Source of the DNA: Asaia bogorensis
Lineage (GTDB): Bacteria > Pseudomonadota > Alphaproteobacteria > CACIAM-22H2
DNA length: 64,000 nt
Reading direction: 5' to 3'
NCBI GenBank assembly: GCA_945901855.1
Contig: CAMDLT010000012.1
Span: forward strand, 1-64,000
The number at the start of each line of letters is the position of its first letter. Position 1 is the first letter of the stretch. This document shows, piece by piece, positions 1-64,000 of this stretch. The translations under genes and the position numbers were made by a program. Below the pieces are notes generated by a model. It worked only from the letters and a program-made list of their open reading frames with translations. It had not been told where the DNA came from and ran no database searches.

Positions 1-1
1 G

Positions 2-889
2 GGCCTTTCCCAGGACCGAACGGTCGATGCCATCGTGTGGTCGATCCGGCTTCCGGTGGCGCTTGTGGCTGTTGTCGTCGGTGCCGCACTTGGCCTCACG
101 GGGGCCATCATGCAGACGATCCTCAACAATCCGCTCGCGTCCAGCTACACGCTGGGCATCGCGGCAGGGGCCGGGTTTGGGGCGGCGCTGGTGATTGTGA
201 TGGGTACGCTGCTGCCGGTGCCCGAAGGTTACGCCATTCCGATTATGGCGTTCGTGTTTTCGGGCCTGTCGTGCGCGTGCGTTTATGCGATCGGCCAGGC
301 GCGCGGCGCCTCGCCCGAGATGCTTGTGCTGGGCGGAATTGCGCTGCTGTTTTTGTTCCAGGCGCTGCTGGCGCTGCTGCAGTTCGTCGCCTCGCCCGAA
401 GCGCTCCAGCAGATCGTGTTCTGGCTGTTCGGCAGCCTGCAAAAGGCGACGTGGACCAAATTCGCCGTCATCTTGACGGTGCTGCTCGTTTGCGTGCCGT
501 TGCTGGCGGCCGATGCGTGGGCGCTTACATGCCTGAAACTGGGCGACGAACGCGCGCGCGGCCTTGGCGTGAATGTGCGGACCTTGCGGCTGCGGGCATT
601 TGTGCTGGTCTCGGCGTTGACCGGCGTTGCGGTTGCGTTTGTTGGGACGATCGGTTTTGTCGGCCTGGTTGCGCCGCATATCGCGCGCATGCTGGTCGGC
701 GAAGATCAGCGCGGTTTCATGCCGTGCTCGGCTGTAGCAGGCGCGCTGCTGCTCTCCTGCGCGTCGATCGCCAGCAAAACCGTCCTCCCCGGCGCAATTC
801 TGCCGATCGGCATCGTGACGTCCTTGGTCGGAGTGCCGTTTTTTGTCTTTCTCGTTCTGCGCAACAGGAGAGCGTTTTGGCAGGGCTGA
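2..889 (+). CDS. FecCD-family ABC transporter permease (5' truncated by window edge)
   Basis: Membrane subunit of an iron-siderophore, haem or cobalamin type importer (FecCD/BtuC family). The reading frame is open from the window edge, and the visible residues before the GTG at 35 already look like family sequence, so the true start lies upstream. Hydrophobic segments fill the length. The family pattern RLPVALVAVVVGAALGLTG followed by an LNNPLA stretch is near the start, and GLVAPHIARMLVG is near residue 220. Its 3' end overlaps the following ATPase gene, as expected for a permease-ATPase pair. The substrate cannot be read from the sequence; the solute-binding partner is probably upstream of the window. 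Confidence 0.9.
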   Translation, partial: GLSQDRTVDAIVWSIRLPVALVAVVVGAALGLTGAIMQTILNNPLASSYTLGIAAGAGFGAALVIVMGTLLPVPEGYAIPIMAFVFSGLSCACVYAIGQARGASPEMLVLGGIALLFLFQALLALLQFVASPEALQQIVFWLFGSLQKATWTKFAVILTVLLVCVPLLAADAWALTCLKLGDERARGLGVNVRTLRLRAFVLVSALTGVAVAFVGTIGFVGLVAPHIARMLVGEDQRGFMPCSAVAGALLLSCASIASKTVLPGAILPIGIVTSLVGVPFFVFLVLRNRRAFWQG

Positions 890-1668
890 GCGTGCGCGAT
901 CTGACCGTGCGCTATGGCACGCGCGTGGCGGCCTCGAATGTCAGCTTCGAGGCCCGGCGCGGCGAAATTCTTGCCATCGTCGGGCCCAACGGGTCGGGCA
1001 AGTCGTCGATCCTCAAAGCCATCGCGGGCGTGTTGCCTTGCACGGGCGAGGTCCAAGAGAATGGCCGATCGATCGGCGCGTATCGGATCGGTTTCATGCC
1101 GCAGGACGGCGCCGTTCGCGCGGCCTTGACGGTTTTCGAGACCGTCCTGCTTGGCCGGTTCGATCGACTGGGCCTTCGTGTCGCCAAGCCCGACCTGGAG
1201 GCGGTGGAAGCGATGCTTGCCGAACTTGAGATCCGGCATCTGGCCGAGCGCTATCTGAGCGATCTGAGCGGTGGCCAGCGTCAGCTCGTATTTCTTGCGC
1301 AAGCGCTGGCCGCCGAGCCGGGCATCCTTCTTCTCGACGAGCCGACCAGCGCGCTCGACATTCGCAATCAGCTCGAAGTGCGCGCAACCGTACGCAAGTT
1401 GACGCGCGCGCGCGGACTTGCGACCGTATGCGTCCTCCACGATTTGAGCGCTGCGGCGCAAAGTGCGGACCGGATTCTCGCGATGTCGGAGGGTCGCGCG
1501 TTTGCCTGTGACGCGCCCGAAAAAGTTCTGACACCGGCGACCATCGCCGCCGTCTTCGGCGTCGAGGCGCGCGTGAGCGTCGATCTGGACGGTTGTCTTG
1601 CCATCGCGCCGCTTCGCGCGATCCCGGCCAAGATACGCGCCGGATCCTCGTCGTTCTCCCCCGACTGA
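877..1668 (+). CDS. ABC transporter ATP-binding protein, FecE/BtuD-like
   Basis: Cytoplasmic ATPase that should power the preceding FecCD-type permease. It has Walker A GPNGSGKSS, a Q-loop at MPQDG, signature LSGGQRQL, Walker B ILLLDEP and the switch His in VLHDLS. The start chosen is TTG at 877, because AGGAG lies at 866-870 with six bases of spacing and translation from there begins MAGLSVRDLTVRYG. GTG at 892 is a weaker alternative. The start overlaps the upstream stop by 13 bases, implying translational coupling. Length is 263 residues, normal for the family. Substrate is unassigned: iron chelate, manganese/zinc or cobalamin are all possible. Confidence 0.88.
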   Translation: MAGLSVRDLTVRYGTRVAASNVSFEARRGEILAIVGPNGSGKSSILKAIAGVLPCTGEVQENGRSIGAYRIGFMPQDGAVRAALTVFETVLLGRFDRLGLRVAKPDLEAVEAMLAELEIRHLAERYLSDLSGGQRQLVFLAQALAAEPGILLLDEPTSALDIRNQLEVRATVRKLTRARGLATVCVLHDLSAAAQSADRILAMSEGRAFACDAPEKVLTPATIAAVFGVEARVSVDLDGCLAIAPLRAIPAKIRAGSSSFSPD

Positions 1669-1692
1669 ACTACACCCTGAGAGGAATATCCA

Positions 1693-2184
1693 ATGAAAAC
1701 CTATTCAACGTCGCGCCGCTCGCTGCTGCTGGCTTTGGCCGTGTCTGCCGTCTTTGCCGGGGCCGGATCCGCGCAGAACCAGACAGGGATCAAGATCGAC
1801 CAGCCATGGTCGCGCGCAACTGCGGGAACGGCAAAGACCGGTGCTGGCTATATGACGATCGCGAATGGCGGCGCGCTGCCGGATCGATTGATCCAGGCAT
1901 CGTCGCCGGTTTCGACGGTCGTCGAGCTGCACGAAATGGCGATGGTCGGAAACGTCATGCAGATGCGTCCTTTGGCTGACGGCATACCGGTGCCGGCCGC
2001 AGGCAGCGTTGCGTTGCAGCCGGGCGGGCTGCATCTCATGTTTATCGATCTGAAGGCGCCGCTGCGCGCGGGCACGAAGATTCCCGTCACGCTGCGTTTC
2101 GAGCGCGGCGGCGAAATGCAGATCGAATTGGAGGTGCGCGATATGCGCGGCACACCGCCGCAAGGACATCGCGCGCCGCACTGA
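1693..2184 (+). CDS. PCu(A)C-domain periplasmic copper chaperone
   Basis: Secreted copper-binding protein of the PCuAC (DUF461) family, which binds Cu(I) in the periplasm and helps load the CuA or CuB centre of cytochrome oxidase. Residues 1-27 form a signal peptide with an SRRS stretch, a hydrophobic core and cleavage after GSA. Copper ligands fit the family motif: H80 and M82 (HEM), M91, then H114 and M116 (HLM). Length is 163 residues, typical. It follows the ABC ATPase by 24 bases with GAGAGG upstream. The pairing could mean that the ABC system handles a metal, but this is inference. Confidence 0.88.
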   Translation: MKTYSTSRRSLLLALAVSAVFAGAGSAQNQTGIKIDQPWSRATAGTAKTGAGYMTIANGGALPDRLIQASSPVSTVVELHEMAMVGNVMQMRPLADGIPVPAAGSVALQPGGLHLMFIDLKAPLRAGTKIPVTLRFERGGEMQIELEVRDMRGTPPQGHRAPH

Positions 2185-2496
2185 AACGCGTTCGGGTGGG
2201 CTCCAGCCGATGGCCGCGCGATTTCGGACCGTTTGTTAGGGCCGTAAGGCCGCGTCGTCGATCTGTGCGATACGGTCGCCGACGAGGAAGACCTTGTGGG
2301 TGTGGCGCTGGAAAACGCGAAGCTCGACGCGCGCACAAAGGCGCGGCTCGTCGGAAAATAGGTTTTGCTGCATCGCAGCATTGTTTTATTAAAGTAAAAT
2401 ATGAAATATTTATGCAGCGTATTGCGTTGCAGCATTATTTGTGAGAAGCTCTTTGCCTGGGAGGTGGCGTCCAGTTCTCCGAAGGAGGGACATTGG
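2185..2496. other. 312-base gap with a possible gene remnant and TGC-rich repeats
   Basis: No complete gene fits here. Between about 2236 and 2361 both strands carry short open stretches with coding-like third-position GC: 38 codons forward, from 2248 to the TAG at 2359, and a similar reverse frame ending at 2236. This could be the tail of a decayed gene; I recognise no family. From 2362 the composition turns AT-rich and holds the repeats described separately, just before the strong ribosome binding site of the thioesterase gene. Confidence 0.35.
2366..2434. promoter_or_regulatory. TGC-rich inverted and direct repeats, candidate operator
   Basis: TGCTGC-ATC-GCAGCA (2366-2380) is a perfect inverted repeat containing CTGC-N3-GCAG. 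It is followed by an AT-rich stretch and two more TGCAGC copies near 2412 and 2427. CTGC-N3/4-GCAG is the site type reported for the polyhydroxyalkanoate regulator PhaR in Paracoccus. Position upstream of an acyl-CoA thioesterase fits a lipid-linked regulator. The first repeat plus the T-rich tail at 2381-2390 could instead be a weak terminator. Which of these is correct is undecided. Confidence 0.35.
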
Positions 2497-2952
2497 ATGA
2501 CCTATCTCGATCAAACACAGTGCGTTTCCGCATTGCCCGTTTTCGAATCGACCGCAGCCGCGCGTCAGCCGCGCGGCGAACTGGCGTCGCGCACCTTGGC
2601 GATGCCGGCCGACACCAATCCGCGCGGCGACGTGTTCGGCGGCTGGATCATGTCGTTGATGGATCTGGCCGGCAAAATGAGCGCTACGCGCTATGCGCAC
2701 GGGCGCGTTGCGACCGTGGCGGTGTCGAACATCGTGTTCCACCGGCCGGTCGATGTGGGCGACACGGTGTGCTGCTACACGGCCCTTGGCAAGATCGGCC
2801 GCACGTCGATCTCGTTCGACGTGGAAGTGTGGGTGCTGCGCCAAGGCCACGGCGAACGCGTGATGGTGACGCACGCAAATTTCACCTATGTCGCGCTCGA
2901 CGATGCCGGCCGCCCGCAATTGCTGGCGGCGGCGGCGGCCAGCGCTACGTGA
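2497..2952 (+). CDS. Acyl-CoA thioesterase, YciA-like hotdog fold
   Basis: Cytoplasmic hydrolase of acyl-CoA thioesters. The hotdog signature NPRGDVFGGWIMSLMD is at residues 41-57; D57 is in the position of the catalytic Asp of YciA/ACOT enzymes. Length from this start is 151 residues, close to the family norm. The ATG at 2497 is preferred over an upstream in-frame ATG at 2401 because AAGGAGGG lies at 2482-2489, and the extra 32 residues do not resemble the family. It stands alone on its strand; its stop overlaps the convergent cyclase-like gene by eight bases. Confidence 0.88.
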   Translation: MTYLDQTQCVSALPVFESTAAARQPRGELASRTLAMPADTNPRGDVFGGWIMSLMDLAGKMSATRYAHGRVATVAVSNIVFHRPVDVGDTVCCYTALGKIGRTSISFDVEVWVLRQGHGERVMVTHANFTYVALDDAGRPQLLAAAAASAT

Positions 2953-4075
2953 TTTCGGGCAGCTTGTAGGGCAGCATTTCGGCGTCGAACCCGGCTAGGT
3001 CCTGCGGTTGCAGACCGACCACGATCGGGTCGGCTTCGTCGCGCTGCACCAGCATGCGCGTGTTGAACAGATCGTGGTTGTAGCCGTGTTTGTCGACGAT
3101 GCGGTGCATGACGATCGGCAGCGCCGTCTCGGCGATCTTGCCGCCCGTGATCTGGCTGCGGATACGCGAAATCGAATGCCCGCCCAGGGTGAGGCCCTGG
3201 AGTTTTTCAAGAATTTTCTCGGCGCGCGCGAGAAACAGAATCGTGTCGAGCTGGCGGACCACCGGCGGTTCGGTCGGGCGCACGAAACTGCCCACGCACA
3301 CCTGGTTCGCCTGCGCCTTGCCGATCAGGCGCGCCAACTGGATCGTCACTTCGCCCACCAGATATTCGAAGCCGCGCGGGCGGGTCCCTTCGATCTGGTG
3401 GTACGAATAGTGCGCGCCCACCGAAAAACAGGTGCGCAGCACCGGCACGAAATCGGCTTGGCCGCGCGTGCGCGCGACCGCGTTGTCGGCCAGAATCAGC
3501 ACAAGTGCGGCATAGGTGCGCAGATCCGCATCGAACCCGCGCGCGCGATTCCAGACATAGAACCCGTCGCCCACGGTGGAGCGCGCGAGTTCGACATCGA
3601 ACCCGGCTTCGGCCATTTTTTTGGCCGCGTGGTTGATCGAAAACTCGAGCGAGGCGAGCTGCGCCATCTGCGCCAGCGGATCGACCTTGGAAAACCCCAC
3701 GATGTCGAACAGCATGACGGCGCGATATTCGGTGCGCGACACGCCGTAGCGGCGCACGACCTGGTCGATTACCTGCGGCTCGACGTCGCCTTTCTCCTCG
3801 CCCACGGTGAAGGGCAGTTCGACGCGGATCGGGCGGGATTGCAACGCTTTGGCGACCTCGCCGAACGTTTGCGCCCCCATCAAGCGGCTGCCCGACAAAA
3901 TGCGCCCGACGTGCGGCGCTTCGGCCAGCACCCGCCACACGGGCGCGGCGCAGATCGACACCATCGCGCCGTCGTGCATCCAGCCCGCGATCATGTTCTG
4001 CCCGAGCTTCCAGGAAGCCTGCAGCGCAAAATCGAGCTCGCGCAATCCGTCGCGAATTTCTTCGGGCGTCGCCAT
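2945..4075 (-). CDS. Class III nucleotidyl-cyclase-like protein, probably degenerate
   Basis: 376 residues. The N-terminal 110 residues are unrecognised. Residues 117-262 look like a class III adenylyl/guanylyl cyclase domain. FDIVGFSK (D124) and VGDGFYVW (D170) match the two metal-binding Asp positions. The base-selecting Lys before GDG is Ser (RSTVGD), and the transition-state Asn of the usual VNxAARL motif is Ile (VTIQLARL, residues 243-250), although the Arg is kept. The domain may therefore bind nucleotide without normal cyclase activity. The C-terminal 110 residues are unassigned. Start is the ATG at 4075. It lies 40 bases downstream of the GntR gene on the same strand, so co-transcription is likely. 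Confidence 0.7.
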   Translation of the reverse strand: MATPEEIRDGLRELDFALQASWKLGQNMIAGWMHDGAMVSICAAPVWRVLAEAPHVGRILSGSRLMGAQTFGEVAKALQSRPIRVELPFTVGEEKGDVEPQVIDQVVRRYGVSRTEYRAVMLFDIVGFSKVDPLAQMAQLASLEFSINHAAKKMAEAGFDVELARSTVGDGFYVWNRARGFDADLRTYAALVLILADNAVARTRGQADFVPVLRTCFSVGAHYSYHQIEGTRPRGFEYLVGEVTIQLARLIGKAQANQVCVGSFVRPTEPPVVRQLDTILFLARAEKILEKLQGLTLGGHSISRIRSQITGGKIAETALPIVMHRIVDKHGYNHDLFNTRMLVQRDEADPIVVGLQPQDLAGFDAEMLPYKLPEIT

Positions 4076-4115
4076 GGCGCAATTATAGGGCCAAACTGCG
4101 CGGTCGTCCGCAAAT

Positions 4116-4844
4116 CTAGACAACCTCCGCCACATAATGATGGCGGGCGGTGGTGCAGCGCGAGACGCGCCATTCGCAGGCGCGTCCGTCGAGCGCATAG
4201 GCCACGCGGTCGATCTCCAGCAGCGGCGCGCCCGAGCGCAAACCAAGATAGGCCGCGTCCTCCGGGCTTGCCGCGATCGCCTTGAGATTCTCCGCCGCGC
4301 GCGCCACCGACACGCCGAAGCGATCCTGATAGAGCTTGTAGAGTTCGTTCGGCAGATCGGCGCGGTCGCGCGAATCGAGCCCGGCGAACAGCGATGCCGG
4401 CACCGCGATGCGCTCGACGATCGCGGCCTCGCCGTCGAGCAGGCGCAAGCGGTGCAGCCGCACGATGCGCGCCCCTGCCGCAAGGCCGAGCTTGCGCGTT
4501 TCCTCGCGGCTCGCCGGACCGGCTTTGAGCGACAAAATGCGGCTACCGGGCAATGCGCGGCTGCCGTCGTCGCCGACCAGATGGAAAAAATGGAACAGCG
4601 CGCGCGCCGCATTGTGTTCGGCCACGAACGTGCCCTTGCCCTGGCGGCGCACGACAAGATTGGCGCGCGCGATGTCGTCGAGCGCGCGCCGCACCGTGCC
4701 TTGGCTGATGCCAAGGTCCAGCGCCAGCGCAGGTTCGGCCGGCAGTTTTTCGCCCGCCCGCCACGCGCCCGAGGCGAGCCTGCGCATCAGTTCGGCCTTG
4801 GCGGCGGCATAAAGCGGGGCGGGGCGGTCGAGGGGGCGGGCCAT
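4116..4844 (-). CDS. GntR-family (HutC/UTRA) transcriptional regulator
   Basis: 242-residue regulator. A winged-helix GntR domain occupies about residues 10-75 (PLYAAAKAELMRRLASGAW, then LGISQGTVRRALDDI and the wing GKGTFVAEH). A UTRA ligand-binding domain follows at about 95-235, ending ARHHYVAEVV. It is divergent from the suyA gene, with a 109-base intergenic region holding two palindromes, so it most likely controls the large catabolic cluster and itself in response to a pathway acid. The true ligand cannot be read from sequence. A GntR-type regulator is plausible for a sulfolactate locus. Confidence 0.85.
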   Translation of the reverse strand: MARPLDRPAPLYAAAKAELMRRLASGAWRAGEKLPAEPALALDLGISQGTVRRALDDIARANLVVRRQGKGTFVAEHNAARALFHFFHLVGDDGSRALPGSRILSLKAGPASREETRKLGLAAGARIVRLHRLRLLDGEAAIVERIAVPASLFAGLDSRDRADLPNELYKLYQDRFGVSVARAAENLKAIAASPEDAAYLGLRSGAPLLEIDRVAYALDGRACEWRVSRCTTARHHYVAEVV

Positions 4845-4953
4845 ACTCTTGTATAAGATAGCTGATTGCGTTGACGCAACTCCGCCGCGGGTTCTAGCGT
4901 TGCAGGGTCCAATCGAGTTTCGTTGAACCTTAAAAAAAGAAGCGAGGGGGGAA
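4845..4953. promoter_or_regulatory. Divergent control region with two candidate GntR operators
   Basis: CTTGTATAAG (4848-4857, palindromic but for one pair) lies four bases from the regulator start. TTGCGT-TG-ACGCAA (4866-4879) is a perfect inverted repeat. The first resembles GTATA-centred HutC-type sites; the second is a stronger dyad. Either could be the operator controlling both directions. GAGGGG just before 4954 serves as the suyA ribosome binding site. Confidence 0.5.
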
Positions 4954-5238
4954 ATGGCGACCCAATTCATCGTCCACGACAAAAAAGACACGGTCGGCGT
5001 GATCGTCGTCGAAGACGTCAAGCCCGGCGCCACGCTCGAAGGCTGGCTCATGGAAGGCGACGGCACCGTCAAGATCAAAGCCCTGAAGGCGATTCCGCTC
5101 GGGCACAAGATCGCGATGGTCGACCTCAAAAAAGGCGATACGGTGCTCAAATACGGGCACGACATCGGCCGCATCGTGGCGGACGCCAAAAAAGGCGACC
5201 ATGTCCACGTCCACAACATGAAGACGAAGCGCTGGTAG
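4954..5238 (+). CDS. suyA: (R)-sulfolactate sulfo-lyase small subunit, SuyA-like
   Basis: 94-residue SAF-domain protein of the UxaA family. SuyA with SuyB converts (R)-sulfolactate to pyruvate and sulfite in the cytoplasm. The body reads [19 protein letters not shown], then [17 protein letters not shown], and the C-terminal [14 protein letters not shown] that is typical of this subunit. The size matches the separate small subunit of sulfo-lyases. Altronate and galactarate dehydratases usually carry this domain fused. It is the first gene of the operon and sits 17 bases before the large subunit. A related dehydratase for another hydroxy acid is the main alternative. Confidence 0.8.
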
Positions 5239-5255
5239 CGCAAAAGGAGCGGCCC

Positions 5256-6479
5256 ATGGCCAAAGCCCCTGCAGCAAAGACACCTGCAATCATCAAGAAG
5301 CGCTCGCGTTCGGTCGGCAAATTGCCCTTCATGGGCTTTCGGCGCGAAAACGGCCGCGTCGGCATCCGCAACCACGTGATCGTGCTGCCGCTCGACGATC
5401 TGTCGAACGCGGCGGCCGAAGCGGTTGCCAACAACATCAAAGGCACGATGGCCTTGCCGCACGCCTACGGGCGCTTGCAGTTCGGCGAAGATTTGGCGCT
5501 GCATTTCCGCACGCTGATCGGCACGGGCTGCAACGCCAACGTGGCGGCCGTGGTCGTGATCGGCATCGAGCCCGGCTGGACCGCGCGCGTGGTCGACGGC
5601 ATCGCCAAGACCGGCAAGCCCGTGCAGGGTTTTGCCATCGAAGGCAACGGCGACCTGAAGACCATCGAATCGGCCAGCCGCGTTGCCCAGCAGTTCGTGA
5701 TGTGGGCGACCGAAAAACAGCGCGAAGCCTGCACGATCGACGAATTGTGGGTCTCGACCAAGTGCGGCGAATCCGACACCACATCGGGCCTCGCCTCGTG
5801 TCCGACGGTGGGCAACCTCATCGACAAGATCGATCCGATGGGCGCTACCACCTGCTTCGGGGAAACTTCCGAACTTACGGGTGCGGAGACCGAAATGGTC
5901 AAGCGCGCGATGGACAAGAAGGTCGCCGACAAGTTCATGGGCGTGTTCAACGCCTATCAGGACATGATCAACCGTTTCAAAACGGACGATCTGTCGGACT
6001 CGCAGCCGACCAAGGGCAACATCGCGGGGGGCCTCACGACGATCGAAGAAAAGGCCTTTGGCAATTTCCAGAAGATCGGCCACAAGACCAAGTACGTGGA
6101 CGTGCTGGGCCCGGCCGAAATGCCGAAAAAGGGCAAAGGCCTCTACTTCATGGACACGTCCTCGGCTGCGGCGGAGTGCGTGACCTTGCAGGCGGCGGCG
6201 GGGTTCGTCGTGCATCTGTTCCCGACGGGACAGGGCAACGTGATCGGCAATCCGATCGAGCCCGTCATCAAGCTGACGGCCAATCCCAAGACCGCGCGCT
6301 TGATGCCCGAGCATATCGACCTCGACGTCTCGGGCATCTTGCGCCGCGAGATGGACCTCGACGAAGCGGGCGACCGGCTGATCGACGTGATGATCCGCGT
6401 CTGCAACGGGCGCTACACCTGCGCCGAGGCCTTGGGCCATCGCGAGTTCGTGATGACCAAGCTCTACCAAAGCGCTTAA
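5256..6479 (+). CDS. suyB: (R)-sulfolactate sulfo-lyase large subunit, SuyB-like
   Basis: 407-residue UxaA-family catalytic subunit, the partner of SuyA. After a 25-residue basic leader come [80 protein letters not shown] and [12 protein letters not shown]. These blocks resemble SuyB as I remember it and differ from the fused altronate dehydratase layout. The product sulfite fits the TauE/SafE exporter four genes downstream, and the SlcC/ComC-like genes further on would supply (R)-sulfolactate. Start ATG has AAAAGGAG upstream. The specific substrate remains an inference from family and context. Confidence 0.8.
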
Positions 6480-6483
6480 ACGC

Positions 6484-7197
6484 TTGGGACCGACGATCGA
6501 AGTACGCGTCTGGCGGGGCGGGGCGGAAGGCAGCTTCCAGGCTTTCCATGTTCCGCGCCGTTCCAGCCAGACCGTGCTCGATCTTGTCACCTACATCCAG
6601 CGCAAGCTCGACCCCACGCTCGCCTATCGCTTCGCGTGCCGGGTCGGCATGTGCGGCAGTTGCGCCATGACCGTCGACGGCAAGCCGCGCTGGACGTGCC
6701 GCACGCATGTCGCCAAGCTGGAGGGCGACGTGCTGACGATCGAGCCGCTCAAAAATCTGCCGGTCGTCAAAGATCTTGTCGCGGACCTCGCACCCTTCTT
6801 CGACAAATGGGCCAAGGCGGGCGGCGCGTTCGTGCCCTCGGCGGCGCCGGGCGCGGATTTTGCCGTCGTGCCGCCCGCCTCCGCCGCGCGCCAAGCGGCC
6901 GATGCGGGCATCGAATGCATCGGTTGCGCCGTGTGCTATTCGGCGTGCGACGTGGTCGCGTGGAACCGCGACTATTTGGGGCCGGCAGCGCTCAACCGCG
7001 CCTGGACCTTGCAGAACGACGTGCGCGATGCGGGCCAGCGTGCCCGCCTTGCGGCCGTGGCGGGCGACGCGGGGTGCCATGCGTGCCACACCCAGCAATC
7101 GTGCCGCGCGCACTGCCCGAAATCGCTGAACCCAAGCGCGTCCATCGCGGGGCTCAAGCGCAGCGTGCTCGGCGCCTTGCTGAAGGGCGCGCTGTGA
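6484..7197 (+). CDS. Succinate dehydrogenase/fumarate reductase iron-sulfur subunit-like (SdhB-like)
   Basis: 237 residues. An N-terminal plant-type ferredoxin domain carries the 2Fe-2S motif CRVGMCGSC plus a later Cys (WTCRTH). The C-terminal domain has CIGCAVCYSAC and CHTQQSCRAHCPKSLNP for the 4Fe-4S and 3Fe-4S clusters, so the full cysteine set of SdhB/FrdB is present. It should pass electrons from the SdhA-like flavoprotein (encoded at 12.8 kb) to membrane subunits encoded next. Start is TTG at 6484, four bases after suyB; no better in-frame start was seen. Being inside a sulfolactate operon, it is probably not the housekeeping SDH. Confidence 0.85.
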   Translation: MGPTIEVRVWRGGAEGSFQAFHVPRRSSQTVLDLVTYIQRKLDPTLAYRFACRVGMCGSCAMTVDGKPRWTCRTHVAKLEGDVLTIEPLKNLPVVKDLVADLAPFFDKWAKAGGAFVPSAAPGADFAVVPPASAARQAADAGIECIGCAVCYSACDVVAWNRDYLGPAALNRAWTLQNDVRDAGQRARLAAVAGDAGCHACHTQQSCRAHCPKSLNPSASIAGLKRSVLGALLKGAL

Positions 7198-7526
7198 AGC
7201 TCGATGCCTGGCTGTGGGTCGCCCAGCGCGCCAGTGCGGCCGTGCTCGCCGTGTGCGCGGTGGCGCACCTTGCGACCAACATCTATGCCGTGCAAGGCGG
7301 CTTGAGCGCGGCCGAAATTTTGGCGCGCACGCGCGGCTCGAGTCTGCTCGCGGCGTTTTACGGCGTGTTTGTCGTCGCGGTCGCGATCCATGCGCCCATC
7401 GGCTTGCGCGCCATCGCCAGCGAAATGCTGGGCTGGCGCGGCGCGCGGCTCGACGGGGCGTTGGCGCTGTTAGCGCTGTTGCTGGCGTGGCTGGGCTGGC
7501 GCGCCGTCGGCGGACTGGTCGGATGA
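7194..7526 (+). CDS. SDH/FRD membrane anchor subunit-like (first of two)
   Basis: 110 residues with three hydrophobic segments. QRASAAVLAVCAVAHLATN in the first helix contains an Arg/Ser and a His of the kind used for quinone contact and haem b ligation in SdhC/SdhD anchors. The GTG start at 7194 overlaps the SdhB-like stop (GTGA), and its stop overlaps the next ATG (ATGA). The paired small anchors suggest a four-subunit complex that reduces or oxidises quinone at the inner membrane. Assignment rests mainly on size, topology and position. Confidence 0.72.
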   Translation: MKLDAWLWVAQRASAAVLAVCAVAHLATNIYAVQGGLSAAEILARTRGSSLLAAFYGVFVVAVAIHAPIGLRAIASEMLGWRGARLDGALALLALLLAWLGWRAVGGLVG

Positions 7527-7867
7527 TCCGCCCGCACCGCTCGCACGCGGCTTGGTGGGCGTTTGCGGTGCACCGCGTGTCGGGCCTGTTGCTCGCGCTG
7601 TTTTTGCCGTTGCATTTCTGGGCGCTTGGATTGGCGCTCGAAGGCGAAGCGGCTCTCGATGCGCTGCTAACGTGGACCGACAATCCGGTCTTGAAGATCG
7701 TCGAGGCGGGCCTCGTCGTGCTGCTGGCGGCGCACTTGGCGGGCGGTCTGCGCGTAATGGCGATCGAATTGCTCGCGTGGAACGTCGCGCAAAAAAACGC
7801 GATCGCGGTCTCGGCGTTTTTGGCTTTGGCAACGGGGCTGCTGTTTTTGCTGGGCGCGTTCGCGTGA
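7523..7867 (+). CDS. SDH/FRD membrane anchor subunit-like (second of two)
   Basis: 114 residues with three transmembrane segments. The early motif HRVSGLLLALFLPLHFWAL matches the SdhC-type HR-x-SG element next to the quinone and haem site, and AHLAGGLRVM in the second helix gives another candidate haem His. Start ATG overlaps the preceding stop (ATGA), and the stop overlaps the exporter GTG (GTGA). Together with the preceding protein it should anchor the SdhA/B-like dimer. Which of the two is equivalent to SdhC or SdhD is uncertain. Confidence 0.75.
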   Translation: MIRPHRSHAAWWAFAVHRVSGLLLALFLPLHFWALGLALEGEAALDALLTWTDNPVLKIVEAGLVVLLAAHLAGGLRVMAIELLAWNVAQKNAIAVSAFLALATGLLFLLGAFA

Positions 7868-8583
7868 GCGATACGGCCTATCTGATGATCGGCGCGTTTT
7901 TTGCCGCCATCGCGTCGGGCATGGCGGGGTTCGCATTTGCGCTGATCGCGTCGGCGACCTTCCTGCATTTTCGCGCGCCCGCCGACGCGACGCCGCTGGT
8001 GGTGGCGGCAAGCTTGCTGTCGCAGAGTTTCTCGATCTGGAGCCTGCGCGCGGGCATCGATTGGCGCCGTCTGGCGCCGTTTTTGATCGGCGGCATCGCG
8101 GGCATCCCGCTTGGCATCGCGCTGCTGGGGCTGGTTGCGGCCGATCCGCTGCGAAAATCCATCGGCGCGTTTTTGGTCGTCTACGCGCTTTATATGCTGC
8201 TGGCCCGGCCGCTTGCGCCCGTCGTGCGCGGCGGGCGTGCGCTCGACGGCGCGGTCGGACTGGTCGGCGGCGCGTTGGGCGGGCTTGCGGGCCTGTCGGG
8301 CGCATTGCCCACGATCTGGGCGGGCTTGCGCGGCTGGCCCAAAGACGCGCAGCGCGCCGTCTACCAGCCCTACATCTTCGTCGTCCAGGCGGCGACGCTG
8401 CTGGCGTTGGCGTTCGACGGCGGGATCGGCGAACAGGTGCAGACGGATTTTCTGTTCTGCCTGCCGGTCGTGGCGCTGGGCGTGTGGATCGGGCTCAAGC
8501 TCTATGCCCGCATCGACGACCGGCAGTTCAAACGCATCGTGCTCGCGTTGCTGCTGGCATCCGGGCTCGGACTGGTGTTCTAA
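7864..8583 (+). CDS. TauE/SafE-family membrane exporter, probably for sulfite
   Basis: 239 residues, almost entirely hydrophobic, with the duplicated TauE/SafE (DUF81) architecture: IASGMAGFAFALIAS in the first half and LVGGALGGLAGLSGALP in the second. Members linked to sulfonate pathways (TauZ, CuyZ, SuyZ types) are proposed to export the sulfite released by desulfonation. Start GTG at 7864 overlaps the upstream stop. Its place in an operon with SuyAB supports sulfite export. The family is broad, so an organic sulfonate or another anion is possible. Confidence 0.8.
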   Translation: MSDTAYLMIGAFFAAIASGMAGFAFALIASATFLHFRAPADATPLVVAASLLSQSFSIWSLRAGIDWRRLAPFLIGGIAGIPLGIALLGLVAADPLRKSIGAFLVVYALYMLLARPLAPVVRGGRALDGAVGLVGGALGGLAGLSGALPTIWAGLRGWPKDAQRAVYQPYIFVVQAATLLALAFDGGIGEQVQTDFLFCLPVVALGVWIGLKLYARIDDRQFKRIVLALLLASGLGLVF

Positions 8584-8615
8584 TCGGCCAAAATCAAACC
8601 AAGGGAGATGACGCC

Positions 8616-9626
8616 ATGATCGCCACCCGACGCGCCGTGCTTGCCGGCACCGCCGCCCTGCTCGCCGCCCCCGCAAGCCTGCGCGCGCAGACCGAGGTGC
8701 GCGAAGTGCGCATCGCCAAGCAGTTCGGCATCTCGTATCTGCCGCTGATGGTGATGGAAGACCAGAACCTGATCGAGAAACACGCGAAGGCCGCGGGCCT
8801 CGACGTGAAGACGAACTGGCTGCAGTTTTCGGGCGGCGCGCCGATCAACGACGCGCTCATCTCGGGCAGCCTCGAATTTGCGGGCGGCGGCGTCGGGCCC
8901 ATGATCGTGTTGTGGGCACGCACCAAGGGCTCGCTCAACGTGCGCGGCGTGGCGTCGCTGAATTCGCTGCCGCTCTATCTCAACACCGTCAACCCCAACG
9001 TCAAGACCATCCGCGACTTCACCGACAAGGACCGCATCGGCCTGCCGGCCGTGCGCGTGTCGATCCAGGCGATCACGCTGCAGATGGAAAGCGAAAAGCT
9101 GTTCGGCATGGGCCAGCACGGCAAGCTCGACAACATCACGGTGTCGATGTCGCATCCCGACGCGATGAACGCGATGATGTCGGGGCGCAGCGAGGTGACG
9201 GCGCATTTCGGCTCGCCCCCCTTCCAGAACCAGCAATTGCAGGATGCCCGCGTGACGCGCGTGCTGTCGAGCTACGACGTGCTGGGCGGCCCGGCCTCGT
9301 TCAACTTCATGTGGACGACGGCGCGCGTGCGCGAACAGAACCCGCGCGTCTACGCGGCGTTCGTCGCAGCGCTGGACGAGGCGCACGCGCTGATCAACCG
9401 CGACCGCAGCTTGGCGGCCGACATCTACATGCGCGTGGAACGCGGCGCGCCGCCCAAGGAATTCGTGATGCAGCTTCTCAACGATCCGCAGCACGAATTC
9501 ACCAAGGTGCCGAAGAACACGATGAAATACGCGAGCTTCATGGCCCGCACCGGCACGGTGCGCGAAGCGCCCGCCGACTGGAAAGACATGTTCTTCCCCG
9601 AACTGCACGCGACGCAGGGATCCTGA
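8616..9626 (+). CDS. NitT/TauT-type ABC transporter solute-binding protein
   Basis: 336-residue periplasmic binding protein of the SsuA/THI5-NMT1 type. The N-terminus (ATRRAVLAGTAALLAAPASL) is a signal peptide with a twin-Arg, possibly Tat-dependent. The mature part starts VREVRIAKQFGISYLPLMV and includes GGGVGPMIVLWA and RIGLPAVRVSIQ. AAGGGAG at 8601-8607 precedes the ATG. With the next two genes it forms an importer, and the operon context suggests that it takes up the sulfonated or dicarboxylate substrate of the pathway. The family also binds nitrate, taurine, aromatic acids and thiamine precursors. Confidence 0.85.
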   Translation: MIATRRAVLAGTAALLAAPASLRAQTEVREVRIAKQFGISYLPLMVMEDQNLIEKHAKAAGLDVKTNWLQFSGGAPINDALISGSLEFAGGGVGPMIVLWARTKGSLNVRGVASLNSLPLYLNTVNPNVKTIRDFTDKDRIGLPAVRVSIQAITLQMESEKLFGMGQHGKLDNITVSMSHPDAMNAMMSGRSEVTAHFGSPPFQNQQLQDARVTRVLSSYDVLGGPASFNFMWTTARVREQNPRVYAAFVAALDEAHALINRDRSLAADIYMRVERGAPPKEFVMQLLNDPQHEFTKVPKNTMKYASFMARTGTVREAPADWKDMFFPELHATQGS

Positions 9627-9630
9627 AGCG

Positions 9631-10422
9631 ATGGCGCAGCCGCTTCTGAAGGTGGACGGCGTCACGTTGCAGTACAAGACGGCCGAGCATCTGGTCACCG
9701 CAACCTGGCGCGTGAGCTTCGAAGTTCAGCGCGGCGAGCGCTACGTGCTGCTGGGACCGTCGGGCTGCGGCAAGTCCACCTTGCTGAAGGGCGTTGCCGG
9801 TTTCATGACCCCGGTCGAGGGGCATATCGCGCTCAACGGGCGCGAGATCGACAGGCCCGGCCCCGACCGTATGATGGTGTTCCAGGAATTCGACCAGCTG
9901 CTGCCCTGGAAGACCGTGCATCAGAACGTCATGTTCCCGATGCTGTGCGCGGGCAAATGGAACCGCAAGGAAGCGGGCGAGCGCGCGCGCCATTTCATCG
10001 CCAAGGTGAACCTGTCGAAATTCATCGACGTCTTCCCGCACATGCTGTCGGGCGGCATGAAGCAGCGCGTGGCGATCGCGCGCGCGATGGCGATGGAACC
10101 CGACATTCTGCTGATGGACGAACCCTACGCGGCCCTCGACGCGCTGACGCGGCGCAAGATGCAGGAAGAACTTCTGGAACTGTGGGACGACGTGCGCTTC
10201 ACGGTGCTGTTCGTCACCCATTCGATCGAAGAAGCGATCGTCGTCGGCAGCCGCATTCTGGTGCTCTCGCCCCATCCCGGCCGCGTCAAGGCCGAACTCA
10301 ACTGCCACCAGTTCGACCACACCGCGCAAGGCGGGGTCGAGTTCCAGGCCTTGCAGCGCCGCATCCACAACATGCTGTTCGCCGAGGCGATAGAGCCTGA
10401 GAAAGCCGATGCCCATGGCTGA
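9631..10422 (+). CDS. NitT/TauT-type ABC transporter ATP-binding protein
   Basis: 263-residue ATPase of the SsuB/TauB group. Walker A GPSGCGKST, Q-loop VFQEFDQLLPW, signature LSGGMKQR, Walker B ILLMDEPYAALD and the switch His in VTHSIEEA are all intact. It lies four bases after the binding-protein gene and overlaps the permease gene by 14 bases, so the three should form one importer. No sign of regulation within the protein. Confidence 0.9.
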   Translation: MAQPLLKVDGVTLQYKTAEHLVTATWRVSFEVQRGERYVLLGPSGCGKSTLLKGVAGFMTPVEGHIALNGREIDRPGPDRMMVFQEFDQLLPWKTVHQNVMFPMLCAGKWNRKEAGERARHFIAKVNLSKFIDVFPHMLSGGMKQRVAIARAMAMEPDILLMDEPYAALDALTRRKMQEELLELWDDVRFTVLFVTHSIEEAIVVGSRILVLSPHPGRVKAELNCHQFDHTAQGGVEFQALQRRIHNMLFAEAIEPEKADAHG

Positions 10423-11296
10423 GAGTGGGAAAATCCAGCCCGGCGTGCGCGCCGAATACGAAGTCGCAAGCATCGCCGACGCGCAGTTCGGCGAAGTGGC
10501 GCGTCCGCTTTCGGCGTTCGAGCGCGTGTGGAACCAGACCGGCGTGCGGCGCCTGGCGGTGGTCGCAGCGCTCGCGCTCGCGTGGGAAATTTACGGACGC
10601 ACCCTCAACAATCCGCTGATGTTTCCGCCGTTCAGCGAAGTGTCGGTGGCGTTCTACGACGCCTTCACCAAGGGCCCGTTGCTGGGCCGCATGCTGACGA
10701 CGCTGCAAGTGCTGCTGATCGGCTATGGCTGCGGCCTTGCGCTTGCCGCCGTGTTCACGACGCTGGCCGTGTCGACGCGCTTTGGCAACGATCTGCTCTC
10801 GACGCTGACCGCGATGTTCAATCCGTTGCCCGCGATCGCCTTGCTGCCGCTGGCGTTGCTGTGGTTCGGGCTCGGCATTCCCTCGCTCGTGTTCGTGATC
10901 GTGCACTCGGTCTTGTGGGCGGTGGCGCTGAATACGCATACGGGTTTCAAGTCGGTCTCGGAAACGATGCGCATGGCGGGCCAAAATTACGGCCTGACGG
11001 GCGTGCGCTACGTCATGGCGATTTTGATCCCGGCGGCGTTTCCCTCGATTCTCGCGGGCCTCAAGATCGGCTGGGCGTTCGCGTGGCGCACGCTGATTGC
11101 GGCCGAGCTGGTGTTCGGCGTGTCGGCGCGTTCGGGCGGGCTTGGCTGGTACATTTTCGAGAACCGCAATCTGCTCGAAACCGCCAACGTGTTTGCGGGC
11201 CTGCTCACCGTCATCGTCATCGGCCTGTTCGTCGAAGGCGTGATTTTCCGCGCGATCGAAGCGCGCACCGTGCGCCGCTGGGGGATGCAGCGATGA
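10409..11296 (+). CDS. NitT/TauT-type ABC transporter permease
   Basis: 295-residue inner-membrane permease of the SsuC/TauC group. A 35-residue cytoplasmic tail precedes about six transmembrane segments. The EAA-loop region reads SETMRMAGQNYGLTG and then ILIPAAFPSILAGLKIGW. Two in-frame starts are close (10409 and 10415), both inside the end of the ATPase gene. The stop overlaps the fumarase alpha start (ATGA), tying transport to catabolism in one transcript. Confidence 0.88.
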   Translation: MPMAESGKIQPGVRAEYEVASIADAQFGEVARPLSAFERVWNQTGVRRLAVVAALALAWEIYGRTLNNPLMFPPFSEVSVAFYDAFTKGPLLGRMLTTLQVLLIGYGCGLALAAVFTTLAVSTRFGNDLLSTLTAMFNPLPAIALLPLALLWFGLGIPSLVFVIVHSVLWAVALNTHTGFKSVSETMRMAGQNYGLTGVRYVMAILIPAAFPSILAGLKIGWAFAWRTLIAAELVFGVSARSGGLGWYIFENRNLLETANVFAGLLTVIVIGLFVEGVIFRAIEARTVRRWGMQR

Positions 11297-12177
11297 AACC
11301 GCTTGCCGTCGATCCGGCCGCCATCGAAGAAGCGGCGAAGCTTCTCTATATCCGCGCGCTCAAGATCCTGCCCGACGACATCAAACAGGGTTTCGTTCGC
11401 CTCGACGCGTCCGAGACCGGCGCCACGGCCAAGACGATCCTGGCAACGATGGTCGAAAACATCGACGTGGCCGAGCGCACCGACAATCTTTTGTGCCAGG
11501 ATACCGGCATCCCGATTTTCAATGTCGATATCGGCCAAAATGTCGCGATCGACGGCGTGGCGCTGAAGGCCGCGATCGGGCGCGGCGTGGCGCGCGCCAC
11601 CAAGGAGTATCCGCTGCGCTCGTCGGTCGTGCATCCGCTGACGCGCGTCAACTTGCACAGCTCGTCGGGCATCCGGGTCCCCGTCATCAACATCGATTTC
11701 GTCGACCGGCCCGGCACGCTTCGCCTCGAGATGATCCCGAAGGGTTCGGGCTCCGAGAACGGCTCGTTCCTCAAAATGCTGATCCCGGCCGACGGCATCG
11801 ACGGCATCAAAACCTTCGTGATCGACCGCGTGATGGAAGCGGGCGGCAAGGTGTGCCCGCCCACCATCGTGGGCGTGGGCATCGGCGGCACGTCGGATCT
11901 GTGCATGCACCTTGCCAAGGTTGCGGCCACGCGCGCCTTGGGATCGTCCTGCGCCGATCCGGAAGGGGCAAAGCTCGAAGCGCTGCTCTCGAACGCGGTC
12001 AACACGCTGGGCATCGGGCCGCAGGGGCTTGGCGGGGATTCGACCGCGTTCGCCGTGCATGTCGAAACGGCGGCGACGCACATCACCATGAATCCGGTCG
12101 CCGTCAACATCCAATGCCATTCGGCCCGACGCGCGAGCGCGCTGTTCGACGCCGACGGGCTCACGCTCGGGTTCTAG
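11293..12177 (+). CDS. Class I fumarase/tartrate dehydratase-type hydratase, alpha subunit
   Basis: 294 residues, the 4Fe-4S-binding alpha half of two-subunit class I hydratases (fumarase, L-tartrate dehydratase, mesaconase). Cluster cysteines fit CQDTG (about residue 73), CPPTIVGVGIGG and NIQCHSAR. HPLTRVNLHSSSG is a family block. Single-chain FumA fuses this to the beta part; here the parts are separate, as in TtdAB. In context it could hydrate the product of the SDH-like enzyme, for example a substituted fumarate. Fumarate, mesaconate, tartrate or a sulfonated analogue cannot be separated by sequence alone. Confidence 0.85.
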   Translation: MKPLAVDPAAIEEAAKLLYIRALKILPDDIKQGFVRLDASETGATAKTILATMVENIDVAERTDNLLCQDTGIPIFNVDIGQNVAIDGVALKAAIGRGVARATKEYPLRSSVVHPLTRVNLHSSSGIRVPVINIDFVDRPGTLRLEMIPKGSGSENGSFLKMLIPADGIDGIKTFVIDRVMEAGGKVCPPTIVGVGIGGTSDLCMHLAKVAATRALGSSCADPEGAKLEALLSNAVNTLGIGPQGLGGDSTAFAVHVETAATHITMNPVAVNIQCHSARRASALFDADGLTLGF

Positions 12178-12179
12178 CG

Positions 12180-12791
12180 ATGGCGCACCATGTTCTCGCC
12201 ATGCCGATCGACGATGCCCGCGTGCGGACCTTGCGTGCGGGCGATACGGTCACGCTCGAAAACGATCTGTTCGGCATTCGCGACGCGACCCAGATCCACA
12301 TGTTCGAGCGCGGCCGCAAGACGCGCTTTTCCCTGCGCGGCCATGCGGTGATCCACACCGCCCCCAACGTGCGCAAAGTGACGCCGTCCAACGAGTGTCC
12401 AGCGGGCTACGCGGCCGTGTGCGTGGGCACCACCACGTCCGACCGCATGGAGCGTTTTTCGCGCCCCTTGATGGCCGAATACGGCGTGCGCCTGATCGTC
12501 GGCAAAGGCGGTTTGCGCGAAGAGTCGCAGGCCGCGTTCAAGGAACTGGGAGGCGCCTATCTTGCCATCATCGGCGGCACGGCAGCGCTCGAGACCACAT
12601 GGATCGAGCGCATCGCGGATGTCGATCTCGACGATCTCAACCCCGAGAGCCTGTGGCATTTCAAGATCAAGGGGTTCGGGCCGCTGCTGGTGGCGATGGA
12701 CAGCCACGGCGCGTCTCTTTACGACGCGGTGCGCGATACGGCGCAGGACCGGCGCAAGGCTGCGCTCGCGGCCTTGGGCGTCAAAACATGA
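12180..12791 (+). CDS. Class I fumarase/tartrate dehydratase-type hydratase, beta subunit
   Basis: 203 residues, C-terminal (beta) domain partner of the preceding alpha subunit. Family blocks seen are RTLRAGDTVTLENDLFGIRD, GPTTS-like VGTTTSDRMERF, IVGKGGL and GGTAALETTWI. The active form should be an alpha2beta2 enzyme in the cytoplasm. ATG at 12180 is two bases after the alpha stop, and its own stop overlaps the flavoprotein start (ATGA). A start at codon 8 is also possible. Confidence 0.84.
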   Translation: MAHHVLAMPIDDARVRTLRAGDTVTLENDLFGIRDATQIHMFERGRKTRFSLRGHAVIHTAPNVRKVTPSNECPAGYAAVCVGTTTSDRMERFSRPLMAEYGVRLIVGKGGLREESQAAFKELGGAYLAIIGGTAALETTWIERIADVDLDDLNPESLWHFKIKGFGPLLVAMDSHGASLYDAVRDTAQDRRKAALAALGVKT

Positions 12792-14509
12792 AACGGCTCG
12801 ATTTCGACATTCTGATTTTGGGGGCGGGCGGTGCGGGGCTGTTTGCGGCCCTGCACGCCCACAAGGCCGACCCTGCGCTGAAGATCGCCATCGCGGTCAA
12901 AGGGCTGCTCGGCAAAAGCGGCTGCACGCGCATGGTGCAGGGCGGCTACAACGTGGCGTTGGCGCCGGGCGACAGTGCCGTGCGCCATTTCATGGACACG
13001 GTCGAAGGCGGCAAATGGCTCAACGACCAGGATCTGGCCTGGCTGCTGGTGCACGAGGCGCAAACGCGCATCCGCGAGCTTGAAAACGAGCTCGGCTGTT
13101 TTTTCGACCGCAACGCGGACGGAACGGTCCACCAGAAAGCTTTTGCTGGCCAAACCTTCGACCGCACGGTCCACAAGGGCGATCTGACGGGCATCGAGAT
13201 CGTCAACCGTCTGGCCGAACAGGTGTGGACGCGCGGCATCGACCGGCTGGAGGAGCATCGCGCGCTGGCGTTCGTCAAAACGGCGGACGGATCGGCGCTG
13301 GCGGGCGTTTTGATGCTCGACATGCGCGCGGGCGAATTTCTGTTCGTGCGCGCCAAGGCGGTGCTGCTGGCCACGGGCGGCGGGCCGACCATGTACAAAT
13401 ACCACACGCCGTCGGGCGACAAAGCGTGCGACGGCATGGCGATGGCGCTGCGCGCCGGGCTGGCGTTGCGCGACATGGAAATGGTGCAGTTCCATCCGAC
13501 CGGCCTGCTGGCCGGGCCCGACACGCGCATGACCGGCACGGTGCTGGAAGAAGGATTGCGCGGTGCGGGCGGGTGGCTCACCGACCGCGACGGCAAACGC
13601 TTCATGGCCGACTACGATGCCAAGGCCGAGCGCGCCACGCGCGATGTGGTCAGCCGGTCGATCGCCGATGCGATCGCCAAAGGGCGCGGCACGGATCTTG
13701 GCGGCGTCTATATCGAAATGGCGCATCTGGGGCCCGCCAACGTGCGCAAGCAGTTCAAGGGCATGGTCGAGCGCTGCGCCGATTGCGGTTTCGACCTTGC
13801 GGGCGGGCGCGTCGAAGTGGTGCCGACCGCGCATTACATGATGGGCGGCGTGCCGTTTGCGCCCGACTGCACGACCGCCTTGCCCGGTCTGTTTGCGGCA
13901 GGCGAAGACACTGGCGGCGTCCACGGCGCCAATCGCTTGGGCGGCAACGGCGTCGCCAATTCGACCGTGTTCGGCGGCTTGGCGGGTGCCAGCATGGCGA
14001 AATTCGTGCGAAACGCCGAACTTCGCGCGGCCGACGAAGCCGCGATCCATGCCGCGATCGCGGCCGCCGAAGCGCCGTTTGCCGAAGCGCCCGGCGATCT
14101 CGATGCCATTCGCGAGACGCTTTACGACACGATGTGGAACGATGTCGGCATCGTGCGCGACGCGGCCGGTTTGGCGCGCGGCGCGCTGGCGCTGGACGAA
14201 CTCGACAAAGCGCTCGACCAAACCGGCGTGGCCGACGGCGATCGCGCCTTCAATCTCGCCTGGCACGATTGGCTCAATCTTAAAAACCTGGTCGCGGTGT
14301 CGAAGATCGTGTGCGCTGCCGCCCAAACGCGCACTGACAGCCGGGGCGCCCATTTCCGCGCCGATTTTCCCGCAACCGACGATCTGGCAACGTCGCGCTA
14401 CACGCTTGCCAAACTCGACGGCAGTGCGCCCGTCGTGTCGAGCGAACCCGTTATCTTCACCCGCGTGCGGCCAGGCCAAACGCTTCTGCCCGCCGAGGCT
14501 GCCGAATGA
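12788..14509 (+). CDS. SDH/fumarate-reductase-type flavoprotein subunit (SdhA-like) with altered active site
   Basis: 573-residue FAD protein of the SdhA/FrdA/NadB family, the likely partner of the SdhB/C/D-like proteins at 6.5-7.9 kb. The dinucleotide motif ILGAGGAGLFAAL starts at residue 10. Active-site elements FHPTG (H236), RDVVSR (R285), AHYMMGG (H349) and GANRLGGN (R383) are present. Two positions differ from succinate dehydrogenase: the covalent-FAD His (SHT in SdhA) is Cys46 (GCT), and the substrate-binding Thr before the catalytic Glu is Glu254 (LEEGLRG versus VTEGCRG). FAD is therefore probably non-covalent and the substrate is probably not plain succinate. Overlaps both neighbours by four bases. 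Confidence 0.82.
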   Translation: MKRLDFDILILGAGGAGLFAALHAHKADPALKIAIAVKGLLGKSGCTRMVQGGYNVALAPGDSAVRHFMDTVEGGKWLNDQDLAWLLVHEAQTRIRELENELGCFFDRNADGTVHQKAFAGQTFDRTVHKGDLTGIEIVNRLAEQVWTRGIDRLEEHRALAFVKTADGSALAGVLMLDMRAGEFLFVRAKAVLLATGGGPTMYKYHTPSGDKACDGMAMALRAGLALRDMEMVQFHPTGLLAGPDTRMTGTVLEEGLRGAGGWLTDRDGKRFMADYDAKAERATRDVVSRSIADAIAKGRGTDLGGVYIEMAHLGPANVRKQFKGMVERCADCGFDLAGGRVEVVPTAHYMMGGVPFAPDCTTALPGLFAAGEDTGGVHGANRLGGNGVANSTVFGGLAGASMAKFVRNAELRAADEAAIHAAIAAAEAPFAEAPGDLDAIRETLYDTMWNDVGIVRDAAGLARGALALDELDKALDQTGVADGDRAFNLAWHDWLNLKNLVAVSKIVCAAAQTRTDSRGAHFRADFPATDDLATSRYTLAKLDGSAPVVSSEPVIFTRVRPGQTLLPAEAAE

Positions 14510-16110
14510 AGATCGCCGACAAACTTGCCCAAACCCTGGCCGACTGGGGGGCGACTTTCGCCTTCGGCATTCCGGGCAACGACGTGCTGGAAACCGTGCG
14601 CGCGTGCGAGGAGGCGGGTATTCGCTTCGTGCTCGCGAAGTCCGAGCCCGCCGCCGCCTTCATGGCCGATGCGGTCTCGCAAATCACGGGCAAACCGCAA
14701 GTGCTGATCCCGGCATTGGGACCCGGCATTGCCAACGCAACCGCCGGTTTGGCCGGCGCCTTGATGGAGCGCTCGCCCATCGCCGTGCTGACCGGCGAGA
14801 TGGCGACCGCCAACCAGCAAATCTACAACCATCAGGCGTTCGACCATGTGGCGCTGGCGACGCCCGTCGTCAAATACGCGGCGACCCTCAATGCCGCGCG
14901 TCCGGCGCAACAACTGGCGCGCGCGCTCGACATCGCGACGAGCTATCCGGCCGGCCCCGTCATGGTCAATGTGCCCGCCGATATCGGGCGTCTGGAAAGC
15001 AGCGAATCCGCGCGTCCGAAGCCCGCGCAGATCGAGCGAACGGCGCTGGCGCCCGACGCGGTCGCCGCTTTGCGCCAAAAAATCGCGGGCGCGAAACAGC
15101 CGCTGGCCCTGGTCGGCCGCGGAGCCTTGGCCGACCGCGTGCCCGCAGCGCTCCAGGCCTTCCTTGAAGGCTGGAACATGCCGTTTTTTGCGACCTACAA
15201 AGCCAAGGGCGTCGTCAGCGACCACCATGCTTTGTGTCTGGGCGCCGTCGGCCTGTCGCCCATCGTCGATGCGGCGAATCTGAAAGTGCTGGCGGCGGCC
15301 GATCTGGTCGTGTGCGTGGGGTTCGATCCAATCGAGCTTCGCGATGCGTGGGTCGATGCGTGGGGCCCCGAGCGCGCGGCGATCGCGCTCGATTGGGGGC
15401 CGCTCAACCATCGTATTTTTCCGCTGGGCCAGGAGTGCCACGGCGATCTGCCGACGATGCTGGCCCAGCTTGTCGGCAAGGGTAACGGCGCGTGGCCGGC
15501 GGCGGTGCTCGATGCGTGCCGCCGGGACGTTGCGCATATCGTGCGTCCACGCGCGCTGTCGCACGCCATTTCGCCCGCCGCCTTGTTCAAGGCCGTATCG
15601 GACCGTGTCGCGCCCGATTGGCGCATGACGGTCGATGTGGGCGCGCACCGTATCCTTGCGAACCATGCCATTGCCTGCAAAGCGCCCGGCCAATTGATGC
15701 AGTCGAACGGCCTGTGCTGCATGGGCTATGCCGTGCCCGCCGCCATCGGCGCGCAATTGGCCGATCGCCGGGCGCCGGTCGTCGCCCTCGTCGGCGACGG
15801 CTGCATGCTGATGACGTTGGGCGAATTGCCGCTCGCGGCCGAACTCGATCTGCCGATCGTCGTCATCGTGCTCAATGACGGCGCGTTGTCGCTGATCAAG
15901 TTGAAGCAGGCGAAGATGCAGATGGACAAACGCGGCGTCGATTTCGCGGGCCCGCGCTTCGATATGATCGCGCAAGCCTGCGGGGCCGCGGGCGTGCGCG
16001 TGGAAACCCAGGCCGCATTCGAAGCGGCGTTCGATGCGGCGCTGGGTGCCCGCAAATTCACGGTCATCGACGCGATCGTCGATGCGGCCGAATACATGGA
16101 GCAGATGTGA
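14506..16110 (+). CDS. Thiamine-diphosphate-dependent decarboxylase/synthase-like enzyme
   Basis: 534 residues with the three-domain layout of acetolactate synthase and benzoylformate decarboxylase. The N-terminal PYR domain holds the catalytic Glu E47 in KSEPAAAFMADA. The C-terminal domain has the ThDP/Mg motif GDGCMLM (430) through LND (N458). A family link to acetolactate synthase is clear; the substrate is not. Located between the flavoprotein and SlcC-like genes, it could decarboxylate sulfopyruvate to sulfoacetaldehyde. Known sulfopyruvate decarboxylases (ComDE) are much shorter and Xsc is longer, so this would be a new assignment. Acetolactate synthase-like activity on pyruvate is an alternative. 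Confidence 0.75.
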   Translation: MKIADKLAQTLADWGATFAFGIPGNDVLETVRACEEAGIRFVLAKSEPAAAFMADAVSQITGKPQVLIPALGPGIANATAGLAGALMERSPIAVLTGEMATANQQIYNHQAFDHVALATPVVKYAATLNAARPAQQLARALDIATSYPAGPVMVNVPADIGRLESSESARPKPAQIERTALAPDAVAALRQKIAGAKQPLALVGRGALADRVPAALQAFLEGWNMPFFATYKAKGVVSDHHALCLGAVGLSPIVDAANLKVLAAADLVVCVGFDPIELRDAWVDAWGPERAAIALDWGPLNHRIFPLGQECHGDLPTMLAQLVGKGNGAWPAAVLDACRRDVAHIVRPRALSHAISPAALFKAVSDRVAPDWRMTVDVGAHRILANHAIACKAPGQLMQSNGLCCMGYAVPAAIGAQLADRRAPVVALVGDGCMLMTLGELPLAAELDLPIVVIVLNDGALSLIKLKQAKMQMDKRGVDFAGPRFDMIAQACGAAGVRVETQAAFEAAFDAALGARKFTVIDAIVDAAEYMEQM

Positions 16111-16111
16111 C

Positions 16112-17062
16112 ATGAACGACATTGTCGTCAGCGAATTCGTCGACCAGTGGGCGGTCGACGATTTGGCCCGGGATTATACGGTCCATTACGACCCGAAGCT
16201 TGTCGACAATCCGGACAGGCTTGGCGAACTTGCCGCCGAAAGCCCGGCCATCATCGTGCGCAACCGCACGCAAGTGCGCGGCGCCGTTTTGGCGGCGATG
16301 AAGAATCTCAAAGTCATCGGTCGGCTGGGCGTCGGGCTCGACAATATCGACATGGACGAATGCGCCAAGCGCGGCATCCAGGTGTTTCCAGCGACAGGGG
16401 CCAACACGGTGTCGGTCGCCGAATACGTGATCGCGGCCGTTTTGGTCGGACTTCGCGACGTATGGAAAGCCAACGACGCCGTGCTTGCGGGCAAATGGCC
16501 GCGCAACGACCTGATGCTGGGCGAGGCGATGGGCAAGCGCCTTGGCCTTGTCGGCTTCGGCGGCATCGCGCGCGCGGTTGCCAGCCGCGCCAAAGCGCTT
16601 GAGATGCAGCTTGCCGCCTACGATCCGATGCTGGCGGCCGACGATCCGGCCTGGGCGCAATATGGCGTTATGCGCGAGACCAGCATCGACGCGCTGTGCG
16701 AAAGCTGCGACGTCGTCTCGCTGCACGTGCCCTTGACGCCGCAGACCAAGAACCTGCTCGACGCCGCCAGGCTCGCCCGCATGAAACCGACGGCGCTGGT
16801 GATCAACACTGCGCGCGGCGGCATCGTCGACGAAGCCGCGTTGGCCGCCGCCCTCAGGGCCGGGAAACTCGGCGGCGCCGCGCTCGACGTGTTCGATAAG
16901 GAGCCGCTCAAAGCGGGCTCCGTGCTCGAAGGCATGCCGCGTTTGTGGCTGACGCCGCATATCGCGGGCGTTACGGCCGAGGGCAATGTGCGCGTTTCCA
17001 CCGTCACGGTCGCCAATGTGCGCGGCGCGTTGCAGAAGCTTGGCATCAAGGGCAGCAAATGA
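16112..17062 (+). CDS. slcC: D-2-hydroxyacid dehydrogenase, SlcC-like (S)-sulfolactate dehydrogenase
   Basis: 316-residue NAD-dependent 2-hydroxyacid dehydrogenase of the SerA group. The nucleotide motif GLVGFGGIARAVA is near 150, catalytic Arg in NTARGG, Glu in VFDKEPL and His in LTPHIAG. The N-terminal stretch DIVVSEFVDQWAV, the block IVRNRTQVRGAV and the ATGANTVSVAEYVI region resemble SlcC as I remember it, the enzyme that oxidises (S)-sulfolactate to sulfopyruvate. It stands next to a ComC-like gene, the same pair as in known sulfolactate racemisation loci. Phosphoglycerate or hydroxypyruvate dehydrogenase activity is the fallback reading. Confidence 0.75.
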   Translation: MNDIVVSEFVDQWAVDDLARDYTVHYDPKLVDNPDRLGELAAESPAIIVRNRTQVRGAVLAAMKNLKVIGRLGVGLDNIDMDECAKRGIQVFPATGANTVSVAEYVIAAVLVGLRDVWKANDAVLAGKWPRNDLMLGEAMGKRLGLVGFGGIARAVASRAKALEMQLAAYDPMLAADDPAWAQYGVMRETSIDALCESCDVVSLHVPLTPQTKNLLDAARLARMKPTALVINTARGGIVDEAALAAALRAGKLGGAALDVFDKEPLKAGSVLEGMPRLWLTPHIAGVTAEGNVRVSTVTVANVRGALQKLGIKGSK

Positions 17063-18063
17063 GCGAAACCATCTCGTTGGCCGACGCGCATGCGTTGGCA
17101 GTCATGGCTCTGGTCGCGGGCAATACCTCGCAAGCCAACGCCGCGCATGTTGCCGACGCGCTGATCGGCGCCGAAGCCGATGGGCTTGCAAGCCACGGCC
17201 TGTCGCGTGTCGCGGCCTATGCCGACCAAGCCAAGGTCGGCAAGGTTGCGGGCCATGCCGTGCCGGTCTTGACCAAGACGGCGCCCGGCGCTTTGTTCGT
17301 CGATGCCAAAGACGGCTTTGCCTATCCCGCCATCGCGGCTGCACTTGCCGAAGGGGCGACGATGGCAAAACACGCGGGCGTCGTGGCGGTCGCGATCGGC
17401 AATTCGCATCATTTTGGTGCGGCCGGTTTGCATGTCGAAGCGGCGGCAAAAGCCGGGCTGGTCGCGTTGCTGTTCGGAAATTCGCCTGCGGCCATTGCCC
17501 CGTGGGGCGGATCGGCCGCGTTGTTCGGCACCAACCCCATCGCGTTTGCGTGCCCGCGCGTCGGCAAACCGCCGCTCGTGATCGATCTGTCGCTCTCGAA
17601 GGTCGCGCGCGGCAAGATCATGGTCGCGGCGCAAAAAGGCGAAGCGATCCCGGAAGGCTGGGCGCTGGACGCCGAGGGCAACGCCACGACCGACGCCAAA
17701 AAAGCGCTGGCCGGCACGATGCTGCCGCTGGGCGATGCCAAGGGGGCGGCGCTTGTGCTGATGGTCGAATTGCTGTCGGCCGCCTTGAGCGCGTCGCATT
17801 TCGGGTTCGAAGCAAGTTCCTTCTTCGACGCCAAAGGCCCGCCGCCGCGCGTGGGCCAGCTTTTGCTGCTGATCGATCCCGCGCGCTTTGCGGGCGACGC
17901 GTTTGCGGGCCGGGTCGAAACCTTGCTTGGCGCCATTCTGGGCCAGGCGGGCACGCGCTTGCCGGGCGAGCGGCGTTTGAAGCTGCGCGCGGCCGCCGCT
18001 TTGGGCGGCATCAAGGTGCCAAGCGACTTGCTGGCCGATCTGCGCAAGCGAGCGGCCGGGTGA
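17059..18063 (+). CDS. comC: Malate/L-lactate dehydrogenase-family protein, ComC-like (R)-sulfolactate dehydrogenase
   Basis: 334-residue protein of the Ldh2/ComC/YlbC family, which is unrelated to the Rossmann-type lactate dehydrogenases. Family blocks are GLASHGLSRV, the catalytic His region GNSHHFGAAG, FGTNPIAFACP and DLSLSKVARGKI. ComC uses NAD(P)H to reduce sulfopyruvate to (R)-sulfolactate, the SuyAB substrate. Start overlaps the SlcC-like stop (ATGA). Paired with SlcC it would invert (S)- to (R)-sulfolactate. Ureidoglycolate, malate or other 2-oxoacid specificity cannot be excluded. Confidence 0.75.
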   Translation: MSETISLADAHALAVMALVAGNTSQANAAHVADALIGAEADGLASHGLSRVAAYADQAKVGKVAGHAVPVLTKTAPGALFVDAKDGFAYPAIAAALAEGATMAKHAGVVAVAIGNSHHFGAAGLHVEAAAKAGLVALLFGNSPAAIAPWGGSAALFGTNPIAFACPRVGKPPLVIDLSLSKVARGKIMVAAQKGEAIPEGWALDAEGNATTDAKKALAGTMLPLGDAKGAALVLMVELLSAALSASHFGFEASSFFDAKGPPPRVGQLLLLIDPARFAGDAFAGRVETLLGAILGQAGTRLPGERRLKLRAAAALGGIKVPSDLLADLRKRAAG

Positions 18064-19205
18064 TCGAACGCCATCTTGAAATTCGCGACAGCGTGCGCGC
18101 GATCTGCGCGCGGTTTCCGGGCGCCTATTGGCGCGCGCTCGATCGCGAGCGGCGCTACCCGGCCGACTTTGTCGAAGCGCTGACGACCAGCGGCATGCTG
18201 GCCGCCTTGATACCGGAAGAATATGGCGGCTCGGGCCTGAAATTGTCGGCTGCGGCGGCGATCCTCGAAGAGATCCACGCGAGCGGCGGCAATGGCGGCG
18301 CGTGCCATGCCCAGATGTATACGATGGGCACCATCCTGCGCCACGGCAGCGACGCGCAAAAGCGTCTCTATCTGCCCGACATCGCGGCGGGCCGGTTGCG
18401 CCTGCAAGCCTTCGGCGTAACCGAGCCGGATGCCGGAACCGACACGAGCGCGATCCGCACCACGGCCGAACTGCACGGCGACACGTATGTCGTCAACGGA
18501 CAGAAAGTGTGGACCAGCCGCGCCGAACATTCCGATCTGATGCTGCTGCTCGCGCGCACGACGCCCAAGGAGAAGACCGAGAAAAAGACCGACGGACTTT
18601 CGGTCTTCGTGCTCGATATGCGCGGCGCCAAGGGGCTGACGGTCAAGCCGCTGCGCGCGATGGTCAACCATGCGGCGACGGAAGTGTTTTTCGACAATGT
18701 CGAAATCCCCGCCGCCAACCGCATCGGCGAGGAAGGCCGAGGGTTTCGCTATATTTTGGACGGCATGAATGCCGAGCGCATTTTGATTGCCGCCGAATGC
18801 ATCGGCGATGCGCGCTGGTTCGTCGAAACCGCGACGGCGTATGCAAAATCGCGAAACGTGTTCGGCCGACCGATCGGCCGGAATCAGGGCATCCAGTTTC
18901 CGATCGCGAAGGCCTATGCCGCGATGCGCGCCGCCGAGCTGATGGTCCGCGAGGCGCTGTCGCTCTACGAGGCGAACGCTTCGTGCGGCGCGGAAGCCAA
19001 CATGGCCAAGATGCTGGCGGCCGACGCGTCGTGGCAGGCGGCGGAGGCGTGTTTGCAGACGCATGGCGGTTTCGGCTTTGCCGAAGAATACGATGTCGAG
19101 CGCAAGTTCCGCGAAGCGCGGCTCTATCAAGTCGCGCCGATTTCGACCAACCTGATCCTCGCTTACATCGCCGAGCACGTGCTTGGCCTGCCAAGGTCCT
19201 ACTGA
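18060..19205 (+). CDS. Acyl-CoA dehydrogenase family flavoprotein
   Basis: 381 residues with the complete N-terminal, middle and C-terminal acyl-CoA dehydrogenase domains. FAD-contact blocks FGVTEPDAGTDTS and QKVWTSRAEH are clear. The usual C-terminal catalytic Glu (YEGT) is absent (YQVAPIST), but E239 in NAERILIAAE occupies the helix-G position used by isovaleryl- and long-chain-type enzymes, so dehydrogenation remains feasible. Start GTG at 18060 overlaps the ComC-like stop (GTGA). It sits with a CoA-transferase and hydratase, giving activation, desaturation and hydration steps for a short or branched acid. Confidence 0.85.
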   Translation: MIERHLEIRDSVRAICARFPGAYWRALDRERRYPADFVEALTTSGMLAALIPEEYGGSGLKLSAAAAILEEIHASGGNGGACHAQMYTMGTILRHGSDAQKRLYLPDIAAGRLRLQAFGVTEPDAGTDTSAIRTTAELHGDTYVVNGQKVWTSRAEHSDLMLLLARTTPKEKTEKKTDGLSVFVLDMRGAKGLTVKPLRAMVNHAATEVFFDNVEIPAANRIGEEGRGFRYILDGMNAERILIAAECIGDARWFVETATAYAKSRNVFGRPIGRNQGIQFPIAKAYAAMRAAELMVREALSLYEANASCGAEANMAKMLAADASWQAAEACLQTHGGFGFAEEYDVERKFREARLYQVAPISTNLILAYIAEHVLGLPRSY

Positions 19206-19206
19206 C

Positions 19207-20322
19207 ATGACGCGCGCACTCGACGGCGTATTGGTTGTGGCATTGGAGCAGGCGGTCGCAGCGCCCTATTGCACGTCGCGCCTGGCCGATGCGGGCGCGC
19301 GCGTTGTCAAGATCGAGCGCGCTGAAGGCGATTTTGCGCGCGGCTACGATGCGGTCGCCAAGGGCCAGGCAAGCTATTTCGTGTGGCTCAATCGCGGCAA
19401 GGAATCGCTGGTCGCCGACATCAAGGACGACGGCGACGCCGCCTTGCTGCACCGCGTATTGGCCAAGGCCGACGTGTTCGTGCAGAACCTGATGCCGGGT
19501 GCGGCGGCGCGTGCGGGCTTCGGATCCGACGCGCTGCGCCGCCGCCATCCCAAACTGATCTGCGTCGACATTTCGGGCTACGGCGACGAAGGCCCGTACG
19601 CGACGATGAAAAGCTACGACATGCTGGTGCAGGCCGAAACGGGTTTGGCCTCGATCACCGGCGGGCCGGATGCGCCGGGCCGCGTCGGCGTGTCGGTCTG
19701 CGACATCGCGGCCGGCATGTACGCGCACCAGGCGATCCTCGAGGCGCTGATCAAGCGCGCGCGCACGAACGAAGGCGCGTCGATCAAAGTCTCGCTGTTC
19801 GACGGCATGGCCGATTGGATGGCCGTGCCGCTGCTGCATTTCGACTATGCGGGCAAGGCGCCCGCGCGCGTCGGGCTTGCGCACCCCTCGGTTGCGCCCT
19901 ACAGCGCGTTCGAAAGCGCCGACGGCACGCCCATCGTGATTTCGGTTCAGAACGACCGCGAATGGGCGGATTTCTGCGCGGGCGTGCTCGGCGAACCGCC
20001 GCTGCCGCAGTTCGCGACCAACATCCTGCGCGTGCAGAACCGCGCCGCCCTCGATGCGCATATCGCGGCCGCGTTCAAGCGCCGTCCGCGCGCGGATCTG
20101 GTCGAGCGCCTGCGCCAGTCGCGCATCGCCTTTGGCGAGGTCAACGACGTCGCGGCATTTTCGGCGCATCCGCAATTGCGCCGCGTGAACGTGGCGACTG
20201 CCAACGGCCCGGTCGCGATCCCAGCGCCGCCGCCGATCGTCGACGGCGTGCGCGCGCCCGCTTTGGGGCGCGTGCCGAGCATCGGCGAGCACAGCGCCGC
20301 CATCCGCGCGGAGTTTGCATGA
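19207..20322 (+). CDS. Family III (CaiB/BaiF) CoA-transferase, Mct-like
   Basis: 371-residue CoA-transferase. The catalytic Asp is D138 in SYDMLVQAETG. Other family blocks are GARVVKIERAEGDFARGYD, YFVWLNRGKES and DISGYGDEGPYA. The resemblance to mesaconyl-CoA C1-C4 transferases and the adjacent mesaconyl-C4-CoA-hydratase-like gene suggest that it forms a mesaconyl-type or related dicarboxyl-CoA. The donor is probably succinyl-CoA or an intramolecular CoA shift, which is inference. It lies one base after the acyl-CoA dehydrogenase stop and overlaps the next start by four bases. Confidence 0.82.
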   Translation: MTRALDGVLVVALEQAVAAPYCTSRLADAGARVVKIERAEGDFARGYDAVAKGQASYFVWLNRGKESLVADIKDDGDAALLHRVLAKADVFVQNLMPGAAARAGFGSDALRRRHPKLICVDISGYGDEGPYATMKSYDMLVQAETGLASITGGPDAPGRVGVSVCDIAAGMYAHQAILEALIKRARTNEGASIKVSLFDGMADWMAVPLLHFDYAGKAPARVGLAHPSVAPYSAFESADGTPIVISVQNDREWADFCAGVLGEPPLPQFATNILRVQNRAALDAHIAAAFKRRPRADLVERLRQSRIAFGEVNDVAAFSAHPQLRRVNVATANGPVAIPAPPPIVDGVRAPALGRVPSIGEHSAAIRAEFA

Positions 20323-21125
20323 ATTTGCAGGATTGGATCGGCCGCAGCGAAACCTGTGCCGAGACGATCGCGCGCGCGCGCGTGGCGCAGATCGCCGCGT
20401 GTTTGGACCGCGACGCGCCGGGCGAGGAACTTCCGCCGGGCTGGCACTGGGGCTTTTTCAATCCGGCCGCCAAACAATCCGCGCTTAGTCCCGACGGCCA
20501 TCCCAAACGCGGCGGATTTTTGCCGCCCGTGGCGCTGGAACGGCGCATGTGGGCGGGCGGCACGCTCGTCTACCATGTGCCGCTGCCGGTCGGTGCCGTC
20601 GCCACGCGCGTTTCGACGATCCACCGCATCGACGAAAAACAAGGCCGCAGCGGGGCGCTTGTTTTTGTCGCCGTCGACCATGCGATCCGCTGCGGCGACA
20701 CGCTGTGTCTGGAAGAAACGCACGACATCGTCTATCGCGCGGTCGTTCCCGCCGCCGCGCCGACGCAAGCACAAGGCGACGCGGATTGGAAAGAACGCCG
20801 CGCGGCCGATGCCGTGCTGCTGTTTCGCTATTCCGCCGTCACCTTCAACGGCCATCGCATCCATTACGACCGCGCCTACGCGCAGAATGTCGAAGCCTAT
20901 CCGGGGCTGGTCGTGCACGGGCCGTTGCTTGCGACGCTGCTGCAGGATTTTGCCGAACGCAGCATGGGGCGTCGGCTCCAGCGGTTTTCGTTTCGAAGCG
21001 CCGCGCCGCTGTTCGACGGCGAACCGTTCGAGCTTTGCGGCAAAAGGGACGGCAATTTTTGGATTGCGGCGGGCGACGGTCGGTTGATCCAGCGCGCGCA
21101 CGCGGAATTTGCGCCAAGCGACTAG
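20319..21125 (+). CDS. MaoC/HTD2-type hydratase, mesaconyl-C4-CoA hydratase-like
   Basis: 268 residues, double-hotdog enzyme of the HTD2/FAS1-dehydratase type. The N-terminal half has PPGWHWGFFNP and KRGGFLPPVALERRMWAG. The C-terminal half has FRYSAVTFNGHRIHYD, the hydratase-2 motif, and YPGLVVHGPLLATLL. This layout matches Meh, which hydrates mesaconyl-C4-CoA to (S)-citramalyl-CoA. As the last gene of the run it ends four bases into a convergent gene. Products could be cleaved by a malyl/citramalyl-CoA lyase such as the Mcl1-like protein at 31.8 kb. A different enoyl-CoA substrate is possible. Confidence 0.78.
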   Translation: MNLQDWIGRSETCAETIARARVAQIAACLDRDAPGEELPPGWHWGFFNPAAKQSALSPDGHPKRGGFLPPVALERRMWAGGTLVYHVPLPVGAVATRVSTIHRIDEKQGRSGALVFVAVDHAIRCGDTLCLEETHDIVYRAVVPAAAPTQAQGDADWKERRAADAVLLFRYSAVTFNGHRIHYDRAYAQNVEAYPGLVVHGPLLATLLQDFAERSMGRRLQRFSFRSAAPLFDGEPFELCGKRDGNFWIAAGDGRLIQRAHAEFAPSD

Positions 21126-21505
21126 GCGGCGGCCGTCGCCATCATCTTCCCAGTGTATTCGACCACGACGTTGGTTTCGGAAGACACGCCCTTCGTGCGG
21201 ATCAAAAAACACAGACGCTCGGCGACGAGGCGTATTTCTTTGGCCGATTTGGCGGGCAGCGGAATCTTGCGTTCTTTGCAGAACAAGATCAACGCGGCCG
21301 CGATCGATGCCGTGTCGAACGTCACGCTTTCCTGGTCGCCCGAGTCTTTGTCGATGTGGATCGTCACGCTCAAATTTTGGCGCCCGATAACCACTTTTTT
21401 GAGATTGCCCGGCGGAAACGGCGTCTTGCGCTGACGATTGTAATCGATCAGCGCTCGGCACAGTTCGTTCTGGTCAAAAAAGATCAGTCGGTACTCATTC
21501 GCCAT
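21122..21505 (-). CDS. Small protein of unknown function
   Basis: 127 residues from ATG at 21505 (a GTG three codons upstream is also possible). No family recognised. It starts MANEYRLIFFDQNELCRALI, is rich in Lys, Arg and Ile/Val, has no signal peptide or membrane segment and may be an alpha/beta fold. It is convergent with the hydratase gene and divergent from the J-domain gene across an AT-rich 164-base spacer. Codon use is ordinary for the window, so it looks like a real resident gene. Confidence 0.6.
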   Translation of the reverse strand: MANEYRLIFFDQNELCRALIDYNRQRKTPFPPGNLKKVVIGRQNLSVTIHIDKDSGDQESVTFDTASIAAALILFCKERKIPLPAKSAKEIRLVAERLCFLIRTKGVSSETNVVVEYTGKMMATAAA

Positions 21506-21669
21506 TGCGACCACAATTTCAAGTGCACTACGTCCTGATTGTAAGCTGAGAGCGCAAAATTAGCCAGAGATCACCAATTAATTCTAAATATCCGATAAAT
21601 TGCGGTCAAATCGGAAATTTCCCGTCGAATTGTTGGCGAACAGCCAATCGTCGGCCATACTCATTTGTT
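21506..21669. promoter_or_regulatory. AT-rich divergent promoter region with short palindromes
   Basis: This spacer serves two divergent genes and is clearly more AT-rich than its surroundings. It contains the perfect palindrome GGAAATTTCC (21613-21622) and the short inverted repeat TTGGC-N5-GCCAA (21633-21647). No clear sigma-70 pair could be assigned with confidence. These may be operators for either gene. Confidence 0.4.
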
Positions 21670-22281
21670 ATGGCCCGTGTTCGAACCCGCCCCTATGACC
21701 GCCCGCAGACCGATCCGCGCTCGGCGCCGCGCGGGTGCGACCATGCGGGCTGTGCTGCGCAAGGCGAGTATCGCGCCCCGCGCGATCGCGGAAAACTCAA
21801 CGATTTCTATTGGTTCTGCCTCGAACACGTGCGCGCGTACAATGCGTCGTGGGATTTCTACAAGGGTGCCGACGCCGACACGCTCGAACGCGAGCGGCGG
21901 GCCGATGTGGTCGGGCGCAGGCCCACTTGGCCGATGGGGGTTGGCAAGCGTTCGCGAGCGCCGCTCGGGCGCACCGAAGCGCTGGAAGAAGCGATGCGGC
22001 GCTGGTTTGCCGACGGCGAAATCCCCGGTTTCGAAGCCAAACCGAATCCAGAGCCGCGCAAACCCCGCCCGGTTGGCCCTGTCGAGGAGGCGTTGGCGGT
22101 GCTCGAACTCGACTGGTCGGCCACGTTTGAGCAGATAAAGTCTCGATACAAGTCGCTCGCAAAACGTCACCATCCCGACGCAAACGGGGGCGACAAAGCG
22201 GCCGAAGAACGTCTAAAATCCATCAATCAGGCCTACACGATCCTGAAGGCGCAGATCGCAAAACAGACGGCCCGTTCCTGA
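21670..22281 (+). CDS. J-domain protein (DnaJ-like, CobS-linked)
   Basis: 203 residues. The N-terminal 130 residues are unassigned but carry two Cys (CDHAGC) and a Cys/His pair (FWCLEH-like YWFCLEHV), possibly a metal site. A J domain follows at about 135-195: ALAVLELDWSATFEQIKSRY, then the HPD loop in KRHHPDANGG. It should stimulate DnaK ATPase activity on particular clients. Alphaproteobacteria commonly have this gene just before cobS, as here, with 66 bases between, so it may help assemble the CobN-S-T chelatase. That role is inference. Confidence 0.82.
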   Translation: MARVRTRPYDRPQTDPRSAPRGCDHAGCAAQGEYRAPRDRGKLNDFYWFCLEHVRAYNASWDFYKGADADTLERERRADVVGRRPTWPMGVGKRSRAPLGRTEALEEAMRRWFADGEIPGFEAKPNPEPRKPRPVGPVEEALAVLELDWSATFEQIKSRYKSLAKRHHPDANGGDKAAEERLKSINQAYTILKAQIAKQTARS

Positions 22282-22347
22282 ACGAACGGACCGCCCGCGA
22301 GCGGTTTGCGCTTTTCCCGAATTAGCACGTCCGGAGTTTGTCTCGTC

Positions 22348-23364
22348 ATGTCACCCAGCATCGTTCCCGCCGCCGTGTCCGCCGAACTTGCCGCTCGCGT
22401 TCCCGACATCAAGGTGAAGGTCCGCGAGGTATTCGGCATCGATTCCGACCTCGAAGTGCCGGCATTTTCGACGGCGCCCACCGACCATGTGCCCGACCGC
22501 GACAACAATTACCGGTTCGACAAGGAAACCACGCTCGCCATTCTGGCGGGGTTCGCGTTCAATCGGCGCGTGATGGTCCAGGGCTATCACGGCACGGGCA
22601 AGTCGACGCATATCGAGCAGGTTGCCGCGCGCCTCAACTGGCCGTGCATCCGCATCAATCTGGACAGCCACATCAGCCGCATCGACTTGGTCGGGCGCGA
22701 CGCGATCGTGGTGCGCGACGGCAAGCAGGTGACCGAATTCCGCGAAGGCCTGCTGCCGTGGGCGTTGCAGCATCCGTGCGCGCTCGTGTTCGACGAATAC
22801 GATGCCGGGCGCGCGGACGTGATGTTCGTGATCCAGCGCGTGCTCGAACTCGACGGCAAGCTCACGCTGCTCGACCAGAACCGCGTGCTGCGCCCGCATC
22901 CGGCGTTCCGGCTGTTCGCGACGGCGAACACGGTCGGCCTTGGCGACACGACGGGCCTCTATCACGGCACGCAGCAGATCAACCAGGGCCAGATGGACCG
23001 CTGGAACATCGTCACTACGCTGAACTATCTGCCGCACGACGAAGAAACGCGCATCGTGCTGGCGAAGTCGCAGGGCTACGACACCAAAGAAGGCCAGGAT
23101 ATCGTCGGCGCCATGGTGGCGCTGGCCGATCTCACGCGCAGCGGTTTCATGGCGGGCGACATTTCGACCGTGATGAGTCCGCGCACGGTCATCACCTGGG
23201 CCGAAAACGCGCGCATCTTCGGCGACGTGGGTTTCGCCTTCCGCGTGACGTTCCTCAACAAATGCGACGAGGTCGAGCGCCAGACGGTCGCCGAATACTA
23301 CCAGCGCTGCTTCGGCACCGAGCTGTCGGGCGGCGCTGCGCTTGCCGTGCGGAAGGCCGGCTAG
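22348..23364 (+). CDS. cobS: Cobaltochelatase subunit CobS (AAA+ ATPase)
   Basis: 338 residues. MoxR/CobS-type AAA+ ATPase of the aerobic cobalamin pathway; with CobT and CobN it inserts Co2+ into hydrogenobyrinic acid a,c-diamide. Walker A is [10 protein letters not shown], Walker B VFDEYDAG and sensor [10 protein letters not shown]. The N-terminal [12 protein letters not shown] and the tail [12 protein letters not shown] are family features. The ATG at 22348 gives the family length. cobT follows 16 bases after the stop. No cobalamin riboswitch was recognised upstream. Confidence 0.95.
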
Positions 23365-23380
23365 CGCGCGCGCGGCACCC

Positions 23381-25240
23381 ATGGCGAAGCCCAACAACGA
23401 CGGCCCGGTCGAGCAGTTCAGGCAAGTTACGGCGGCGGCGCTGCGGGCGGTCGCGCGCGCGCCCGAGCTTACCGTCGCGTTTGCAGCCGAACCCGCCAGT
23501 CTGCGCGGGAGCGAGGCATATCTGCCGCAGCCCGCGCGCGATCTGCCCGCGGGCGAAGTTGCCATCGTGCGCGGCGAAGCGGACGCGATCGCGCTCAAGC
23601 TGCGCCATCACGATGCCGGCGTGCATGCCAAGCGCCAGCCGCAAGGGGCGATGGGGCGCGCGATCTACGATGCGGTCGAACAGGCGCGCTGCGAAGCGCT
23701 GGGCGCGCGCCGCATGGCCGGCGTTGCGGGCAATCTTGGTGCGGCCCTTGAAGAGCGCTGCCGCCAGGCGGGCTATGCGCGCGTGGCGGACCGCGACGCG
23801 GCGCCGCTGGTCGAAGCCATCGCGATGCTGGCGCGCGAAAGTTTTACGGGCGCCAAGCCGCCCGAATCCGCGCGCAACATGGTCGATCTGTGGCGCCCGT
23901 GGGTGGAAGCCAAGACGGGCGCGGATCTGTCCGAACTCGCACGCACGGTCGACGACCAGGCGGCGTTTTGCGAAACCGCGCGCAAGCTGATTGCCGACCT
24001 TGAGCTTGGCGAGGAAACCGGCCAGTCGAGCGAAGCCGACGACAACCAGAACGACGACGGCGACGACAGTCAGGACGGCCAGAAAGCCGGCGACGCGGAC
24101 GATGCGGGCGACCAGTCGCCCGCCGAAGCCATGATGGGGTCCGAGACGCGCGAGGTGGCGGGCGAAGACGGCGGCGAGGGCGACGGCGAAGAACAGGAAG
24201 GCGACGATTCCGAGGGCATGGGCGAGGATGGCCCCGACCGTCCGGGCAAGCGCCCGCGCCCCCAGGACGGCCGCAATTCGACCGATGCGCCGATGTACCG
24301 CGCCTTCACGACCGAGTTCGACGAGACGATCGACGCCGATGCGCTTTGCGATGCCGACGAGCTCACGCGCCTGCGCGCGCATCTCGATCAGCAGCTCAGC
24401 CATTTGCAGGGCGTGATCGCGCGTCTGGCCAACCGGCTGCAGCGCCGCTTGCTGGCGCGCCAAAACCGCGCGTGGGAGTTCGACCTCGAAGAAGGCATGC
24501 TCGACGCGTCGAGGCTTGCGCGCGTGGTGGCGGATCCGGCCTTCTCGCTGTCCTACAAGCGCGAGCTCGACACCAAATTCCGCGACACGGTCGTCTCGCT
24601 GCTGATCGACAATTCGGGCTCGATGCGCGGCCGGCCGATCACGGTTGCGGCCATGTCGGCCGATATTCTGGCGCGCACGCTGGAGCGCTGCGCGGTCAAG
24701 GTCGAGATTCTGGGCTTCACCACGCGCGCGTGGAAAGGCGGGCAAAGCCGCGAACGCTGGCTTGCCAAGGGCAAACCCAGCAATCCGGGCCGCCTCAACG
24801 ATCTGCGCCATATCGTCTACAAAAGCGCCGAGGCGCCGTGGCGGCGCGCGCGCAAGTCGCTGGGCCTCATGCTGCGCGAGGGCTTGCTCAAGGAAAACAT
24901 CGACGGCGAGGCGCTGATGTGGGCGCATGCCCGCCTGATCGCGCGGCCCGAACAGCGCAAAATCCTGATGGTGATATCCGACGGCGCGCCGGTCGACGAC
25001 TCCACGCTGTCGGTCAATCCAGGCAACTACCTGGAGCGCCATCTGCGCGAATCGATCGAATACATCGAAAACCGCTCGCCGGTCGAATTGCTGGCGATCG
25101 GCATCGGCCACGACGTCACGCGCTACTACAAGCGCGCCGTCACGATCGTCGATGCCGAACAGCTTGGCGGCACGGTGATGGAAAAACTTGCCGAACTGTT
25201 CGAAGAAGACGGCCAGCCGCAAACGCGCCGTCGCGCCTGA
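23381..25240 (+). CDS. cobT: Cobaltochelatase subunit CobT
   Basis: 619 residues, partner of CobS. The N-terminal domain (1-200) is followed by a long acidic, low-complexity segment (about 215-305, rich in Asp, Glu, Gly and Gln) and a C-terminal von Willebrand A domain with the MIDAS motif [11 protein letters not shown] and DGAPVDDST. This matches the usual CobT plan, where the acidic segment links the AAA-like part to the metal-binding VWA part. Start ATG at 23381 begins [14 protein letters not shown]. Confidence 0.95.
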
Positions 25241-25269
25241 ATCCGTTCGCCCCCGAGGAGCATTCCGCG

Positions 25270-26874
25270 ATGAACAAGATTGTTGCCGCAACCTTGCTGG
25301 CCCTGTCGCTCGGCGCTTGCGCGTTCGAGCCGCCCGCCCCGCTCAAGCTCACCATCCTGCACAACAACGACATCCATTCGCGCTTGCAGCCCGTCAACGC
25401 GCAAAGCAGCAATTGCACGGCGCAGGACGCGGCGCAAAACCGCTGCTTTGGCGGCATGGCGCGCGTGGCGACGATGCTGCACGCCCAAAAGGCCGACGCG
25501 TCGGCCGCCGGGCGCCAAGTGCTGGTGCTCGATGCGGGCGACCAGTTCCAGGGCTCGCTGTTTTACAGCCACTACAAAGGCTCGGCCGAACTCGAAGTGA
25601 TGAGCCAAGTCGGCTACGACGCGATGGCGATCGGCAACCACGAATTCGACGACGGTCCGGAAAACTTCGCGCGCTTTTTGCGCGCCGCGCGCTTCCCCGT
25701 GCTGTCCGCAAATATCGACGCGACGACCGAGCCTGCGCTGCGCGACATGTTCAAGAGCCATATCGTGCTGGCGCGCGCGGGCGTCAAGATCGCGATCGTG
25801 GGCGCCACCACCGAAGATACGCCCGAAATCGCCTCGCCCGGCCCGCGCTTGCGCTTCGTCAAGGCAGAGGACGTGCTGCGTCCGCTCGTGGCCCGGCTCA
25901 AGGCGGACGGCGTGGGCCATATCGTGCTGCTCTCGCATCTGGGCTTGTCGCGCGACCGCGAGGTTGCCGCCGCTATCGACGGTATCGACGTGATCGTCGG
26001 CGGCCATTCGCACACGCTGCTCGGCAACAATGTGGAAGGCGCCCAAGGCCCCTATCCCACGAACGTCAAAGGCCCGTCGGGCCGCGACGTTCCGATCGTC
26101 CAGGCCGGCGCGTTCTCGCGCCATATTGGCCGCATCGATCTCGATTTCGATGCGGCCGGCAACGTGGTCGCGGCATCGGGCAACACCATGCTGGTCTTGC
26201 AAAGCGTGGCGCCGCACGCGGCCATCCAGGCGACGATCGATCGGCTCGACGCGCCGCTTGTCCAGGTGCGCGCCCAGCCCGTGGGCCAGTCGGCGCTCGC
26301 CTATTCGCTCGACGGCTGCCGCGCGCGCGAATGCGCGCTTGGCAATCTCGTGGCCGAATCGATGCTCGCTGCCACGCGTACCCAAGGTACGCAGTTCGCC
26401 CTGCAAAATGGCGGCGGCTTGCGCGCGGGCATTCCGGCGGGCGAGGTCGCGTTGGGGGCGGTGCTGACGACGCTGCCGTTCCAGAATTCGGTCGCGACCG
26501 TCAAGATCAAGGGCAGCGACTTCGTCGAAGCGCTCGAAAACGGTTTGTCGCAAGTGGCCCAAGGCGGCGGGCGTTTCCCGCAAGTGGCGGGCGTGCGCTT
26601 TGCCTGGGACTTGGCGCGCCCCGTGGGCAGCCGCGTGCTGTCGGTCGAACTGCGCCGTGCCGATGGCAGCTTCGGGCCGTTCGATCCGAACGCGATCTAC
26701 ACGATGGCGACGAACGATTTCATGCGGCGCGGCGGCGACGGCTACGTCGTTTTGCGCGACCGCGGCATCGACCCCTACGATTTCGGTCCGGGTCTCGACG
26801 ATGCTTTGGCCGCCTATATCCGCGCGAACTCGCCGGTGCGGATCTCGACCGACGGACGCATTGTCACGCGCTGA
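25270..26874 (+). CDS. 5'-nucleotidase/UDP-sugar hydrolase family lipoprotein
   Basis: 534 residues. The signal peptide ends in the lipobox LGAC (Cys17), so it is probably a lipid-anchored periplasmic enzyme. The metallophosphatase domain shows ILHNNDIHSR, DAGDQFQGS, GNHEFDD and GGHSHT. The C-terminal substrate domain has NGGGLRAGIP and NDFMRRGGDGY. The family removes phosphate from extracellular nucleotides or UDP-sugars for salvage. GAGGAG precedes the start. It lies 29 bases after cobT, but a functional link to cobalamin is not obvious. Confidence 0.9.
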   Translation: MNKIVAATLLALSLGACAFEPPAPLKLTILHNNDIHSRLQPVNAQSSNCTAQDAAQNRCFGGMARVATMLHAQKADASAAGRQVLVLDAGDQFQGSLFYSHYKGSAELEVMSQVGYDAMAIGNHEFDDGPENFARFLRAARFPVLSANIDATTEPALRDMFKSHIVLARAGVKIAIVGATTEDTPEIASPGPRLRFVKAEDVLRPLVARLKADGVGHIVLLSHLGLSRDREVAAAIDGIDVIVGGHSHTLLGNNVEGAQGPYPTNVKGPSGRDVPIVQAGAFSRHIGRIDLDFDAAGNVVAASGNTMLVLQSVAPHAAIQATIDRLDAPLVQVRAQPVGQSALAYSLDGCRARECALGNLVAESMLAATRTQGTQFALQNGGGLRAGIPAGEVALGAVLTTLPFQNSVATVKIKGSDFVEALENGLSQVAQGGGRFPQVAGVRFAWDLARPVGSRVLSVELRRADGSFGPFDPNAIYTMATNDFMRRGGDGYVVLRDRGIDPYDFGPGLDDALAAYIRANSPVRISTDGRIVTR

Positions 26875-27046
26875 TTCCCGCTCGCCCGAGACGACGAAAG
26901 ATGCCCGGCGATATTCGATTGCCCGACCTGCGCGCCAAGCGGAAAAACGCGATGCAACCCGTCGGCCGACCTTGCGGTCTGCCGGTCGGCGGTTGCGGCT
27001 TTGTTGCGCGTGCGGGCATCGCAACATCGCCGAAGGCGGCGCGCAA

Positions 27047-28021
27047 GTGACAGCGACGCGGCGCAGCGCTCTGGCCCGGTTGGGCGGAGCGCTCGCCGCG
27101 TTTTCGTTTGGCGCGGACGTTCTTGCATCGACGCCGCTCGAACTCGCTGCGGTGCCGATAGCGCTCGACGAGCGCGACTCGGGCGTCGATCGGATCGGGC
27201 CCTTGCGCTGGCGCGGCGGCCTGTGGCTTGGCGCTGCCGACAAACGATTTGGCGGCTGGTCGGATCTGTGGGTCGCTGCCGACCGAAGCCGCTTGATCGC
27301 GATTTCGGATCGCGGCTGGACGCTCGATGCCGCGCCCGCGTTCGACACGAATTTGCGCGGGCTGCATGGCGCGCGTTTCGGTCGCCTGATCGAACCTGGC
27401 GGCAAAGCTGTCTTGCGTGCGGCCGGCGATGCCGAAGGATTGGCGCGTCTGCCCGACGGCAGTTTTGCCGTCAGTTTCGAACAGACGCCCCGCATCCTCG
27501 TCTACCCCCCGGCCGAGCCGCCCTTTTCCAGGCCGCCGCGCGCTAGGGCCGCCCCCAACCTTGCCGATACGCCGCGCAATGGCGGCATGGAAGCGTTGGC
27601 CGCGCTGCCGGGCGGCGCGCTGGTGACGCTGGTCGAAGAAGGGCGCGAAGACGGTCTGCACCGGGGGTTCGTTGAAACCGCGACGGGCTGGGCCAAGTTC
27701 GGCTACCGTGCGGGCGAGAATTTTGCGCCGGTCGGCATCTGCGCGCTCGCCGACGGCGACTTCGTCGTGCTCGAGCGCAGTTTTTCGTTGCTCTTTGGCG
27801 GCTTCGGGGCGCGTCTTGTGCGCGTGGCGGGGAACGCGTTTGCGCCGGGCGCCGTCGTCGAAGGCCGGGAACTTGCGCGTCTGCGCCCGCCTTTGCTCGC
27901 CGACAATTACGAAGGCATCGCGGCGACGCTGGCCCCGGACGGCACGCAGCTTCTATGGCTTCTGTCGGACGACAATTTTATGTCGCTCCAGCGCACCCTG
28001 CTGGTCGTCTTCCAGCTGTAG
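27047..28021 (+). CDS. Esterase-like activity of phytase family protein (secreted)
   Basis: 324 residues from GTG at 27047. The N-terminus TRRSALARLGGALAAFSFG resembles a signal peptide, perhaps Tat-type. The mature part looks like the phytase-like beta-propeller family: GGWSDLWVAADRSRLIAISD, DAEGLARLPDGSFAVSFEQ, NGGMEALAALPGG and NYEGIAATLAPDG repeats place Glu residues in the propeller blades. The enzymatic activity of this family is poorly defined (esterase-like or phosphoesterase). The 172 bases before it hold nothing else I recognise. It ends in front of the convergent rpmB terminator. Confidence 0.75.
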   Translation: MTATRRSALARLGGALAAFSFGADVLASTPLELAAVPIALDERDSGVDRIGPLRWRGGLWLGAADKRFGGWSDLWVAADRSRLIAISDRGWTLDAAPAFDTNLRGLHGARFGRLIEPGGKAVLRAAGDAEGLARLPDGSFAVSFEQTPRILVYPPAEPPFSRPPRARAAPNLADTPRNGGMEALAALPGGALVTLVEEGREDGLHRGFVETATGWAKFGYRAGENFAPVGICALADGDFVVLERSFSLLFGGFGARLVRVAGNAFAPGAVVEGRELARLRPPLLADNYEGIAATLAPDGTQLLWLLSDDNFMSLQRTLLVVFQL

Positions 28022-28050
28022 CGGCCGCGTTGGCCGCATCCGGCGGATAA

Positions 28051-28081
28051 AAAAAGGCCCGCCGGTGCAGGGCGGGCCTTT
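28051..28081 (-). terminator. Rho-independent terminator of rpmB
   Basis: GGCCCGCC (28056-28063) pairs with GGCGGGCC (28071-28078) around a seven-base loop. The A-run at 28051-28055 becomes a U-run on the minus strand, so it ends rpmB transcription. It may also stop the convergent transcript in part. Confidence 0.85.
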
Positions 28082-28144
28082 GGAGGTCTTGTATCGGAAA
28101 CAAGGAAGATCGTGTTTTTGTTATCCGCACCGAGCCGTCGAATT

Positions 28145-28438
28145 TCAGGCGGCGCGCTTTTCGAGCGCTTCCTTGACCTGGTCCTTCAAGCGGCGCATTT
28201 CTTTGGTGAGCTTGGCTGACGCCGTTTTGACGAGCCACGCGTCCAAACCGCCCGAATGCTCGACGGTCTTCAACCCGTTGGTCGAGATGCGCACGCGCAC
28301 CGAGCGCCCCAGCACGTCCGACAGCAGCGTCGTGTCCTGCAAATTGGGCAGGAAGCGGCGCTTCGTCTTGTTGTTGGCGTGCGACACATTGTTGCCGACC
28401 AGCGGACCCTTTCCGCTTACCATGCAGCGACGCGACAT
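28145..28438 (-). CDS. rpmB: 50S ribosomal protein L28
   Basis: 97 residues. The start [20 protein letters not shown] and [13 protein letters not shown] are typical of alphaproteobacterial bL28. The C-terminal extension of helical, Lys-rich sequence ([19 protein letters not shown]) is usual in this class. ATG at 28438 gives the family length; the open frame extends upstream but lacks similarity. It is a single-gene unit with its own terminator. Confidence 0.95.
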
Positions 28439-28521
28439 TGTTCGAACCCTCGTAAAATAGCGGTTCCCGAACGCGGGACCCTGCAATGAGGGGGCGGTTT
28501 TAGGGGCTTGCGGGCGCGCCG

Positions 28522-29526
28522 TCAACCGCTGCCTTTGGCCGAATCGCCGCGCAGGCGCGCCAAAACCGTTGCCGCCGCCGCATGCGGACTTTCAAGCCCT
28601 TGAAATACTTTAACTTCTAAGGCTTCGACAAGATTTTTAAGCGCCGGTTCGGCGGCCAAAAATTCGACCACCCCGTCCTGAATTTCGCGCCACAACGTGG
28701 CTTTGGCTTGGGTCGCGCGCTTGGCCGCGATCCCCGCCGACCCCAGAACCTTGCCGTGGTCGAGAATGGCGGCCCAGATCGCATCGATGCCGACATTGTG
28801 CAGCGCCGAGACACGCAAGACCGGCGGATGCCAGGCTGCGTTGCGCGGGCGCAGCATGTGCAAGGCCGCCTGGTAGTCGGCCGCCGTGCGCCCGGCGGCG
28901 GCGGCGAGGTCGCCGTCCGACTTGTTGATCGCGACCAGGTCGGCAAGTTCGACAATGCCTTTTTTGATGCCCTGCAATTCGTCGCCGGCGGCGGGCGGCA
29001 GCAGCAGCATGAACAGATCGACCATCTGGGCAACGGCGGTTTCCGACTGGCCGACGCCCACGGTTTCGATCAGGATCGTATCGAAACCCGCCGCTTCGCA
29101 GACCAGTGCCGCTTCGCGCGTGCGCCTGGCGACGCCGCCCAAATTGCCGCCCGAGGGCGACGGGCGGATGAAAGCGCGCGCATCGCGCGCCAGCAATTCC
29201 ATGCGCGTTTTGTCGCCCAGGATCGAGCCGCCCGAAACCGGGCTCGACGGATCGACCGCCAGCACGGCGGGTCTGCGCCCGCACGCCAAGAGATAGAGCC
29301 CAAAGGCCTCGATAAAGGTCGATTTGCCCGCCCCCGGCGGCCCGGAGATGCCCACGCGCACGACGTTGGCGGGCGGGGCGCGGCGAATTTCGGCGAGCAG
29401 CGCGTCGGCCTGCACGCGATGCTCGGGCTTGGTCGATTCGACGAGCGTGATCGCGCGGGCAAGGGCGCGCCGGTCGCCGTCGGCGATCGCCTGTGCCAGC
29501 GCTGGGGCCGGCGGCGGCGCGCTCAC
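28522..29526 (-). CDS. meaB: Methylmalonyl-CoA mutase-associated GTPase MeaB (ArgK-type)
   Basis: 334-residue G3E GTPase that loads and protects adenosylcobalamin on methylmalonyl- or ethylmalonyl-CoA mutase. P-loop is [11 protein letters not shown], followed by [20 protein letters not shown], the switch ETVGVGQSE and the base-specificity motif NKSD. Start is GTG at 29526, overlapping the accA stop by four bases. The mutase itself is not in the window. MeaB, AccA and the Mcl1-like lyase nearby fit propionate or ethylmalonyl-CoA type metabolism, and CobST supplies the cofactor. Confidence 0.92.
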
Positions 29527-30476
29527 AGGCCCTTCCGGCCCATCTCGAGAAACTTCTCGCGTCGGCGCGCGCGCAAGACGCCGCCATCGATGCCCTTCAT
29601 TTCGCCGAGCGCCGCGGCAAACGCGTCGCCCAGTGCTCGAATCGTTTCGTCCTTGCCGCGATGGGCGCCGCCCAGCGGTTCGGCAACGATGGCGTCGATC
29701 ACGCCGAGTTTCAGCAGATCCTGCGCCGTCAGTTTCAGGGCTTCGGCCGCCGTCTGCGCTTGGTCTGCCGAGCGCCACAGGATCGACGCGCAACCTTCGG
29801 GCGAGATGACCGAATAGACCGCATGCTCGAGCATCAGCACTTTGTTGGCGGCGGCGATGGCGATGGCGCCGCCCGAGCCGCCCTCGCCAAGGATGGCCGC
29901 GACGAACGGCACTTTGATTCGCAGGCTCGTTTCGATGGTTTTGGCGATCGCTTCGGCTTGGCCGCGCGCTTCGGCGTCGATGCCGGGATAGGCGCCGGCC
30001 GTATCGACCAGCGACAGCACGGGCAGGCCGAAGCGGTCGGCAAGCGCCATCAGACGCTGCGCCTTGCGGTAGCCTTCGGGCTTGGCCATGCCGAAATTGT
30101 GTTTGATGCGGGTTTCGGTGTCCGAGCCCTTTTCTTGGCCGATCACGACGACCGACTGGCCGCGAAAGCGCCCGATGCCGCCGATCACGGCCGCATCGTC
30201 GCCAAACAGCCGGTCGCCCGACAGGGGCGTGAATTCGTCGATCAATTGGCCGACAAAATCGCGGCAATGCGGGCGTTCGGGATGGCGCGCGACTTGGACT
30301 TTCTGCCACGCGCTAAGCTTGCCGTAGACGGCGCGGATCTGCCGGTCGACCTTGCTTTGCAGCTTGGCGACTTCGTCGGCAATATTGAGGGTGCCGTCGC
30401 CAGTCAGGCGCTTCAGCTCCTCGATCTTGCCTTCAAGTTCGGCGATCGGCTTTTCGAACTCAAGATAATGGGCCAT
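29523..30476 (-). CDS. accA: Acetyl-CoA carboxylase carboxyltransferase subunit alpha
   Basis: 317 residues. AccA with AccD transfers carboxyl from biotin to acetyl-CoA, the first step of fatty acid synthesis. The N-terminus HYLEFEKPIAELEGKIEEL is characteristic, and the body has GRFRGQSVVVIGQEKG, FGMAKPEGYRKAQRLM, DTAGAYPG and EGGSGGAIAI. ATG at 30476 begins MAHYLEFEKP and gives the family size. It overlaps the downstream meaB start, so the two are probably co-transcribed. Confidence 0.96.
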   Translation of the reverse strand: MAHYLEFEKPIAELEGKIEELKRLTGDGTLNIADEVAKLQSKVDRQIRAVYGKLSAWQKVQVARHPERPHCRDFVGQLIDEFTPLSGDRLFGDDAAVIGGIGRFRGQSVVVIGQEKGSDTETRIKHNFGMAKPEGYRKAQRLMALADRFGLPVLSLVDTAGAYPGIDAEARGQAEAIAKTIETSLRIKVPFVAAILGEGGSGGAIAIAAANKVLMLEHAVYSVISPEGCASILWRSADQAQTAAEALKLTAQDLLKLGVIDAIVAEPLGGAHRGKDETIRALGDAFAAALGEMKGIDGGVLRARRREKFLEMGRKGL

Positions 30477-30585
30477 TGCAGGGGCGTCTATAGCATGGCC
30501 AAGCCACGCGTCCAGACCCGTTTTTGGGCCCGCTCCTCGATGACCGCGCCGCTTCATTCAAAGCGAATTTAGCAAGTTTATCTTT

Positions 30586-30623
30586 TTCTTGTAAACCATC
30601 TAACTTCGCTATAAAACAAAATA
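30586..30623 (+). promoter_or_regulatory. Candidate promoter for a leaderless transcript
   Basis: TTCTTG (30586-30591) and TATAAA (30610-30615) are separated by 18 bases in an AT-rich patch. The expected start site, six to eight bases downstream of the -10, falls on or just before the ATG at 30624, and no Shine-Dalgarno sequence precedes that ATG. A leaderless mRNA is therefore likely. Confidence 0.5.
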
Positions 30624-31817
30624 ATGGATCCAATTACCAACCCGTTTGCGCCTGGTGCGGGAACGCAGCCGCCCGAACTTGCAGGTCGCAACGAGCTGCT
30701 CGAAACGGTTCGCATTGCATTGGCGCGTTTTCGTCGCGGTTCGCCCGCCAAAAGCGTGCTGATGGTCGGCCTGCGGGGCGTGGGCAAGACGGTTCTGCTC
30801 GATCGAATGCGAACCGACGCCGAAAATGCCGGTTTCCATTCCATCCGTCTGGAAGCGCCCGAGCAGCGCTCGCTTCCCGCTTTGCTGGCACCGCAACTCC
30901 GAACGGCGCTCTTGCGCTTGTCGCGCATCGAACGTGCGGCCGAATTTGCGACGCGTGCGCTGCGCGGTCTCGCCGGGTTTGCCAAGGCTCTCAAGGTCAA
31001 GTTCGCCGATATCGAGGTCGGCATCGATTTCGATCCCGAGCCGGGTTTGGCCGACAACGGCGATCTGGAGCACGATCTGCAGGCGCTTTTTGAGGTTGTC
31101 GGCATGGCAGCCCAAAAGGCCGAGACCGCGCTGGTCTTGTTTATCGACGAGCTTCAATACGTGCCTGCGCCGCAGCTTGCAGCCTTGATCACGGCGCTGC
31201 ATCGCTGCGCCCAACGCCAGCTGCCTGTCACGCTACTTGGCGCCGGATTGCCACAGCTGCGCGGCCGGATGGGCGAGGCAAAATCCTATGCCGAGCGGCT
31301 GTTCGATTTCCCCGAAGTCGGTCCTCTTTCGCCTCTCGCCGCACGGCTTGCCATCGAAAAACCGGCGAAGGATCAGGGCGTGCTTTTCGAGGAGGCGGCT
31401 CTGACGGCAATCGTCGCCCAGACGCACGGGTACCCGTATTTTCTGCAGGAGTGGGGCAAGCATGCCTGGGACACGGCGCAAGCGTCGCCGATCGCGCAGG
31501 CTGATGTCGAGCGCGCCAGCAGCGTTGCGCTCGCCGCGTTGGACGCAAGTTTTTTTCGCGTGCGCTTCGATCGGTTGACGCCGAGCGAGAAGCGCTACCT
31601 GCGCGCCATGGCCGATTTGGGGCCGGGTCCGCATCGCTCCGGCGACATTGCGGAAATCCTCGGTCGAACCTCGACCTCGCTGGCCCCGACGCGCAGCACG
31701 ATCATCGCGAAGGGAATGATCTGGAGCCCCAGCCATGGCGATACGGCCTTTACCGTTCCGCTGTTCGACGAATACATGAAACGCATCATGCCGAACGCGG
31801 ACTGGCGCACGGCCTGA
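30624..31817 (+). CDS. Orc1/AAA_16-like ATPase of unknown role
   Basis: 397 residues. The N-terminal P-loop ATPase has Walker A GLRGVGKT (49-56), Walker B LVLFIDELQ (D175, E176) and a sensor-like GAGLPQLRG. The region at about 300-395 resembles a winged helix (RYLRAMADLGPGPHRSGDIA, then LGRTSTSLAPTRS). This layout is that of Orc1/Cdc6-like or STAND-type AAA ATPases common in mobile and accessory regions. No partner gene is adjacent: it is divergent from accA and convergent with the lyase gene. The role cannot be assigned from sequence; DNA-binding or conflict-related functions are possible. Confidence 0.75.
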   Translation: MDPITNPFAPGAGTQPPELAGRNELLETVRIALARFRRGSPAKSVLMVGLRGVGKTVLLDRMRTDAENAGFHSIRLEAPEQRSLPALLAPQLRTALLRLSRIERAAEFATRALRGLAGFAKALKVKFADIEVGIDFDPEPGLADNGDLEHDLQALFEVVGMAAQKAETALVLFIDELQYVPAPQLAALITALHRCAQRQLPVTLLGAGLPQLRGRMGEAKSYAERLFDFPEVGPLSPLAARLAIEKPAKDQGVLFEEAALTAIVAQTHGYPYFLQEWGKHAWDTAQASPIAQADVERASSVALAALDASFFRVRFDRLTPSEKRYLRAMADLGPGPHRSGDIAEILGRTSTSLAPTRSTIIAKGMIWSPSHGDTAFTVPLFDEYMKRIMPNADWRTA

Positions 31818-31827
31818 GGCCGGCGTT

Positions 31828-32772
31828 TCAGACAAACCCGCGGATTTGGCCGTGTTTGGCGACGATGGCGCGCGCTTGGCGGATCGAGGCGATGTCGATC
31901 AGGCGGCCTTCGAAGGTCGCAGCCCCCTGGCCCTCGTCGGCGGCCGCATCCATCGCCAGCAAAATCGCCCGCGCGCGCTCGACTTCCATCGGGTCCGGCG
32001 AAAAAACATCGTTGATCGTCGCGATCTGCGAGGGGTGAATCGCCATCTTGCCCTCGCAGCCCAAGGCGGCCGCGCGAAATGCCGATTCCTTCATTCCCAA
32101 CGAGTCGTTGAAATCGGCATAGGGCCCGTCGATCGGGCGTTTGCCGGCCGCCCGCGCCGCCACGACGATGCGCGCCAACGCATAGTGCCAGATGTCGGCT
32201 TGGCGGCCCTCGATCGCGTATTGCGCCGACAGCCCGCCAATATTGGTTGTGCGCATGCCGGTGGAGGCCGCAAAATCGCCGACGCCGAATACCAGCGCTT
32301 CGACGCGCGGGCATGCGGCCGCGATCGCCTCGACATTGGCAAGTCCCTGCGCCGTTTCGATCAGCAATTCGAGACCGATCGGCTTTTCGATTTTTTTGGC
32401 GCGCTCGATTTGGGCGAGCCACATATCGACTGCCAGCACATCCTCGGCGCGGTTCACTTTGGGCAGCATCAGGAGATCGATGCGGTTGCCCGCTTTTTCG
32501 ACGAGATCGACCAGATCGCGATACATCCATTCGGTGTCCGCGCCGTTGATGCGCACCGAAATGGTCTTGCCGACCGCCCCCCAATCGATGTCGTTGAGCG
32601 CTTCGACCGCATTTTTGCGCGCTTGGGTTTTGTCGCCCGGCGCCACCGCGTCTTCGAGGTCGAGAAAGACGACATCGGCGGCCGAGCGTGCCGCCTTGGA
32701 AAAGAGCTCGGGCCGGCTGGCCGGTACGGCAAGCTCGGTGCGGTTCAAGCGCAAAGGGATCGCATGGGGCAT
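31828..32772 (-). CDS. HpcH/HpaI-family lyase, Mcl1-like malyl-CoA/beta-methylmalyl-CoA lyase
   Basis: 314 residues of the CitE/HpcH family. SRPELFSKAARSAADVVFLD, DLEDAVAPGDK, SVRINGADTEW, MLPKVN, ELLIETAQGL and GKMAIHPSQI match L-malyl-CoA/beta-methylmalyl-CoA lyases, Mg2+-dependent enzymes that cleave malyl-, methylmalyl- or citramalyl-type CoA esters to glyoxylate or pyruvate plus an acyl-CoA. Citrate-lyase-beta-type thioesterases are close relatives. It could serve the ethylmalonyl-CoA pathway or complete the CoA branch encoded at 18-21 kb. It forms a minus-strand pair with the hydrolase gene upstream. Confidence 0.82.
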   Translation of the reverse strand: MPHAIPLRLNRTELAVPASRPELFSKAARSAADVVFLDLEDAVAPGDKTQARKNAVEALNDIDWGAVGKTISVRINGADTEWMYRDLVDLVEKAGNRIDLLMLPKVNRAEDVLAVDMWLAQIERAKKIEKPIGLELLIETAQGLANVEAIAAACPRVEALVFGVGDFAASTGMRTTNIGGLSAQYAIEGRQADIWHYALARIVVAARAAGKRPIDGPYADFNDSLGMKESAFRAAALGCEGKMAIHPSQIATINDVFSPDPMEVERARAILLAMDAAADEGQGAATFEGRLIDIASIRQARAIVAKHGQIRGFV

Positions 32773-32838
32773 GCTGGTTTTTAGCCGACCGCGCCGCAGC
32801 GAACAAGCGCGTGCGCGGCAGGCGAAGCAAGGCGCACT

Positions 32839-33615
32839 TCAAGCTTCCGCGAGGAACGACGCCAAGCGCGCGAGAACGGCTTCGCGCGCCTGCAAATGCG
32901 GCTGGTGGGCGGCACCCGGCACCGCCCATGTTTGGCATGCACCGCCGACCGCACGCTCGATGCGCGCCAATTGGTCGAGCGTGCCGTATTCGTCGTTTTC
33001 GCCCTGCAAGGCCAGCACGCGCGCCGCGACGGACTTCAAATCCGCCTCGATATTCCAATCGGCAAACGGCGCCGACAGCCATGTCTCGGCCCAGGCCGCG
33101 AACAGCGCGTCGGTATTGGGCCCGTGGTAGCGCGCAAGGCGCTCGCGCAGATCCGTGTCGCGATAGGCGCTTGCCGCCGCGCGGATGCCATCGAGCGTCG
33201 CCGTTTCGACCAGCACATGGGCGGCCATCGTCACGATCGCGCCAAAGCGTTGGGGGGCCTTTGCGCCCGCCAGCAAAGCGATCGAGCCGCCGTCCGAATG
33301 GCCAACCAGATCGGCACTTGGCATCGACAGCTTGTCCATCACCGCGAGCAAGGCGGCCGCCTCGTCCTGCAGATAGCCGATTTGGCGTTTTGCTTGAAGC
33401 GGGTCGGACTGGCCGTGGCCGATGCGCTCGTAGACCAATCCGGGACGTTGCGTAAGATTGCACAAATCGGCCGGAAACCCGCGCCACAACGCGATCGATC
33501 CCAACGCTTCGTGCAAAAAAACGACCGGTCGGCCGCGCGCAGCCGCGTTGAGATGCGCCACGCGCACCGTGCCCTGGTCGAGACGAAGGGCTTGGGACGG
33601 GCTTTGCTTGACCAA
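32839..33615 (-). CDS. Alpha/beta-hydrolase fold protein
   Basis: 258 residues. The nucleophile elbow is GHSDGGS (Ser near 109), the acid is in LQGENDEYGT and the catalytic His in GAAHQPHL. The oxyanion region reads VVFLHEALGSIALWRGFP. The family covers esterases, thioesterases and C-C hydrolases; the substrate is unknown. It lies upstream of the Mcl1-like gene on the minus strand with a 66-base gap, and is divergent from the acyl-CoA synthetase gene, so an acyl ester or CoA-linked role is plausible. Confidence 0.8.
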   Translation of the reverse strand: MVKQSPSQALRLDQGTVRVAHLNAAARGRPVVFLHEALGSIALWRGFPADLCNLTQRPGLVYERIGHGQSDPLQAKRQIGYLQDEAAALLAVMDKLSMPSADLVGHSDGGSIALLAGAKAPQRFGAIVTMAAHVLVETATLDGIRAAASAYRDTDLRERLARYHGPNTDALFAAWAETWLSAPFADWNIEADLKSVAARVLALQGENDEYGTLDQLARIERAVGGACQTWAVPGAAHQPHLQAREAVLARLASFLAEA

Positions 33616-33705
33616 GCGGCTGCTTTCGAATTAAGTGGAACAAGGTGCGGGCAACAAAAAAACATAGCCTGGATCGCCGACAGGGAGCTAGACGCCAAAA
33701 CCGCC

Positions 33706-35685
33706 ATGATCGCTATTCGCGACCCGGCCCTCGATACGTTTCCAAAACTGCTTGCGCACAATGTGCGCGTGCGCGGCGACAGGCCCGCCATGCGCGAGAA
33801 AGATCTTGGCATCTGGCAAAGCTGGAACTGGGCGGAAGTTGCGTTTGAAATCCGACGCATTGCCGCGGGTTTTGCGGAGCTGGGCGTCGCGCGCGGCGAC
33901 AAGCTGGTGCTGGTGGGCGACAACCGGCCGCAGCTTTATTGGTCGATCTGCGCGGCGCAGATGCTGGGCGCCATTCCCGTCCCCGTCTACCAGGACGCGG
34001 TCGCGGACGAGATGGCCTATGTGATCGGCCATGCCGAAGCGAACGTCGCCGTGGCCGAGGACCAGGAGCAGGTCGACAAGCTGCTTGGCATTCGCGCCAA
34101 AACCGGCTTGCCCAAGATCGTCGTCTACAACGATCCGCGCGGCATGCGCAGCTATATCGACGATGGCCTGCTCGCGATGGCGGAACTGCAACGGCGCGGC
34201 GATGCGCGCATGGCGGCAGCACCCGGTTTTCTCGATTCCGAAATTGCAAAGGGCAAAGGCAGCGACCATTCGGTCATGCTCTATACGTCCGGCACCACGG
34301 GCCAGCCCAAGGGCGTGCTGCTGAGCTACGACAACGTCGTAAAGACGGCCGAGAACGCGATCGCGTTCGACCGGCTCGACGATTCCGACGACATCCTCGC
34401 CTATCTGCCGATGGCTTGGGTGGGCGACCATGTGTTTTCCTACGCGCAAGCCTATGTCGCGGGTTTCTGCGTAAGCTGCCCGGAATCGGGCGCCACCGTG
34501 ATGACGGATCTGCGCGAGATCGGGCCGAGCTTTTTCTTCGCGCCGCCGCGCATCTTCGAAAATATTCTGACGCAGGTCTCGATCCGCATGGACGATGCGG
34601 GCACGGTCAAGCGCTGGATGTACCGCTACTTCATGGCGCTCGCCAAGCGCGTGGGCATTCCGCTCATGGACAAAAAAGACGTATCGCTCGGCGACCGGCT
34701 GCTTTACGGGCTTGGCGAGATTTTGGTCTATGGCCCGCTCAAAAACACGCTGGGCTTGACCAAAATGCGCATCGGCTACACGGCCGGCGAAGCGATCGGC
34801 CCGGATATTTTCGATTTCTACCGCTCGCTCGGTCTCAACTTGAAGCAGCTTTACGGCATGACCGAGGCGAGCGTCTTCGTGTGCATGCAGCCCGACGGTC
34901 AGATCAAGGCCGACACGGTCGGCGTGCCGGCCCCTGGCGTCGAGATCAAGATCGCGGAAAACGGCGAGGTGCTGGTGAAATCGCCCGGCATTTTCCAGAG
35001 CTATTTCAAGAACGAACTTGCGACCGCATCGGCCAAAACGCCGGGCGGCTATTACCAGACGGGCGATGCGGGCTTTTTCGACAAAGACGGCCATCTCAAA
35101 ATCATCGACCGCGCCAAGGATGTCGGCAAACTGGCCGACGGCACGCTGTTCGCGCCCAAATACATCGAAAACAAGCTGAAGTTCTTCAGCTACATCAAAG
35201 AAGCCGTCGCGTTCGGGCACGGGCGGGCGCATGTCGCGTGCTTCGTCAATATCGATCTGGAAGCCGTCGGCAACTGGGCCGAGCGCAAGGGGCTGGCCTA
35301 CGCGTCGTACCAGGAACTCGCGGCCAAAGAAGAAGTGCTGGGCCTGGTGCGCGAATGCGTGGCCAGCGTCAATCGCGACCTTGCCGACGATCCCAGGCTT
35401 GCGGGCAGCCAGATCCGGCGCTTCCTCGTGCTGCACAAGGAACTCGACGCCGACGACGGGGAGCTGACGCGCACGCGCAAGGTACGGCGCAATTTCATCG
35501 CGGACCGCTACGCGCCGCTTGTCGACGGGCTCTATTCGGGCGCCGAGCGCGCGTTCATTTCCAGCGTGGTCGCGTTCGAAGACGGGCGCACCGGCAAGAT
35601 CGAAGCCGATCTTGCCATCCGCGAAGCGCCGCGCGTGGCGCCTGCCGCGACCCCGATGCTCGAAAAGGCCGGATCGCCCTCATGA
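33706..35685 (+). CDS. Long-chain fatty-acid--CoA ligase-like AMP-forming enzyme
   Basis: 659-residue ANL-superfamily acyl-CoA synthetase. The adenylation motif is LYTSGTTGQPKGV, with YGMTEAS and YQTGDAGFFDKDGHLKIIDR further on. Length and the insertion between the two domains fit the long-chain (FadD15/bubblegum) group. ATG at 33706 has no well-spaced ribosome binding site, so the start is moderately uncertain. The stop overlaps the LivG-like start (ATGA). This ligase plus Liv transporter arrangement recurs in Alphaproteobacteria and suggests activation of an imported carboxylic acid. Confidence 0.88.
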   Translation: MIAIRDPALDTFPKLLAHNVRVRGDRPAMREKDLGIWQSWNWAEVAFEIRRIAAGFAELGVARGDKLVLVGDNRPQLYWSICAAQMLGAIPVPVYQDAVADEMAYVIGHAEANVAVAEDQEQVDKLLGIRAKTGLPKIVVYNDPRGMRSYIDDGLLAMAELQRRGDARMAAAPGFLDSEIAKGKGSDHSVMLYTSGTTGQPKGVLLSYDNVVKTAENAIAFDRLDDSDDILAYLPMAWVGDHVFSYAQAYVAGFCVSCPESGATVMTDLREIGPSFFFAPPRIFENILTQVSIRMDDAGTVKRWMYRYFMALAKRVGIPLMDKKDVSLGDRLLYGLGEILVYGPLKNTLGLTKMRIGYTAGEAIGPDIFDFYRSLGLNLKQLYGMTEASVFVCMQPDGQIKADTVGVPAPGVEIKIAENGEVLVKSPGIFQSYFKNELATASAKTPGGYYQTGDAGFFDKDGHLKIIDRAKDVGKLADGTLFAPKYIENKLKFFSYIKEAVAFGHGRAHVACFVNIDLEAVGNWAERKGLAYASYQELAAKEEVLGLVRECVASVNRDLADDPRLAGSQIRRFLVLHKELDADDGELTRTRKVRRNFIADRYAPLVDGLYSGAERAFISSVVAFEDGRTGKIEADLAIREAPRVAPAATPMLEKAGSPS

Positions 35686-36482
35686 CCTCGACCCGTACAG
35701 CCCGCACGATCGGCGATACGCTGCTTGAGGTTGAAAATGTCAGCCTCGGTTTTGGCGGCGTCAAGGCGCTGACCGACGTTTCGTTCGACGTGCGCAAGGG
35801 CGAGATTCGCGCCATCATCGGCCCCAACGGCGCCGGGAAATCCTCGATGCTGAACTGCATCAACGGCTTCTACCATCCAAGCCAGGGCAGCATTTCCTAC
35901 AAGGGCGTCAAGCGCGGCGCGATGCGCCCCTATGAGGCGGCGCGCGGCGGCATCGCGCGCACCTTCCAGAACATCGCGCTGTTCAAGGGCATGTCGACGC
36001 TCGACAACATCATGACCGGGCGCCTGCTCAAGATGCGCAGCAACTTTTTCTGGCAATGCCTGCATTGGGGGCCGGCGCAGACCGAAGAGATCGCGCACCG
36101 CGAGACGGTCGAACGCGTGATCGACTTCCTCGAAATCCAGGCGATCCGCAAGATGCCGGTCGGCCGGTTGCCCTATGGCCTGCAAAAGCGCGTCGAGCTT
36201 GGCCGGGCGCTGGCGGCCGAGCCCGAGTTGCTGCTGCTCGACGAGCCGATGGCGGGCATGAATCTCGAGGAAAAAGAAGACATGTGCCGCTTCATCCTCG
36301 ACGTGAACGAGCAGTTTGGCACGACGATCGCCTTGATCGAGCACGATATGGGCGTGGTGATGGACATCTCCGACCGCGTGGTCGTGCTCGAATACGGCCG
36401 CAAGATCGCCGACGGCACGCCCGACCAGGTCAAAGCCAATCCCAAAGTCATCGAAGCCTATCTTGGCACCGGGCACGGATAG
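35682..36482 (+). CDS. Branched-chain amino acid-type ABC transporter ATPase (LivG-like)
   Basis: 266 residues. Walker A GPNGAGKSS, the LivG-type loop ARGGIARTFQNIALFKGMS, signature region RLPYGLQKRVELGRALA (an atypical LPYG in place of LSGG, as is common in LivG), Walker B LLLLDEP and switch EHDMGVVM. It is one of two ATPases of the Liv-type importer encoded through 41.5 kb and overlaps the ligase gene by four bases. Confidence 0.9.
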   Translation: MTSTRTARTIGDTLLEVENVSLGFGGVKALTDVSFDVRKGEIRAIIGPNGAGKSSMLNCINGFYHPSQGSISYKGVKRGAMRPYEAARGGIARTFQNIALFKGMSTLDNIMTGRLLKMRSNFFWQCLHWGPAQTEEIAHRETVERVIDFLEIQAIRKMPVGRLPYGLQKRVELGRALAAEPELLLLDEPMAGMNLEEKEDMCRFILDVNEQFGTTIALIEHDMGVVMDISDRVVVLEYGRKIADGTPDQVKANPKVIEAYLGTGHG

Positions 36483-36493
36483 AGGAACGGAAA

Positions 36494-37429
36494 ATGGATT
36501 TCATCGTCGATTTTCTGTTCGGCCCGCTGAAGGAGATCTGGGAATTCCCGATCTTTTTCGTCGAAGTCGTGATCGGCGGCCTGCTGACGGGCGTCATGTA
36601 CAGCCTGGTGGCGCTGGGATTCGTGCTGATCTTCAAGGCTTCGGGCGTGTTCAACTTCGCGCAAGGCGGCATGGTGCTGGCGGCGGCGCTCACGTTCGTC
36701 GGTTTCCAGGAACTGGGCGTGCCGCAGATCCTGGCGCTGGTCTTGACGCTCGGCGTCATGGTGGGCCTCGCCTTCGCGATCGAGCGCATCGTGCTGCGCC
36801 CGCTTGTCAACCAGGCGCCGATCAGCCTGTTTATGGCGACGATCGGCATCTCGTTTTTCATCGACGGTTTCTTCCAGATGATTTGGGGCGAAGACGTCAA
36901 GCGGCTGGATGTGGGCATTCCCAAGGAACCGATCGAAATCGGCGGCGTGCTGGTCAACACGTTCGATATCGTGGCGGCGCTTGTCGCTGGCACGCTGGTG
37001 GGGGTGCTGGCTTTTTTCTTCCAGTCGACGCGCATCGGGCGCGCCTTGCGTGCGGTTGCGGACGACCATCAGGCGGCCCAGTCGGTCGGCATTCCCTTGC
37101 AGACGATCTGGGTCATCGTGTGGTCGGTTGCGGGCATCGTGGCGCTGGTGGCGGGCATCATGTGGGGGTCCAAGCTGGGCGTGCAATTCTCGTTGGCGCT
37201 GATCGCGTTGAAGGCGCTGCCCGTGCTGATTTTGGGCGGCTTCACCTCGATTCCGGGCGCGATCATCGGCGGCCTTATCATCGGGGTCGGCGAGAAAGTT
37301 GCCGAAGTGTTTTGGGCCGCCAAAATCGGCGGCGGCATCGAAGATTGGTTCGCCTATATTTTGGCGCTGTTCTTCTTGATGTTCCGGCCGCAGGGCCTGT
37401 TCGGCGAACGCATCATCGAAAGGGTATAG
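36494..37429 (+). CDS. Liv-type ABC transporter permease (LivH-like)
   Basis: 311 residues with about eight hydrophobic segments. LTGVMYSLVALGFVLIFKAS, GVFNFAQGGMV and the cytoplasmic loop GRALRAVADDHQAAQSVGI are hallmarks of LivH permeases. It follows LivG by 11 bases and precedes LivM by three. It forms the membrane pore with the LivM-like protein. The substrate is probably a carboxylate rather than an amino acid, given the adjacent acyl-CoA ligase; this is inference. Confidence 0.92.
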   Translation: MDFIVDFLFGPLKEIWEFPIFFVEVVIGGLLTGVMYSLVALGFVLIFKASGVFNFAQGGMVLAAALTFVGFQELGVPQILALVLTLGVMVGLAFAIERIVLRPLVNQAPISLFMATIGISFFIDGFFQMIWGEDVKRLDVGIPKEPIEIGGVLVNTFDIVAALVAGTLVGVLAFFFQSTRIGRALRAVADDHQAAQSVGIPLQTIWVIVWSVAGIVALVAGIMWGSKLGVQFSLALIALKALPVLILGGFTSIPGAIIGGLIIGVGEKVAEVFWAAKIGGGIEDWFAYILALFFLMFRPQGLFGERIIERV

Positions 37430-37432
37430 ACT

Positions 37433-38509
37433 GTGCTTTATCGCGAGTCGGGCCAATTCAAGACGAGCTATGCGGCCGACCAGGGCATCTTTCCGATCCT
37501 GCAGGACCGCATTGCCATGGCGCTGCTGTTGGGCGTGGTGTTCGTGGCCGTGCCGATGCTGGCGAACGACTATTTCCTGTCGACCATTTTTATTCCCTTC
37601 CTCGTGTTTTCGGTCGCGGCGATCGGGCTCAATATCCTCACCGGCTATTGCGGCCAGCTCAGTTTGGGGACGGGCGGGTTCATGGCGTGCGGCGCGTTTG
37701 CCGCCTACAAGCTGGCGACCGCGTTTCCCGACCTCAACATCGTGTTCGTCTTTCTGCTGGCGGGCGGCATTACGGCGGCCGTCGGCTCGCTGTTCGGGCT
37801 GCCGTCCTTGCGCATCAAGGGGTTCTACCTTGCGGTCGCAACGCTCGCCTCGCAGTTCTTTTTGATCTGGCTGTTCACCAAAGTGCCGTGGTTCGTGAAC
37901 TATTCGCCCTCGGGCGTCATTTCGGCGCCGCCGCGCGAAGTGTTCGGTTTCTACGTCACGGGCATCCAGGCGACCGCCGAAGCCAAATATATTTTCTGCC
38001 TGGGTTTTGTCGCGCTGCTGGCGCTGGTCGCCAAAAATCTCGTGCGCGGCCGCGTCGGGCGCGCCTGGATGGCGATCCGCGACATGGATATCGCGGCCGA
38101 AATCATCGGCATCCGGCCTTTGCATACCAAGCTGCTCGCGTTTGCTGTATCGTCCTTCTATTGCGGGGTTGCGGGCGCGCTGTGGGCGTTCATCTATACG
38201 AGCTCGGTCGAAGCCTTGGCCTTCGACATCAATCGTTCGTTCCAGATTCTGTTCATGATCATCATCGGCGGGTTGGGGTCGATCCTGGGCTCGTTCCTGG
38301 GCGCCGCCTTTATCGTGCTGCTGCCGATTTTTTTGAGCGCGGTGCCCCAGACGCTGGGCGTGCCCGTCACGACCTCGACGCTTGCGCACATGGAATTCAT
38401 GATTTTTGGCGGCCTGATCGTGTTCTTTTTGATCGTCGAGCCGCACGGGTTGGCGCGGCTGTGGCAGCTGGCCAAGGAAAAACTGCGCCTGTGGCCATTC
38501 CCGCATTGA
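37433..38509 (+). CDS. Liv-type ABC transporter permease (LivM-like)
   Basis: 358 residues from GTG at 37433. An N-terminal cytoplasmic stretch is followed by about ten transmembrane segments. AIGLNILTGYCGQLSLGTGG, LRIKGFYLAVATLA and GRAWMAIRDMDIAAEIIGI are typical LivM blocks. It is three bases after LivH. The next 97 bases to the cytochrome gene show no terminator I could identify. Confidence 0.92.
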   Translation: MLYRESGQFKTSYAADQGIFPILQDRIAMALLLGVVFVAVPMLANDYFLSTIFIPFLVFSVAAIGLNILTGYCGQLSLGTGGFMACGAFAAYKLATAFPDLNIVFVFLLAGGITAAVGSLFGLPSLRIKGFYLAVATLASQFFLIWLFTKVPWFVNYSPSGVISAPPREVFGFYVTGIQATAEAKYIFCLGFVALLALVAKNLVRGRVGRAWMAIRDMDIAAEIIGIRPLHTKLLAFAVSSFYCGVAGALWAFIYTSSVEALAFDINRSFQILFMIIIGGLGSILGSFLGAAFIVLLPIFLSAVPQTLGVPVTTSTLAHMEFMIFGGLIVFFLIVEPHGLARLWQLAKEKLRLWPFPH

Positions 38510-38606
38510 GGCGGTACGCGGCGCCGCCCGCGGGGATGCCTTGAATTGGCTGCGATCGCGGCTTAGACTCCATTTTGTTCGAGTTCAATTTTGTGCGGAG
38601 CGTTTT

Positions 38607-38990
38607 ATGGCCCTCAAACACACAGCAACGATTCTAGCGGCTCTTGGATTTCTGGCGCTGGCCCCGGCGGCGGCAAACGCATCCGACGCGGCGGCGGGCG
38701 AAGGCGTATTCAAGCGCGTCTGCGCCACCTGCCACAACCCGACCGTCGAAGGCCCGCGCAAGCTGGGCCCCACCTTGCACGGCGTGGTCGGGCGCAAATC
38801 GGGATCGGTCGAAGGCTTCCGCTATTCCAAAGCCAACAGCGAAGCCAACATCGTGTGGACCGCGGATAAGCTCGATCCCTATCTCAAGAACCCGCGCGAA
38901 GTGGTGCCCGGCACGACGATGGCCTATGCGGGGCTTCGCAACGATGTCGAGCGCGCGAATCTGATTGCCTATCTTGCCACGCTGAAATAG
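38607..38990 (+). CDS. Class I c-type cytochrome (c2/c550-like)
   Basis: 127 residues. A signal peptide ends around ANASDAA. Haem-binding CATCH is near residue 38, and the distal Met ligand is in TTMAYAGL near 104. KLGPTLHGVVGRKSG and LDPYLKNPREVVPG match small soluble cytochromes c such as c2/c550 in the periplasm. The insertion of this gene between the Liv permease genes and the Liv binding-protein gene is unusual. Whether they share a transcript is unknown. ATG at 38607 is preferred over a frame-open start at 38541. Confidence 0.88.
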   Translation: MALKHTATILAALGFLALAPAAANASDAAAGEGVFKRVCATCHNPTVEGPRKLGPTLHGVVGRKSGSVEGFRYSKANSEANIVWTADKLDPYLKNPREVVPGTTMAYAGLRNDVERANLIAYLATLK

Positions 38991-39005
38991 CGCTCGAAAC
39001 CAAGC

Positions 39006-39038
39006 TTCGCCGGGCGGGCGATGCGCCCGTCCGGCGAA
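39006..39038 (+). terminator. Long GC-rich hairpin after the cytochrome gene
   Basis: A 15-base stem (39006-39020 with 39024-39038, one G-U pair) closes on a three-base ATG loop. There is no T-run after it, so it may be a terminator without a U-tract, an mRNA 3' end stabiliser or a boundary before the LivK-like gene. The remaining bases to 39231 hold nothing else recognised. Confidence 0.45.
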
Positions 39039-39231
39039 AGCGTGTTCAAGCGCGGTTTCAATTTTAGCGATTCCCATATCGCGCCGCGCATGTCCCGGCG
39101 GTGCGCGGCGTGTTTGACGCAAAACCGTTTGGCATCGATGCGCCGACAGGCGTAAGATCGCTTGCTAAGGCCGGTCAACGGTCTGCCGAAAATCGGCAAC
39201 ACAACGGTTGTTTGAACAGGGAGATCGCCCC

Positions 39232-40563
39232 ATGAATTTCGCCCGTTTCGGGTCTGCGTTTGCGCTTGCCGCGTTTGTTGCGGCACCACTTGTCTTGCCG
39301 GCCCCCGTTTTGGCGCAAGCCAACGAACAGTTCATTCCGTCGCTGTCGTACCGCACGGGGCCGTTCGGTCCCAACGGCACGCCCTTTGCCGACGGCTTCC
39401 TCGACTATTTCAAGATGATCAACGCGCGCGACGGCGGCATCAACGGGGTGCGCATCACCTACGAAGAATGCGAAACCGCCTACAACACCGATCGCGGCGT
39501 GGAATGCTACGAGCGTTTGAAGGCGAAGGGCCCGACCGGCGCCACGGCCATCGTGCCGCTGTCGACCGGCATCACCTACGCGCTGATCGAGCGCACGGCG
39601 CAAGACAAGATCCCGATGCTGACGTCCGGCTACGGCCGCTCGGACGGATCGGACGGGCGCGTCTTCCCATGGATGTTCACGTTGCCTGCAACCTACCATT
39701 CGCAGATGGACGCGATCGTCCAGTTCGTGAAAAGCCAGGAGAAGGGCAGCCTCAAGGGCAAGAAGATTTCGTTCATCTACCACGACAGCGCCTTCGGCAA
39801 GGAACCGCTGCCGGTCATCCAGCGCCTCGCCAAAGAAGAAGGCTTCGAGCTTTCGGAATTCCCGGTGCCGAATCCGGGCGTCGAGCAGAAGGCGATCTGG
39901 CTGCGCATCGGCCGCCAGATCCGCCCGAACTACGTGATCATGTGGGGCTGGGGCGTCATGAACCCGACCGCGATCCAAGAAGCGGCGGCCGTGGGCTTCC
40001 CGCGCGACAAGTTCATCGGCGTTTGGTGGGCCGGCTCCGAGCAGGACGTAACCCCGCCCGGCGACGCGGCCAAGGGCTATATGGCGGCGGCCTTCCACGG
40101 CACGGGCAAGGACTACAAGTTCATGCGCGACATCGAAAACACCGTGCTGAAGCCGGGCCAAGGAACCGGCGAAGCGCGCCATGTCGGCACGGTGCTCTAC
40201 AATCGCGGCGCCGTGAATGCCGCGATGGTGGTCGAAGCCGTGCGCACCGCGCAGGAGCGCTACGGCAACAAACCGATGACCGGCGAACAGGTTCGCTGGG
40301 GTTTCGAAAACCTGAACCTGTCGGTGCCGCGACTGGCCGCGATGGGCTTCGAAGGCTTCATGCCGCCGCTGCGCACCTCGTGCGCCGACCATGAAGGCGG
40401 CGGCGTCGTGCGCATCCAGCAATGGGACGGCAAGGCGTGGAAGTGGGTGTCCGATTGGATCGAACCCAACCGCACCGCCTTGCGCCAGGGCTACGAAGCG
40501 TCGGCGATGCAGTACGCGCGCGAGAAGAACATCACGCCGCGCGATTGCTCTAACCAATCCTAA
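39232..40563 (+). CDS. Liv-type ABC transporter substrate-binding protein
   Basis: 443-residue periplasmic binding protein of the LivK/AmiC type. The signal peptide is residues 1-29, ending PAPVLAQ. The mature start FIPSLSYRTGPFGPNGTPFADG is followed by GGINGVRITYEECETAYNTD. The sequence belongs to the larger (about 440-residue) subgroup often linked to aromatic or hydrophobic carboxylates rather than leucine. It precedes the second ATPase and is followed by a strong terminator, allowing excess binding protein to be made. Confidence 0.9.
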   Translation: MNFARFGSAFALAAFVAAPLVLPAPVLAQANEQFIPSLSYRTGPFGPNGTPFADGFLDYFKMINARDGGINGVRITYEECETAYNTDRGVECYERLKAKGPTGATAIVPLSTGITYALIERTAQDKIPMLTSGYGRSDGSDGRVFPWMFTLPATYHSQMDAIVQFVKSQEKGSLKGKKISFIYHDSAFGKEPLPVIQRLAKEEGFELSEFPVPNPGVEQKAIWLRIGRQIRPNYVIMWGWGVMNPTAIQEAAAVGFPRDKFIGVWWAGSEQDVTPPGDAAKGYMAAAFHGTGKDYKFMRDIENTVLKPGQGTGEARHVGTVLYNRGAVNAAMVVEAVRTAQERYGNKPMTGEQVRWGFENLNLSVPRLAAMGFEGFMPPLRTSCADHEGGGVVRIQQWDGKAWKWVSDWIEPNRTALRQGYEASAMQYAREKNITPRDCSNQS

Positions 40564-40595
40564 GGGCCCGCCAAGTGGCCTAAGGCTTGACTGGG

Positions 40596-40625
40596 GGGCG
40601 GGCCGGCAACGGTCCGCCCTTTTTT
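40596..40625 (+). terminator. Rho-independent terminator after the binding-protein gene
   Basis: GGGCGGGCC (40596-40604) pairs with GGTCCGCCC (40611-40619) around GGCAAC, with one G-U pair, followed by six T. It should end or attenuate transcription between the binding-protein gene and the LivF-like gene. Confidence 0.88.
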
Positions 40626-40657
40626 CGTTTGCAGGACAGAAGCGCAGGACAGACGTC

Positions 40658-41509
40658 ATGACAGCCGACGCCGCTTTGCTCGAACAAAAACTTCAAGCCG
40701 CGCCCGCCAAGCCGTTGCTGGCCGTGCGCAACATCGAGGTGATCTACGACCACGTCATTCTGGTGCTGAAGGGCGTCAGCCTCGAAGTGCCCAAGGGCGG
40801 CATCGTGGCGCTGCTGGGCGCCAACGGGGCGGGCAAATCGACGACGATCAAATCGATTTCGAATTTGCTGCGCGCCGAGCGCGGCGACGTGACCAAGGGC
40901 TCGATCGAATACAAGGGCGCGCGCATCGACGGGCTGACGCCAAACGAACTCGTGCGGCGCGGCGTGATCCAGGTGATGGAAGGCCGCCATTGTTTCGGGC
41001 ATCTGACGGTCGAAGAAAATCTGCTGACCGGCGCCTATACGCGCCGCGACGGCCGGGCCGCGATCGCCGCCGACATGGAAATGGTCTACGGCTATTTTCC
41101 GCGACTGAAGGAACGGCGCAAAAGCCAGGCGGGCTACACGTCGGGCGGCGAGCAGCAGATGGTGGCGATGGGCCGCGCGATGATGTCGAAGCCCGAGACC
41201 ATCCTGCTCGACGAACCCTCCATGGGCCTCGCTCCGCAATTGGTCGAGGAGATTTTCGAGATCGTCGTAAAGCTCAACAAAGAGCAGAACGTCTCGTTCC
41301 TATTGGCCGAGCAGAACACGTCGATCGCACTGCGCCATGCGCATTACGGCTACATTCTGGAGAATGGCCGCGTGGTGCTGGACGGCACGGCGGAGGCGTT
41401 GCGCGGCAACGAGGACGTCAAGGAATTCTATTTGGGCGTGTCGGGTGCCGGCCGCAAATCCTTCCGCGACGTCAAACACTACAAACGCCGCAAACGCTGG
41501 CTGGCGTAG
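40658..41509 (+). CDS. Branched-chain amino acid-type ABC transporter ATPase (LivF-like)
   Basis: 283 residues. After a 22-residue leader come Walker A GANGAGKST, VIQVMEGRHCFGHLTVEENL (LivF-type), signature TSGGEQQMV, Walker B ILLDEPSMGLAP and the switch LAEQNTSIAL. A basic tail (FRDVKHYKRRKRW) is unusual for LivF but seen in this subgroup. It is the second ATPase of the importer, separated from its partners by a terminator, so it may rely on readthrough or its own promoter. Its 3' end overlaps the convergent TPR gene by 31 bases. Confidence 0.9.
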   Translation: MTADAALLEQKLQAAPAKPLLAVRNIEVIYDHVILVLKGVSLEVPKGGIVALLGANGAGKSTTIKSISNLLRAERGDVTKGSIEYKGARIDGLTPNELVRRGVIQVMEGRHCFGHLTVEENLLTGAYTRRDGRAAIAADMEMVYGYFPRLKERRKSQAGYTSGGEQQMVAMGRAMMSKPETILLDEPSMGLAPQLVEEIFEIVVKLNKEQNVSFLLAEQNTSIALRHAHYGYILENGRVVLDGTAEALRGNEDVKEFYLGVSGAGRKSFRDVKHYKRRKRWLA

Positions 41510-42708
41510 CTGCGCCCGGCGTGGCGGTGCGCTGCCGCCAGCATTTCCTCGAACAGATCGCGCTGGGCAAGGCTGCCGCCGAAACGTTCGTGTTCGGGCA
41601 TTACAGCGCCCAAAGCGTCGATTGCGCCGGGCCAATCTTGTTTGGTGTAAGCCAAAAAACCCTTGGCTGCGCGTGCGACCATCGGTTGGGCGGGGCCGCG
41701 TGTGCCCGTCGCGCGCGCTTCTAGCTCGTCTTCGTCGCCAACCATCGCGGCTGCAAGGGCAATATGCACGTCGCCAAACGCGAGGCCCGCGCGCGGGAAC
41801 TCGCGCTTGCCGTAGGCAAGAATTTGCGCCCACGTGCCCGCAGGCAGCGTTGCGCCCATCACTTGGGCGCGCATCGCAAATGCCGCCGCGTCGGTAACGA
41901 CATTGAGGGCCGGGCCCCAAATCGCATCGGGCGCAACGCTCGCATCGTAGATCGCAAAGGCATCCGTCACCGCACCTGCTTTCAGCGCCCACAGCGCCAG
42001 ATGCCATTGGTTGTGGCAATGCAGCATGCCCGCGCGCGGATAGGTCGCCATGAACGCGGCGAGCGCTTGGCGCCCGGCGGCGACTTCGCCGTCTTCGTAA
42101 TCGGCATGGGCCCGAATATGGACGGCGTGCGCGTCGTTGGGCTCGATCGCCAAGGCGCGTTCGACCAGAGCGCGCCCGCTCGCAACCGCACCGGTTTCGA
42201 TCTGCGCAAAGGCCTGCATGGCGAGGAACCACCAATCCGCGCCGTAATGCGGCGCCAGCCCGTCGAGCAAAACGCGCAATCTGGCGGCCCGGTCGTTCTC
42301 GCCGCTGAACCCGTAAAGCCCAAAGACGCCAACGCACGGGCTGAGTGCCATCGCGTCGCGCGGATAAAGTTCAAGATGCGCGCCGATCGCCGAAATCGCC
42401 GCCGCACCTTGCCCGTCGAGCACCAAGCCCATCGCCGCGACATGGCTTGCCTCGCGCCCGGAAAGCCGCACGGCAAGTTCGCGCGCTTTAGCGATGGCGG
42501 CTTTGGCGGGTGCGCGATTGCCGAACATCTGGTGCGCGCGCGCGAGTGCCGCATGCCCGAGCGCGAAATCCGGATCGATCGCGATCGCCTCGGCCAGCGC
42601 CTCCAGCACGCCCGTGCGTGCGGCGAACAGCGCGTCGATGCCGACGATATAGCGCGCCGCTGCCGCCGCGCTCGTGGCAAGCGAATTTCCGTAGCGGTCG
42701 GTCGGCAT
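41479..42708 (-). CDS. TTC38-like tetratricopeptide repeat protein
   Basis: 409 residues of helical repeats. ALAEAIAIDPDFALGHAALA, ALVERALAIEPNDAHAVHI and the characteristic HCHNQWHLALWALKAGAV block match the TTC38 family, whose function is unknown in bacteria. No signal peptide. ATG at 42708 gives the family length. Stop and start positions place it immediately downstream of nudC on the same strand, two bases apart, so they are probably co-transcribed. Confidence 0.82.
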   Translation of the reverse strand: MPTDRYGNSLATSAAAAARYIVGIDALFAARTGVLEALAEAIAIDPDFALGHAALARAHQMFGNRAPAKAAIAKARELAVRLSGREASHVAAMGLVLDGQGAAAISAIGAHLELYPRDAMALSPCVGVFGLYGFSGENDRAARLRVLLDGLAPHYGADWWFLAMQAFAQIETGAVASGRALVERALAIEPNDAHAVHIRAHADYEDGEVAAGRQALAAFMATYPRAGMLHCHNQWHLALWALKAGAVTDAFAIYDASVAPDAIWGPALNVVTDAAAFAMRAQVMGATLPAGTWAQILAYGKREFPRAGLAFGDVHIALAAAMVGDEDELEARATGTRGPAQPMVARAAKGFLAYTKQDWPGAIDALGAVMPEHERFGGSLAQRDLFEEMLAAAHRHAGRSYASQRLRRL

Positions 42709-42710
42709 GT

Positions 42711-43607
42711 CTAGCCCTCCGCGATCCAGTCTTCGATCAGGCGGCGCGCGATCGAGTCGGTGCGCGGCAGGCGGAACTTTTCGGGGTCGTGGGATTGGCG
42801 CAGAAAATCGCGCGTCGCCCACAGCGCATCGACAAGCTCGTCGCGGTCGATGACGAGCTCGCTCGACAGCGCCTCGCCGTAGAACCCCAGCATGATCGAG
42901 GCGGGAAACGGCCAGGGCTGCGAGGAATGGTAGCGCACCTTGCCCACGCGCACGCCCGACTCCTCGAAGGTTTCGCGCCGCACGCAGTCTTCCAGACTTT
43001 CGCCGGGTTCGACGAACCCCGCGAGCGTCGAATACATCGCGTTGGGGAACCGCGCCGAGCGGCCCAGCAAACAGCGATCGCCGTCGGTGATCAGCATGAT
43101 CGTAGCGGGATCGCTGCGCGGGAAATGCTCGGCCCCGCAGGCCTCGCTCGTGCATTTCAGCACATGGCCCGCCGCTTCGATGCGCGTCGGCGATCCGCAC
43201 ACGCCGCAAAAGCGATGGCGTTGGTGCCACCACGCCATGCCGCGCGCATAGGCCATCAGCCCGCCTTCGACATGCGGCAGCGTGGCGCCGATGCCCCGCA
43301 GATCCACGAAGCGCGCGGCGGGCGCGATGTGGCGTTCGAGATCGGCCTCGTCGAGCGCGCTCAGATCCAGCGCGAAATACGGCACGCCGTCGAGATCGCC
43401 CAGATACAGCGGCGGCAGGTCCAGATGTGCGACCTGCGTGAGCGACAAAAACCCCGGCCCTTCTTCGAGCACCAGGCTGCGCGTGCGCCACACGGGCACT
43501 GCGCGCGCGGCGCCATCGGCGCGCTTGGCTGAGACGAAGGCGGCATCGCGGCGGTTCTCGGATCGACGGTCGAGCGGCAAGGCCGCGTAGAAATTGGGCT
43601 TTTCCAT
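42711..43607 (-). CDS. nudC: NAD(+) diphosphatase / NADH pyrophosphatase NudC
   Basis: 298 residues. The zinc-ribbon cysteines are in FCGVCGSPT and CTSEACGAEHFPR. The Nudix box is GFVEPGESLEDCVRRETFEE with its final Glu, followed by the NudC-specific SQPWPFP. The enzyme hydrolyses NADH and removes NAD caps from RNA. The N-terminal NUDIX-like domain (1-125) is present, so the protein is full length. It begins 80 bases from the SRP RNA gene, divergently. Confidence 0.94.
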   Translation of the reverse strand: MEKPNFYAALPLDRRSENRRDAAFVSAKRADGAARAVPVWRTRSLVLEEGPGFLSLTQVAHLDLPPLYLGDLDGVPYFALDLSALDEADLERHIAPAARFVDLRGIGATLPHVEGGLMAYARGMAWWHQRHRFCGVCGSPTRIEAAGHVLKCTSEACGAEHFPRSDPATIMLITDGDRCLLGRSARFPNAMYSTLAGFVEPGESLEDCVRRETFEESGVRVGKVRYHSSQPWPFPASIMLGFYGEALSSELVIDRDELVDALWATRDFLRQSHDPEKFRLPRTDSIARRLIEDWIAEG

Positions 43608-43688
43608 GGCTGGTGCCAGTTTTCGGCCTCCCTCGCGCGCCCGTCAAGAGCGGCTTGGCGGCGGGGGCGGAGCAGGCTATATAGCTTG

Positions 43689-43787
43689 CGGGAGGTTGGC
43701 GGCGGACGAGCGCCTCGCCAACCCGGTCAGATCCGGAAGGAAGCAGCCGTAACGAGTCTCCGCGCGGGTCGACGTCCAGCCTCCCAC
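43689..43787 (+). ncRNA. ffs: Signal recognition particle RNA (4.5S type)
   Basis: The conserved symmetric loop core GGTCAGATCCGGAAGGAAGC is at 43725-43744, followed by AGCCGTAACGAG. The terminal strands GGGAGG (43690-43695) and CCTCCC (43780-43785) pair, giving a hairpin RNA of about 98 bases. The RNA binds Ffh and targets nascent membrane proteins to the translocon. Position directly upstream of dnaX is the usual one in Alphaproteobacteria. Confidence 0.95.
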
Positions 43788-43813
43788 CCTTTCCCTTTCC
43801 CGCAGCGGTGCGA

Positions 43814-45607
43814 ATGGCCGAAGCCTATCAGGTCCTGGCGCGCAAATATCGGCCCCAGCGCCTGTCCGACCTGGTCGGCCAAGAGGCGCTGGTCCGCACG
43901 CTGTCCAACGCGATCGAAACGGGCCGCATCGCGCACGCGTTCATGCTGACGGGCGTGCGGGGCGTGGGCAAAACCACGACCGCGCGCATCGTGGCGCGGG
44001 CACTCAACTGCATCGGCCCCGACGGCAAAGGCGGCCCCACGATCGATCCTTGCGGCGTGTGCGAGCATTGCACGGCGATCGGCGAGGACAAGCATCTCGA
44101 CGTGATCGAGATCGACGCCGCGTCCAACAACGGCGTGCAGAATGTGCGCGAGCTGATCGAGGCGGTGCGCTACCGCCCGGTTTCGGCGCGCTACAAAATC
44201 TACATCGTCGACGAAGTCCATATGCTGTCGACGCAGGCATGGAACGCGCTGCTGAAGACGCTGGAAGAGCCGCCCGCCCACGCCAAATTTCTGTTCGCGA
44301 CGACCGAAATCCGCAAAGTGCCGGTAACCGTGCTGTCGCGCTGCCAGCGCTTCGATCTGCGCCGCTTCGACCAAGCTACGCTCGCGCGCCATTTGCTGCA
44401 TATCGCCGATCTGGAAGGCCGCAGAATCGCGCCGGGTGCGGCAGCGCTGCTGGCGCGCGCGGCCGACGGATCGGCGCGCGACGGGCTGTCGCTGCTCGAC
44501 CGCGCGTTGGCTGCGGCCGAGGGCGAGGTGAGCGAAGCGCAGATCCAGACGCTGCTGGGCTTGGCCGACCGCGCGCAGATTTTCGACCTGTTCGAAGAAA
44601 TCCTGAAGGGCGATGCCGCCGCCGCCTTGGCGCGTGCGGGCGATCTCTATTCGCGCGGCGCCGAGCCGCTGGTGGTCGCCCAAGATCTGCTCGGCACCAC
44701 GCACGCGCTGACGCGCTTCAAAGTGGCGCCGGCGATGATCGACGAGGCGGGGCTGCCCGAAACCGAACGCGTGCGCGGCCGCGCGATGGCGGAAAAACTG
44801 GCGCTGCCGATTCTGGCGCGTACTTGGCAAATCTTGCTCAAGGGACTTTCGGAAGTTCAGACCGCGCCGCAACCTTTGGCGGCACTTGAGATGCTGATCG
44901 TGCGGCTGGCCTACGCTGCCAATCTGCCGAGCCCCGGCGAACTCGTGGAAAAACTCACGAAGGCCGGCGAGGGCGCGCCGGGCAGACCCGGCGGCGGTAC
45001 GGGCGGCGGCGGCGGCAGCAGTGGCGGGGGCCCGCGCGCGATCGCGGGCGGGCTTGCGACGGCGGCGGTCGCAAGGCCCCTGGCCGGACCGGTCGCGGCG
45101 ATCGCGGCGCTGCCGATGCCGCAAAGTTTTGCCGAAGTGGTCGCCCTCGTGCAGGAAAAACGCGAAGGCCTGCTCTATGGCGAGCTCTACGGGCGCGTGC
45201 GGCCGGTATCGTTTGCGCCGGGCCGCCTGACGATCGCCTACCCCAACGCGCCGCGCAACCTGACGCTGCCAACGCAGCTTGCCGAACGGCTGCGGGAGTG
45301 GACGGGGCAAACATGGCTCGTCATGCTCGAAACCCAGCAAGCCGGTTCGCCGACCCTGGCCGAGCAGGCAGCGAATGCTGCGGCCGCAAAGAAACAAGCC
45401 GCTGCCGAACATCCCTTGGTTGCAGCAGTGCTGGCGGCCTTCGCGGGCGCCGCGGTCGAGGCCGTGCATGGCAGCGAAGCGGCGGCAGCGGCAGCCGTCC
45501 CCGAATACGCGGCCCCCGCGCCGGCGGAAGCGGGCGACGAGCAGTTCGGCGACGGCGAGGATACCTGGATCGTGCCGGACAACATGGAGCAGGAGTACGA
45601 CGCATGA
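43814..45607 (+). CDS. dnaX: DNA polymerase III subunit gamma/tau
   Basis: 597 residues. The clamp-loader ATPase has YQVLARKYRPQRLSDLVGQE, Walker A TGVRGVGKTT, a four-Cys zinc module ending CGVCEHC, Walker B IYIVDEVHML and the SRC motif LSRCQRFDLR. A Gly/Ala-rich linker near 395-430 leads to the tau C-terminal part. I saw no A-run slippery site, so a short gamma form is not predicted. ATG at 43814 is used; GTG at 43808 is possible. The stop overlaps the ybaB start (ATGA). Confidence 0.95.
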   Translation: MAEAYQVLARKYRPQRLSDLVGQEALVRTLSNAIETGRIAHAFMLTGVRGVGKTTTARIVARALNCIGPDGKGGPTIDPCGVCEHCTAIGEDKHLDVIEIDAASNNGVQNVRELIEAVRYRPVSARYKIYIVDEVHMLSTQAWNALLKTLEEPPAHAKFLFATTEIRKVPVTVLSRCQRFDLRRFDQATLARHLLHIADLEGRRIAPGAAALLARAADGSARDGLSLLDRALAAAEGEVSEAQIQTLLGLADRAQIFDLFEEILKGDAAAALARAGDLYSRGAEPLVVAQDLLGTTHALTRFKVAPAMIDEAGLPETERVRGRAMAEKLALPILARTWQILLKGLSEVQTAPQPLAALEMLIVRLAYAANLPSPGELVEKLTKAGEGAPGRPGGGTGGGGGSSGGGPRAIAGGLATAAVARPLAGPVAAIAALPMPQSFAEVVALVQEKREGLLYGELYGRVRPVSFAPGRLTIAYPNAPRNLTLPTQLAERLREWTGQTWLVMLETQQAGSPTLAEQAANAAAAKKQAAAEHPLVAAVLAAFAGAAVEAVHGSEAAAAAAVPEYAAPAPAEAGDEQFGDGEDTWIVPDNMEQEYDA

Positions 45608-45927
45608 AGAATCTCGGCGCGCTGATGAAACAGGCCGCACAGATGCAAAGCAAGATGGCCGAGATGCAGGAGCAGCTCGCCGCCCTCGAAGTGACGGGCC
45701 AATCCGGCGGCGGCATGATCGTGGCGACGCTGGGCGGCAAGGGCGACGTCAAGCGCATCAAGATCGACAAGGCGCTTGTCGACCCGAACGAAGTCGAAGT
45801 GCTCGAAGATCTGCTGGTCGCAGCCCTCAACGACGCGCGCGCCAAAGTCGATGCCGCGACGTCCGAGCGCATGCGCGACATGACGGGCGGGCTCGATCTG
45901 CCGCCCGGCATCAAGCTGCCTTTCTGA
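45604..45927 (+). CDS. YbaB/EbfC nucleoid-associated protein
   Basis: 107-residue DNA-binding protein of the YbaB/EbfC family. It begins [20 protein letters not shown], a helical dimer segment, continues [20 protein letters not shown], and ends [12 protein letters not shown], all typical. It overlaps dnaX by four bases and precedes recR by four, forming the widespread dnaX-ybaB-recR operon. Confidence 0.95.
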
Positions 45928-45931
45928 CGCG

Positions 45932-46528
45932 ATGAACGGGCCCGAGATCAGCGAACTCGTGCGCCTGCTGGCGCGCTTGCCGGGCCTGGGGCCGCGCTCG
46001 GCCAGGCGCGCGGCCTTGCTGCTGCTGAAGAAAAAAGACCAGCTGCTCGATCCGCTGGCAAAAGCGCTGGCGCAGGCGTCCAAAGCCGTCGTTTTGTGCC
46101 GGGTGTGCGGCAATCTCGATACGCTCGATCCGTGCACGGTGTGCGCGGACGAACGGCGCGACCGCAGCCTCGTGTGCGTGGTCGAGGATGTGGCCGATCT
46201 GTGGGCGATCGAGCGCACGGCCGGTTTCAAGGGCGTCTATCACGTGCTGGGCGGCACGCTGTCGGCCCTCGACGGGCGCGGGCCGCAGGATCTGAACGTT
46301 GCCAGTCTGGTCGAACGCTGCGCGCGCGGCGCCGTGCGCGAACTGGTACTGGCGCTCAACGCCACGGTCGACGGCCAAACGACGGCGCACTACATCGCCG
46401 ACCGGCTCAAGGAATCGCCGGTCGCGATCACGCGCTTGGCGCATGGCGTGCCCGTCGGCGGCGAACTCGACTATCTCGACGACGGCACGCTGCTGGCAGC
46501 GCTCAAAGCGCGCCGCGCGGTGGGCTGA
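45932..46528 (+). CDS. recR: Recombination mediator protein RecR
   Basis: 198 residues. Helix-hairpin-helix [20 protein letters not shown], zinc finger [16 protein letters not shown] and the Toprim domain ([14 protein letters not shown], then [16 protein letters not shown]) are all present. RecR with RecO loads RecA at gaps. Last gene of the dnaX operon; it converges on the histidine kinase gene across an 18-base gap. Confidence 0.96.
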
Positions 46529-46546
46529 AAGCGAAGCGGCCCAGCT

Positions 46547-48517
46547 TCAGGCAGCCGGGCGGTTGAGGACCAGTGCCAAAGCCGCGAACAGATCCGTCAT
46601 TTTGACCGGCTTGGTAACGACCGCATTCATGCCCGCCGCCAGATAGGAATCGCGGTCGCTGTCCATCGCATGCGCGGTCACGGCAACGATCGGCACGCGC
46701 GCCTTGGCATCGCTGCCGGCCCGGATCAGGCGCGTGGCGGTCACGCCGTCGACCTCGGGCATCTGGATATCCATCAAGATCAGGTCGAAATCTTCGGTCC
46801 GCCATAGCGCCAGCGCCTCGGCGCCGTTGGACGCGAACGTCACCGTATGGCCCAGGCTCTGCAGCAAATATTTGATGACGACTTGGTTCACTTCGTTGTC
46901 TTCGGCGGCCAGAATGTTCAAGCGCGCGTCGCCCTCGGCGGGCGGGGTCAGCAAATCGGTGGTCGCAGCCGGCACGTCGAAAGCGGCGCCGCTTGCGGCG
47001 GGCAGGTGCACGGGCTCGACAAACAGCCGCACCGTGAAGGTCGAGCCGATGCCGATCTGCGAGGTGACGACAATGTCGCCGTCCATCGTTCGCGCCAGCT
47101 GGCGCGCGATCGCCAGGCCCAGGCCCGAACCGCCAAAACGCCGCGTGATCGACCCGTCGGCTTGGCTGAAGCGGTCGAACAGGCCCGGCAAAAGATCCCC
47201 GGCAATGCCGATGCCGGTGTCCGACACGGCAACCACAATCTCGATCTTGCCGTCGTCGCGCGGGCTCGCAGCCGCGCCCACTTCGATCGCGACCGCGCCG
47301 CGATCCGTGAACTTGACGGCGTTGCCGATCAAGTTGAGCAGAATCTGGCGCAGCTTTAGGGGGTCGGTACGAACCGCCCGGGGCGTGCTGGATTGGATGT
47401 TGGTGCGCATGGCCAGATGTTTTTCCGCCGCCGCACCGCTCATCATCGCCACGATCTGTTCGACCGTTTCCGGCAGATCGCAGACGACGTTTTCGGCCTT
47501 CATGGCGCCCGCTTCGAGCTTCGAATAGTCGAGCACGTCGTTGACCACGGCCAGCAAAATGTTGGCCGAGCGGCGCACGATCTCGGCATAGCGCTTCTGG
47601 TCGGCATCCAGTTTGGTGCGCGACAGCAGGTCGATCATCGCGATCACGCCGTTCATCGGCGTGCGGATCTCGTGGCTCATGGTCGCAAGGAACTGGGTCT
47701 TGGCTTGGTTGGCGGTTTCCGCCTGGGTCTTTGCGTTCCCCAGTTCGGCCAGCAGCGTTTCTTTGGCGCGGTTGGCGTCGACCAGTTCCTTTTGTTCTTG
47801 CGCCAGGCGTTCGGCGAGCGTGCGGCGCTGCTCGGCCACCGCTGCAAGCTCCGCATGCTGGCGGCCTTGAATCGCCGCCGCGCGCCACACGAACACGAGC
47901 AACACCAGATAAAGCGCCAGCAAAACCGGGGTCAGACCGGCGGCCAGTACCAGCAGCCGGTGGCGCGCCTCGGCAACGATCGCGGTCTGGTCCGAATAGA
48001 ATTCCAGCACGCCTTCGATCGCGCCATTGGCGGCGCGAATCGGCACGTAGGTCCCCAAAATATAGGCGTTCCGGCGCGGCCCGTCGAAACCCGCCATGAT
48101 TTCGCGGAAGGTCAAAGCGCTGCCGATCTGGCCCAAGCGCGCATTTTCGTACGGTTTTTGCGCCGTCTGGTCCTGGCCGATATCCTGAAGTTCCGACGAA
48201 TAGATCGCACGCCCGTTGAGATCGTAGACCTTCGCCTTGACGATGTCGGTCCCGGTCAAAAATCGGCGCAGAAATTCGTCGATACGCCGGGTTTCGGGAC
48301 GGGTTTGCAGCGCCTGGGCGCTCAATTGCTCTTGGCCACGAATGTCGGCCTGGATCTGCGGCCAGACCGAATTGGAGAAGGCTTGCGCCACGATCTCGGC
48401 GGAATGGCTGCCCGAGCGAATGACCGCCATTTCGGCAAACCGATGGGCCGAATAGACGATCGCCACGAAGGCCATCGCGACCGCAAAAAATGCCAGAACT
48501 GCAAATTTTTTGACCAT
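46547..48517 (-). CDS. Membrane-bound hybrid histidine kinase with receiver domain
   Basis: 656 residues. The first transmembrane helix is at about 5-24, then a periplasmic sensor domain of about 160 residues ([16 protein letters not shown]), a second helix at about 188-212, a coiled coil (215-270), the HisKA domain with H282 in [11 protein letters not shown], an HATPase domain (N box [12 protein letters not shown] boxes SDTGIGIA and GSGLGLAI) and a C-terminal receiver with phosphate acceptor D583 (LILMDIQMP). No output domain or Hpt is present, so it probably passes phosphate to a separate Hpt protein. The signal is unknown. ATG at 48517 is preferred to in-frame upstream starts. Confidence 0.88.
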
Positions 48518-48857
48518 CGATACTCCAATTCGACAATTATCCGCACTGTTACACAATCGGCGGGTCGAACCCCAGGGGTTTTCCGAGGGTTGTTTCCAAA
48601 AAAGCCGCAAAAATGTCATGCAGGGCACGGACGATCGGCCCGCGTCTTCGCGGCGCGATTCTGCGCTGGCCGCGCGTAGGTTCCATGATGTGCCTGCGCT
48701 GGTCATGGCGGTGGATCGCGCCGTCTCAATTCAGCATGCGCGTCCGTTGTTCGTTTTCGCCGCCTTAGATGTCTGATTCGGCGTTCTTTTTGCCGTCGAT
48801 AGATCGTTTCATCCGGCTTGAAAATGCGTGCGTTTGTGCCTGTAATAAGGTCGAAGC
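48518..48857. other. 340-base divergent gap between kinase and PAS-protein genes
   Basis: No gene with family similarity was found. The kinase frame stays open to 48706, but that extension has no recognisable sequence. The stretch should carry the promoters of both divergent genes, and AT-rich patches lie near 48520-48550 and 48780-48850. A GTTCGA-like stretch near 48565 on the minus strand does not form a tRNA T-arm. Confidence 0.4.
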
Positions 48858-49436
48858 ATGATCGAATCGAGCCCGAGCCAAAAAATGTCGTTTCCCGCCG
48901 TATCCGCCGCCCTGCCGACGCAATCGCTGCCCGCAAACACAGACTTTCTGGCCGTGCGCGCCGCAACGGATATGCCCGGCGCCCATCCGGCGGCGCTTGA
49001 ATTCTGGCGTTATGCGCAGACGTGCCGCCTCGCCGGCGGGTTGCCGTCGCGCACGATCTTCGATCCGACCGAAATCTGCGCTCTGCTTGCGCGCATTTGG
49101 ATTGTCGACGTACTGCGCGACCCGATCGATTTTCGCTATCGGCTGGCGGGCACCCATATCGTGGAAACCGTCGGTTTCGAGCCGACCGGCAAATTGTTTT
49201 CGGATATTTTGGCCGAGCGCATCGCGGTCGACCCCAGCTTTCTGGCGCGGTTTCGCTTCATGGCCGACAGCGGCGTGTCGACATGGCGTTTGGGGCCGGC
49301 GCGGAACTGGAAAAATATAGACTATAAAACGGTCGAAAATGTCTGCGTGCCGTTTGCCGTCGGCGACGATCCGACGCGCGTGGCGCAGATCATGTCGATT
49401 TCGATCTGCTATCGGGCCGACGGAACGGTTTTTTAG
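48858..49436 (+). CDS. PAS-domain (PAS_5-type) protein
   Basis: 192 residues. After a 40-residue disordered N-terminus comes a PAS_5-type domain: HPAALEFWRYAQTCRLAGGL, LPSRTIFDPTEI, FRYRLAGTHIVETVGFEPTG. Such stand-alone PAS proteins are very common in Rhodospirillales and Rhizobiales; the ligand and partner are unknown. It is divergent from the hybrid kinase, which suggests a possible signalling link, but this is not demonstrated. The ATG is used as predicted; the ribosome binding site is weak. Confidence 0.78.
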   Translation: MIESSPSQKMSFPAVSAALPTQSLPANTDFLAVRAATDMPGAHPAALEFWRYAQTCRLAGGLPSRTIFDPTEICALLARIWIVDVLRDPIDFRYRLAGTHIVETVGFEPTGKLFSDILAERIAVDPSFLARFRFMADSGVSTWRLGPARNWKNIDYKTVENVCVPFAVGDDPTRVAQIMSISICYRADGTVF

Positions 49437-49439
49437 CCG

Positions 49440-49943
49440 GTGGTGCGCGACACGGGTTTTGCGCCGTTGGCGCGGGCCGATGCGCGCCTTTTGGTGCTGG
49501 GCACGTTGCCCGGACAAGCCTCGCTTGCCAGAGGCGAGTACTACGCGCATCCGCAAAACGCGTTTTGGCCCATTCTGGCCGCCTTGTTCGGCTTCGATGG
49601 GACCGCCCCCTACGCCGCGCGCGTCGCGGCTCTGGCACGGGCCCGCATCGCGGTGTGGGACGTGTGCCGCGCTGCAACCCGACCCGGCAGTCTCGACAGC
49701 GCGCTTGTTGCGGCCTCGGTCGTGCCCAACGATTTCGCGGGTTTTTTCGCAAAACACCCGAAGATAGCGCTTGTTGCCTTCAACGGCGCGACGGCCGCCA
49801 AGCTGTATGGCCGGTTGGTGGTGCCGCGTCTGGCGCCATCGTTTGCCGTTTTGCCGTGTATCGACTTGCCGTCGACCAGCCCCGCCCATGCCCGCTTGTC
49901 GCGCCCCGAAAAACAACGCCGATGGGCGGTTCTGACGGCTTGA
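49440..49943 (+). CDS. Family 6 uracil/hypoxanthine-DNA glycosylase-like protein
   Basis: 167 residues. The motif LGTLPGQASLARGEYYAHPQ followed by NAFWPIL, and the C-terminal LPSTSPAHA, match hypoxanthine-DNA glycosylases of the uracil-DNA glycosylase superfamily (family 6). These remove hypoxanthine from deaminated adenine, with Asn in HPQNAFW as the key residue. Start is GTG at 49440, three bases after the PAS gene stop; co-transcription is likely. Confidence 0.85.
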   Translation: MVRDTGFAPLARADARLLVLGTLPGQASLARGEYYAHPQNAFWPILAALFGFDGTAPYAARVAALARARIAVWDVCRAATRPGSLDSALVAASVVPNDFAGFFAKHPKIALVAFNGATAAKLYGRLVVPRLAPSFAVLPCIDLPSTSPAHARLSRPEKQRRWAVLTA

Positions 49944-50094
49944 AAAAAATTCAGGAATATGCTTCTATTGGCGATCGTCTTTATGGGCGTGCGCTGTTTG
50001 AAACGGTGAATATGAAATGCATCCAAAAGCGCGGTTTCGCGTTTTTCGGAACGTTTTGCGCTCGTGGTTACATGCGTTGTTTTTCAAAGGGATA

Positions 50095-50125
50095 AATTGG
50101 TTGCAGTCGCCGGTCGCAACCAATT
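50095..50125. repeat. Perfect 10-base inverted repeat downstream of ubiH
   Basis: AATTGGTTGC (50095-50104) and GCAACCAATT (50116-50125) flank an 11-base spacer. It lies 20 bases beyond the ubiH stop, in the 201-base convergent gap after the glycosylase gene. It probably works as a terminator or 3' stem-loop for ubiH, although a long U-run is missing. The rest of this gap is AT-rich and unassigned. Confidence 0.55.
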
Positions 50126-50144
50126 GTCGCAGGTCGCTCGGCTT

Positions 50145-51377
50145 TTACAGCGCTTCGCCGCGCATCAAACGGGGAAGTTTGCCTAATGTGCCCATTGCAT
50201 CGCGCATAAAAACACGCTTCAAGGGTTTGATTTTGTCGACCAGCCCCAGCCCCAGTCCGCGCGCGAGTTTGAGCGGCGGGATGTCGTTGGAAAACAGCCG
50301 CAGCAGCCCGTCGGTGACGGCCGAAAGCCCGACCGTGTCCACGCCGCGCCAGCGCGCATAGCGATCGAGCGTGTCGGCCGCGCCGATATCCAAGCCCAAC
50401 CGGTGGCTGTCGGCCAAAACTTCGGCAAGCGCCGCGACGTCGCGCAAACCCAGATTGAGCCCTTGGCCCGCGATCGGGTGGATGCCGTGCAGCGCATCGC
50501 CCGCCAGCGCCAAACGCGGGCCGGTGGCCCGTTCGGCCTGCACGAAGGTCAACGGATAGCGCCAGCGCGCGCTCGCCAACCGTATGGCGCCGAGGCCCCA
50601 GCCAAAGCGTTCGTGCAACTCGGCAACAAATTCGTCTTCGGGCAGCGTTTCGAACAAGGCTGCCAGTTCCGCACGCTCGGTCCACACGATCGAACTTCTG
50701 GGCTGGCCGTCGGGGCCGTCGGGCAAAGGCAGCAGGGCAAAGGGGCCGGCCGGCAAGAACCGTTCGTGCGCAATGCCGTTATGCGGCTTTTCGTGGGCGA
50801 TCGCGCAGACCAAGGCGGCTTGCGCGTAGTCCCATTTGAGGGCGCGAATGCCGGCCTTGGCGCGGGTGGGCGAAGGGCGGCCGTCGCACGCGACGATCAA
50901 GCGGGTGGCAAGCGCGGTTCCGTCGCCAAGTTCGACCTGCGCTTCTTGCAGATCGGCCTTCGTGGCGATCGCGCGGGCGGGGGCGCGCAACGAAACCCGC
51001 GTCTCGCGCAAAGCCGCATAGAGCGCGCGGCGCGTGAAACGGTTTTCGACGATATAGCCGAACGGCGCGTCGCCCAGTTCGCGATGGTCGTAATGCAGAT
51101 AGAGCGGCGAATCGCCATCCGACACCCGGATGTCGCGGATCGGGGCGGCGTAGGGGGCCAGCAGCGGCCACAGCCCCAGCGCTTGCAGCACACGCGCCGA
51201 TCCAAGGGCGATCGCCGCAGCGCGGCCATCGAACTCGTCCAGCGCCAGTCGGTCCGGGTCGTCGGCATCGACCACCGCAACGGCAAGGCCAGCCCGGTCG
51301 AGCGCCAGCGCCAGCGTCAAGCCCACCAGCCCGCCGCCCACGATCGTCGCGTCAAAAATGCCCGTGCTGCTTGCCAT
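50145..51377 (-). CDS. UbiH/UbiF-family FAD-dependent ubiquinone biosynthesis hydroxylase
   Basis: 410 residues. The Rossmann FAD motif ATIVGGGLVGLTLALAL is at the start, the DG motif is IVACDGRPSPTR, and the second FAD motif GDALHGIHPIAGQGLNLGL is near 290. These are hallmarks of UbiH/UbiF/UbiM/VisC monooxygenases that hydroxylate the ring in ubiquinone synthesis. Which ring position is hydroxylated cannot be read from this sequence, and alphaproteobacteria often have broad-specificity UbiL or UbiM forms. Confidence 0.88.
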   Translation of the reverse strand: MASSTGIFDATIVGGGLVGLTLALALDRAGLAVAVVDADDPDRLALDEFDGRAAAIALGSARVLQALGLWPLLAPYAAPIRDIRVSDGDSPLYLHYDHRELGDAPFGYIVENRFTRRALYAALRETRVSLRAPARAIATKADLQEAQVELGDGTALATRLIVACDGRPSPTRAKAGIRALKWDYAQAALVCAIAHEKPHNGIAHERFLPAGPFALLPLPDGPDGQPRSSIVWTERAELAALFETLPEDEFVAELHERFGWGLGAIRLASARWRYPLTFVQAERATGPRLALAGDALHGIHPIAGQGLNLGLRDVAALAEVLADSHRLGLDIGAADTLDRYARWRGVDTVGLSAVTDGLLRLFSNDIPPLKLARGLGLGLVDKIKPLKRVFMRDAMGTLGKLPRLMRGEAL

Positions 51378-51417
51378 CTGCTTGGCAAAACTAGGCCGCG
51401 CTTGCGTCGCGGTCTAG

Positions 51418-51885
<468 letters not shown>

Positions 51886-51927
51886 GAAAAACGCACAAAA
51901 TTTAAGCAGTTTCTGCGCCTAAAAAAG

Positions 51928-51960
51928 CGGCGGCCCCGAAACGGGTCGCCGTTTATTTTT
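51928..51960 (+). terminator. Rho-independent terminator between glnK and amtB
   Basis: CGGCGGCCC (51928-51936) pairs with GGGTCGCCG (51943-51951) with one G-U pair, loop CGAAAC, then TTTATTTTT. It implies that amtB has its own promoter. Confidence 0.85.
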
Positions 51961-52020
51961 CGAACGATGCGGCGGTATTCCTGGGCGAGGCCAAAAAATG
52001 CCAGCAGAATCAGATGATTT

Positions 52021-52061
52021 TGCACCGCAGCAATGTGCGGGGCATGTGGCACGATTCTTGG
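52021..52061 (+). promoter_or_regulatory. Sigma-54 promoter and possible NtrC half-sites upstream of amtB
   Basis: TGGCACGATTCTTGG (52047-52061) matches the -24/-12 sigma-54 consensus with GG-N10-GG instead of GG-N10-GC. Just upstream, TGCAC (52021-52025) and GTGCG (52034-52038) resemble an imperfect NtrC dyad with one base extra spacing. Together they suggest nitrogen-limitation control of amtB. Confidence 0.6.
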
Positions 52062-52145
52062 ACTATACGAACTTGATTTAAGGGGCCATCGGCCCGCGCG
52101 CATAACTTCCCGGCTTGGTGCCGGGGCAGCCAGGAGACGACAAAA

Positions 52146-53495
52146 ATGAGCAAACTCGACAAGCTGGCGCAAATCGGCGCGCTTGCAACGGTGGCGGTGC
52201 TGGGTGCCGCGGCGCCCGCCTTCGCCCAAGACACCCCGAAGGTCGATACCGGCGATGCCGCTTGGATGCTGACCTCGACGGCCCTCGTGCTGATGATGAC
52301 GATTCCGGGTCTGGCCCTGTTTTACGCCGGCATGGTGCGCAAGAAAAACGTGCTGGCGACCATGATGCAGTCGTTCGCGATCGTGGCGCTCGTCACGGTG
52401 CTGTGGATGGTCGTGGGCTATTCGCTGGCGTTCGGCGAGGGCAACGCCTATGTCGGCGACTTCTCGCGCTTCTTCCTCGCTGGCATGGTGTGGGATGCGC
52501 CCTTCACGCTGGGTTCGGGCGATAGCGCCATCGCCCTCACGATCCCGGAACCCATCTTCATGATGTTCCAGATGACCTTTGCGATCATCACGCCCGCGTT
52601 GATCTGCGGCGCGTTCGCGGATCGCATGAAGTTTTCGGCGATGCTGTGGTTCGTCGGTCTGTGGTCGGTGCTGATCTATTCGCCGGTCGCGCACTGGGTG
52701 TGGCATCCGAACGGCTTTATCTTCGCGCTGGGCGCGCTCGATTTCGCGGGCGGCACGGTCGTGCACATCAATGCCGGCATTGCGGGTCTGGTCGCGGCGA
52801 TCGTGCTGGGCAAGCGCAAGGGCTACGGCACCGAAAACTTCTCGCCCTACAATCTGGTGCTGGCCGTGATCGGTGCCTCGCTGCTGTGGGTGGGTTGGTT
52901 CGGGTTCAATGCAGGCTCGGCCGGTGCGGCCGGTGCACGCGCGGGCATGGCAATGGCGGTCACGCAGATCGCCACGGCCGGTGCGGCACTCGCGTGGATG
53001 TTCGCCGAGTGGGCCACCCGCGGCAAGCCGTCGGTGCTGGGCGTGATTTCGGGCGCGGTCGCAGGGCTTGTTGCGATCACGCCGGCGTCCGGCTTCGTGT
53101 TTCCGGGCGGCGCGCTGGTCATCGGCATCGTCGCGGGCATCGTGTGCTTCTGGGCTTCGACCAGCCTCAAGCGCGCGCTCGGCTACGACGACTCGCTCGA
53201 CGTGTTCGGCGTGCACTGCGTGGGCGGGATCGTCGGCGCGCTTCTGACCGGCGTGTTCGCGATCGGCGTGCTGTCGGCCTCGGCTGCGACGCCGGACGGC
53301 TACGGCGGCCTGCTCGACGGCAATGCGGGCCAGGTGCTGCTGCAGTTCTACGCGGTCATCGCAACGCTGGTCTATTCGGGCGTCGGTTCGTACGTGCTGC
53401 TCAAGGTCGTCGATCTGATCGTGGGTCTGCGCGTTTCGGAAGAAGCCGAACGCGACGGTCTCGACCTGTCGCTGCACGGCGAAAGCGTCCAGTAA
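52146..53495 (+). CDS. amtB: Ammonium transporter AmtB
   Basis: 449 residues. A signal peptide (1-28, ending APAFAQ) is followed by eleven transmembrane helices. The pore His pair lies in PVAHWVWHP and DVFGVHCVGG. Other Amt blocks are FYAGMVRKKNVL, GGTVVHINAG and GASLLWVGWFGFNAGS. It conducts ammonium across the inner membrane and is gated by GlnK, encoded upstream. AGGAGA precedes the ATG. Confidence 0.96.
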   Translation: MSKLDKLAQIGALATVAVLGAAAPAFAQDTPKVDTGDAAWMLTSTALVLMMTIPGLALFYAGMVRKKNVLATMMQSFAIVALVTVLWMVVGYSLAFGEGNAYVGDFSRFFLAGMVWDAPFTLGSGDSAIALTIPEPIFMMFQMTFAIITPALICGAFADRMKFSAMLWFVGLWSVLIYSPVAHWVWHPNGFIFALGALDFAGGTVVHINAGIAGLVAAIVLGKRKGYGTENFSPYNLVLAVIGASLLWVGWFGFNAGSAGAAGARAGMAMAVTQIATAGAALAWMFAEWATRGKPSVLGVISGAVAGLVAITPASGFVFPGGALVIGIVAGIVCFWASTSLKRALGYDDSLDVFGVHCVGGIVGALLTGVFAIGVLSASAATPDGYGGLLDGNAGQVLLQFYAVIATLVYSGVGSYVLLKVVDLIVGLRVSEEAERDGLDLSLHGESVQ

Positions 53496-53522
53496 ACGCG
53501 TCGCCTTTCGGAGGGTGCAAGC

Positions 53523-53553
53523 GGGCCGGGTGCAAACCCGGTCCGTTTCGTTT
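53523..53553 (+). terminator. Rho-independent terminator of amtB
   Basis: GGGCCGGGT (53523-53531) pairs with ACCCGGTCC (53536-53544), one G-U pair, four-base loop, then GTTTCGTTT. It sits between the convergent amtB and exporter genes and reaches the last base of the latter. Confidence 0.8.
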
Positions 53554-55322
53554 CAACCCGAAGGCTCGAGGCGGGCTTGCAGCGCGTGCAGCCGCGCATA
53601 GACTCCCGCCGCTGCGGCCAGTTGCGCGTGCGTGCCGCTCTCGGCCACGCGCCCGCCCTCGATCACATAGATCAGATCGGCATCGACCACCGTCGACAGG
53701 CGGTGCGCCACGACCACGGTCGTGCGCCCCTTCATCAGCGAGGCGAGCGAGGCCTGGACGATGCGCTCGGACTCGTTGTCGAGGGCGCTGGTCGCTTCGT
53801 CGAGCAGCAGAATCGGCGCGTCCTTCAGGAACGCGCGCGCGATCGCGATGCGCTGACGCTGGCCGCCCGAGAGCTTCACGCCGCGCTCGCCGACGACGGT
53901 TGAAAACCCTTCAGGCAGCGCGTCGACGAATTCGATAGCGCCCGCCGCGCGCGCCGCCGCGCGAATGTCCGCTTCGCTCGCATCCGGCTTGCCGTAGGCG
54001 ATGTTGGCGCGGATCGTGTCGTGGAACAGGCTCGTCTCCTGCGTCACCAGGGCGATATGGCCGCGCAGCGATTCGAGCTTGATGTCGCGAATGTCGAAGC
54101 CGTCGATGCGGATGCTGCCCGTTTCGATGTCGTAGAAGCGCGGCAGCAGATTGAGCAGCGTCGTCTTGCCCCCGCCCGAGGGCCCGACAAGCGCCACGGT
54201 CTTACCGGCAGGCACGTGGATATCGATGCCGTCGAGCGCGCTGCGGTCGGGCCGATAGCGGAAGCCGACATTCTGGAAGCGCAGATCGCCGCGCACGGCC
54301 GGCAGCCCCACCGCCCCCGGTCGGTCCACGATCTGGGCTTGCATGTCTTCAAGCGCAAAGACGCGCGCCGCCGCCGCGAGCCCTTCTTGCAGCGTGGTGT
54401 TGAGGTTGGCGAGGCTCTTGACCGGCTGGTAGGCCAGCAGCAAGGCCGTGATGAAAGAAAAGAACGTGCCGGGCGTGGTCGCCCCTTCGATGACCCGAAA
54501 CCCGCCGTAGAAAATCACCAGGGCGATCGCAACCGAGCCCAGCGTCTCCATGATCGGCGAGGCCGCCGAGCGCGTGCGCGCGCCCTTGTGCGTGAGCTCG
54601 AAAATCCGCTCGGTCGACAGTTTGGCCTTGGCGGTCTCGGCCGCTTCCATGCCGTAGGCCTTGACGTGGCGAATGCCCTGGAAGGCCTCGTCGATCAGCG
54701 AAACGAAACCGCCGATTTCGCCCTGCATCGAGGTCGAGACTTTGCGCATGCGTTTGCCGAGTTTGACGATCGGCAAGATGGCGACCGGAAAAACGACAAA
54801 TGCCACCAGCGCCATCTGCCAGTCTTGGTAGAACATCAGCGCCACCAGAAAGACGACCGTCAGCGCGTCCTTGGTGATGCCCGTGATCGCCTGGGTAATC
54901 GCCTGGCGCATCAAGCCGACATCGTGGGAAAGCCGCACGGCAAGCTTCGAGGACGAGTTTTCGTTGAAAAACGCCAAGTCCGCGCGCACGGTTTGCGCAA
55001 ACAGCTTGGTCTGCAAATCGGCGATAATGCGCTGGCTGACAAAATTGAGCAAAATGCCCTGCGCGTAGCTCGACAGGCCCTTGACCAGCGCTGCCAGCAC
55101 GACGATGCCCGGAATGATGTAGAGCATCGCCGAATTGCGTTCGACAAACACTTTGTCGAGCACGGGCTCCATCATCCAGGCATTCAGCGCGGTCGCACCG
55201 GCCGTCAGCGCCATGCACATGGCGGCGAGTGCGAGGCGCTTCCAGTGCCGACGCACGTGGCGATCCAGCAAGCGCCTGACAAGCGCCTTGGTGGATTGGT
55301 CGGCAAGCAGCGGAATTTCCAT
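53553..55322 (-). CDS. MsbA-like ABC exporter (fused permease-ATPase)
   Basis: 589 residues. Six transmembrane helices occupy about 30-320, followed by an ATPase domain with Walker A GPSGGGKTT, signature LSGGQRQR, Walker B ILLLDEATSAL and the switch VAHRLSTV. The sequence resembles MsbA and other type IV lipid or polysaccharide exporters, and the adjacent glycosyltransferase suggests an envelope glycolipid as substrate. ATG at 55322 begins MEIPLLADQS. The gene ends next to the amtB terminator. Confidence 0.9.
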   Translation of the reverse strand: MEIPLLADQSTKALVRRLLDRHVRRHWKRLALAAMCMALTAGATALNAWMMEPVLDKVFVERNSAMLYIIPGIVVLAALVKGLSSYAQGILLNFVSQRIIADLQTKLFAQTVRADLAFFNENSSSKLAVRLSHDVGLMRQAITQAITGITKDALTVVFLVALMFYQDWQMALVAFVVFPVAILPIVKLGKRMRKVSTSMQGEIGGFVSLIDEAFQGIRHVKAYGMEAAETAKAKLSTERIFELTHKGARTRSAASPIMETLGSVAIALVIFYGGFRVIEGATTPGTFFSFITALLLAYQPVKSLANLNTTLQEGLAAAARVFALEDMQAQIVDRPGAVGLPAVRGDLRFQNVGFRYRPDRSALDGIDIHVPAGKTVALVGPSGGGKTTLLNLLPRFYDIETGSIRIDGFDIRDIKLESLRGHIALVTQETSLFHDTIRANIAYGKPDASEADIRAAARAAGAIEFVDALPEGFSTVVGERGVKLSGGQRQRIAIARAFLKDAPILLLDEATSALDNESERIVQASLASLMKGRTTVVVAHRLSTVVDADLIYVIEGGRVAESGTHAQLAAAAGVYARLHALQARLEPSG

Positions 55323-55323
55323 G

Positions 55324-56463
55324 CTACCTCGTGCGCAGCGGAATGTCGGTGGCGCAAGCGCGCCGGAACGCGGCTTCCATCGCGTCGGCGAACTGTGCTT
55401 CGCCATAGCGTTTGCTGGCCCACGCTTTCGCGGCGGTGCCGAGGCTCGCTGCATATTGCGGGCTTGCGATCAGATGTTCGATCGCTTCGGCCAAGGCCCG
55501 CGCATTGCCGGGCGGATAGAGCATTCCCGTGCGGCCGTGTTCGATGAGTTCGGGGATCCCGCCCGCATCGGTCGCAACGATCGGCACGCCCGTGCGCATT
55601 GCCTCGATCGTCACGCGGCCGAGCCCTTCGCAGCGCGAGGTCACAAGAATGGCATTTGCCTGCTGCAAGCGCGCCGCCACGCCGTCCACATGGCCATGGA
55701 AATGCACGCGATCGGCAAGTCCAAGCGTTTCGGCGCGCGCCTGCAGTTTGCCCGCGTAACCGCGCCCGCCCGTACCATAGATATGCAAGTGGACGTCGCT
55801 GGTATGCAATTGCCCCATCGCGTCGATCGCGTCCATCTGGCCCTTTTGCGGACTGAGCGAGCCCGCCAGCACCGCATGGAATCCGCCCGCCGGTTTGAAG
55901 GGCGGCGCCGTACACGGTGGGCTGATTTTGATATGGTAGTCAATATGCACCTGCTTGTGGGCGCCGATATAGGGCGCCCATCTGGTGCCGATCGCCCGGG
56001 AGGGCACCAAGGCCAAAACGCAGCGTTGGTCCATCAGCCAGCCCGTAAACTTCCAGCCAAAATCGAAGGCCAGCCGGTGGTCTTCCCAGACAAACTCCTG
56101 CAGCCACCATACATGGCGCGTCGAGGTCGCCGCCGCTGCCGCACCGCCAATCCCGATCCTCGCCGAGTTCGAGACGACCAGATCCGGCGCGATCGCGCGG
56201 ACGGCATTGACGAGGGCCGGGATCGCGCGCCAATTCGCCCAGATATTGCGAAAGCGGCGCCGTCCCTTGGTTGAAGTCCAATGCGGCAAGGGCAGCGCTT
56301 TCCACGGCACCCCGCGCTGCGTCAAGGCGGCGGACAGCGTGCCCGCCTGCGGAACCAGGGCCACAAATACAAATCCGCGCCCTTGCAGCGCATCGATCGT
56401 CTCGATGATTGGTAAGGTCGCCCCGCCCAGATCGCGATCATGCAGCACAAATAAAACTTTCAT
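55324..56463 (-). CDS. Glycosyltransferase family 4 protein
   Basis: 379 residues, GT-B fold. The N-terminal block KVLFVLHDRDLGGATLPIIE and the C-terminal donor-binding region RCEGLGRVTIEAMRTGVPIV with GGIPELI, including the E-x7-E pattern, identify family 4. It should transfer a sugar to a lipid or polysaccharide acceptor on the cytoplasmic face. ATG at 56463 is chosen; a GTG six codons upstream is possible. Stop and next start are one base apart, so it is co-transcribed with the MsbA-like exporter. Confidence 0.87.
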   Translation of the reverse strand: MKVLFVLHDRDLGGATLPIIETIDALQGRGFVFVALVPQAGTLSAALTQRGVPWKALPLPHWTSTKGRRRFRNIWANWRAIPALVNAVRAIAPDLVVSNSARIGIGGAAAAATSTRHVWWLQEFVWEDHRLAFDFGWKFTGWLMDQRCVLALVPSRAIGTRWAPYIGAHKQVHIDYHIKISPPCTAPPFKPAGGFHAVLAGSLSPQKGQMDAIDAMGQLHTSDVHLHIYGTGGRGYAGKLQARAETLGLADRVHFHGHVDGVAARLQQANAILVTSRCEGLGRVTIEAMRTGVPIVATDAGGIPELIEHGRTGMLYPPGNARALAEAIEHLIASPQYAASLGTAAKAWASKRYGEAQFADAMEAAFRRACATDIPLRTR

Positions 56464-56809
56464 CCCGGTCTTTTCCCACACTTCGACAAGAAATTCCCGA
56501 CAATCCTAACCCCCTAGAATTGGTACCGTTGGGGCCTGCATCAAAACCGGCAACAACATCCAATATCAGGAGGTTAACCTGATTTGTTCTTCTCTTGTTT
56601 CCGTGCTGCTGGGCGACTCGGCGCGACTCGGTTATTTCGTAGAGAACATCGCATCGACCCGCTAGCACAGGTATGGCAGTCGCTCTTAATCTTGTACTTT
56701 AAGAGTGGCCGGGTTATTGTTGTTTCATATTTGTACCCCAGGTTTCTGGACCTGGGGCGACCGGCGTTATACGCAAAATCTTGTAGTTCACCCTTGGCCT
56801 TGGTCCGAC
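56464..56809. other. 346-base lower-GC gap with three stem-loops
   Basis: This divergent gap is less GC-rich than its neighbours. It holds ATCAGG-N7-CCTGAT enclosing the palindrome AGGTTAACCT (56565-56583), CTCTTAA-N9-TTAAGAG (56683-56705) and CCCCAGG-N8-CCTGGGG (56736-56757). The first dyad contains a perfect AGGAGG, but no convincing gene follows it. A structured leader, small RNA or operator cluster for the aminotransferase gene is possible. An open frame continues upstream of 56810, but its sequence does not resemble aminotransferases. Confidence 0.45.
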
Positions 56810-58018
56810 ATGCTGAACGAGCGACTTGCCCACCTCAACGATTACCCGTTTGCCCGTTTGGCAGCGCTGATTGCCGACGTGACGCCGCGCGCCAACGAAG
56901 CGCCGATCGCGATGTCGGTCGGCGACCCGCAGCACCAGCCGCCGCCGTTCGCGGCCGAAATCGTCGCCAAGAATTTCGACAAATGGAACGCCTATCCGCC
57001 GCTCAACGGCACGCCCGAGTTGCGCCAAGCAATCGTGGGCTGGCTCGAGCGGCGTTTCAAACTGGCGGGCGGCACGATCGATTTCGAAACCCAGCTTGCG
57101 ACCGTAGCCGGAGCGCGCGAAGGCCTGTTTATTGCGGCAATGCTGGCGGTCGGGGCGCACAAAGGCGGCAAGCAGCCCGTGGCTTTGATGCCCAACCCGC
57201 TCTATCAAATCTATTACGGGGCGGCGATCGCGGCGGGGGCCGAGCCGGTCTTTTTGTCGGCCACGCGCCAAACCGGTTTTCTGCCCGATCTCGACGCGAT
57301 TCCGCACGATACGTTGGCGCGGACGGCAATCTTCTATCTGTGCTCGCCCGGCAACCCGCAGGGCGCCATTGCGTCGCGCGACTACATCGCCAAGGCGATC
57401 GGTTTGGCGCGCGAACACGATTTTCTGCTGGTCCTCGACGAATGCTATTGCGAGCTCTATTACGGCGATGTGGTGCCGCCCGGCGGCATCGAAGTCGCCT
57501 ACGCGATGGGCCGCGGACCGCAGGGCCACGCGCTCGACAATGTCATGAGCTTCCATACGCTCTCCAAACGCAGCTCGGCCGCTGGCATGCGCTCGGGCTT
57601 TGCGGTCGGTGCACCCAATGCCATCGCCACGCTCAATCGTCTGCGCAGCTATTCGTGCGCGGCGCAGCCCGTGCCGATCCAAGCAGCCTCCGCCGCCTTG
57701 TGGCGCGACGAGGCGCACGCGATCGAAACGCGCGCTCTTTACAAGGCCAAGTTCGATGTCGCCCAAAAACTGCTGGGCGGCCACAAAGGCTACTACCCGC
57801 CGCAAGCGGGCATGTTTTTGTGGATCGACGTTGGCGACGGCGAAGCCGTAACGCGCCGTCTGTGGGAGGAAGCCGCCATCAAAGTGCTTCCCGGCCGCTA
57901 TTTGACGAAGAGCGAACCGGACGGGCAAAATTTCGGCGCGCCTTATATCCGCATTGCGCTGGTGCACGAACAAGAGACGGTCGAACGCGCGCTGCAGCGC
58001 GTCGCCGCTTTGCTTTAG
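56810..58018 (+). CDS. Class I/II aminotransferase, DapC-like
   Basis: 402-residue PLP enzyme. It begins MLNERLAHLNDYPFARLAAL, with SVGDPQHQPPP, YLCSPGNPQGA, VLDECYCELY and the PLP Lys in HTLSKRSSAAGMRSGF. Sequences of this type next to ftsK in Alphaproteobacteria are annotated as N-succinyldiaminopimelate aminotransferase (DapC), a lysine and peptidoglycan precursor enzyme. Other amino donors are possible. ATG at 56810 is used because the upstream extension (from 56705) is unlike the family. ftsK starts nine bases after the stop. Confidence 0.85.
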   Translation: MLNERLAHLNDYPFARLAALIADVTPRANEAPIAMSVGDPQHQPPPFAAEIVAKNFDKWNAYPPLNGTPELRQAIVGWLERRFKLAGGTIDFETQLATVAGAREGLFIAAMLAVGAHKGGKQPVALMPNPLYQIYYGAAIAAGAEPVFLSATRQTGFLPDLDAIPHDTLARTAIFYLCSPGNPQGAIASRDYIAKAIGLAREHDFLLVLDECYCELYYGDVVPPGGIEVAYAMGRGPQGHALDNVMSFHTLSKRSSAAGMRSGFAVGAPNAIATLNRLRSYSCAAQPVPIQAASAALWRDEAHAIETRALYKAKFDVAQKLLGGHKGYYPPQAGMFLWIDVGDGEAVTRRLWEEAAIKVLPGRYLTKSEPDGQNFGAPYIRIALVHEQETVERALQRVAALL

Positions 58019-58027
58019 GGGACAACG

Positions 58028-60463
58028 ATGGCGATCGCGACACGGATTACCACTGGCCTGTTTCCCGACGGCGCGGGCGCATTCGTGCGCAAGCGACTGG
58101 CCGAGATCGCCGGCGCCGCGTTGGTCGTGGCGAGCCTGCTGATCGCGGCTGCGCTTGCAAGCTACGATCCGGCCGATCCCAGCTTCAGCCACGCGACCGA
58201 CCAGCGCGCGGCGAACCTGCTGGGCCTGCCCGGCGCCAGTGCTGCCGATCTGATTTTCCAGACGCTGGGCATTGCGGGCGCGCTGATCCCGGTGTCGCTG
58301 GCGGCGTGGGGCTGGCGTTTGATGCGCTCGCGCAACCTGCCGCTGTGGTGGCTGCGCATCGCGCTTTTGCCGGTCTGCGTGCTGCTGGCGGCGATGGCGC
58401 TGTCGACTTGGACGCCGCCCGCCGACTGGCCGCGACCGCTAGATACCGGGCTTGGCGGCGTGGTTGGACGGCTGTTTTTGTCCGGCATGCTGGCGCTGGG
58501 CGCCGATTTTGGCGTCGGCGCCAACATGCTGGCGATGGCCGCAACAAGCCTTGCGGCCGTCGCATTCGTGTTCGTGCTCGCGATTACGTGGGGCGAATAT
58601 CGCACAGCCGCCACGACCAGCGGGTGGATCGCGCGCAACGCGGGCAAAGCGACCGCCGCTTGCTATATCGCGACGGCTGCGCTGATCGCCAAGTTGCGTG
58701 TCGGCGATCCTGCCAAGGCGCGCGCCAAGGAAAAACAAGATTTGAAGCGCAGCCGCTACGAGCCCTCGCTCGACGGCACCCCCGACGCGGCTCCGCAAAT
58801 CGTCGACCCGCCGGTCGCAGTCGAGCCGGAAAAACCGCGTCCGGCCCCGGCAGACCTGGTCGAGCGCGCAGCGCCGAGCGAAAAGGCGAAGACGGACATC
58901 AAGAAAAAACCAAAACAAGCCGCACTCGATCTGGCGGTGCAGGGCGCGTACCAAGCGCCGTCGATCGACCTGCTGTCGAAGCCCAAGATCGCCAAGCTGG
59001 TCGCCGTCGACGAAAGCGCTTTGGCGCAGAACGCGCGCCTGCTCGAAGGCGTGCTCGACGATTACGGCGTCAAGGGGCAGATCGTCAAAGTGCGCCCCGG
59101 ACCGGTTGTAACCCTCTACGAACTCGAACCTGCGCCGGGCACCAAGGCCGCGCGCGTGGTGGGGCTGGCGGACGACATTGCGCGTTCGATGTCGGCGCTG
59201 GCGGTGCGCGTGGCCGTGGTACCGGGTCGCAACGTGATCGGCATTGAATTGCCCAACGCGTCGCGCGAAACGGTGTTCTTGCGCGATCTGCTGGAGCAGA
59301 CGATCGAAGACAAACAGGCGGGCTTGAGCCTGGTGCTGGGCCGCGACATTGGCGGGGGGCCGATCATCGTCGATCTGGCGCGCATGCCCCATCTTTTGAT
59401 CGCGGGCACGACCGGGTCGGGCAAGTCGGTCGCCATCAACACGATGATCTTGTCGCTGCTCTACCGGATGTCGCCGGGCGAATGCCGCTTCATCATGATC
59501 GATCCCAAGATGATCGAGTTGTCGGCCTATGACGGGATCCCGCATCTGCTCTCGCCGGTCGTAACCGACCCCAAGAAGGCGGTCGTGGCGCTCAAATGGA
59601 CCGTGCGCGAGATGGAAAACCGCTATCGCGCCATGTCGAAATTGGGCGTGCGCAACATTGCGGGCTACAACCAGCGTTTGGCCGAAGCGCAGAAAAGCGG
59701 CGAAGCGCTGACGCGCAAAGTGCAGACCGGGTTCGACGAAAGCGGCAAGCCGGTGTTCGAAGACCAGCCGCTCGACACCACGCCGCTGCCGTTTATCGTC
59801 GTGGTCGTCGACGAAATGGCCGACCTCATGCTCGTGGCGGGCAAAGACGTGGAATGGGCCGTGCAGCGGCTGGCGCAGATGGCGCGCGCTGCCGGCATTC
59901 ACATCTTGATGGCAACGCAGCGCCCGTCGGTCGACGTGATCACGGGCACGATCAAGGCCAATTTCCCCACGCGCATATCCTTCCAGGTCACCAGCAAGAT
60001 CGACAGCCGCACGATTTTGGGCGAGCAAGGGGCCGAGCAACTGCTGGGCCAAGGCGACATGCTCTATATGGCGGGCGGTGGGCGCATTACGCGCGTGCAC
60101 GGGCCGTTCGTGTCGGACCGCGAGGTCGAGCATGTGGTGCAGCATCTCAAAGCCCAGGGCATGCCCGCCTATATCGAAGAAGTGACCGAAGAGACCGAGG
60201 CCGACGCGTTGGCAGCGATGGGCGAGGGTGCTGCTGGCGGCGGCGAGGGCGAAGGCAGCGGCGATGCGCTCTACGACCAGGCGATCGCCTTGGTCGCGCG
60301 CGAGCGCAAATGCTCGACCAGCTTCGTGCAGCGCCATCTGCAGATCGGCTACAACCGCGCGGCGCGCATCGTCGAGCGCATGGAAGCCGACGGCGTCGTC
60401 AGTGCGGCCAACCATGTCGGCAAACGCGAAGTGCTGGCCCCGAAGGGCGAATACGCCGGATGA
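58028..60463 (+). CDS. ftsK: DNA translocase FtsK
   Basis: 811 residues. The N-terminal 200 residues contain four membrane segments. A Lys/Pro-rich linker follows (about 235-310), then the alpha/beta motor domain with Walker [14 protein letters not shown] (about 458-470), Walker [11 protein letters not shown], and the [12 protein letters not shown] region. A C-terminal gamma winged helix that reads chromosome polarity sequences is present (about 745-805, [20 protein letters not shown]). FtsK pumps DNA at the septum and activates XerCD. Confidence 0.95.
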
Positions 60464-60541
60464 AATGGTGTTAAGCCTAGTCAATCCAGTCGAGATACCG
60501 TATCACCTCAGGATTGCAACTAAGCTCGACGAGGCGTCTTG

Positions 60542-61015
60542 ATGCGAGTCCGCCGTCTGGTAAAGCGACTAAAAGTCGCTGGTGAAGATACAGGCTGGAA
60601 GATCGGCGACCTGCCGCCGCGTTATTGCCCGGTCCATGTAAAGACGAGGCCGATGGCAAATGGATGGCGTTGGCGGTCGCTGCGGGCCGAGCATCTTGGA
60701 GCACCGTTTTGCGTAGTCGCGCTTTGTCGCTCTGGACGCGGCACGCAGCAGGCCCTTTTGTTGAAGGAGGTCCGAAATCAAGAGTGGTCGTTGGTTGCAC
60801 GTTTTGAACAACATTCTTCGCATCCCGGCCTTCATCTCCACTCGCACTGCGAACGTTCTGGCGTCGAGGTCGGCGGAGTTGGTTTTGATGGTCTTGTGCG
60901 CATTCCGCCGGTAGGATCGCCTCATCGTCGAACGGTAAACCTCACCGACGAAATGTTTTGGAATAAGGCATTGAAGTTTTTCGGGGTCGAAGCCAAGAAG
61001 GGGCCTTTGCTGTGA
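60542..61015 (+). CDS. Unknown protein, first gene of a two-gene module
   Basis: 157 residues from ATG at 60542; TTG at 60539 is also possible. No family is recognised with confidence. It is basic, starts MRVRRLVKRLKVAGEDTGWK, and has a His-rich segment HPGLHLHSHC (about residues 93-102) that could bind metal or act catalytically. Codon use is less GC-biased than in the flanking ftsK and TctC-like genes, suggesting acquisition. The stop overlaps the start of the DUF1828-like gene (GTGA), implying tight coupling. A toxin-antitoxin or defence role is possible but unproven. Confidence 0.65.
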   Translation: MRVRRLVKRLKVAGEDTGWKIGDLPPRYCPVHVKTRPMANGWRWRSLRAEHLGAPFCVVALCRSGRGTQQALLLKEVRNQEWSLVARFEQHSSHPGLHLHSHCERSGVEVGGVGFDGLVRIPPVGSPHRRTVNLTDEMFWNKALKFFGVEAKKGPLL

Positions 61016-61818
61016 TAGAGATTGCAGCGCTTAAAACCCAGCTGTGCAGCCAGTTCTGCGACGGATTTCGAATCGCATCCGTGCCCGACGGGCTGTCGAT
61101 CGCGGCGCCGTTCGAAGACAATTCTGGAGATCCAATCACTTTTTTCTTGCTCGAAGAAGATGGCGGATTTCGACTCGCTGATGACGGCGAGTATTTGCCG
61201 CGCTTATACGCATCTGGAATTGACATAAAGACCGGCACGCGCCGAAAGATGCTTGATGCGATCCTTGGAGAAGCCCGAGCGCATCTGGATGAAGACTCGT
61301 TAGAGGTCCGCAGCGAGTTTTTTTTGGCAACTGGCAATGCCGGTATTGCAGCTCAGTCCGTAAAATTTCTGTCTTCTTTGATTCGTCTGCGGGACGTGTC
61401 GCTTCTCACCCGCGATGCGATCGAATCAACATTTCGCGAAGATGTCGCGGCAGCGATTCGGCGGCAAATAGGTACACACGCAAATCTCAATTTTAACGAA
61501 TCGATCACCGCCGATTTGAGCGAGTTTCCATGCGATATGGTGGTTCGCCCCAAAAACGAAAATGGGGTTCCTGCGGCAGTATACTTGGCAACTTCGACAG
61601 AACGCCTCAACGAAGCGCTTTTGTTGCATTTGGAAGCCGAAAGGAAAAAGCGTACTGATTTTGCAGTCATTGCCATGATTGAAGATCCGGAAATGACTGC
61701 GATCAGCCGCAAGAAATTCCAGCGTGCCCAAAATCGCGGACTGTCTGTCTCGATTTTTCGCGGTGATGAGGACGAGGCGGTCGGGCGAATCCAAAAAGCC
61801 ATGCGTTTAGCAGTCTAA
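61012..61818 (+). CDS. DUF1828/DUF1829-like protein, second gene of the module
   Basis: 268 residues. The N-terminal half resembles DUF1828: DGLSIAAPFEDNSGDPITFF, then GFRLADDGEYLPRLYASGID. The C-terminal half resembles DUF1829: VRPKNENGVPAAVYLATS, LLHLEAERKKRTDFAVIAMI. Such proteins are scattered in prophages and accessory islands and have no established function. A nuclease-like or regulatory role has not been shown. GC content is lower than in the neighbours. GTG at 61012 overlaps the previous stop. Confidence 0.72.
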   Translation: MIEIAALKTQLCSQFCDGFRIASVPDGLSIAAPFEDNSGDPITFFLLEEDGGFRLADDGEYLPRLYASGIDIKTGTRRKMLDAILGEARAHLDEDSLEVRSEFFLATGNAGIAAQSVKFLSSLIRLRDVSLLTRDAIESTFREDVAAAIRRQIGTHANLNFNESITADLSEFPCDMVVRPKNENGVPAAVYLATSTERLNEALLLHLEAERKKRTDFAVIAMIEDPEMTAISRKKFQRAQNRGLSVSIFRGDEDEAVGRIQKAMRLAV

Positions 61819-61838
61819 TACGCTGGATGACGCGGGCG

Positions 61839-61883
61839 GGCGGTTTGGCTTAGTCTGTCCGCAACGAGGTCAACCAAACCGCC
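61839..61883. promoter_or_regulatory. 10-base inverted repeat in the leader of the TctC-like gene
   Basis: GGCGGTTTGG (61839-61848) and CCAAACCGCC (61874-61883) are perfect complements separated by 25 bases. The right arm directly abuts the GAGGAG ribosome binding site at 61884-61889. It could be an operator, or an RNA stem that masks or exposes the ribosome binding site. Confidence 0.5.
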
Positions 61884-61900
61884 GAGGAGCACGCCCGACC

Positions 61901-62875
61901 ATGGAATTTTCGCGCCGCCAGATTTTGGCCGCAACCGCACTTGCGGCCGCTTTGCCGAGCCAAGCGTTTGGGCAAAGCTTTCCCAATCGCACCATCCGTT
62001 TCGTGGTGCCGTTTCCGCCGGGCGGCTCGCTCGACGTGTCGGCGCGCGCGGTTGCAGACCGTATGACGGTGCTGCTGGGCCAGCCCGTCGTGGTTGAAAA
62101 CCGGCCGGGGGCCGGGGGCAATGTGGGGGCCGACGTGGTCGCCAAATCGCCCGCCGACGGCTACACGATGCTGATGGGCGCTTTGTCCACCCATGCCGTC
62201 AATCCGCACTTGTATGCGCGCATGCCGTTTGACCCGCTCAAGGATTTTGCGGCACTCACACAGATCGGCGACGTGCCCAACATCCTGATCGTCGGCCCGT
62301 CGGTCAAAGCCGCCAACGTGCAGGAACTGGCGCGCGACATTCGTGCCAACCCGAAAGGTTTCAATTACGGTTCGGGCGGCAACGGCAGCGGCGGACATTT
62401 GGCGGGCGCCTTGTTTGCCGACCGCATTGGTGCGCCGATTGAGCATATCCCTTATCAGGGCGGCGCACCGCAGCTCAACGCGCTTCTGTCGGGCGAAACG
62501 CAATTCACCTTCGATAATCTCGCCAACGCGTTTGCGCAAATTCAGGCGGGCCGGGTGCGCGCCCTTGCCGTCACGACGCCAAAACGCAGCGCCCAAGTGC
62601 CCGACGTGCCGACGATGGCCGAGGCCGGCATCCCGGGCTTCGATATCAGCACTTGGTTCGGGATGTTCGTGCCAGCCGGCACGCCCGCCGACATCGTGGC
62701 GCGCCTGTCGGATGCGGCCATCGCGTCGCTGCGCGATCCTGCCACGGTCGAACGTTTGGCGCGTCTGGCGGTCGAGCCGGTCGGCAATACGCCCGCGCAG
62801 TTCACCGCGTTTGTCGCGGCCGAACACGCCAAATATCGCGAGATCGTGCGTCTGTCGGGTGCCAGGATCGACTGA
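61901..62875 (+). CDS. Tripartite tricarboxylate transporter binding protein (Bug/TctC family)
   Basis: 324 residues. The signal peptide (RRQILAATALAAALPSQAFG) has a twin-Arg. The mature protein has the Bug blocks IRFVVPFPPGGSLDVSARAV, VVENRPGAGGNVGADVVAKS, FNYGSGGNGSGGHLAG and PYQGGAPQLNALLSGE. It captures a carboxylate in the periplasm for the TctAB membrane pair encoded next. The exact substrate is unknown; TTT systems import citrate, aromatic acids and, in some sulfonate degraders, sulfolactate. Confidence 0.92.
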   Translation: MEFSRRQILAATALAAALPSQAFGQSFPNRTIRFVVPFPPGGSLDVSARAVADRMTVLLGQPVVVENRPGAGGNVGADVVAKSPADGYTMLMGALSTHAVNPHLYARMPFDPLKDFAALTQIGDVPNILIVGPSVKAANVQELARDIRANPKGFNYGSGGNGSGGHLAGALFADRIGAPIEHIPYQGGAPQLNALLSGETQFTFDNLANAFAQIQAGRVRALAVTTPKRSAQVPDVPTMAEAGIPGFDISTWFGMFVPAGTPADIVARLSDAAIASLRDPATVERLARLAVEPVGNTPAQFTAFVAAEHAKYREIVRLSGARID

Positions 62876-63325
62876 GTGTTGCGCCGACTGAAACGCGCCG
62901 AAACGCTCGCGGGGCTGTTGTTCGTCGCGTTCGGTTCGGCCGCGGTGTGGATCGCAGCGGGCTACCCCTATGGCACGCCCACGCGCATGGGGGCTGGCTT
63001 CGTGCCTGTAGCGCTCGGGTGGTGCTTGGTCGCCCTTGGCATTGCCATCGCGCTGGCGGGTGCCGCGGCCAAGGCCGACGACGCGGTGCCGCCAAGCGAC
63101 GCGCGCCCCCTGCTGTTTTTGCTGCTGGGCGTTGGCGCATTTGCGTTGCTGCTCGAATCGGCCGGGCTGGTCGCGGCCATCTTCGCCTGCGTCGGCGTGG
63201 CGCGTTTGGCCGGGCGACCCTATCGCTGGATCGAATCCGCAGTCTTGGCAGCCGGGCTTGCCGCTGCCGGGGCGGCGATCTTTGTCTACGGACTTGGCCT
63301 GCCGATCCCCCTGCTGCCGCGATGA
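62876..63325 (+). CDS. Tripartite tricarboxylate transporter small membrane subunit (TctB family)
   Basis: 149 residues from GTG at 62876, directly after the TctC-like stop. Four hydrophobic segments are visible (AGLLFVAFGSAAVWIAAGY; then VALGWCLVALGIAIALAG; LLFLLLGVGAFALLL; AAGLAAAGAAIFVYGLGL). Size and topology match TctB, which pairs with TctA. The stop overlaps the TctA-like start (ATGA). Confidence 0.88.
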   Translation: MLRRLKRAETLAGLLFVAFGSAAVWIAAGYPYGTPTRMGAGFVPVALGWCLVALGIAIALAGAAAKADDAVPPSDARPLLFLLLGVGAFALLLESAGLVAAIFACVGVARLAGRPYRWIESAVLAAGLAAAGAAIFVYGLGLPIPLLPR

Positions 63326-64000
63326 GCGAGCTGTTCGATCCGCTGTTGCTGGGATTTTCGGTCGCGCTCACGCCGATCAATCTGTTTTGGTGTTTGGTTG
63401 GCGCCATATTGGGCACGCTGATCGGCGTGCTGCCCGGCATCGGTCCGGTCGCGACGATCGCGATGCTGCTGCCGATCACGTTCCAGCTCGAGCCCGTGGG
63501 CGCGCTGATCATGCTCGCGGGCATCTATTACGGCGCCCAATATGGCGGCTCGACCACTGCCATCCTCGTCAACATGCCGGGCGAATCGTCGTCGGTTGTC
63601 ACCTGCCTCGACGGATTTGCCATGGCGCGCAAAGGCCGGGCCGGAGCGGCTTTGGCGGTTGCGGCACTCGGATCGTTTTTTGCGGGTACGGTTTCGACGC
63701 TCGTTGTGGCGCTGGCGAGCCCGGTCATGGTCGGTTTTGCGATGCTGTTCGGGGCGGCCGAATATTTTTCGCTCATGGTCTTCGGCCTTGTCGCGGCGAT
63801 CGTGCTGGCCCAAGGCTCGGTTGCCAAAGCCGTTGCGATGACGCTGCTGGGCCTGGTGCTGGGCCTTTGCGGCACCGACGTCAATTCGGGCACGCAGCGT
63901 TTTACGTTTGGCATTCCCGAATTGGCGGACGGCATCGGCTTTGTGCCGCTGGCCATGGGGTTGTTTGCGATCGCCGAAATCGCCGTCCAGCTCGAACGCC
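63322..64000 (+). CDS. Tripartite tricarboxylate transporter large membrane subunit (TctA family), 3' truncated by window edge
   Basis: The frame from ATG at 63322 is open to the end of the window (226 codons seen). Translation includes LFWCLVGAILGTLIGVLPGI, GPVATIAMLLPITF, AGIYYGAQYGGSTTAILVNM and PGESSSVVTCLDG, the conserved TctA entry. Full-length TctA is about 500 residues, so just under half is visible. It is the channel-forming subunit, likely co-transcribed with the two preceding genes. Confidence 0.92.
   Translation, partial: MSELFDPLLLGFSVALTPINLFWCLVGAILGTLIGVLPGIGPVATIAMLLPITFQLEPVGALIMLAGIYYGAQYGGSTTAILVNMPGESSSVVTCLDGFAMARKGRAGAALAVAALGSFFAGTVSTLVVALASPVMVGFAMLFGAAEYFSLMVFGLVAAIVLAQGSVAKAVAMTLLGLVLGLCGTDVNSGTQRFTFGIPELADGIGFVPLAMGLFAIAEIAVQLER

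Follow-up and report, generated by a model that had tools for sequence, protein, structure and literature searches.

The window analysed here, 64,000 nucleotides of Asaia bogorensis DNA, contains an 18-gene cluster whose core we tentatively interpret, with a little less than even confidence, as an operon for the catabolism of 3-sulfopropanoate, a compound equivalent to succinate with one carboxylate exchanged for a sulfonate. The extra copies of the sdh and fum genes found in it appear to have been turned to a succinate-mimicking sulfonate, probably this one. Judging from the cluster, the chemistry of complex II and that of fumarase may have been transferred together to such a substrate.

Organization of the cluster

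The 18 genes (4954-21125) are tightly packed and lie on the + strand throughout, with junctions that are mostly overlaps or a few bases and a widest gap of 32 bases (8584-8615) 5' of the binding-protein gene. The original prediction of 18 near-contiguous, same-strand genes with a widest gap of about 32 bases is thus borne out by the reading frames and by a check of the protein families against Pfam and NCBIfam; the start codons are predictions, with TTG assigned to sdhB. The first half comprises, in order: suyA, suyB, sdhB, sdhD, sdhC, tauE, and the genes for a substrate-binding protein, an ABC ATPase and an ABC permease. The second half comprises fumA, fumB, sdhA, a ThDP enzyme gene, slcC-like and comC-like genes, and genes for an acyl-CoA-dehydrogenase-like protein (acad), a CaiB-type CoA-transferase (caiB) and a MaoC/FAS1_DH-like hydratase (mch). 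The cluster is likely transcribed as a single unit; its genes constitute at least four modules, which are found apart in relatives.

Recurrence of the sdh/fum block near suyAB

The complete 18-gene order is also observed at four same-genus loci (L015-L018), in two of them (L017 and L018) with one added gene, and the sdhBDC/sdhA plus fumAB block is met again in alpha- and betaproteobacteria, in the neighbourhood of suyAB, slcC-like and comC-like genes. These same-genus loci, together with the sdh/fum-suyAB proximity in other genera and classes, indicate that the cluster is more than chance. Among the loci resembling that of the window (type I), 47 are well flanked (8 kb or more to either side): suyB lies within 10 kb of 33 of these, the conserved synteny that the original prediction had proposed to look for, and is encoded elsewhere in the genome for 12 of the other 14, the background frequency of SuyB being 15/396 genomes of the phylum sample (own genome excluded). 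A slcC-like gene lies near 24/47 and a comC-like gene near 34/47 of the well-flanked type I modules. The linkage to SuyAB, SlcC/ComC-like proteins and TauE upholds the earlier claim that the Sdh- and fumarase-like genes belong with sulfonate catabolism. A sister arrangement (type II, sdhBDC-sdhA-fumAB) has suyB nearby in 0/17 cases.

Several exceptions were counted against the 3-sulfopropanoate reading: no SuyB was found in the genomes of the type I loci L095 and L103, nor any SuyB match for G408 in the phylum-sample search, and four well-flanked loci (L068, L077, L085 and L118) have a cluster-type SdhA with no fumA found nearby.

A candidate route for 3-sulfopropanoate

We infer the substrate, the reaction order, the hydration site, the sulfite export and the regulation of the cluster. 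In the proposed scheme, the sulfonate-type ABC transporter would import 3-sulfopropanoate; SdhABCD would oxidize it to 3-sulfoacrylate, passing electrons to quinone; FumAB would add water onto the sulfoacrylate carbon adjoining the carboxylate, giving 3-sulfolactate; SlcC and ComC would epimerize this via sulfopyruvate to the (R)-form; SuyAB would release sulfite from (R)-sulfolactate, leaving pyruvate; and TauE would export the sulfite. Known entries to the SuyAB-SlcC-ComC pathway are cysteate, DHPS, sulfoquinovose and sulfofucose. The cluster shares with that pathway, as described in Chromohalobacter and Paracoccus (PMC12421959), suyA, suyB, the slcC-like and comC-like genes and a TauE-type exporter, and its SuyB falls in the same clade; we found no Sdh/fumarase pair assigned to the pathway in the literature consulted, including section 6 of PMC12421959.

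Roseovarius nubinhibens degrades 3-sulfopropanoate via sulfoacrylate and sulfolactate, according to a thesis cited in PMC11489063. The proposed intermediates of that homotaurine/3-sulfopropanoate route are those of our scheme; unlike here, the genes are unnamed in excerpts of that paper, and the gene assignment is that of the present analysis. 3-Sulfopropanoate arises from sulfoquinovose or DHPS fermentation in Enterococcus and from homotaurine use, and excerpts of the literature describe its further degradation as unreported so far, as unclear or as requiring study. We found no assignment of genes for its breakdown in the literature; the recurrent alpha- and betaproteobacterial gene set makes this gap directly testable. 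An aminotransferase family (named by eye) that could make 3-sulfopropanal from homotaurine is near only 3/109 loci, which was counted against the scheme. In Paracoccus wurundjeri a fumarate/tartrate plus TauE cluster is upregulated on sulfofucose, which is not thought to route through 3-sulfopropanoate (PMC12421959, section 6); this cluster may represent the same module as the one reported here and was counted against the scheme.

The original prediction started instead from sulfosuccinate, to be converted via sulfofumarate, sulfomalate and sulfopyruvate to sulfolactate, with subsequent cleavage by SuyAB. We consider this unlikely. C4 dicarboxylates are substrates of fumarases and Sdh, C4-dicarboxylate-type carriers (DctA, TTT, TRAP) occur near many of the related loci, and the extra redox steps could be shared by the two 2-hydroxyacid dehydrogenases, but the route requires an additional oxidation and decarboxylation with no dedicated gene, and the carriers were counted for 3-sulfopropanoate too. 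Oxidation and hydration of 3-sulfopropanoate would yield sulfolactate directly, without oxidation and decarboxylation of sulfomalate, which makes it the simpler substrate. Sulfosuccinate also leaves unexplained a CoA-acylating semialdehyde dehydrogenase that is found in 4/20 type II vs 0/79 type I loci; its presence in type II fits a C3 and not a C4 substrate and was counted for 3-sulfopropanoate. The type I synteny, by itself, fits sulfosuccinate too and was counted on the other side.

For the type II systems, a doubtful extension of the 3-sulfopropanoate scheme is that the two hydratase types divide the same sulfoacrylate between them, type I placing water at the carboxylate-side carbon and type II at the sulfonate-bearing carbon. 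The product of the latter, a bisulfite adduct of malonate semialdehyde, would fall apart into sulfite and 3-oxopropanoate, the CoA-acylating semialdehyde dehydrogenase then forming acetyl-CoA. Type II may release sulfite directly; if true, a fumarase-like hydratase would break the C-S bond with no sulfo-lyase involved.

A Haloarcula plasmid carries sdhA, sdhB, a comC-like gene, two UxaA-family genes and tauE close together, without fumAB, and was counted for the 3-sulfopropanoate reading. Its argH-family product matches XcbC of CoM synthesis at 257 bits, below the cut-off of 575, and passes the argininosuccinate lyase cut-off (323 vs 279.5); it may be plain argH, and a second look at this plasmid slightly lowered our confidence in the reading.

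The separable CoA branch

The last three genes encode the acyl-CoA-dehydrogenase-like protein (18060..19205; PF00441 among other families), a class III CoA-transferase (19207..20322; PF02515, 336 bits) and the MaoC/FAS1_DH-like hydratase (20319..21125; PF13452, 26.6 bits, cut-off 22). This acyl-CoA branch is a separable neighbour of the sulfonate core: acad-caiB-mch is present in L135, L136 and L141, which lack suyAB and sdh/fum, and in L134, which has suyAB and lacks sdh/fum, so that its original placement in the same pathway is not supported. The mch gene was detected in 15/15 genomes of the family that were searched, six of which have no SdhA match, and mch lies near 6/47 well-flanked type I loci. 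The class III CoA-transferase and MaoC-type hydratase families are those of Mct and Mch of the methylaspartate cycle (PMC5592240); unlike that cycle, as covered in excerpts of the source, the 18 genes include no glutamate mutase or methylaspartase, and the CoA genes are separable.

It is quite improbable that acad, caiB and mch form another route for sulfonates or sulfinates, dependent on CoA and having TauE and SlcC in common with the first. In its favor, tauE-slcC-acad-caiB-mch occur together without suyAB or sdh in the same-genus loci L135, L136 and L141, and the dehydrogenase-like protein lacks the catalytic Glu in 10/10 aligned orthologues: Pro stands where this Glu is presumably located in most such enzymes, and the presumed alternative site is non-acidic. 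Its NCBIfam matches include 3-sulfinopropanoyl-CoA desulfinase (202 bits vs 600 needed), but the acryloyl-CoA reductase and glutaryl-CoA dehydrogenase models score higher, and mch stands without nearby caiB and acad in L137 and L142.

A distinct SdhA and a second fumarase

The cluster encodes four complex II-like subunits: the iron-sulfur protein SdhB (6484..7197; Fer2_3, Fer4_17; TIGR00384, 184 bits, cut-off 88), the membrane anchor SdhD (7194..7526; no Pfam match of its own, identified by reading frame and by conservation of place and sequence in relatives), the cytochrome b subunit SdhC (7523..7867; Sdh_cyt PF01127, 2.9e-13) and the flavoprotein SdhA (12788..14509; FAD_binding_2, Succ_DH_flav_C), the proposed catalytic subunit of a 3-sulfopropanoate dehydrogenase. 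As in complex II, the anchors are of the quinone type and the His/Arg/His/Arg positions, which we take to be the substrate-site residues, are kept in the alignment with E. coli FrdA and invariant in 9/9. Unlike complex II, the sdh genes sit among sulfonate genes, and SdhA is under the curated SdhA/FrdA cut-offs (TIGR01812, 442 vs 567; TIGR01816, 343 vs 727). Judged by its sequence, it is a distinct form: the FAD-attaching His is absent, 108/109 sequences having GK[CST]GCTRMVQGG where SHT stands in the genome's canonical SdhA, and the flap is altered by added residues that include Arg and Glu-Glu. Without the covalent-FAD His, reduction could be favored over oxidation, as in E. coli Frd mutants, and this was counted against the 3-sulfopropanoate scheme. 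Public records label these proteins succinate dehydrogenase, fumarate hydratase or FAD-binding protein; the SdhA flap offers a marker for a possible sulfur-cycle branch hidden under such annotations.

FumA (11293..12177; PF05681, 295 bits) and FumB (12180..12791; PF05683), the proposed type I sulfoacrylate hydratase, resemble class I fumarase and the two-subunit L-tartrate dehydratase in keeping C68, C188 and C275, presumably the Fe-S ligands, and T85, S87, R89 and K109, presumably the catalytic motif. FumA passes NF004885 (307 bits vs 276) and TIGR00722, and FumB reaches 132 vs 145 on TIGR00723. Unlike class I fumarase, FumAB is a second hydratase next to the genome's FumC, among sulfonate genes.

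A further possibility is that these are spare citric-acid-cycle isozymes, for which the FumA score above the fumarate hydratase cut-off speaks, or mesaconate or methylsuccinate enzymes, as the original prediction had alternatively suggested, for which the adjoining CoA genes of mesaconate-metabolism families speak, and lie near suyAB for other reasons. Both are very doubtful: canonical SdhA and FumC are encoded elsewhere in the genome, the cluster SdhA is well under the SDH cut-offs, the suyAB linkage recurs across classes, and the CoA branch is found without the sdh/fum module, mch being near so few of the loci.

SuyAB

SuyA (4954..5238), the (R)-sulfolactate sulfo-lyase small subunit, has no Pfam match and a partial NCBIfam match to the galactarate dehydratase N-terminus; it is encoded by a separate gene adjoining that of the large subunit SuyB (5256..6479; GD_AH domains). 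SuyAB is the heteromeric member of its superfamily (PMC6336799). In a tree of 74 rows that included two UxaA-type rows (L210, L211), the latter fall outside a 71-row group holding the window SuyB (support 99/98, with two UxaA rows), as does a Haloarcula row on a very long branch. Of five columns that are Cys in both UxaA rows, four are non-Cys and one is Cys in 72/72 other rows, a criterion from excerpts of PMC6336799 with the columns taken from the two UxaA rows rather than matched individually to its four cysteines. Tree and columns agree in setting SuyB apart from the UxaA dehydratases, in line with its original assignment; clustering with UxaA, which the original prediction had named as a refuting outcome, is not seen. 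SuyAB is predicted to split sulfolactate, giving pyruvate and sulfite.

The window SuyB is intermingled with copies whose loci lack sdh and is 96% identical to that of the sdh-less same-genus L134. The sdh-linkage label requires 19 changes vs a shuffled mean of 24.3 (13/500 shuffles as low): Sdh-linked SuyB has no clade of its own and is at most weakly clustered. Such an ordinary SuyB implies that the pathway should reach ordinary sulfolactate. Direct action of SuyAB on the C4 hydroxysulfonate 3-sulfomalate, giving oxaloacetate and sulfite, is highly improbable: other superfamily members use larger hydroxyacids, and L030 and L049 have two suyAB copies adjoining the module, but the absence of a separate clade and the near-identity to the L134 protein speak against it, and in the tree the L049 copies are sisters and the L030 copies lie within one unsplit Massilia group.

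Remaining core genes and regulation

The SlcC-like (16112..17062) and ComC-like (17059..18063; Ldh_2, 325 bits) proteins are named by position next to suyAB: the former matches 2-hydroxyacid dehydrogenase Pfam families (PF02826, PF00389) and no SlcC model in NCBIfam, and the latter has L-sulfolactate dehydrogenase as its top NCBIfam match (195 bits vs 500 needed). The ThDP enzyme (14506..16110; AlsS-like by Pfam/NCBIfam) accompanies suyAB-slcC-comC where the sdh block is absent (L134); it has no part in the 3-sulfopropanoate scheme and was counted against it. The transporter consists of an SsuA/NMT1-like binding protein (8616..9626; TIGR01728, 3e-16, below cut-off), an ATPase of the taurine/nitrate class (9631..10422; ABC_tran, with a taurine ATPase as top NCBIfam match, below cut-off) and a permease (10415..11296; BPD_transp_1). 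The TauE/SafE-family protein (7864..8583; PF01925, 108 bits, cut-off 32.6) is assumed to export sulfite; it need not do so, since an Enterococcus TauE protein has been called a probable 3-sulfopropanoate exporter.

A GntR-family regulator (4116..4844, - strand; 82% identity over 242 aa to the divergent GntR of L016), divergent from suyA, probably controls the head promoter, and 34/47 well-flanked type I loci have a GntR homologue within 10 kb. Between the two genes is the near-palindrome TCTTGTATAAGA (4847..4858), a putative GntR operator: TCTTNTATAAGA has its sole exact match in the 3.68 Mb genome at this site upstream of suyA, and similar, non-identical sites are seen at the same place in eight relatives (alignment, by eye).

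The 18-gene cluster and its SuyB protein

The cluster (4954-21125) belongs to a 3.68 Mb draft genome and is characterized by 18 genes, all on the + strand, which overlap or are separated by short gaps, the largest of 32 bases. The gene families proposed in the original prediction were matched by Pfam and NCBIfam searches of all 18. The sdhD-like (7194-7526, +) and sdhC-like (7523-7867, +) components are separate genes. A GntR gene lies directly before suyA and is divergent from it; the intergenic stretch contains TCTTGTATAAGA, eight relatives have resembling sites at the equivalent position, and for TCTTNTATAAGA this intergenic site is the sole exact match in the genome. 3' of the cluster are two genes (22348-25240), which keep this place in several relatives and by eye resemble cobS and cobT.

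On the SuyB tree 71 rows, including the protein from the window, group apart from two UxaA-type rows. Five columns have a cysteine in both UxaA rows, and in four of these none of the 72 other rows has one. We do not recognize an operon-specific form of SuyB: the Sdh-linked rows are scattered over the tree and only weak clustering is left: the linkage label requires 19 changes, whereas shuffled labels average 24.3 (13 of 500 shuffles were as low). The placement of a Haloarcula row, which sits on a very long branch, is unsure.

Two architectures of the sdh/fum block

The comparison covers 109 loci: 78 of the loci with the best 80 SdhA matches, 13 drawn from a phylum sample, seven on plasmids, 10 relatives and the window itself. 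L021 was excluded ahead of counting, as were L026 (a copy of L021) and L027 (a copy of L020). Because 78 of the 109 derive from the best 80 SdhA matches, the loci are not independent and type I is over-represented. Loci were typed by fumA similarity within 10 kb and termed well flanked with at least 8 kb on either side. There are two distinct architectures. The type I modules: these have a fumA identity of at least 60% and the order sdhBDC...fumAB-sdhA (79 loci, 47 well flanked). The type II modules: these have a fumA 29-40% identical and the order sdhBDC-sdhA-fumAB (20 loci, 17 well flanked).

The conserved synteny of suyAB with the sdh/fum genes, which the original prediction proposed to look for in other genomes, is found among the well-flanked type I loci: within 10 kb, 33/47 have suyB, 24/47 a slcC-like and 34/47 a comC-like gene, and 12 of the 14 genomes without a nearby suyB hold a SuyB elsewhere (at least 68% identity); the genome searches for the other two, L095 and L103, returned none. 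The corresponding figures for well-flanked type II loci are 0/17, 1/17 and 1/17; for suyB the difference between the types has a Fisher p of 2e-7, uncorrected for kinship. Genome-wide, SuyB is present in 4 of the 13 type II genomes searched. In counts without a background control, a TauE-/YeiH-type exporter (29/47) and a GntR homologue (34/47) lie within 10 kb of type I modules, and an exporter (10/17) and a LysR gene (14/17) accompany type II. At ten loci no fumA match lies nearby; six of them end at a contig edge and four do not; the genomes of three of the latter (L068, L077 and L085) all contain SuyB, and the fourth, L118, itself has two UxaA-family genes. In the phylum sample of 396 genomes (own excluded) the SdhA form is found in 13, SuyB in 15 and both in four (Fisher p = 0.0008); as three of these four have a type II module with suyAB elsewhere, co-occurrence alone is no proof of the type I link. 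The sdh/fum block is tied to sulfolactate breakdown well beyond the family of the window. A single run on the Methylobacterium radiotolerans plasmid pMRAD01 combines sdhBDC-fumAB-sdhA, a ThDP enzyme gene, tauE (on the opposite strand), two UxaA-family genes (suyAB), dctA, a slcC-like gene, an Ldh-family gene and a GntR gene.

Other genes also occur in or beside these modules. A sulfatase-family gene lies between sdhC and fumA in nine betaproteobacterial loci, including L045 (282-1658). Beside the type I module of L095 (13734-19855) are genes that, by eye, presumably encode Pta, Xsc, a MocR-type regulator and a taurine-type aminotransferase. The record titles of L056, L067, L082, L035 and L087 appear doubtful (environmental bins titled Bordetella parapertussis; planctomycete and Cytophagales contigs with a betaproteobacterial-type module), perhaps through binning or naming errors.

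SdhA and FumAB as a second enzyme pair

Elsewhere, the host genome encodes a canonical SdhA (HPTG-IYGAGCLITEGSRG) that carries the SHT motif of covalent FAD, as well as a FumC (score 706, cut-off 665). The cluster-type SdhA differs from the canonical one in having GK[CST]GCTRMVQGG instead of the SHT motif in 108 of 109 sequences. Its flap, HPTG...R-[MIL]-TGT-[VI]-[LI]-EEGLRG, is found in 96 of the 97 sequences, from the 109, with the motif displayed. Aligned with E. coli FrdA, the cluster-type SdhA retains His236, Arg285, His349 and Arg383, but about six residues are added, including the flap arginine R247, and a glutamate replaces an FrdA threonine. A structure prediction from a nine-row alignment reaches a mean pLDDT of 65, but less than 50 in the active-site flap; hence, the added arginine is not placeable in the model. 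FumAB of both types retain the three cysteines and the beta motif, whereas many fixed positions, among them the GSGSEN stretch, differ between the types.

The proposed route from 3-sulfopropanoate

Given that SuyAB and the SlcC- and ComC-like enzymes accompany the Sdh/Fum pair, this pair should yield sulfolactate or sulfopyruvate. In 3-sulfopropanoate, a sulfonate takes the place of one carboxylate of succinate. We propose that this compound would be oxidized by the Sdh-like complex to sulfoacrylate, which the FumAB-like pair would hydrate to 3-sulfolactate in one step. The original prediction started from sulfosuccinate: its general idea of a sulfonate role for the sdh/fum genes holds, but that substrate, which needs another oxidation and loss of CO2, is less likely than 3-sulfopropanoate, and the CoA genes are separable. 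Quick et al. reportedly studied sulphosuccinate in 1994. Our search of mostly open-access literature, at listing level, found no gene-level sulfosuccinate pathway. A 3-sulfopropanoate route is reported for Roseovarius nubinhibens, on the basis of a thesis, in the accessible part of PMC11489063; reviews, as far as accessible, describe 3-sulfopropanoate degradation as needing study and, in Bilophila, as unclear. In the mostly open-access literature, the matching passages of PMC11489063, PMC9594981, PMC12890257, PMC5592240, PMC11659671, PMC5320631, PMC6336799 and PMC12330013 assign no genes to 3-sulfopropanoate breakdown itself. The sulfonate gene block is real and recurrent and, as far as the literature searches show, without a functional assignment. 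In Enterococcus, TauE is proposed to export 3-sulfopropanoate, and the TauE here might likewise carry this compound instead of sulfite.

A possible alternative hydration in type II

In Pseudomonas sp. MPC6 the type II sdhBDC-sdhA-fumAB is followed immediately by a CoA-acylating methylmalonate-semialdehyde dehydrogenase gene; a sulfite oxidase, TTT carriers, TauE and a putative sulfate exporter are encoded within 10 kb. By clustering, the CoA-acylating semialdehyde dehydrogenase family is found in 4/20 type II versus 0/79 type I loci. We hypothesize that type II FumAB hydrates sulfoacrylate at the other carbon, giving sulfite and malonate semialdehyde, which would account for both the absent suyAB and the present dehydrogenase. 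In Paracoccus wurundjeri grown on sulfofucose, nine proteins of cluster MDP0926751-0926761 are up, and the accessible part of PMC12421959 ascribes fumarate/tartrate metabolism to the cluster, notes its TauE homologue and connects it to the Krebs cycle. So described, the cluster looks like the type II module found in Paracoccus ferrooxidans. If it is one, a sulfonate role is supported, and a strict 3-sulfopropanoate inducer does not fit.

The dehydrogenase gene is immediately 3' of fumB in the type II loci L114 (13343-14833) and, by similarity to it, L177 (13386-14876); a partial gene of this family lies near L085, a locus of neither type. In two other type II modules the unannotated genes after fumB (L116, 13338-14171; L173, 13551-14414) start with similar sequences and by eye resemble a metal-dependent hydrolase. 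On the NT-25 plasmid (L113, 20077-21662) genes annotated as sulfolactaldehyde 3-reductase and gabD, which would suit a feed from 3-carbon sulfonates, adjoin the type II module and a TRAP carrier.

Modules that come apart in relatives

Four same-genus loci (L015-L018) have the complete 18-gene set, L017 and L018 with one extra enolase-superfamily gene. Other relatives have distinct subsets: L134 has suyAB-ThDP-slcC-comC-acad-caiB-mch, with tauE, ABC, sdh and fum all absent; the L139 locus lacks sdh/fum and consists of suyAB-tauE-ABC-ThDP-slcC-comC-acad-caiB-mch, fumB-sdhA being on a different contig of that genome (L019); L135, L136 and L141 have tauE-slcC-acad-caiB-mch, perhaps a separate sulfur-acid pathway, with suyAB, comC, ThDP, ABC and sdh/fum not in the locus. 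The hydratase gene mch was detected in all 15 genomes searched of the window's family, six of them without an SdhA match (G001, G003, G005, G007, G009 and G014; completeness is only 84% for G001 and G007). Together with the architecture of L134, this leads us to reject the CoA branch as a required part of the main pathway; the CoA genes, originally counted in the same unit as the rest, are separable, standing apart from sdh/fum in L134, L135, L136 and L141. As the modules separate within one family, we count three units: the CoA branch, which is a long-standing neighbour, then the sulfolactate core, and thirdly the sdh/fum block. The acyl-CoA-dehydrogenase-like protein of the CoA branch has proline at the expected catalytic glutamate position in 10/10 orthologues. 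Some modules contain or adjoin an enolase-superfamily gene (L017, 7377-8513; L018; L115, 14329-15468; L050), which possibly encodes a racemase for a chiral substrate or product.

An archaeal version and the ThDP enzyme

A Haloarcula sp. GH36 plasmid (L118, 3416-11413) carries an archaeal version with sdhA, sdhB, two UxaA-family (suyAB-type) genes, an Ldh-family (comC-type) gene, tauE and an ArgH-family gene; fumAB is absent. The ArgH-family protein may stand in for the absent hydratase, or it may be an ordinary ArgH: it scores 323 bits for ArgH (cut-off 279.5) and falls below the cut-off for XcbC of CoM synthesis (257 versus 575). As it passes the ArgH cut-off, its link to the module is unsure. 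The ThDP enzyme of the window is AlsS-like; for its counterpart from L115, the one protein compared, the closest solved structures are 2-hydroxyacyl-CoA lyase and benzaldehyde lyase. In counts without a background control, a ThDP homologue lies near 31/47 type I and 5/17 type II modules.
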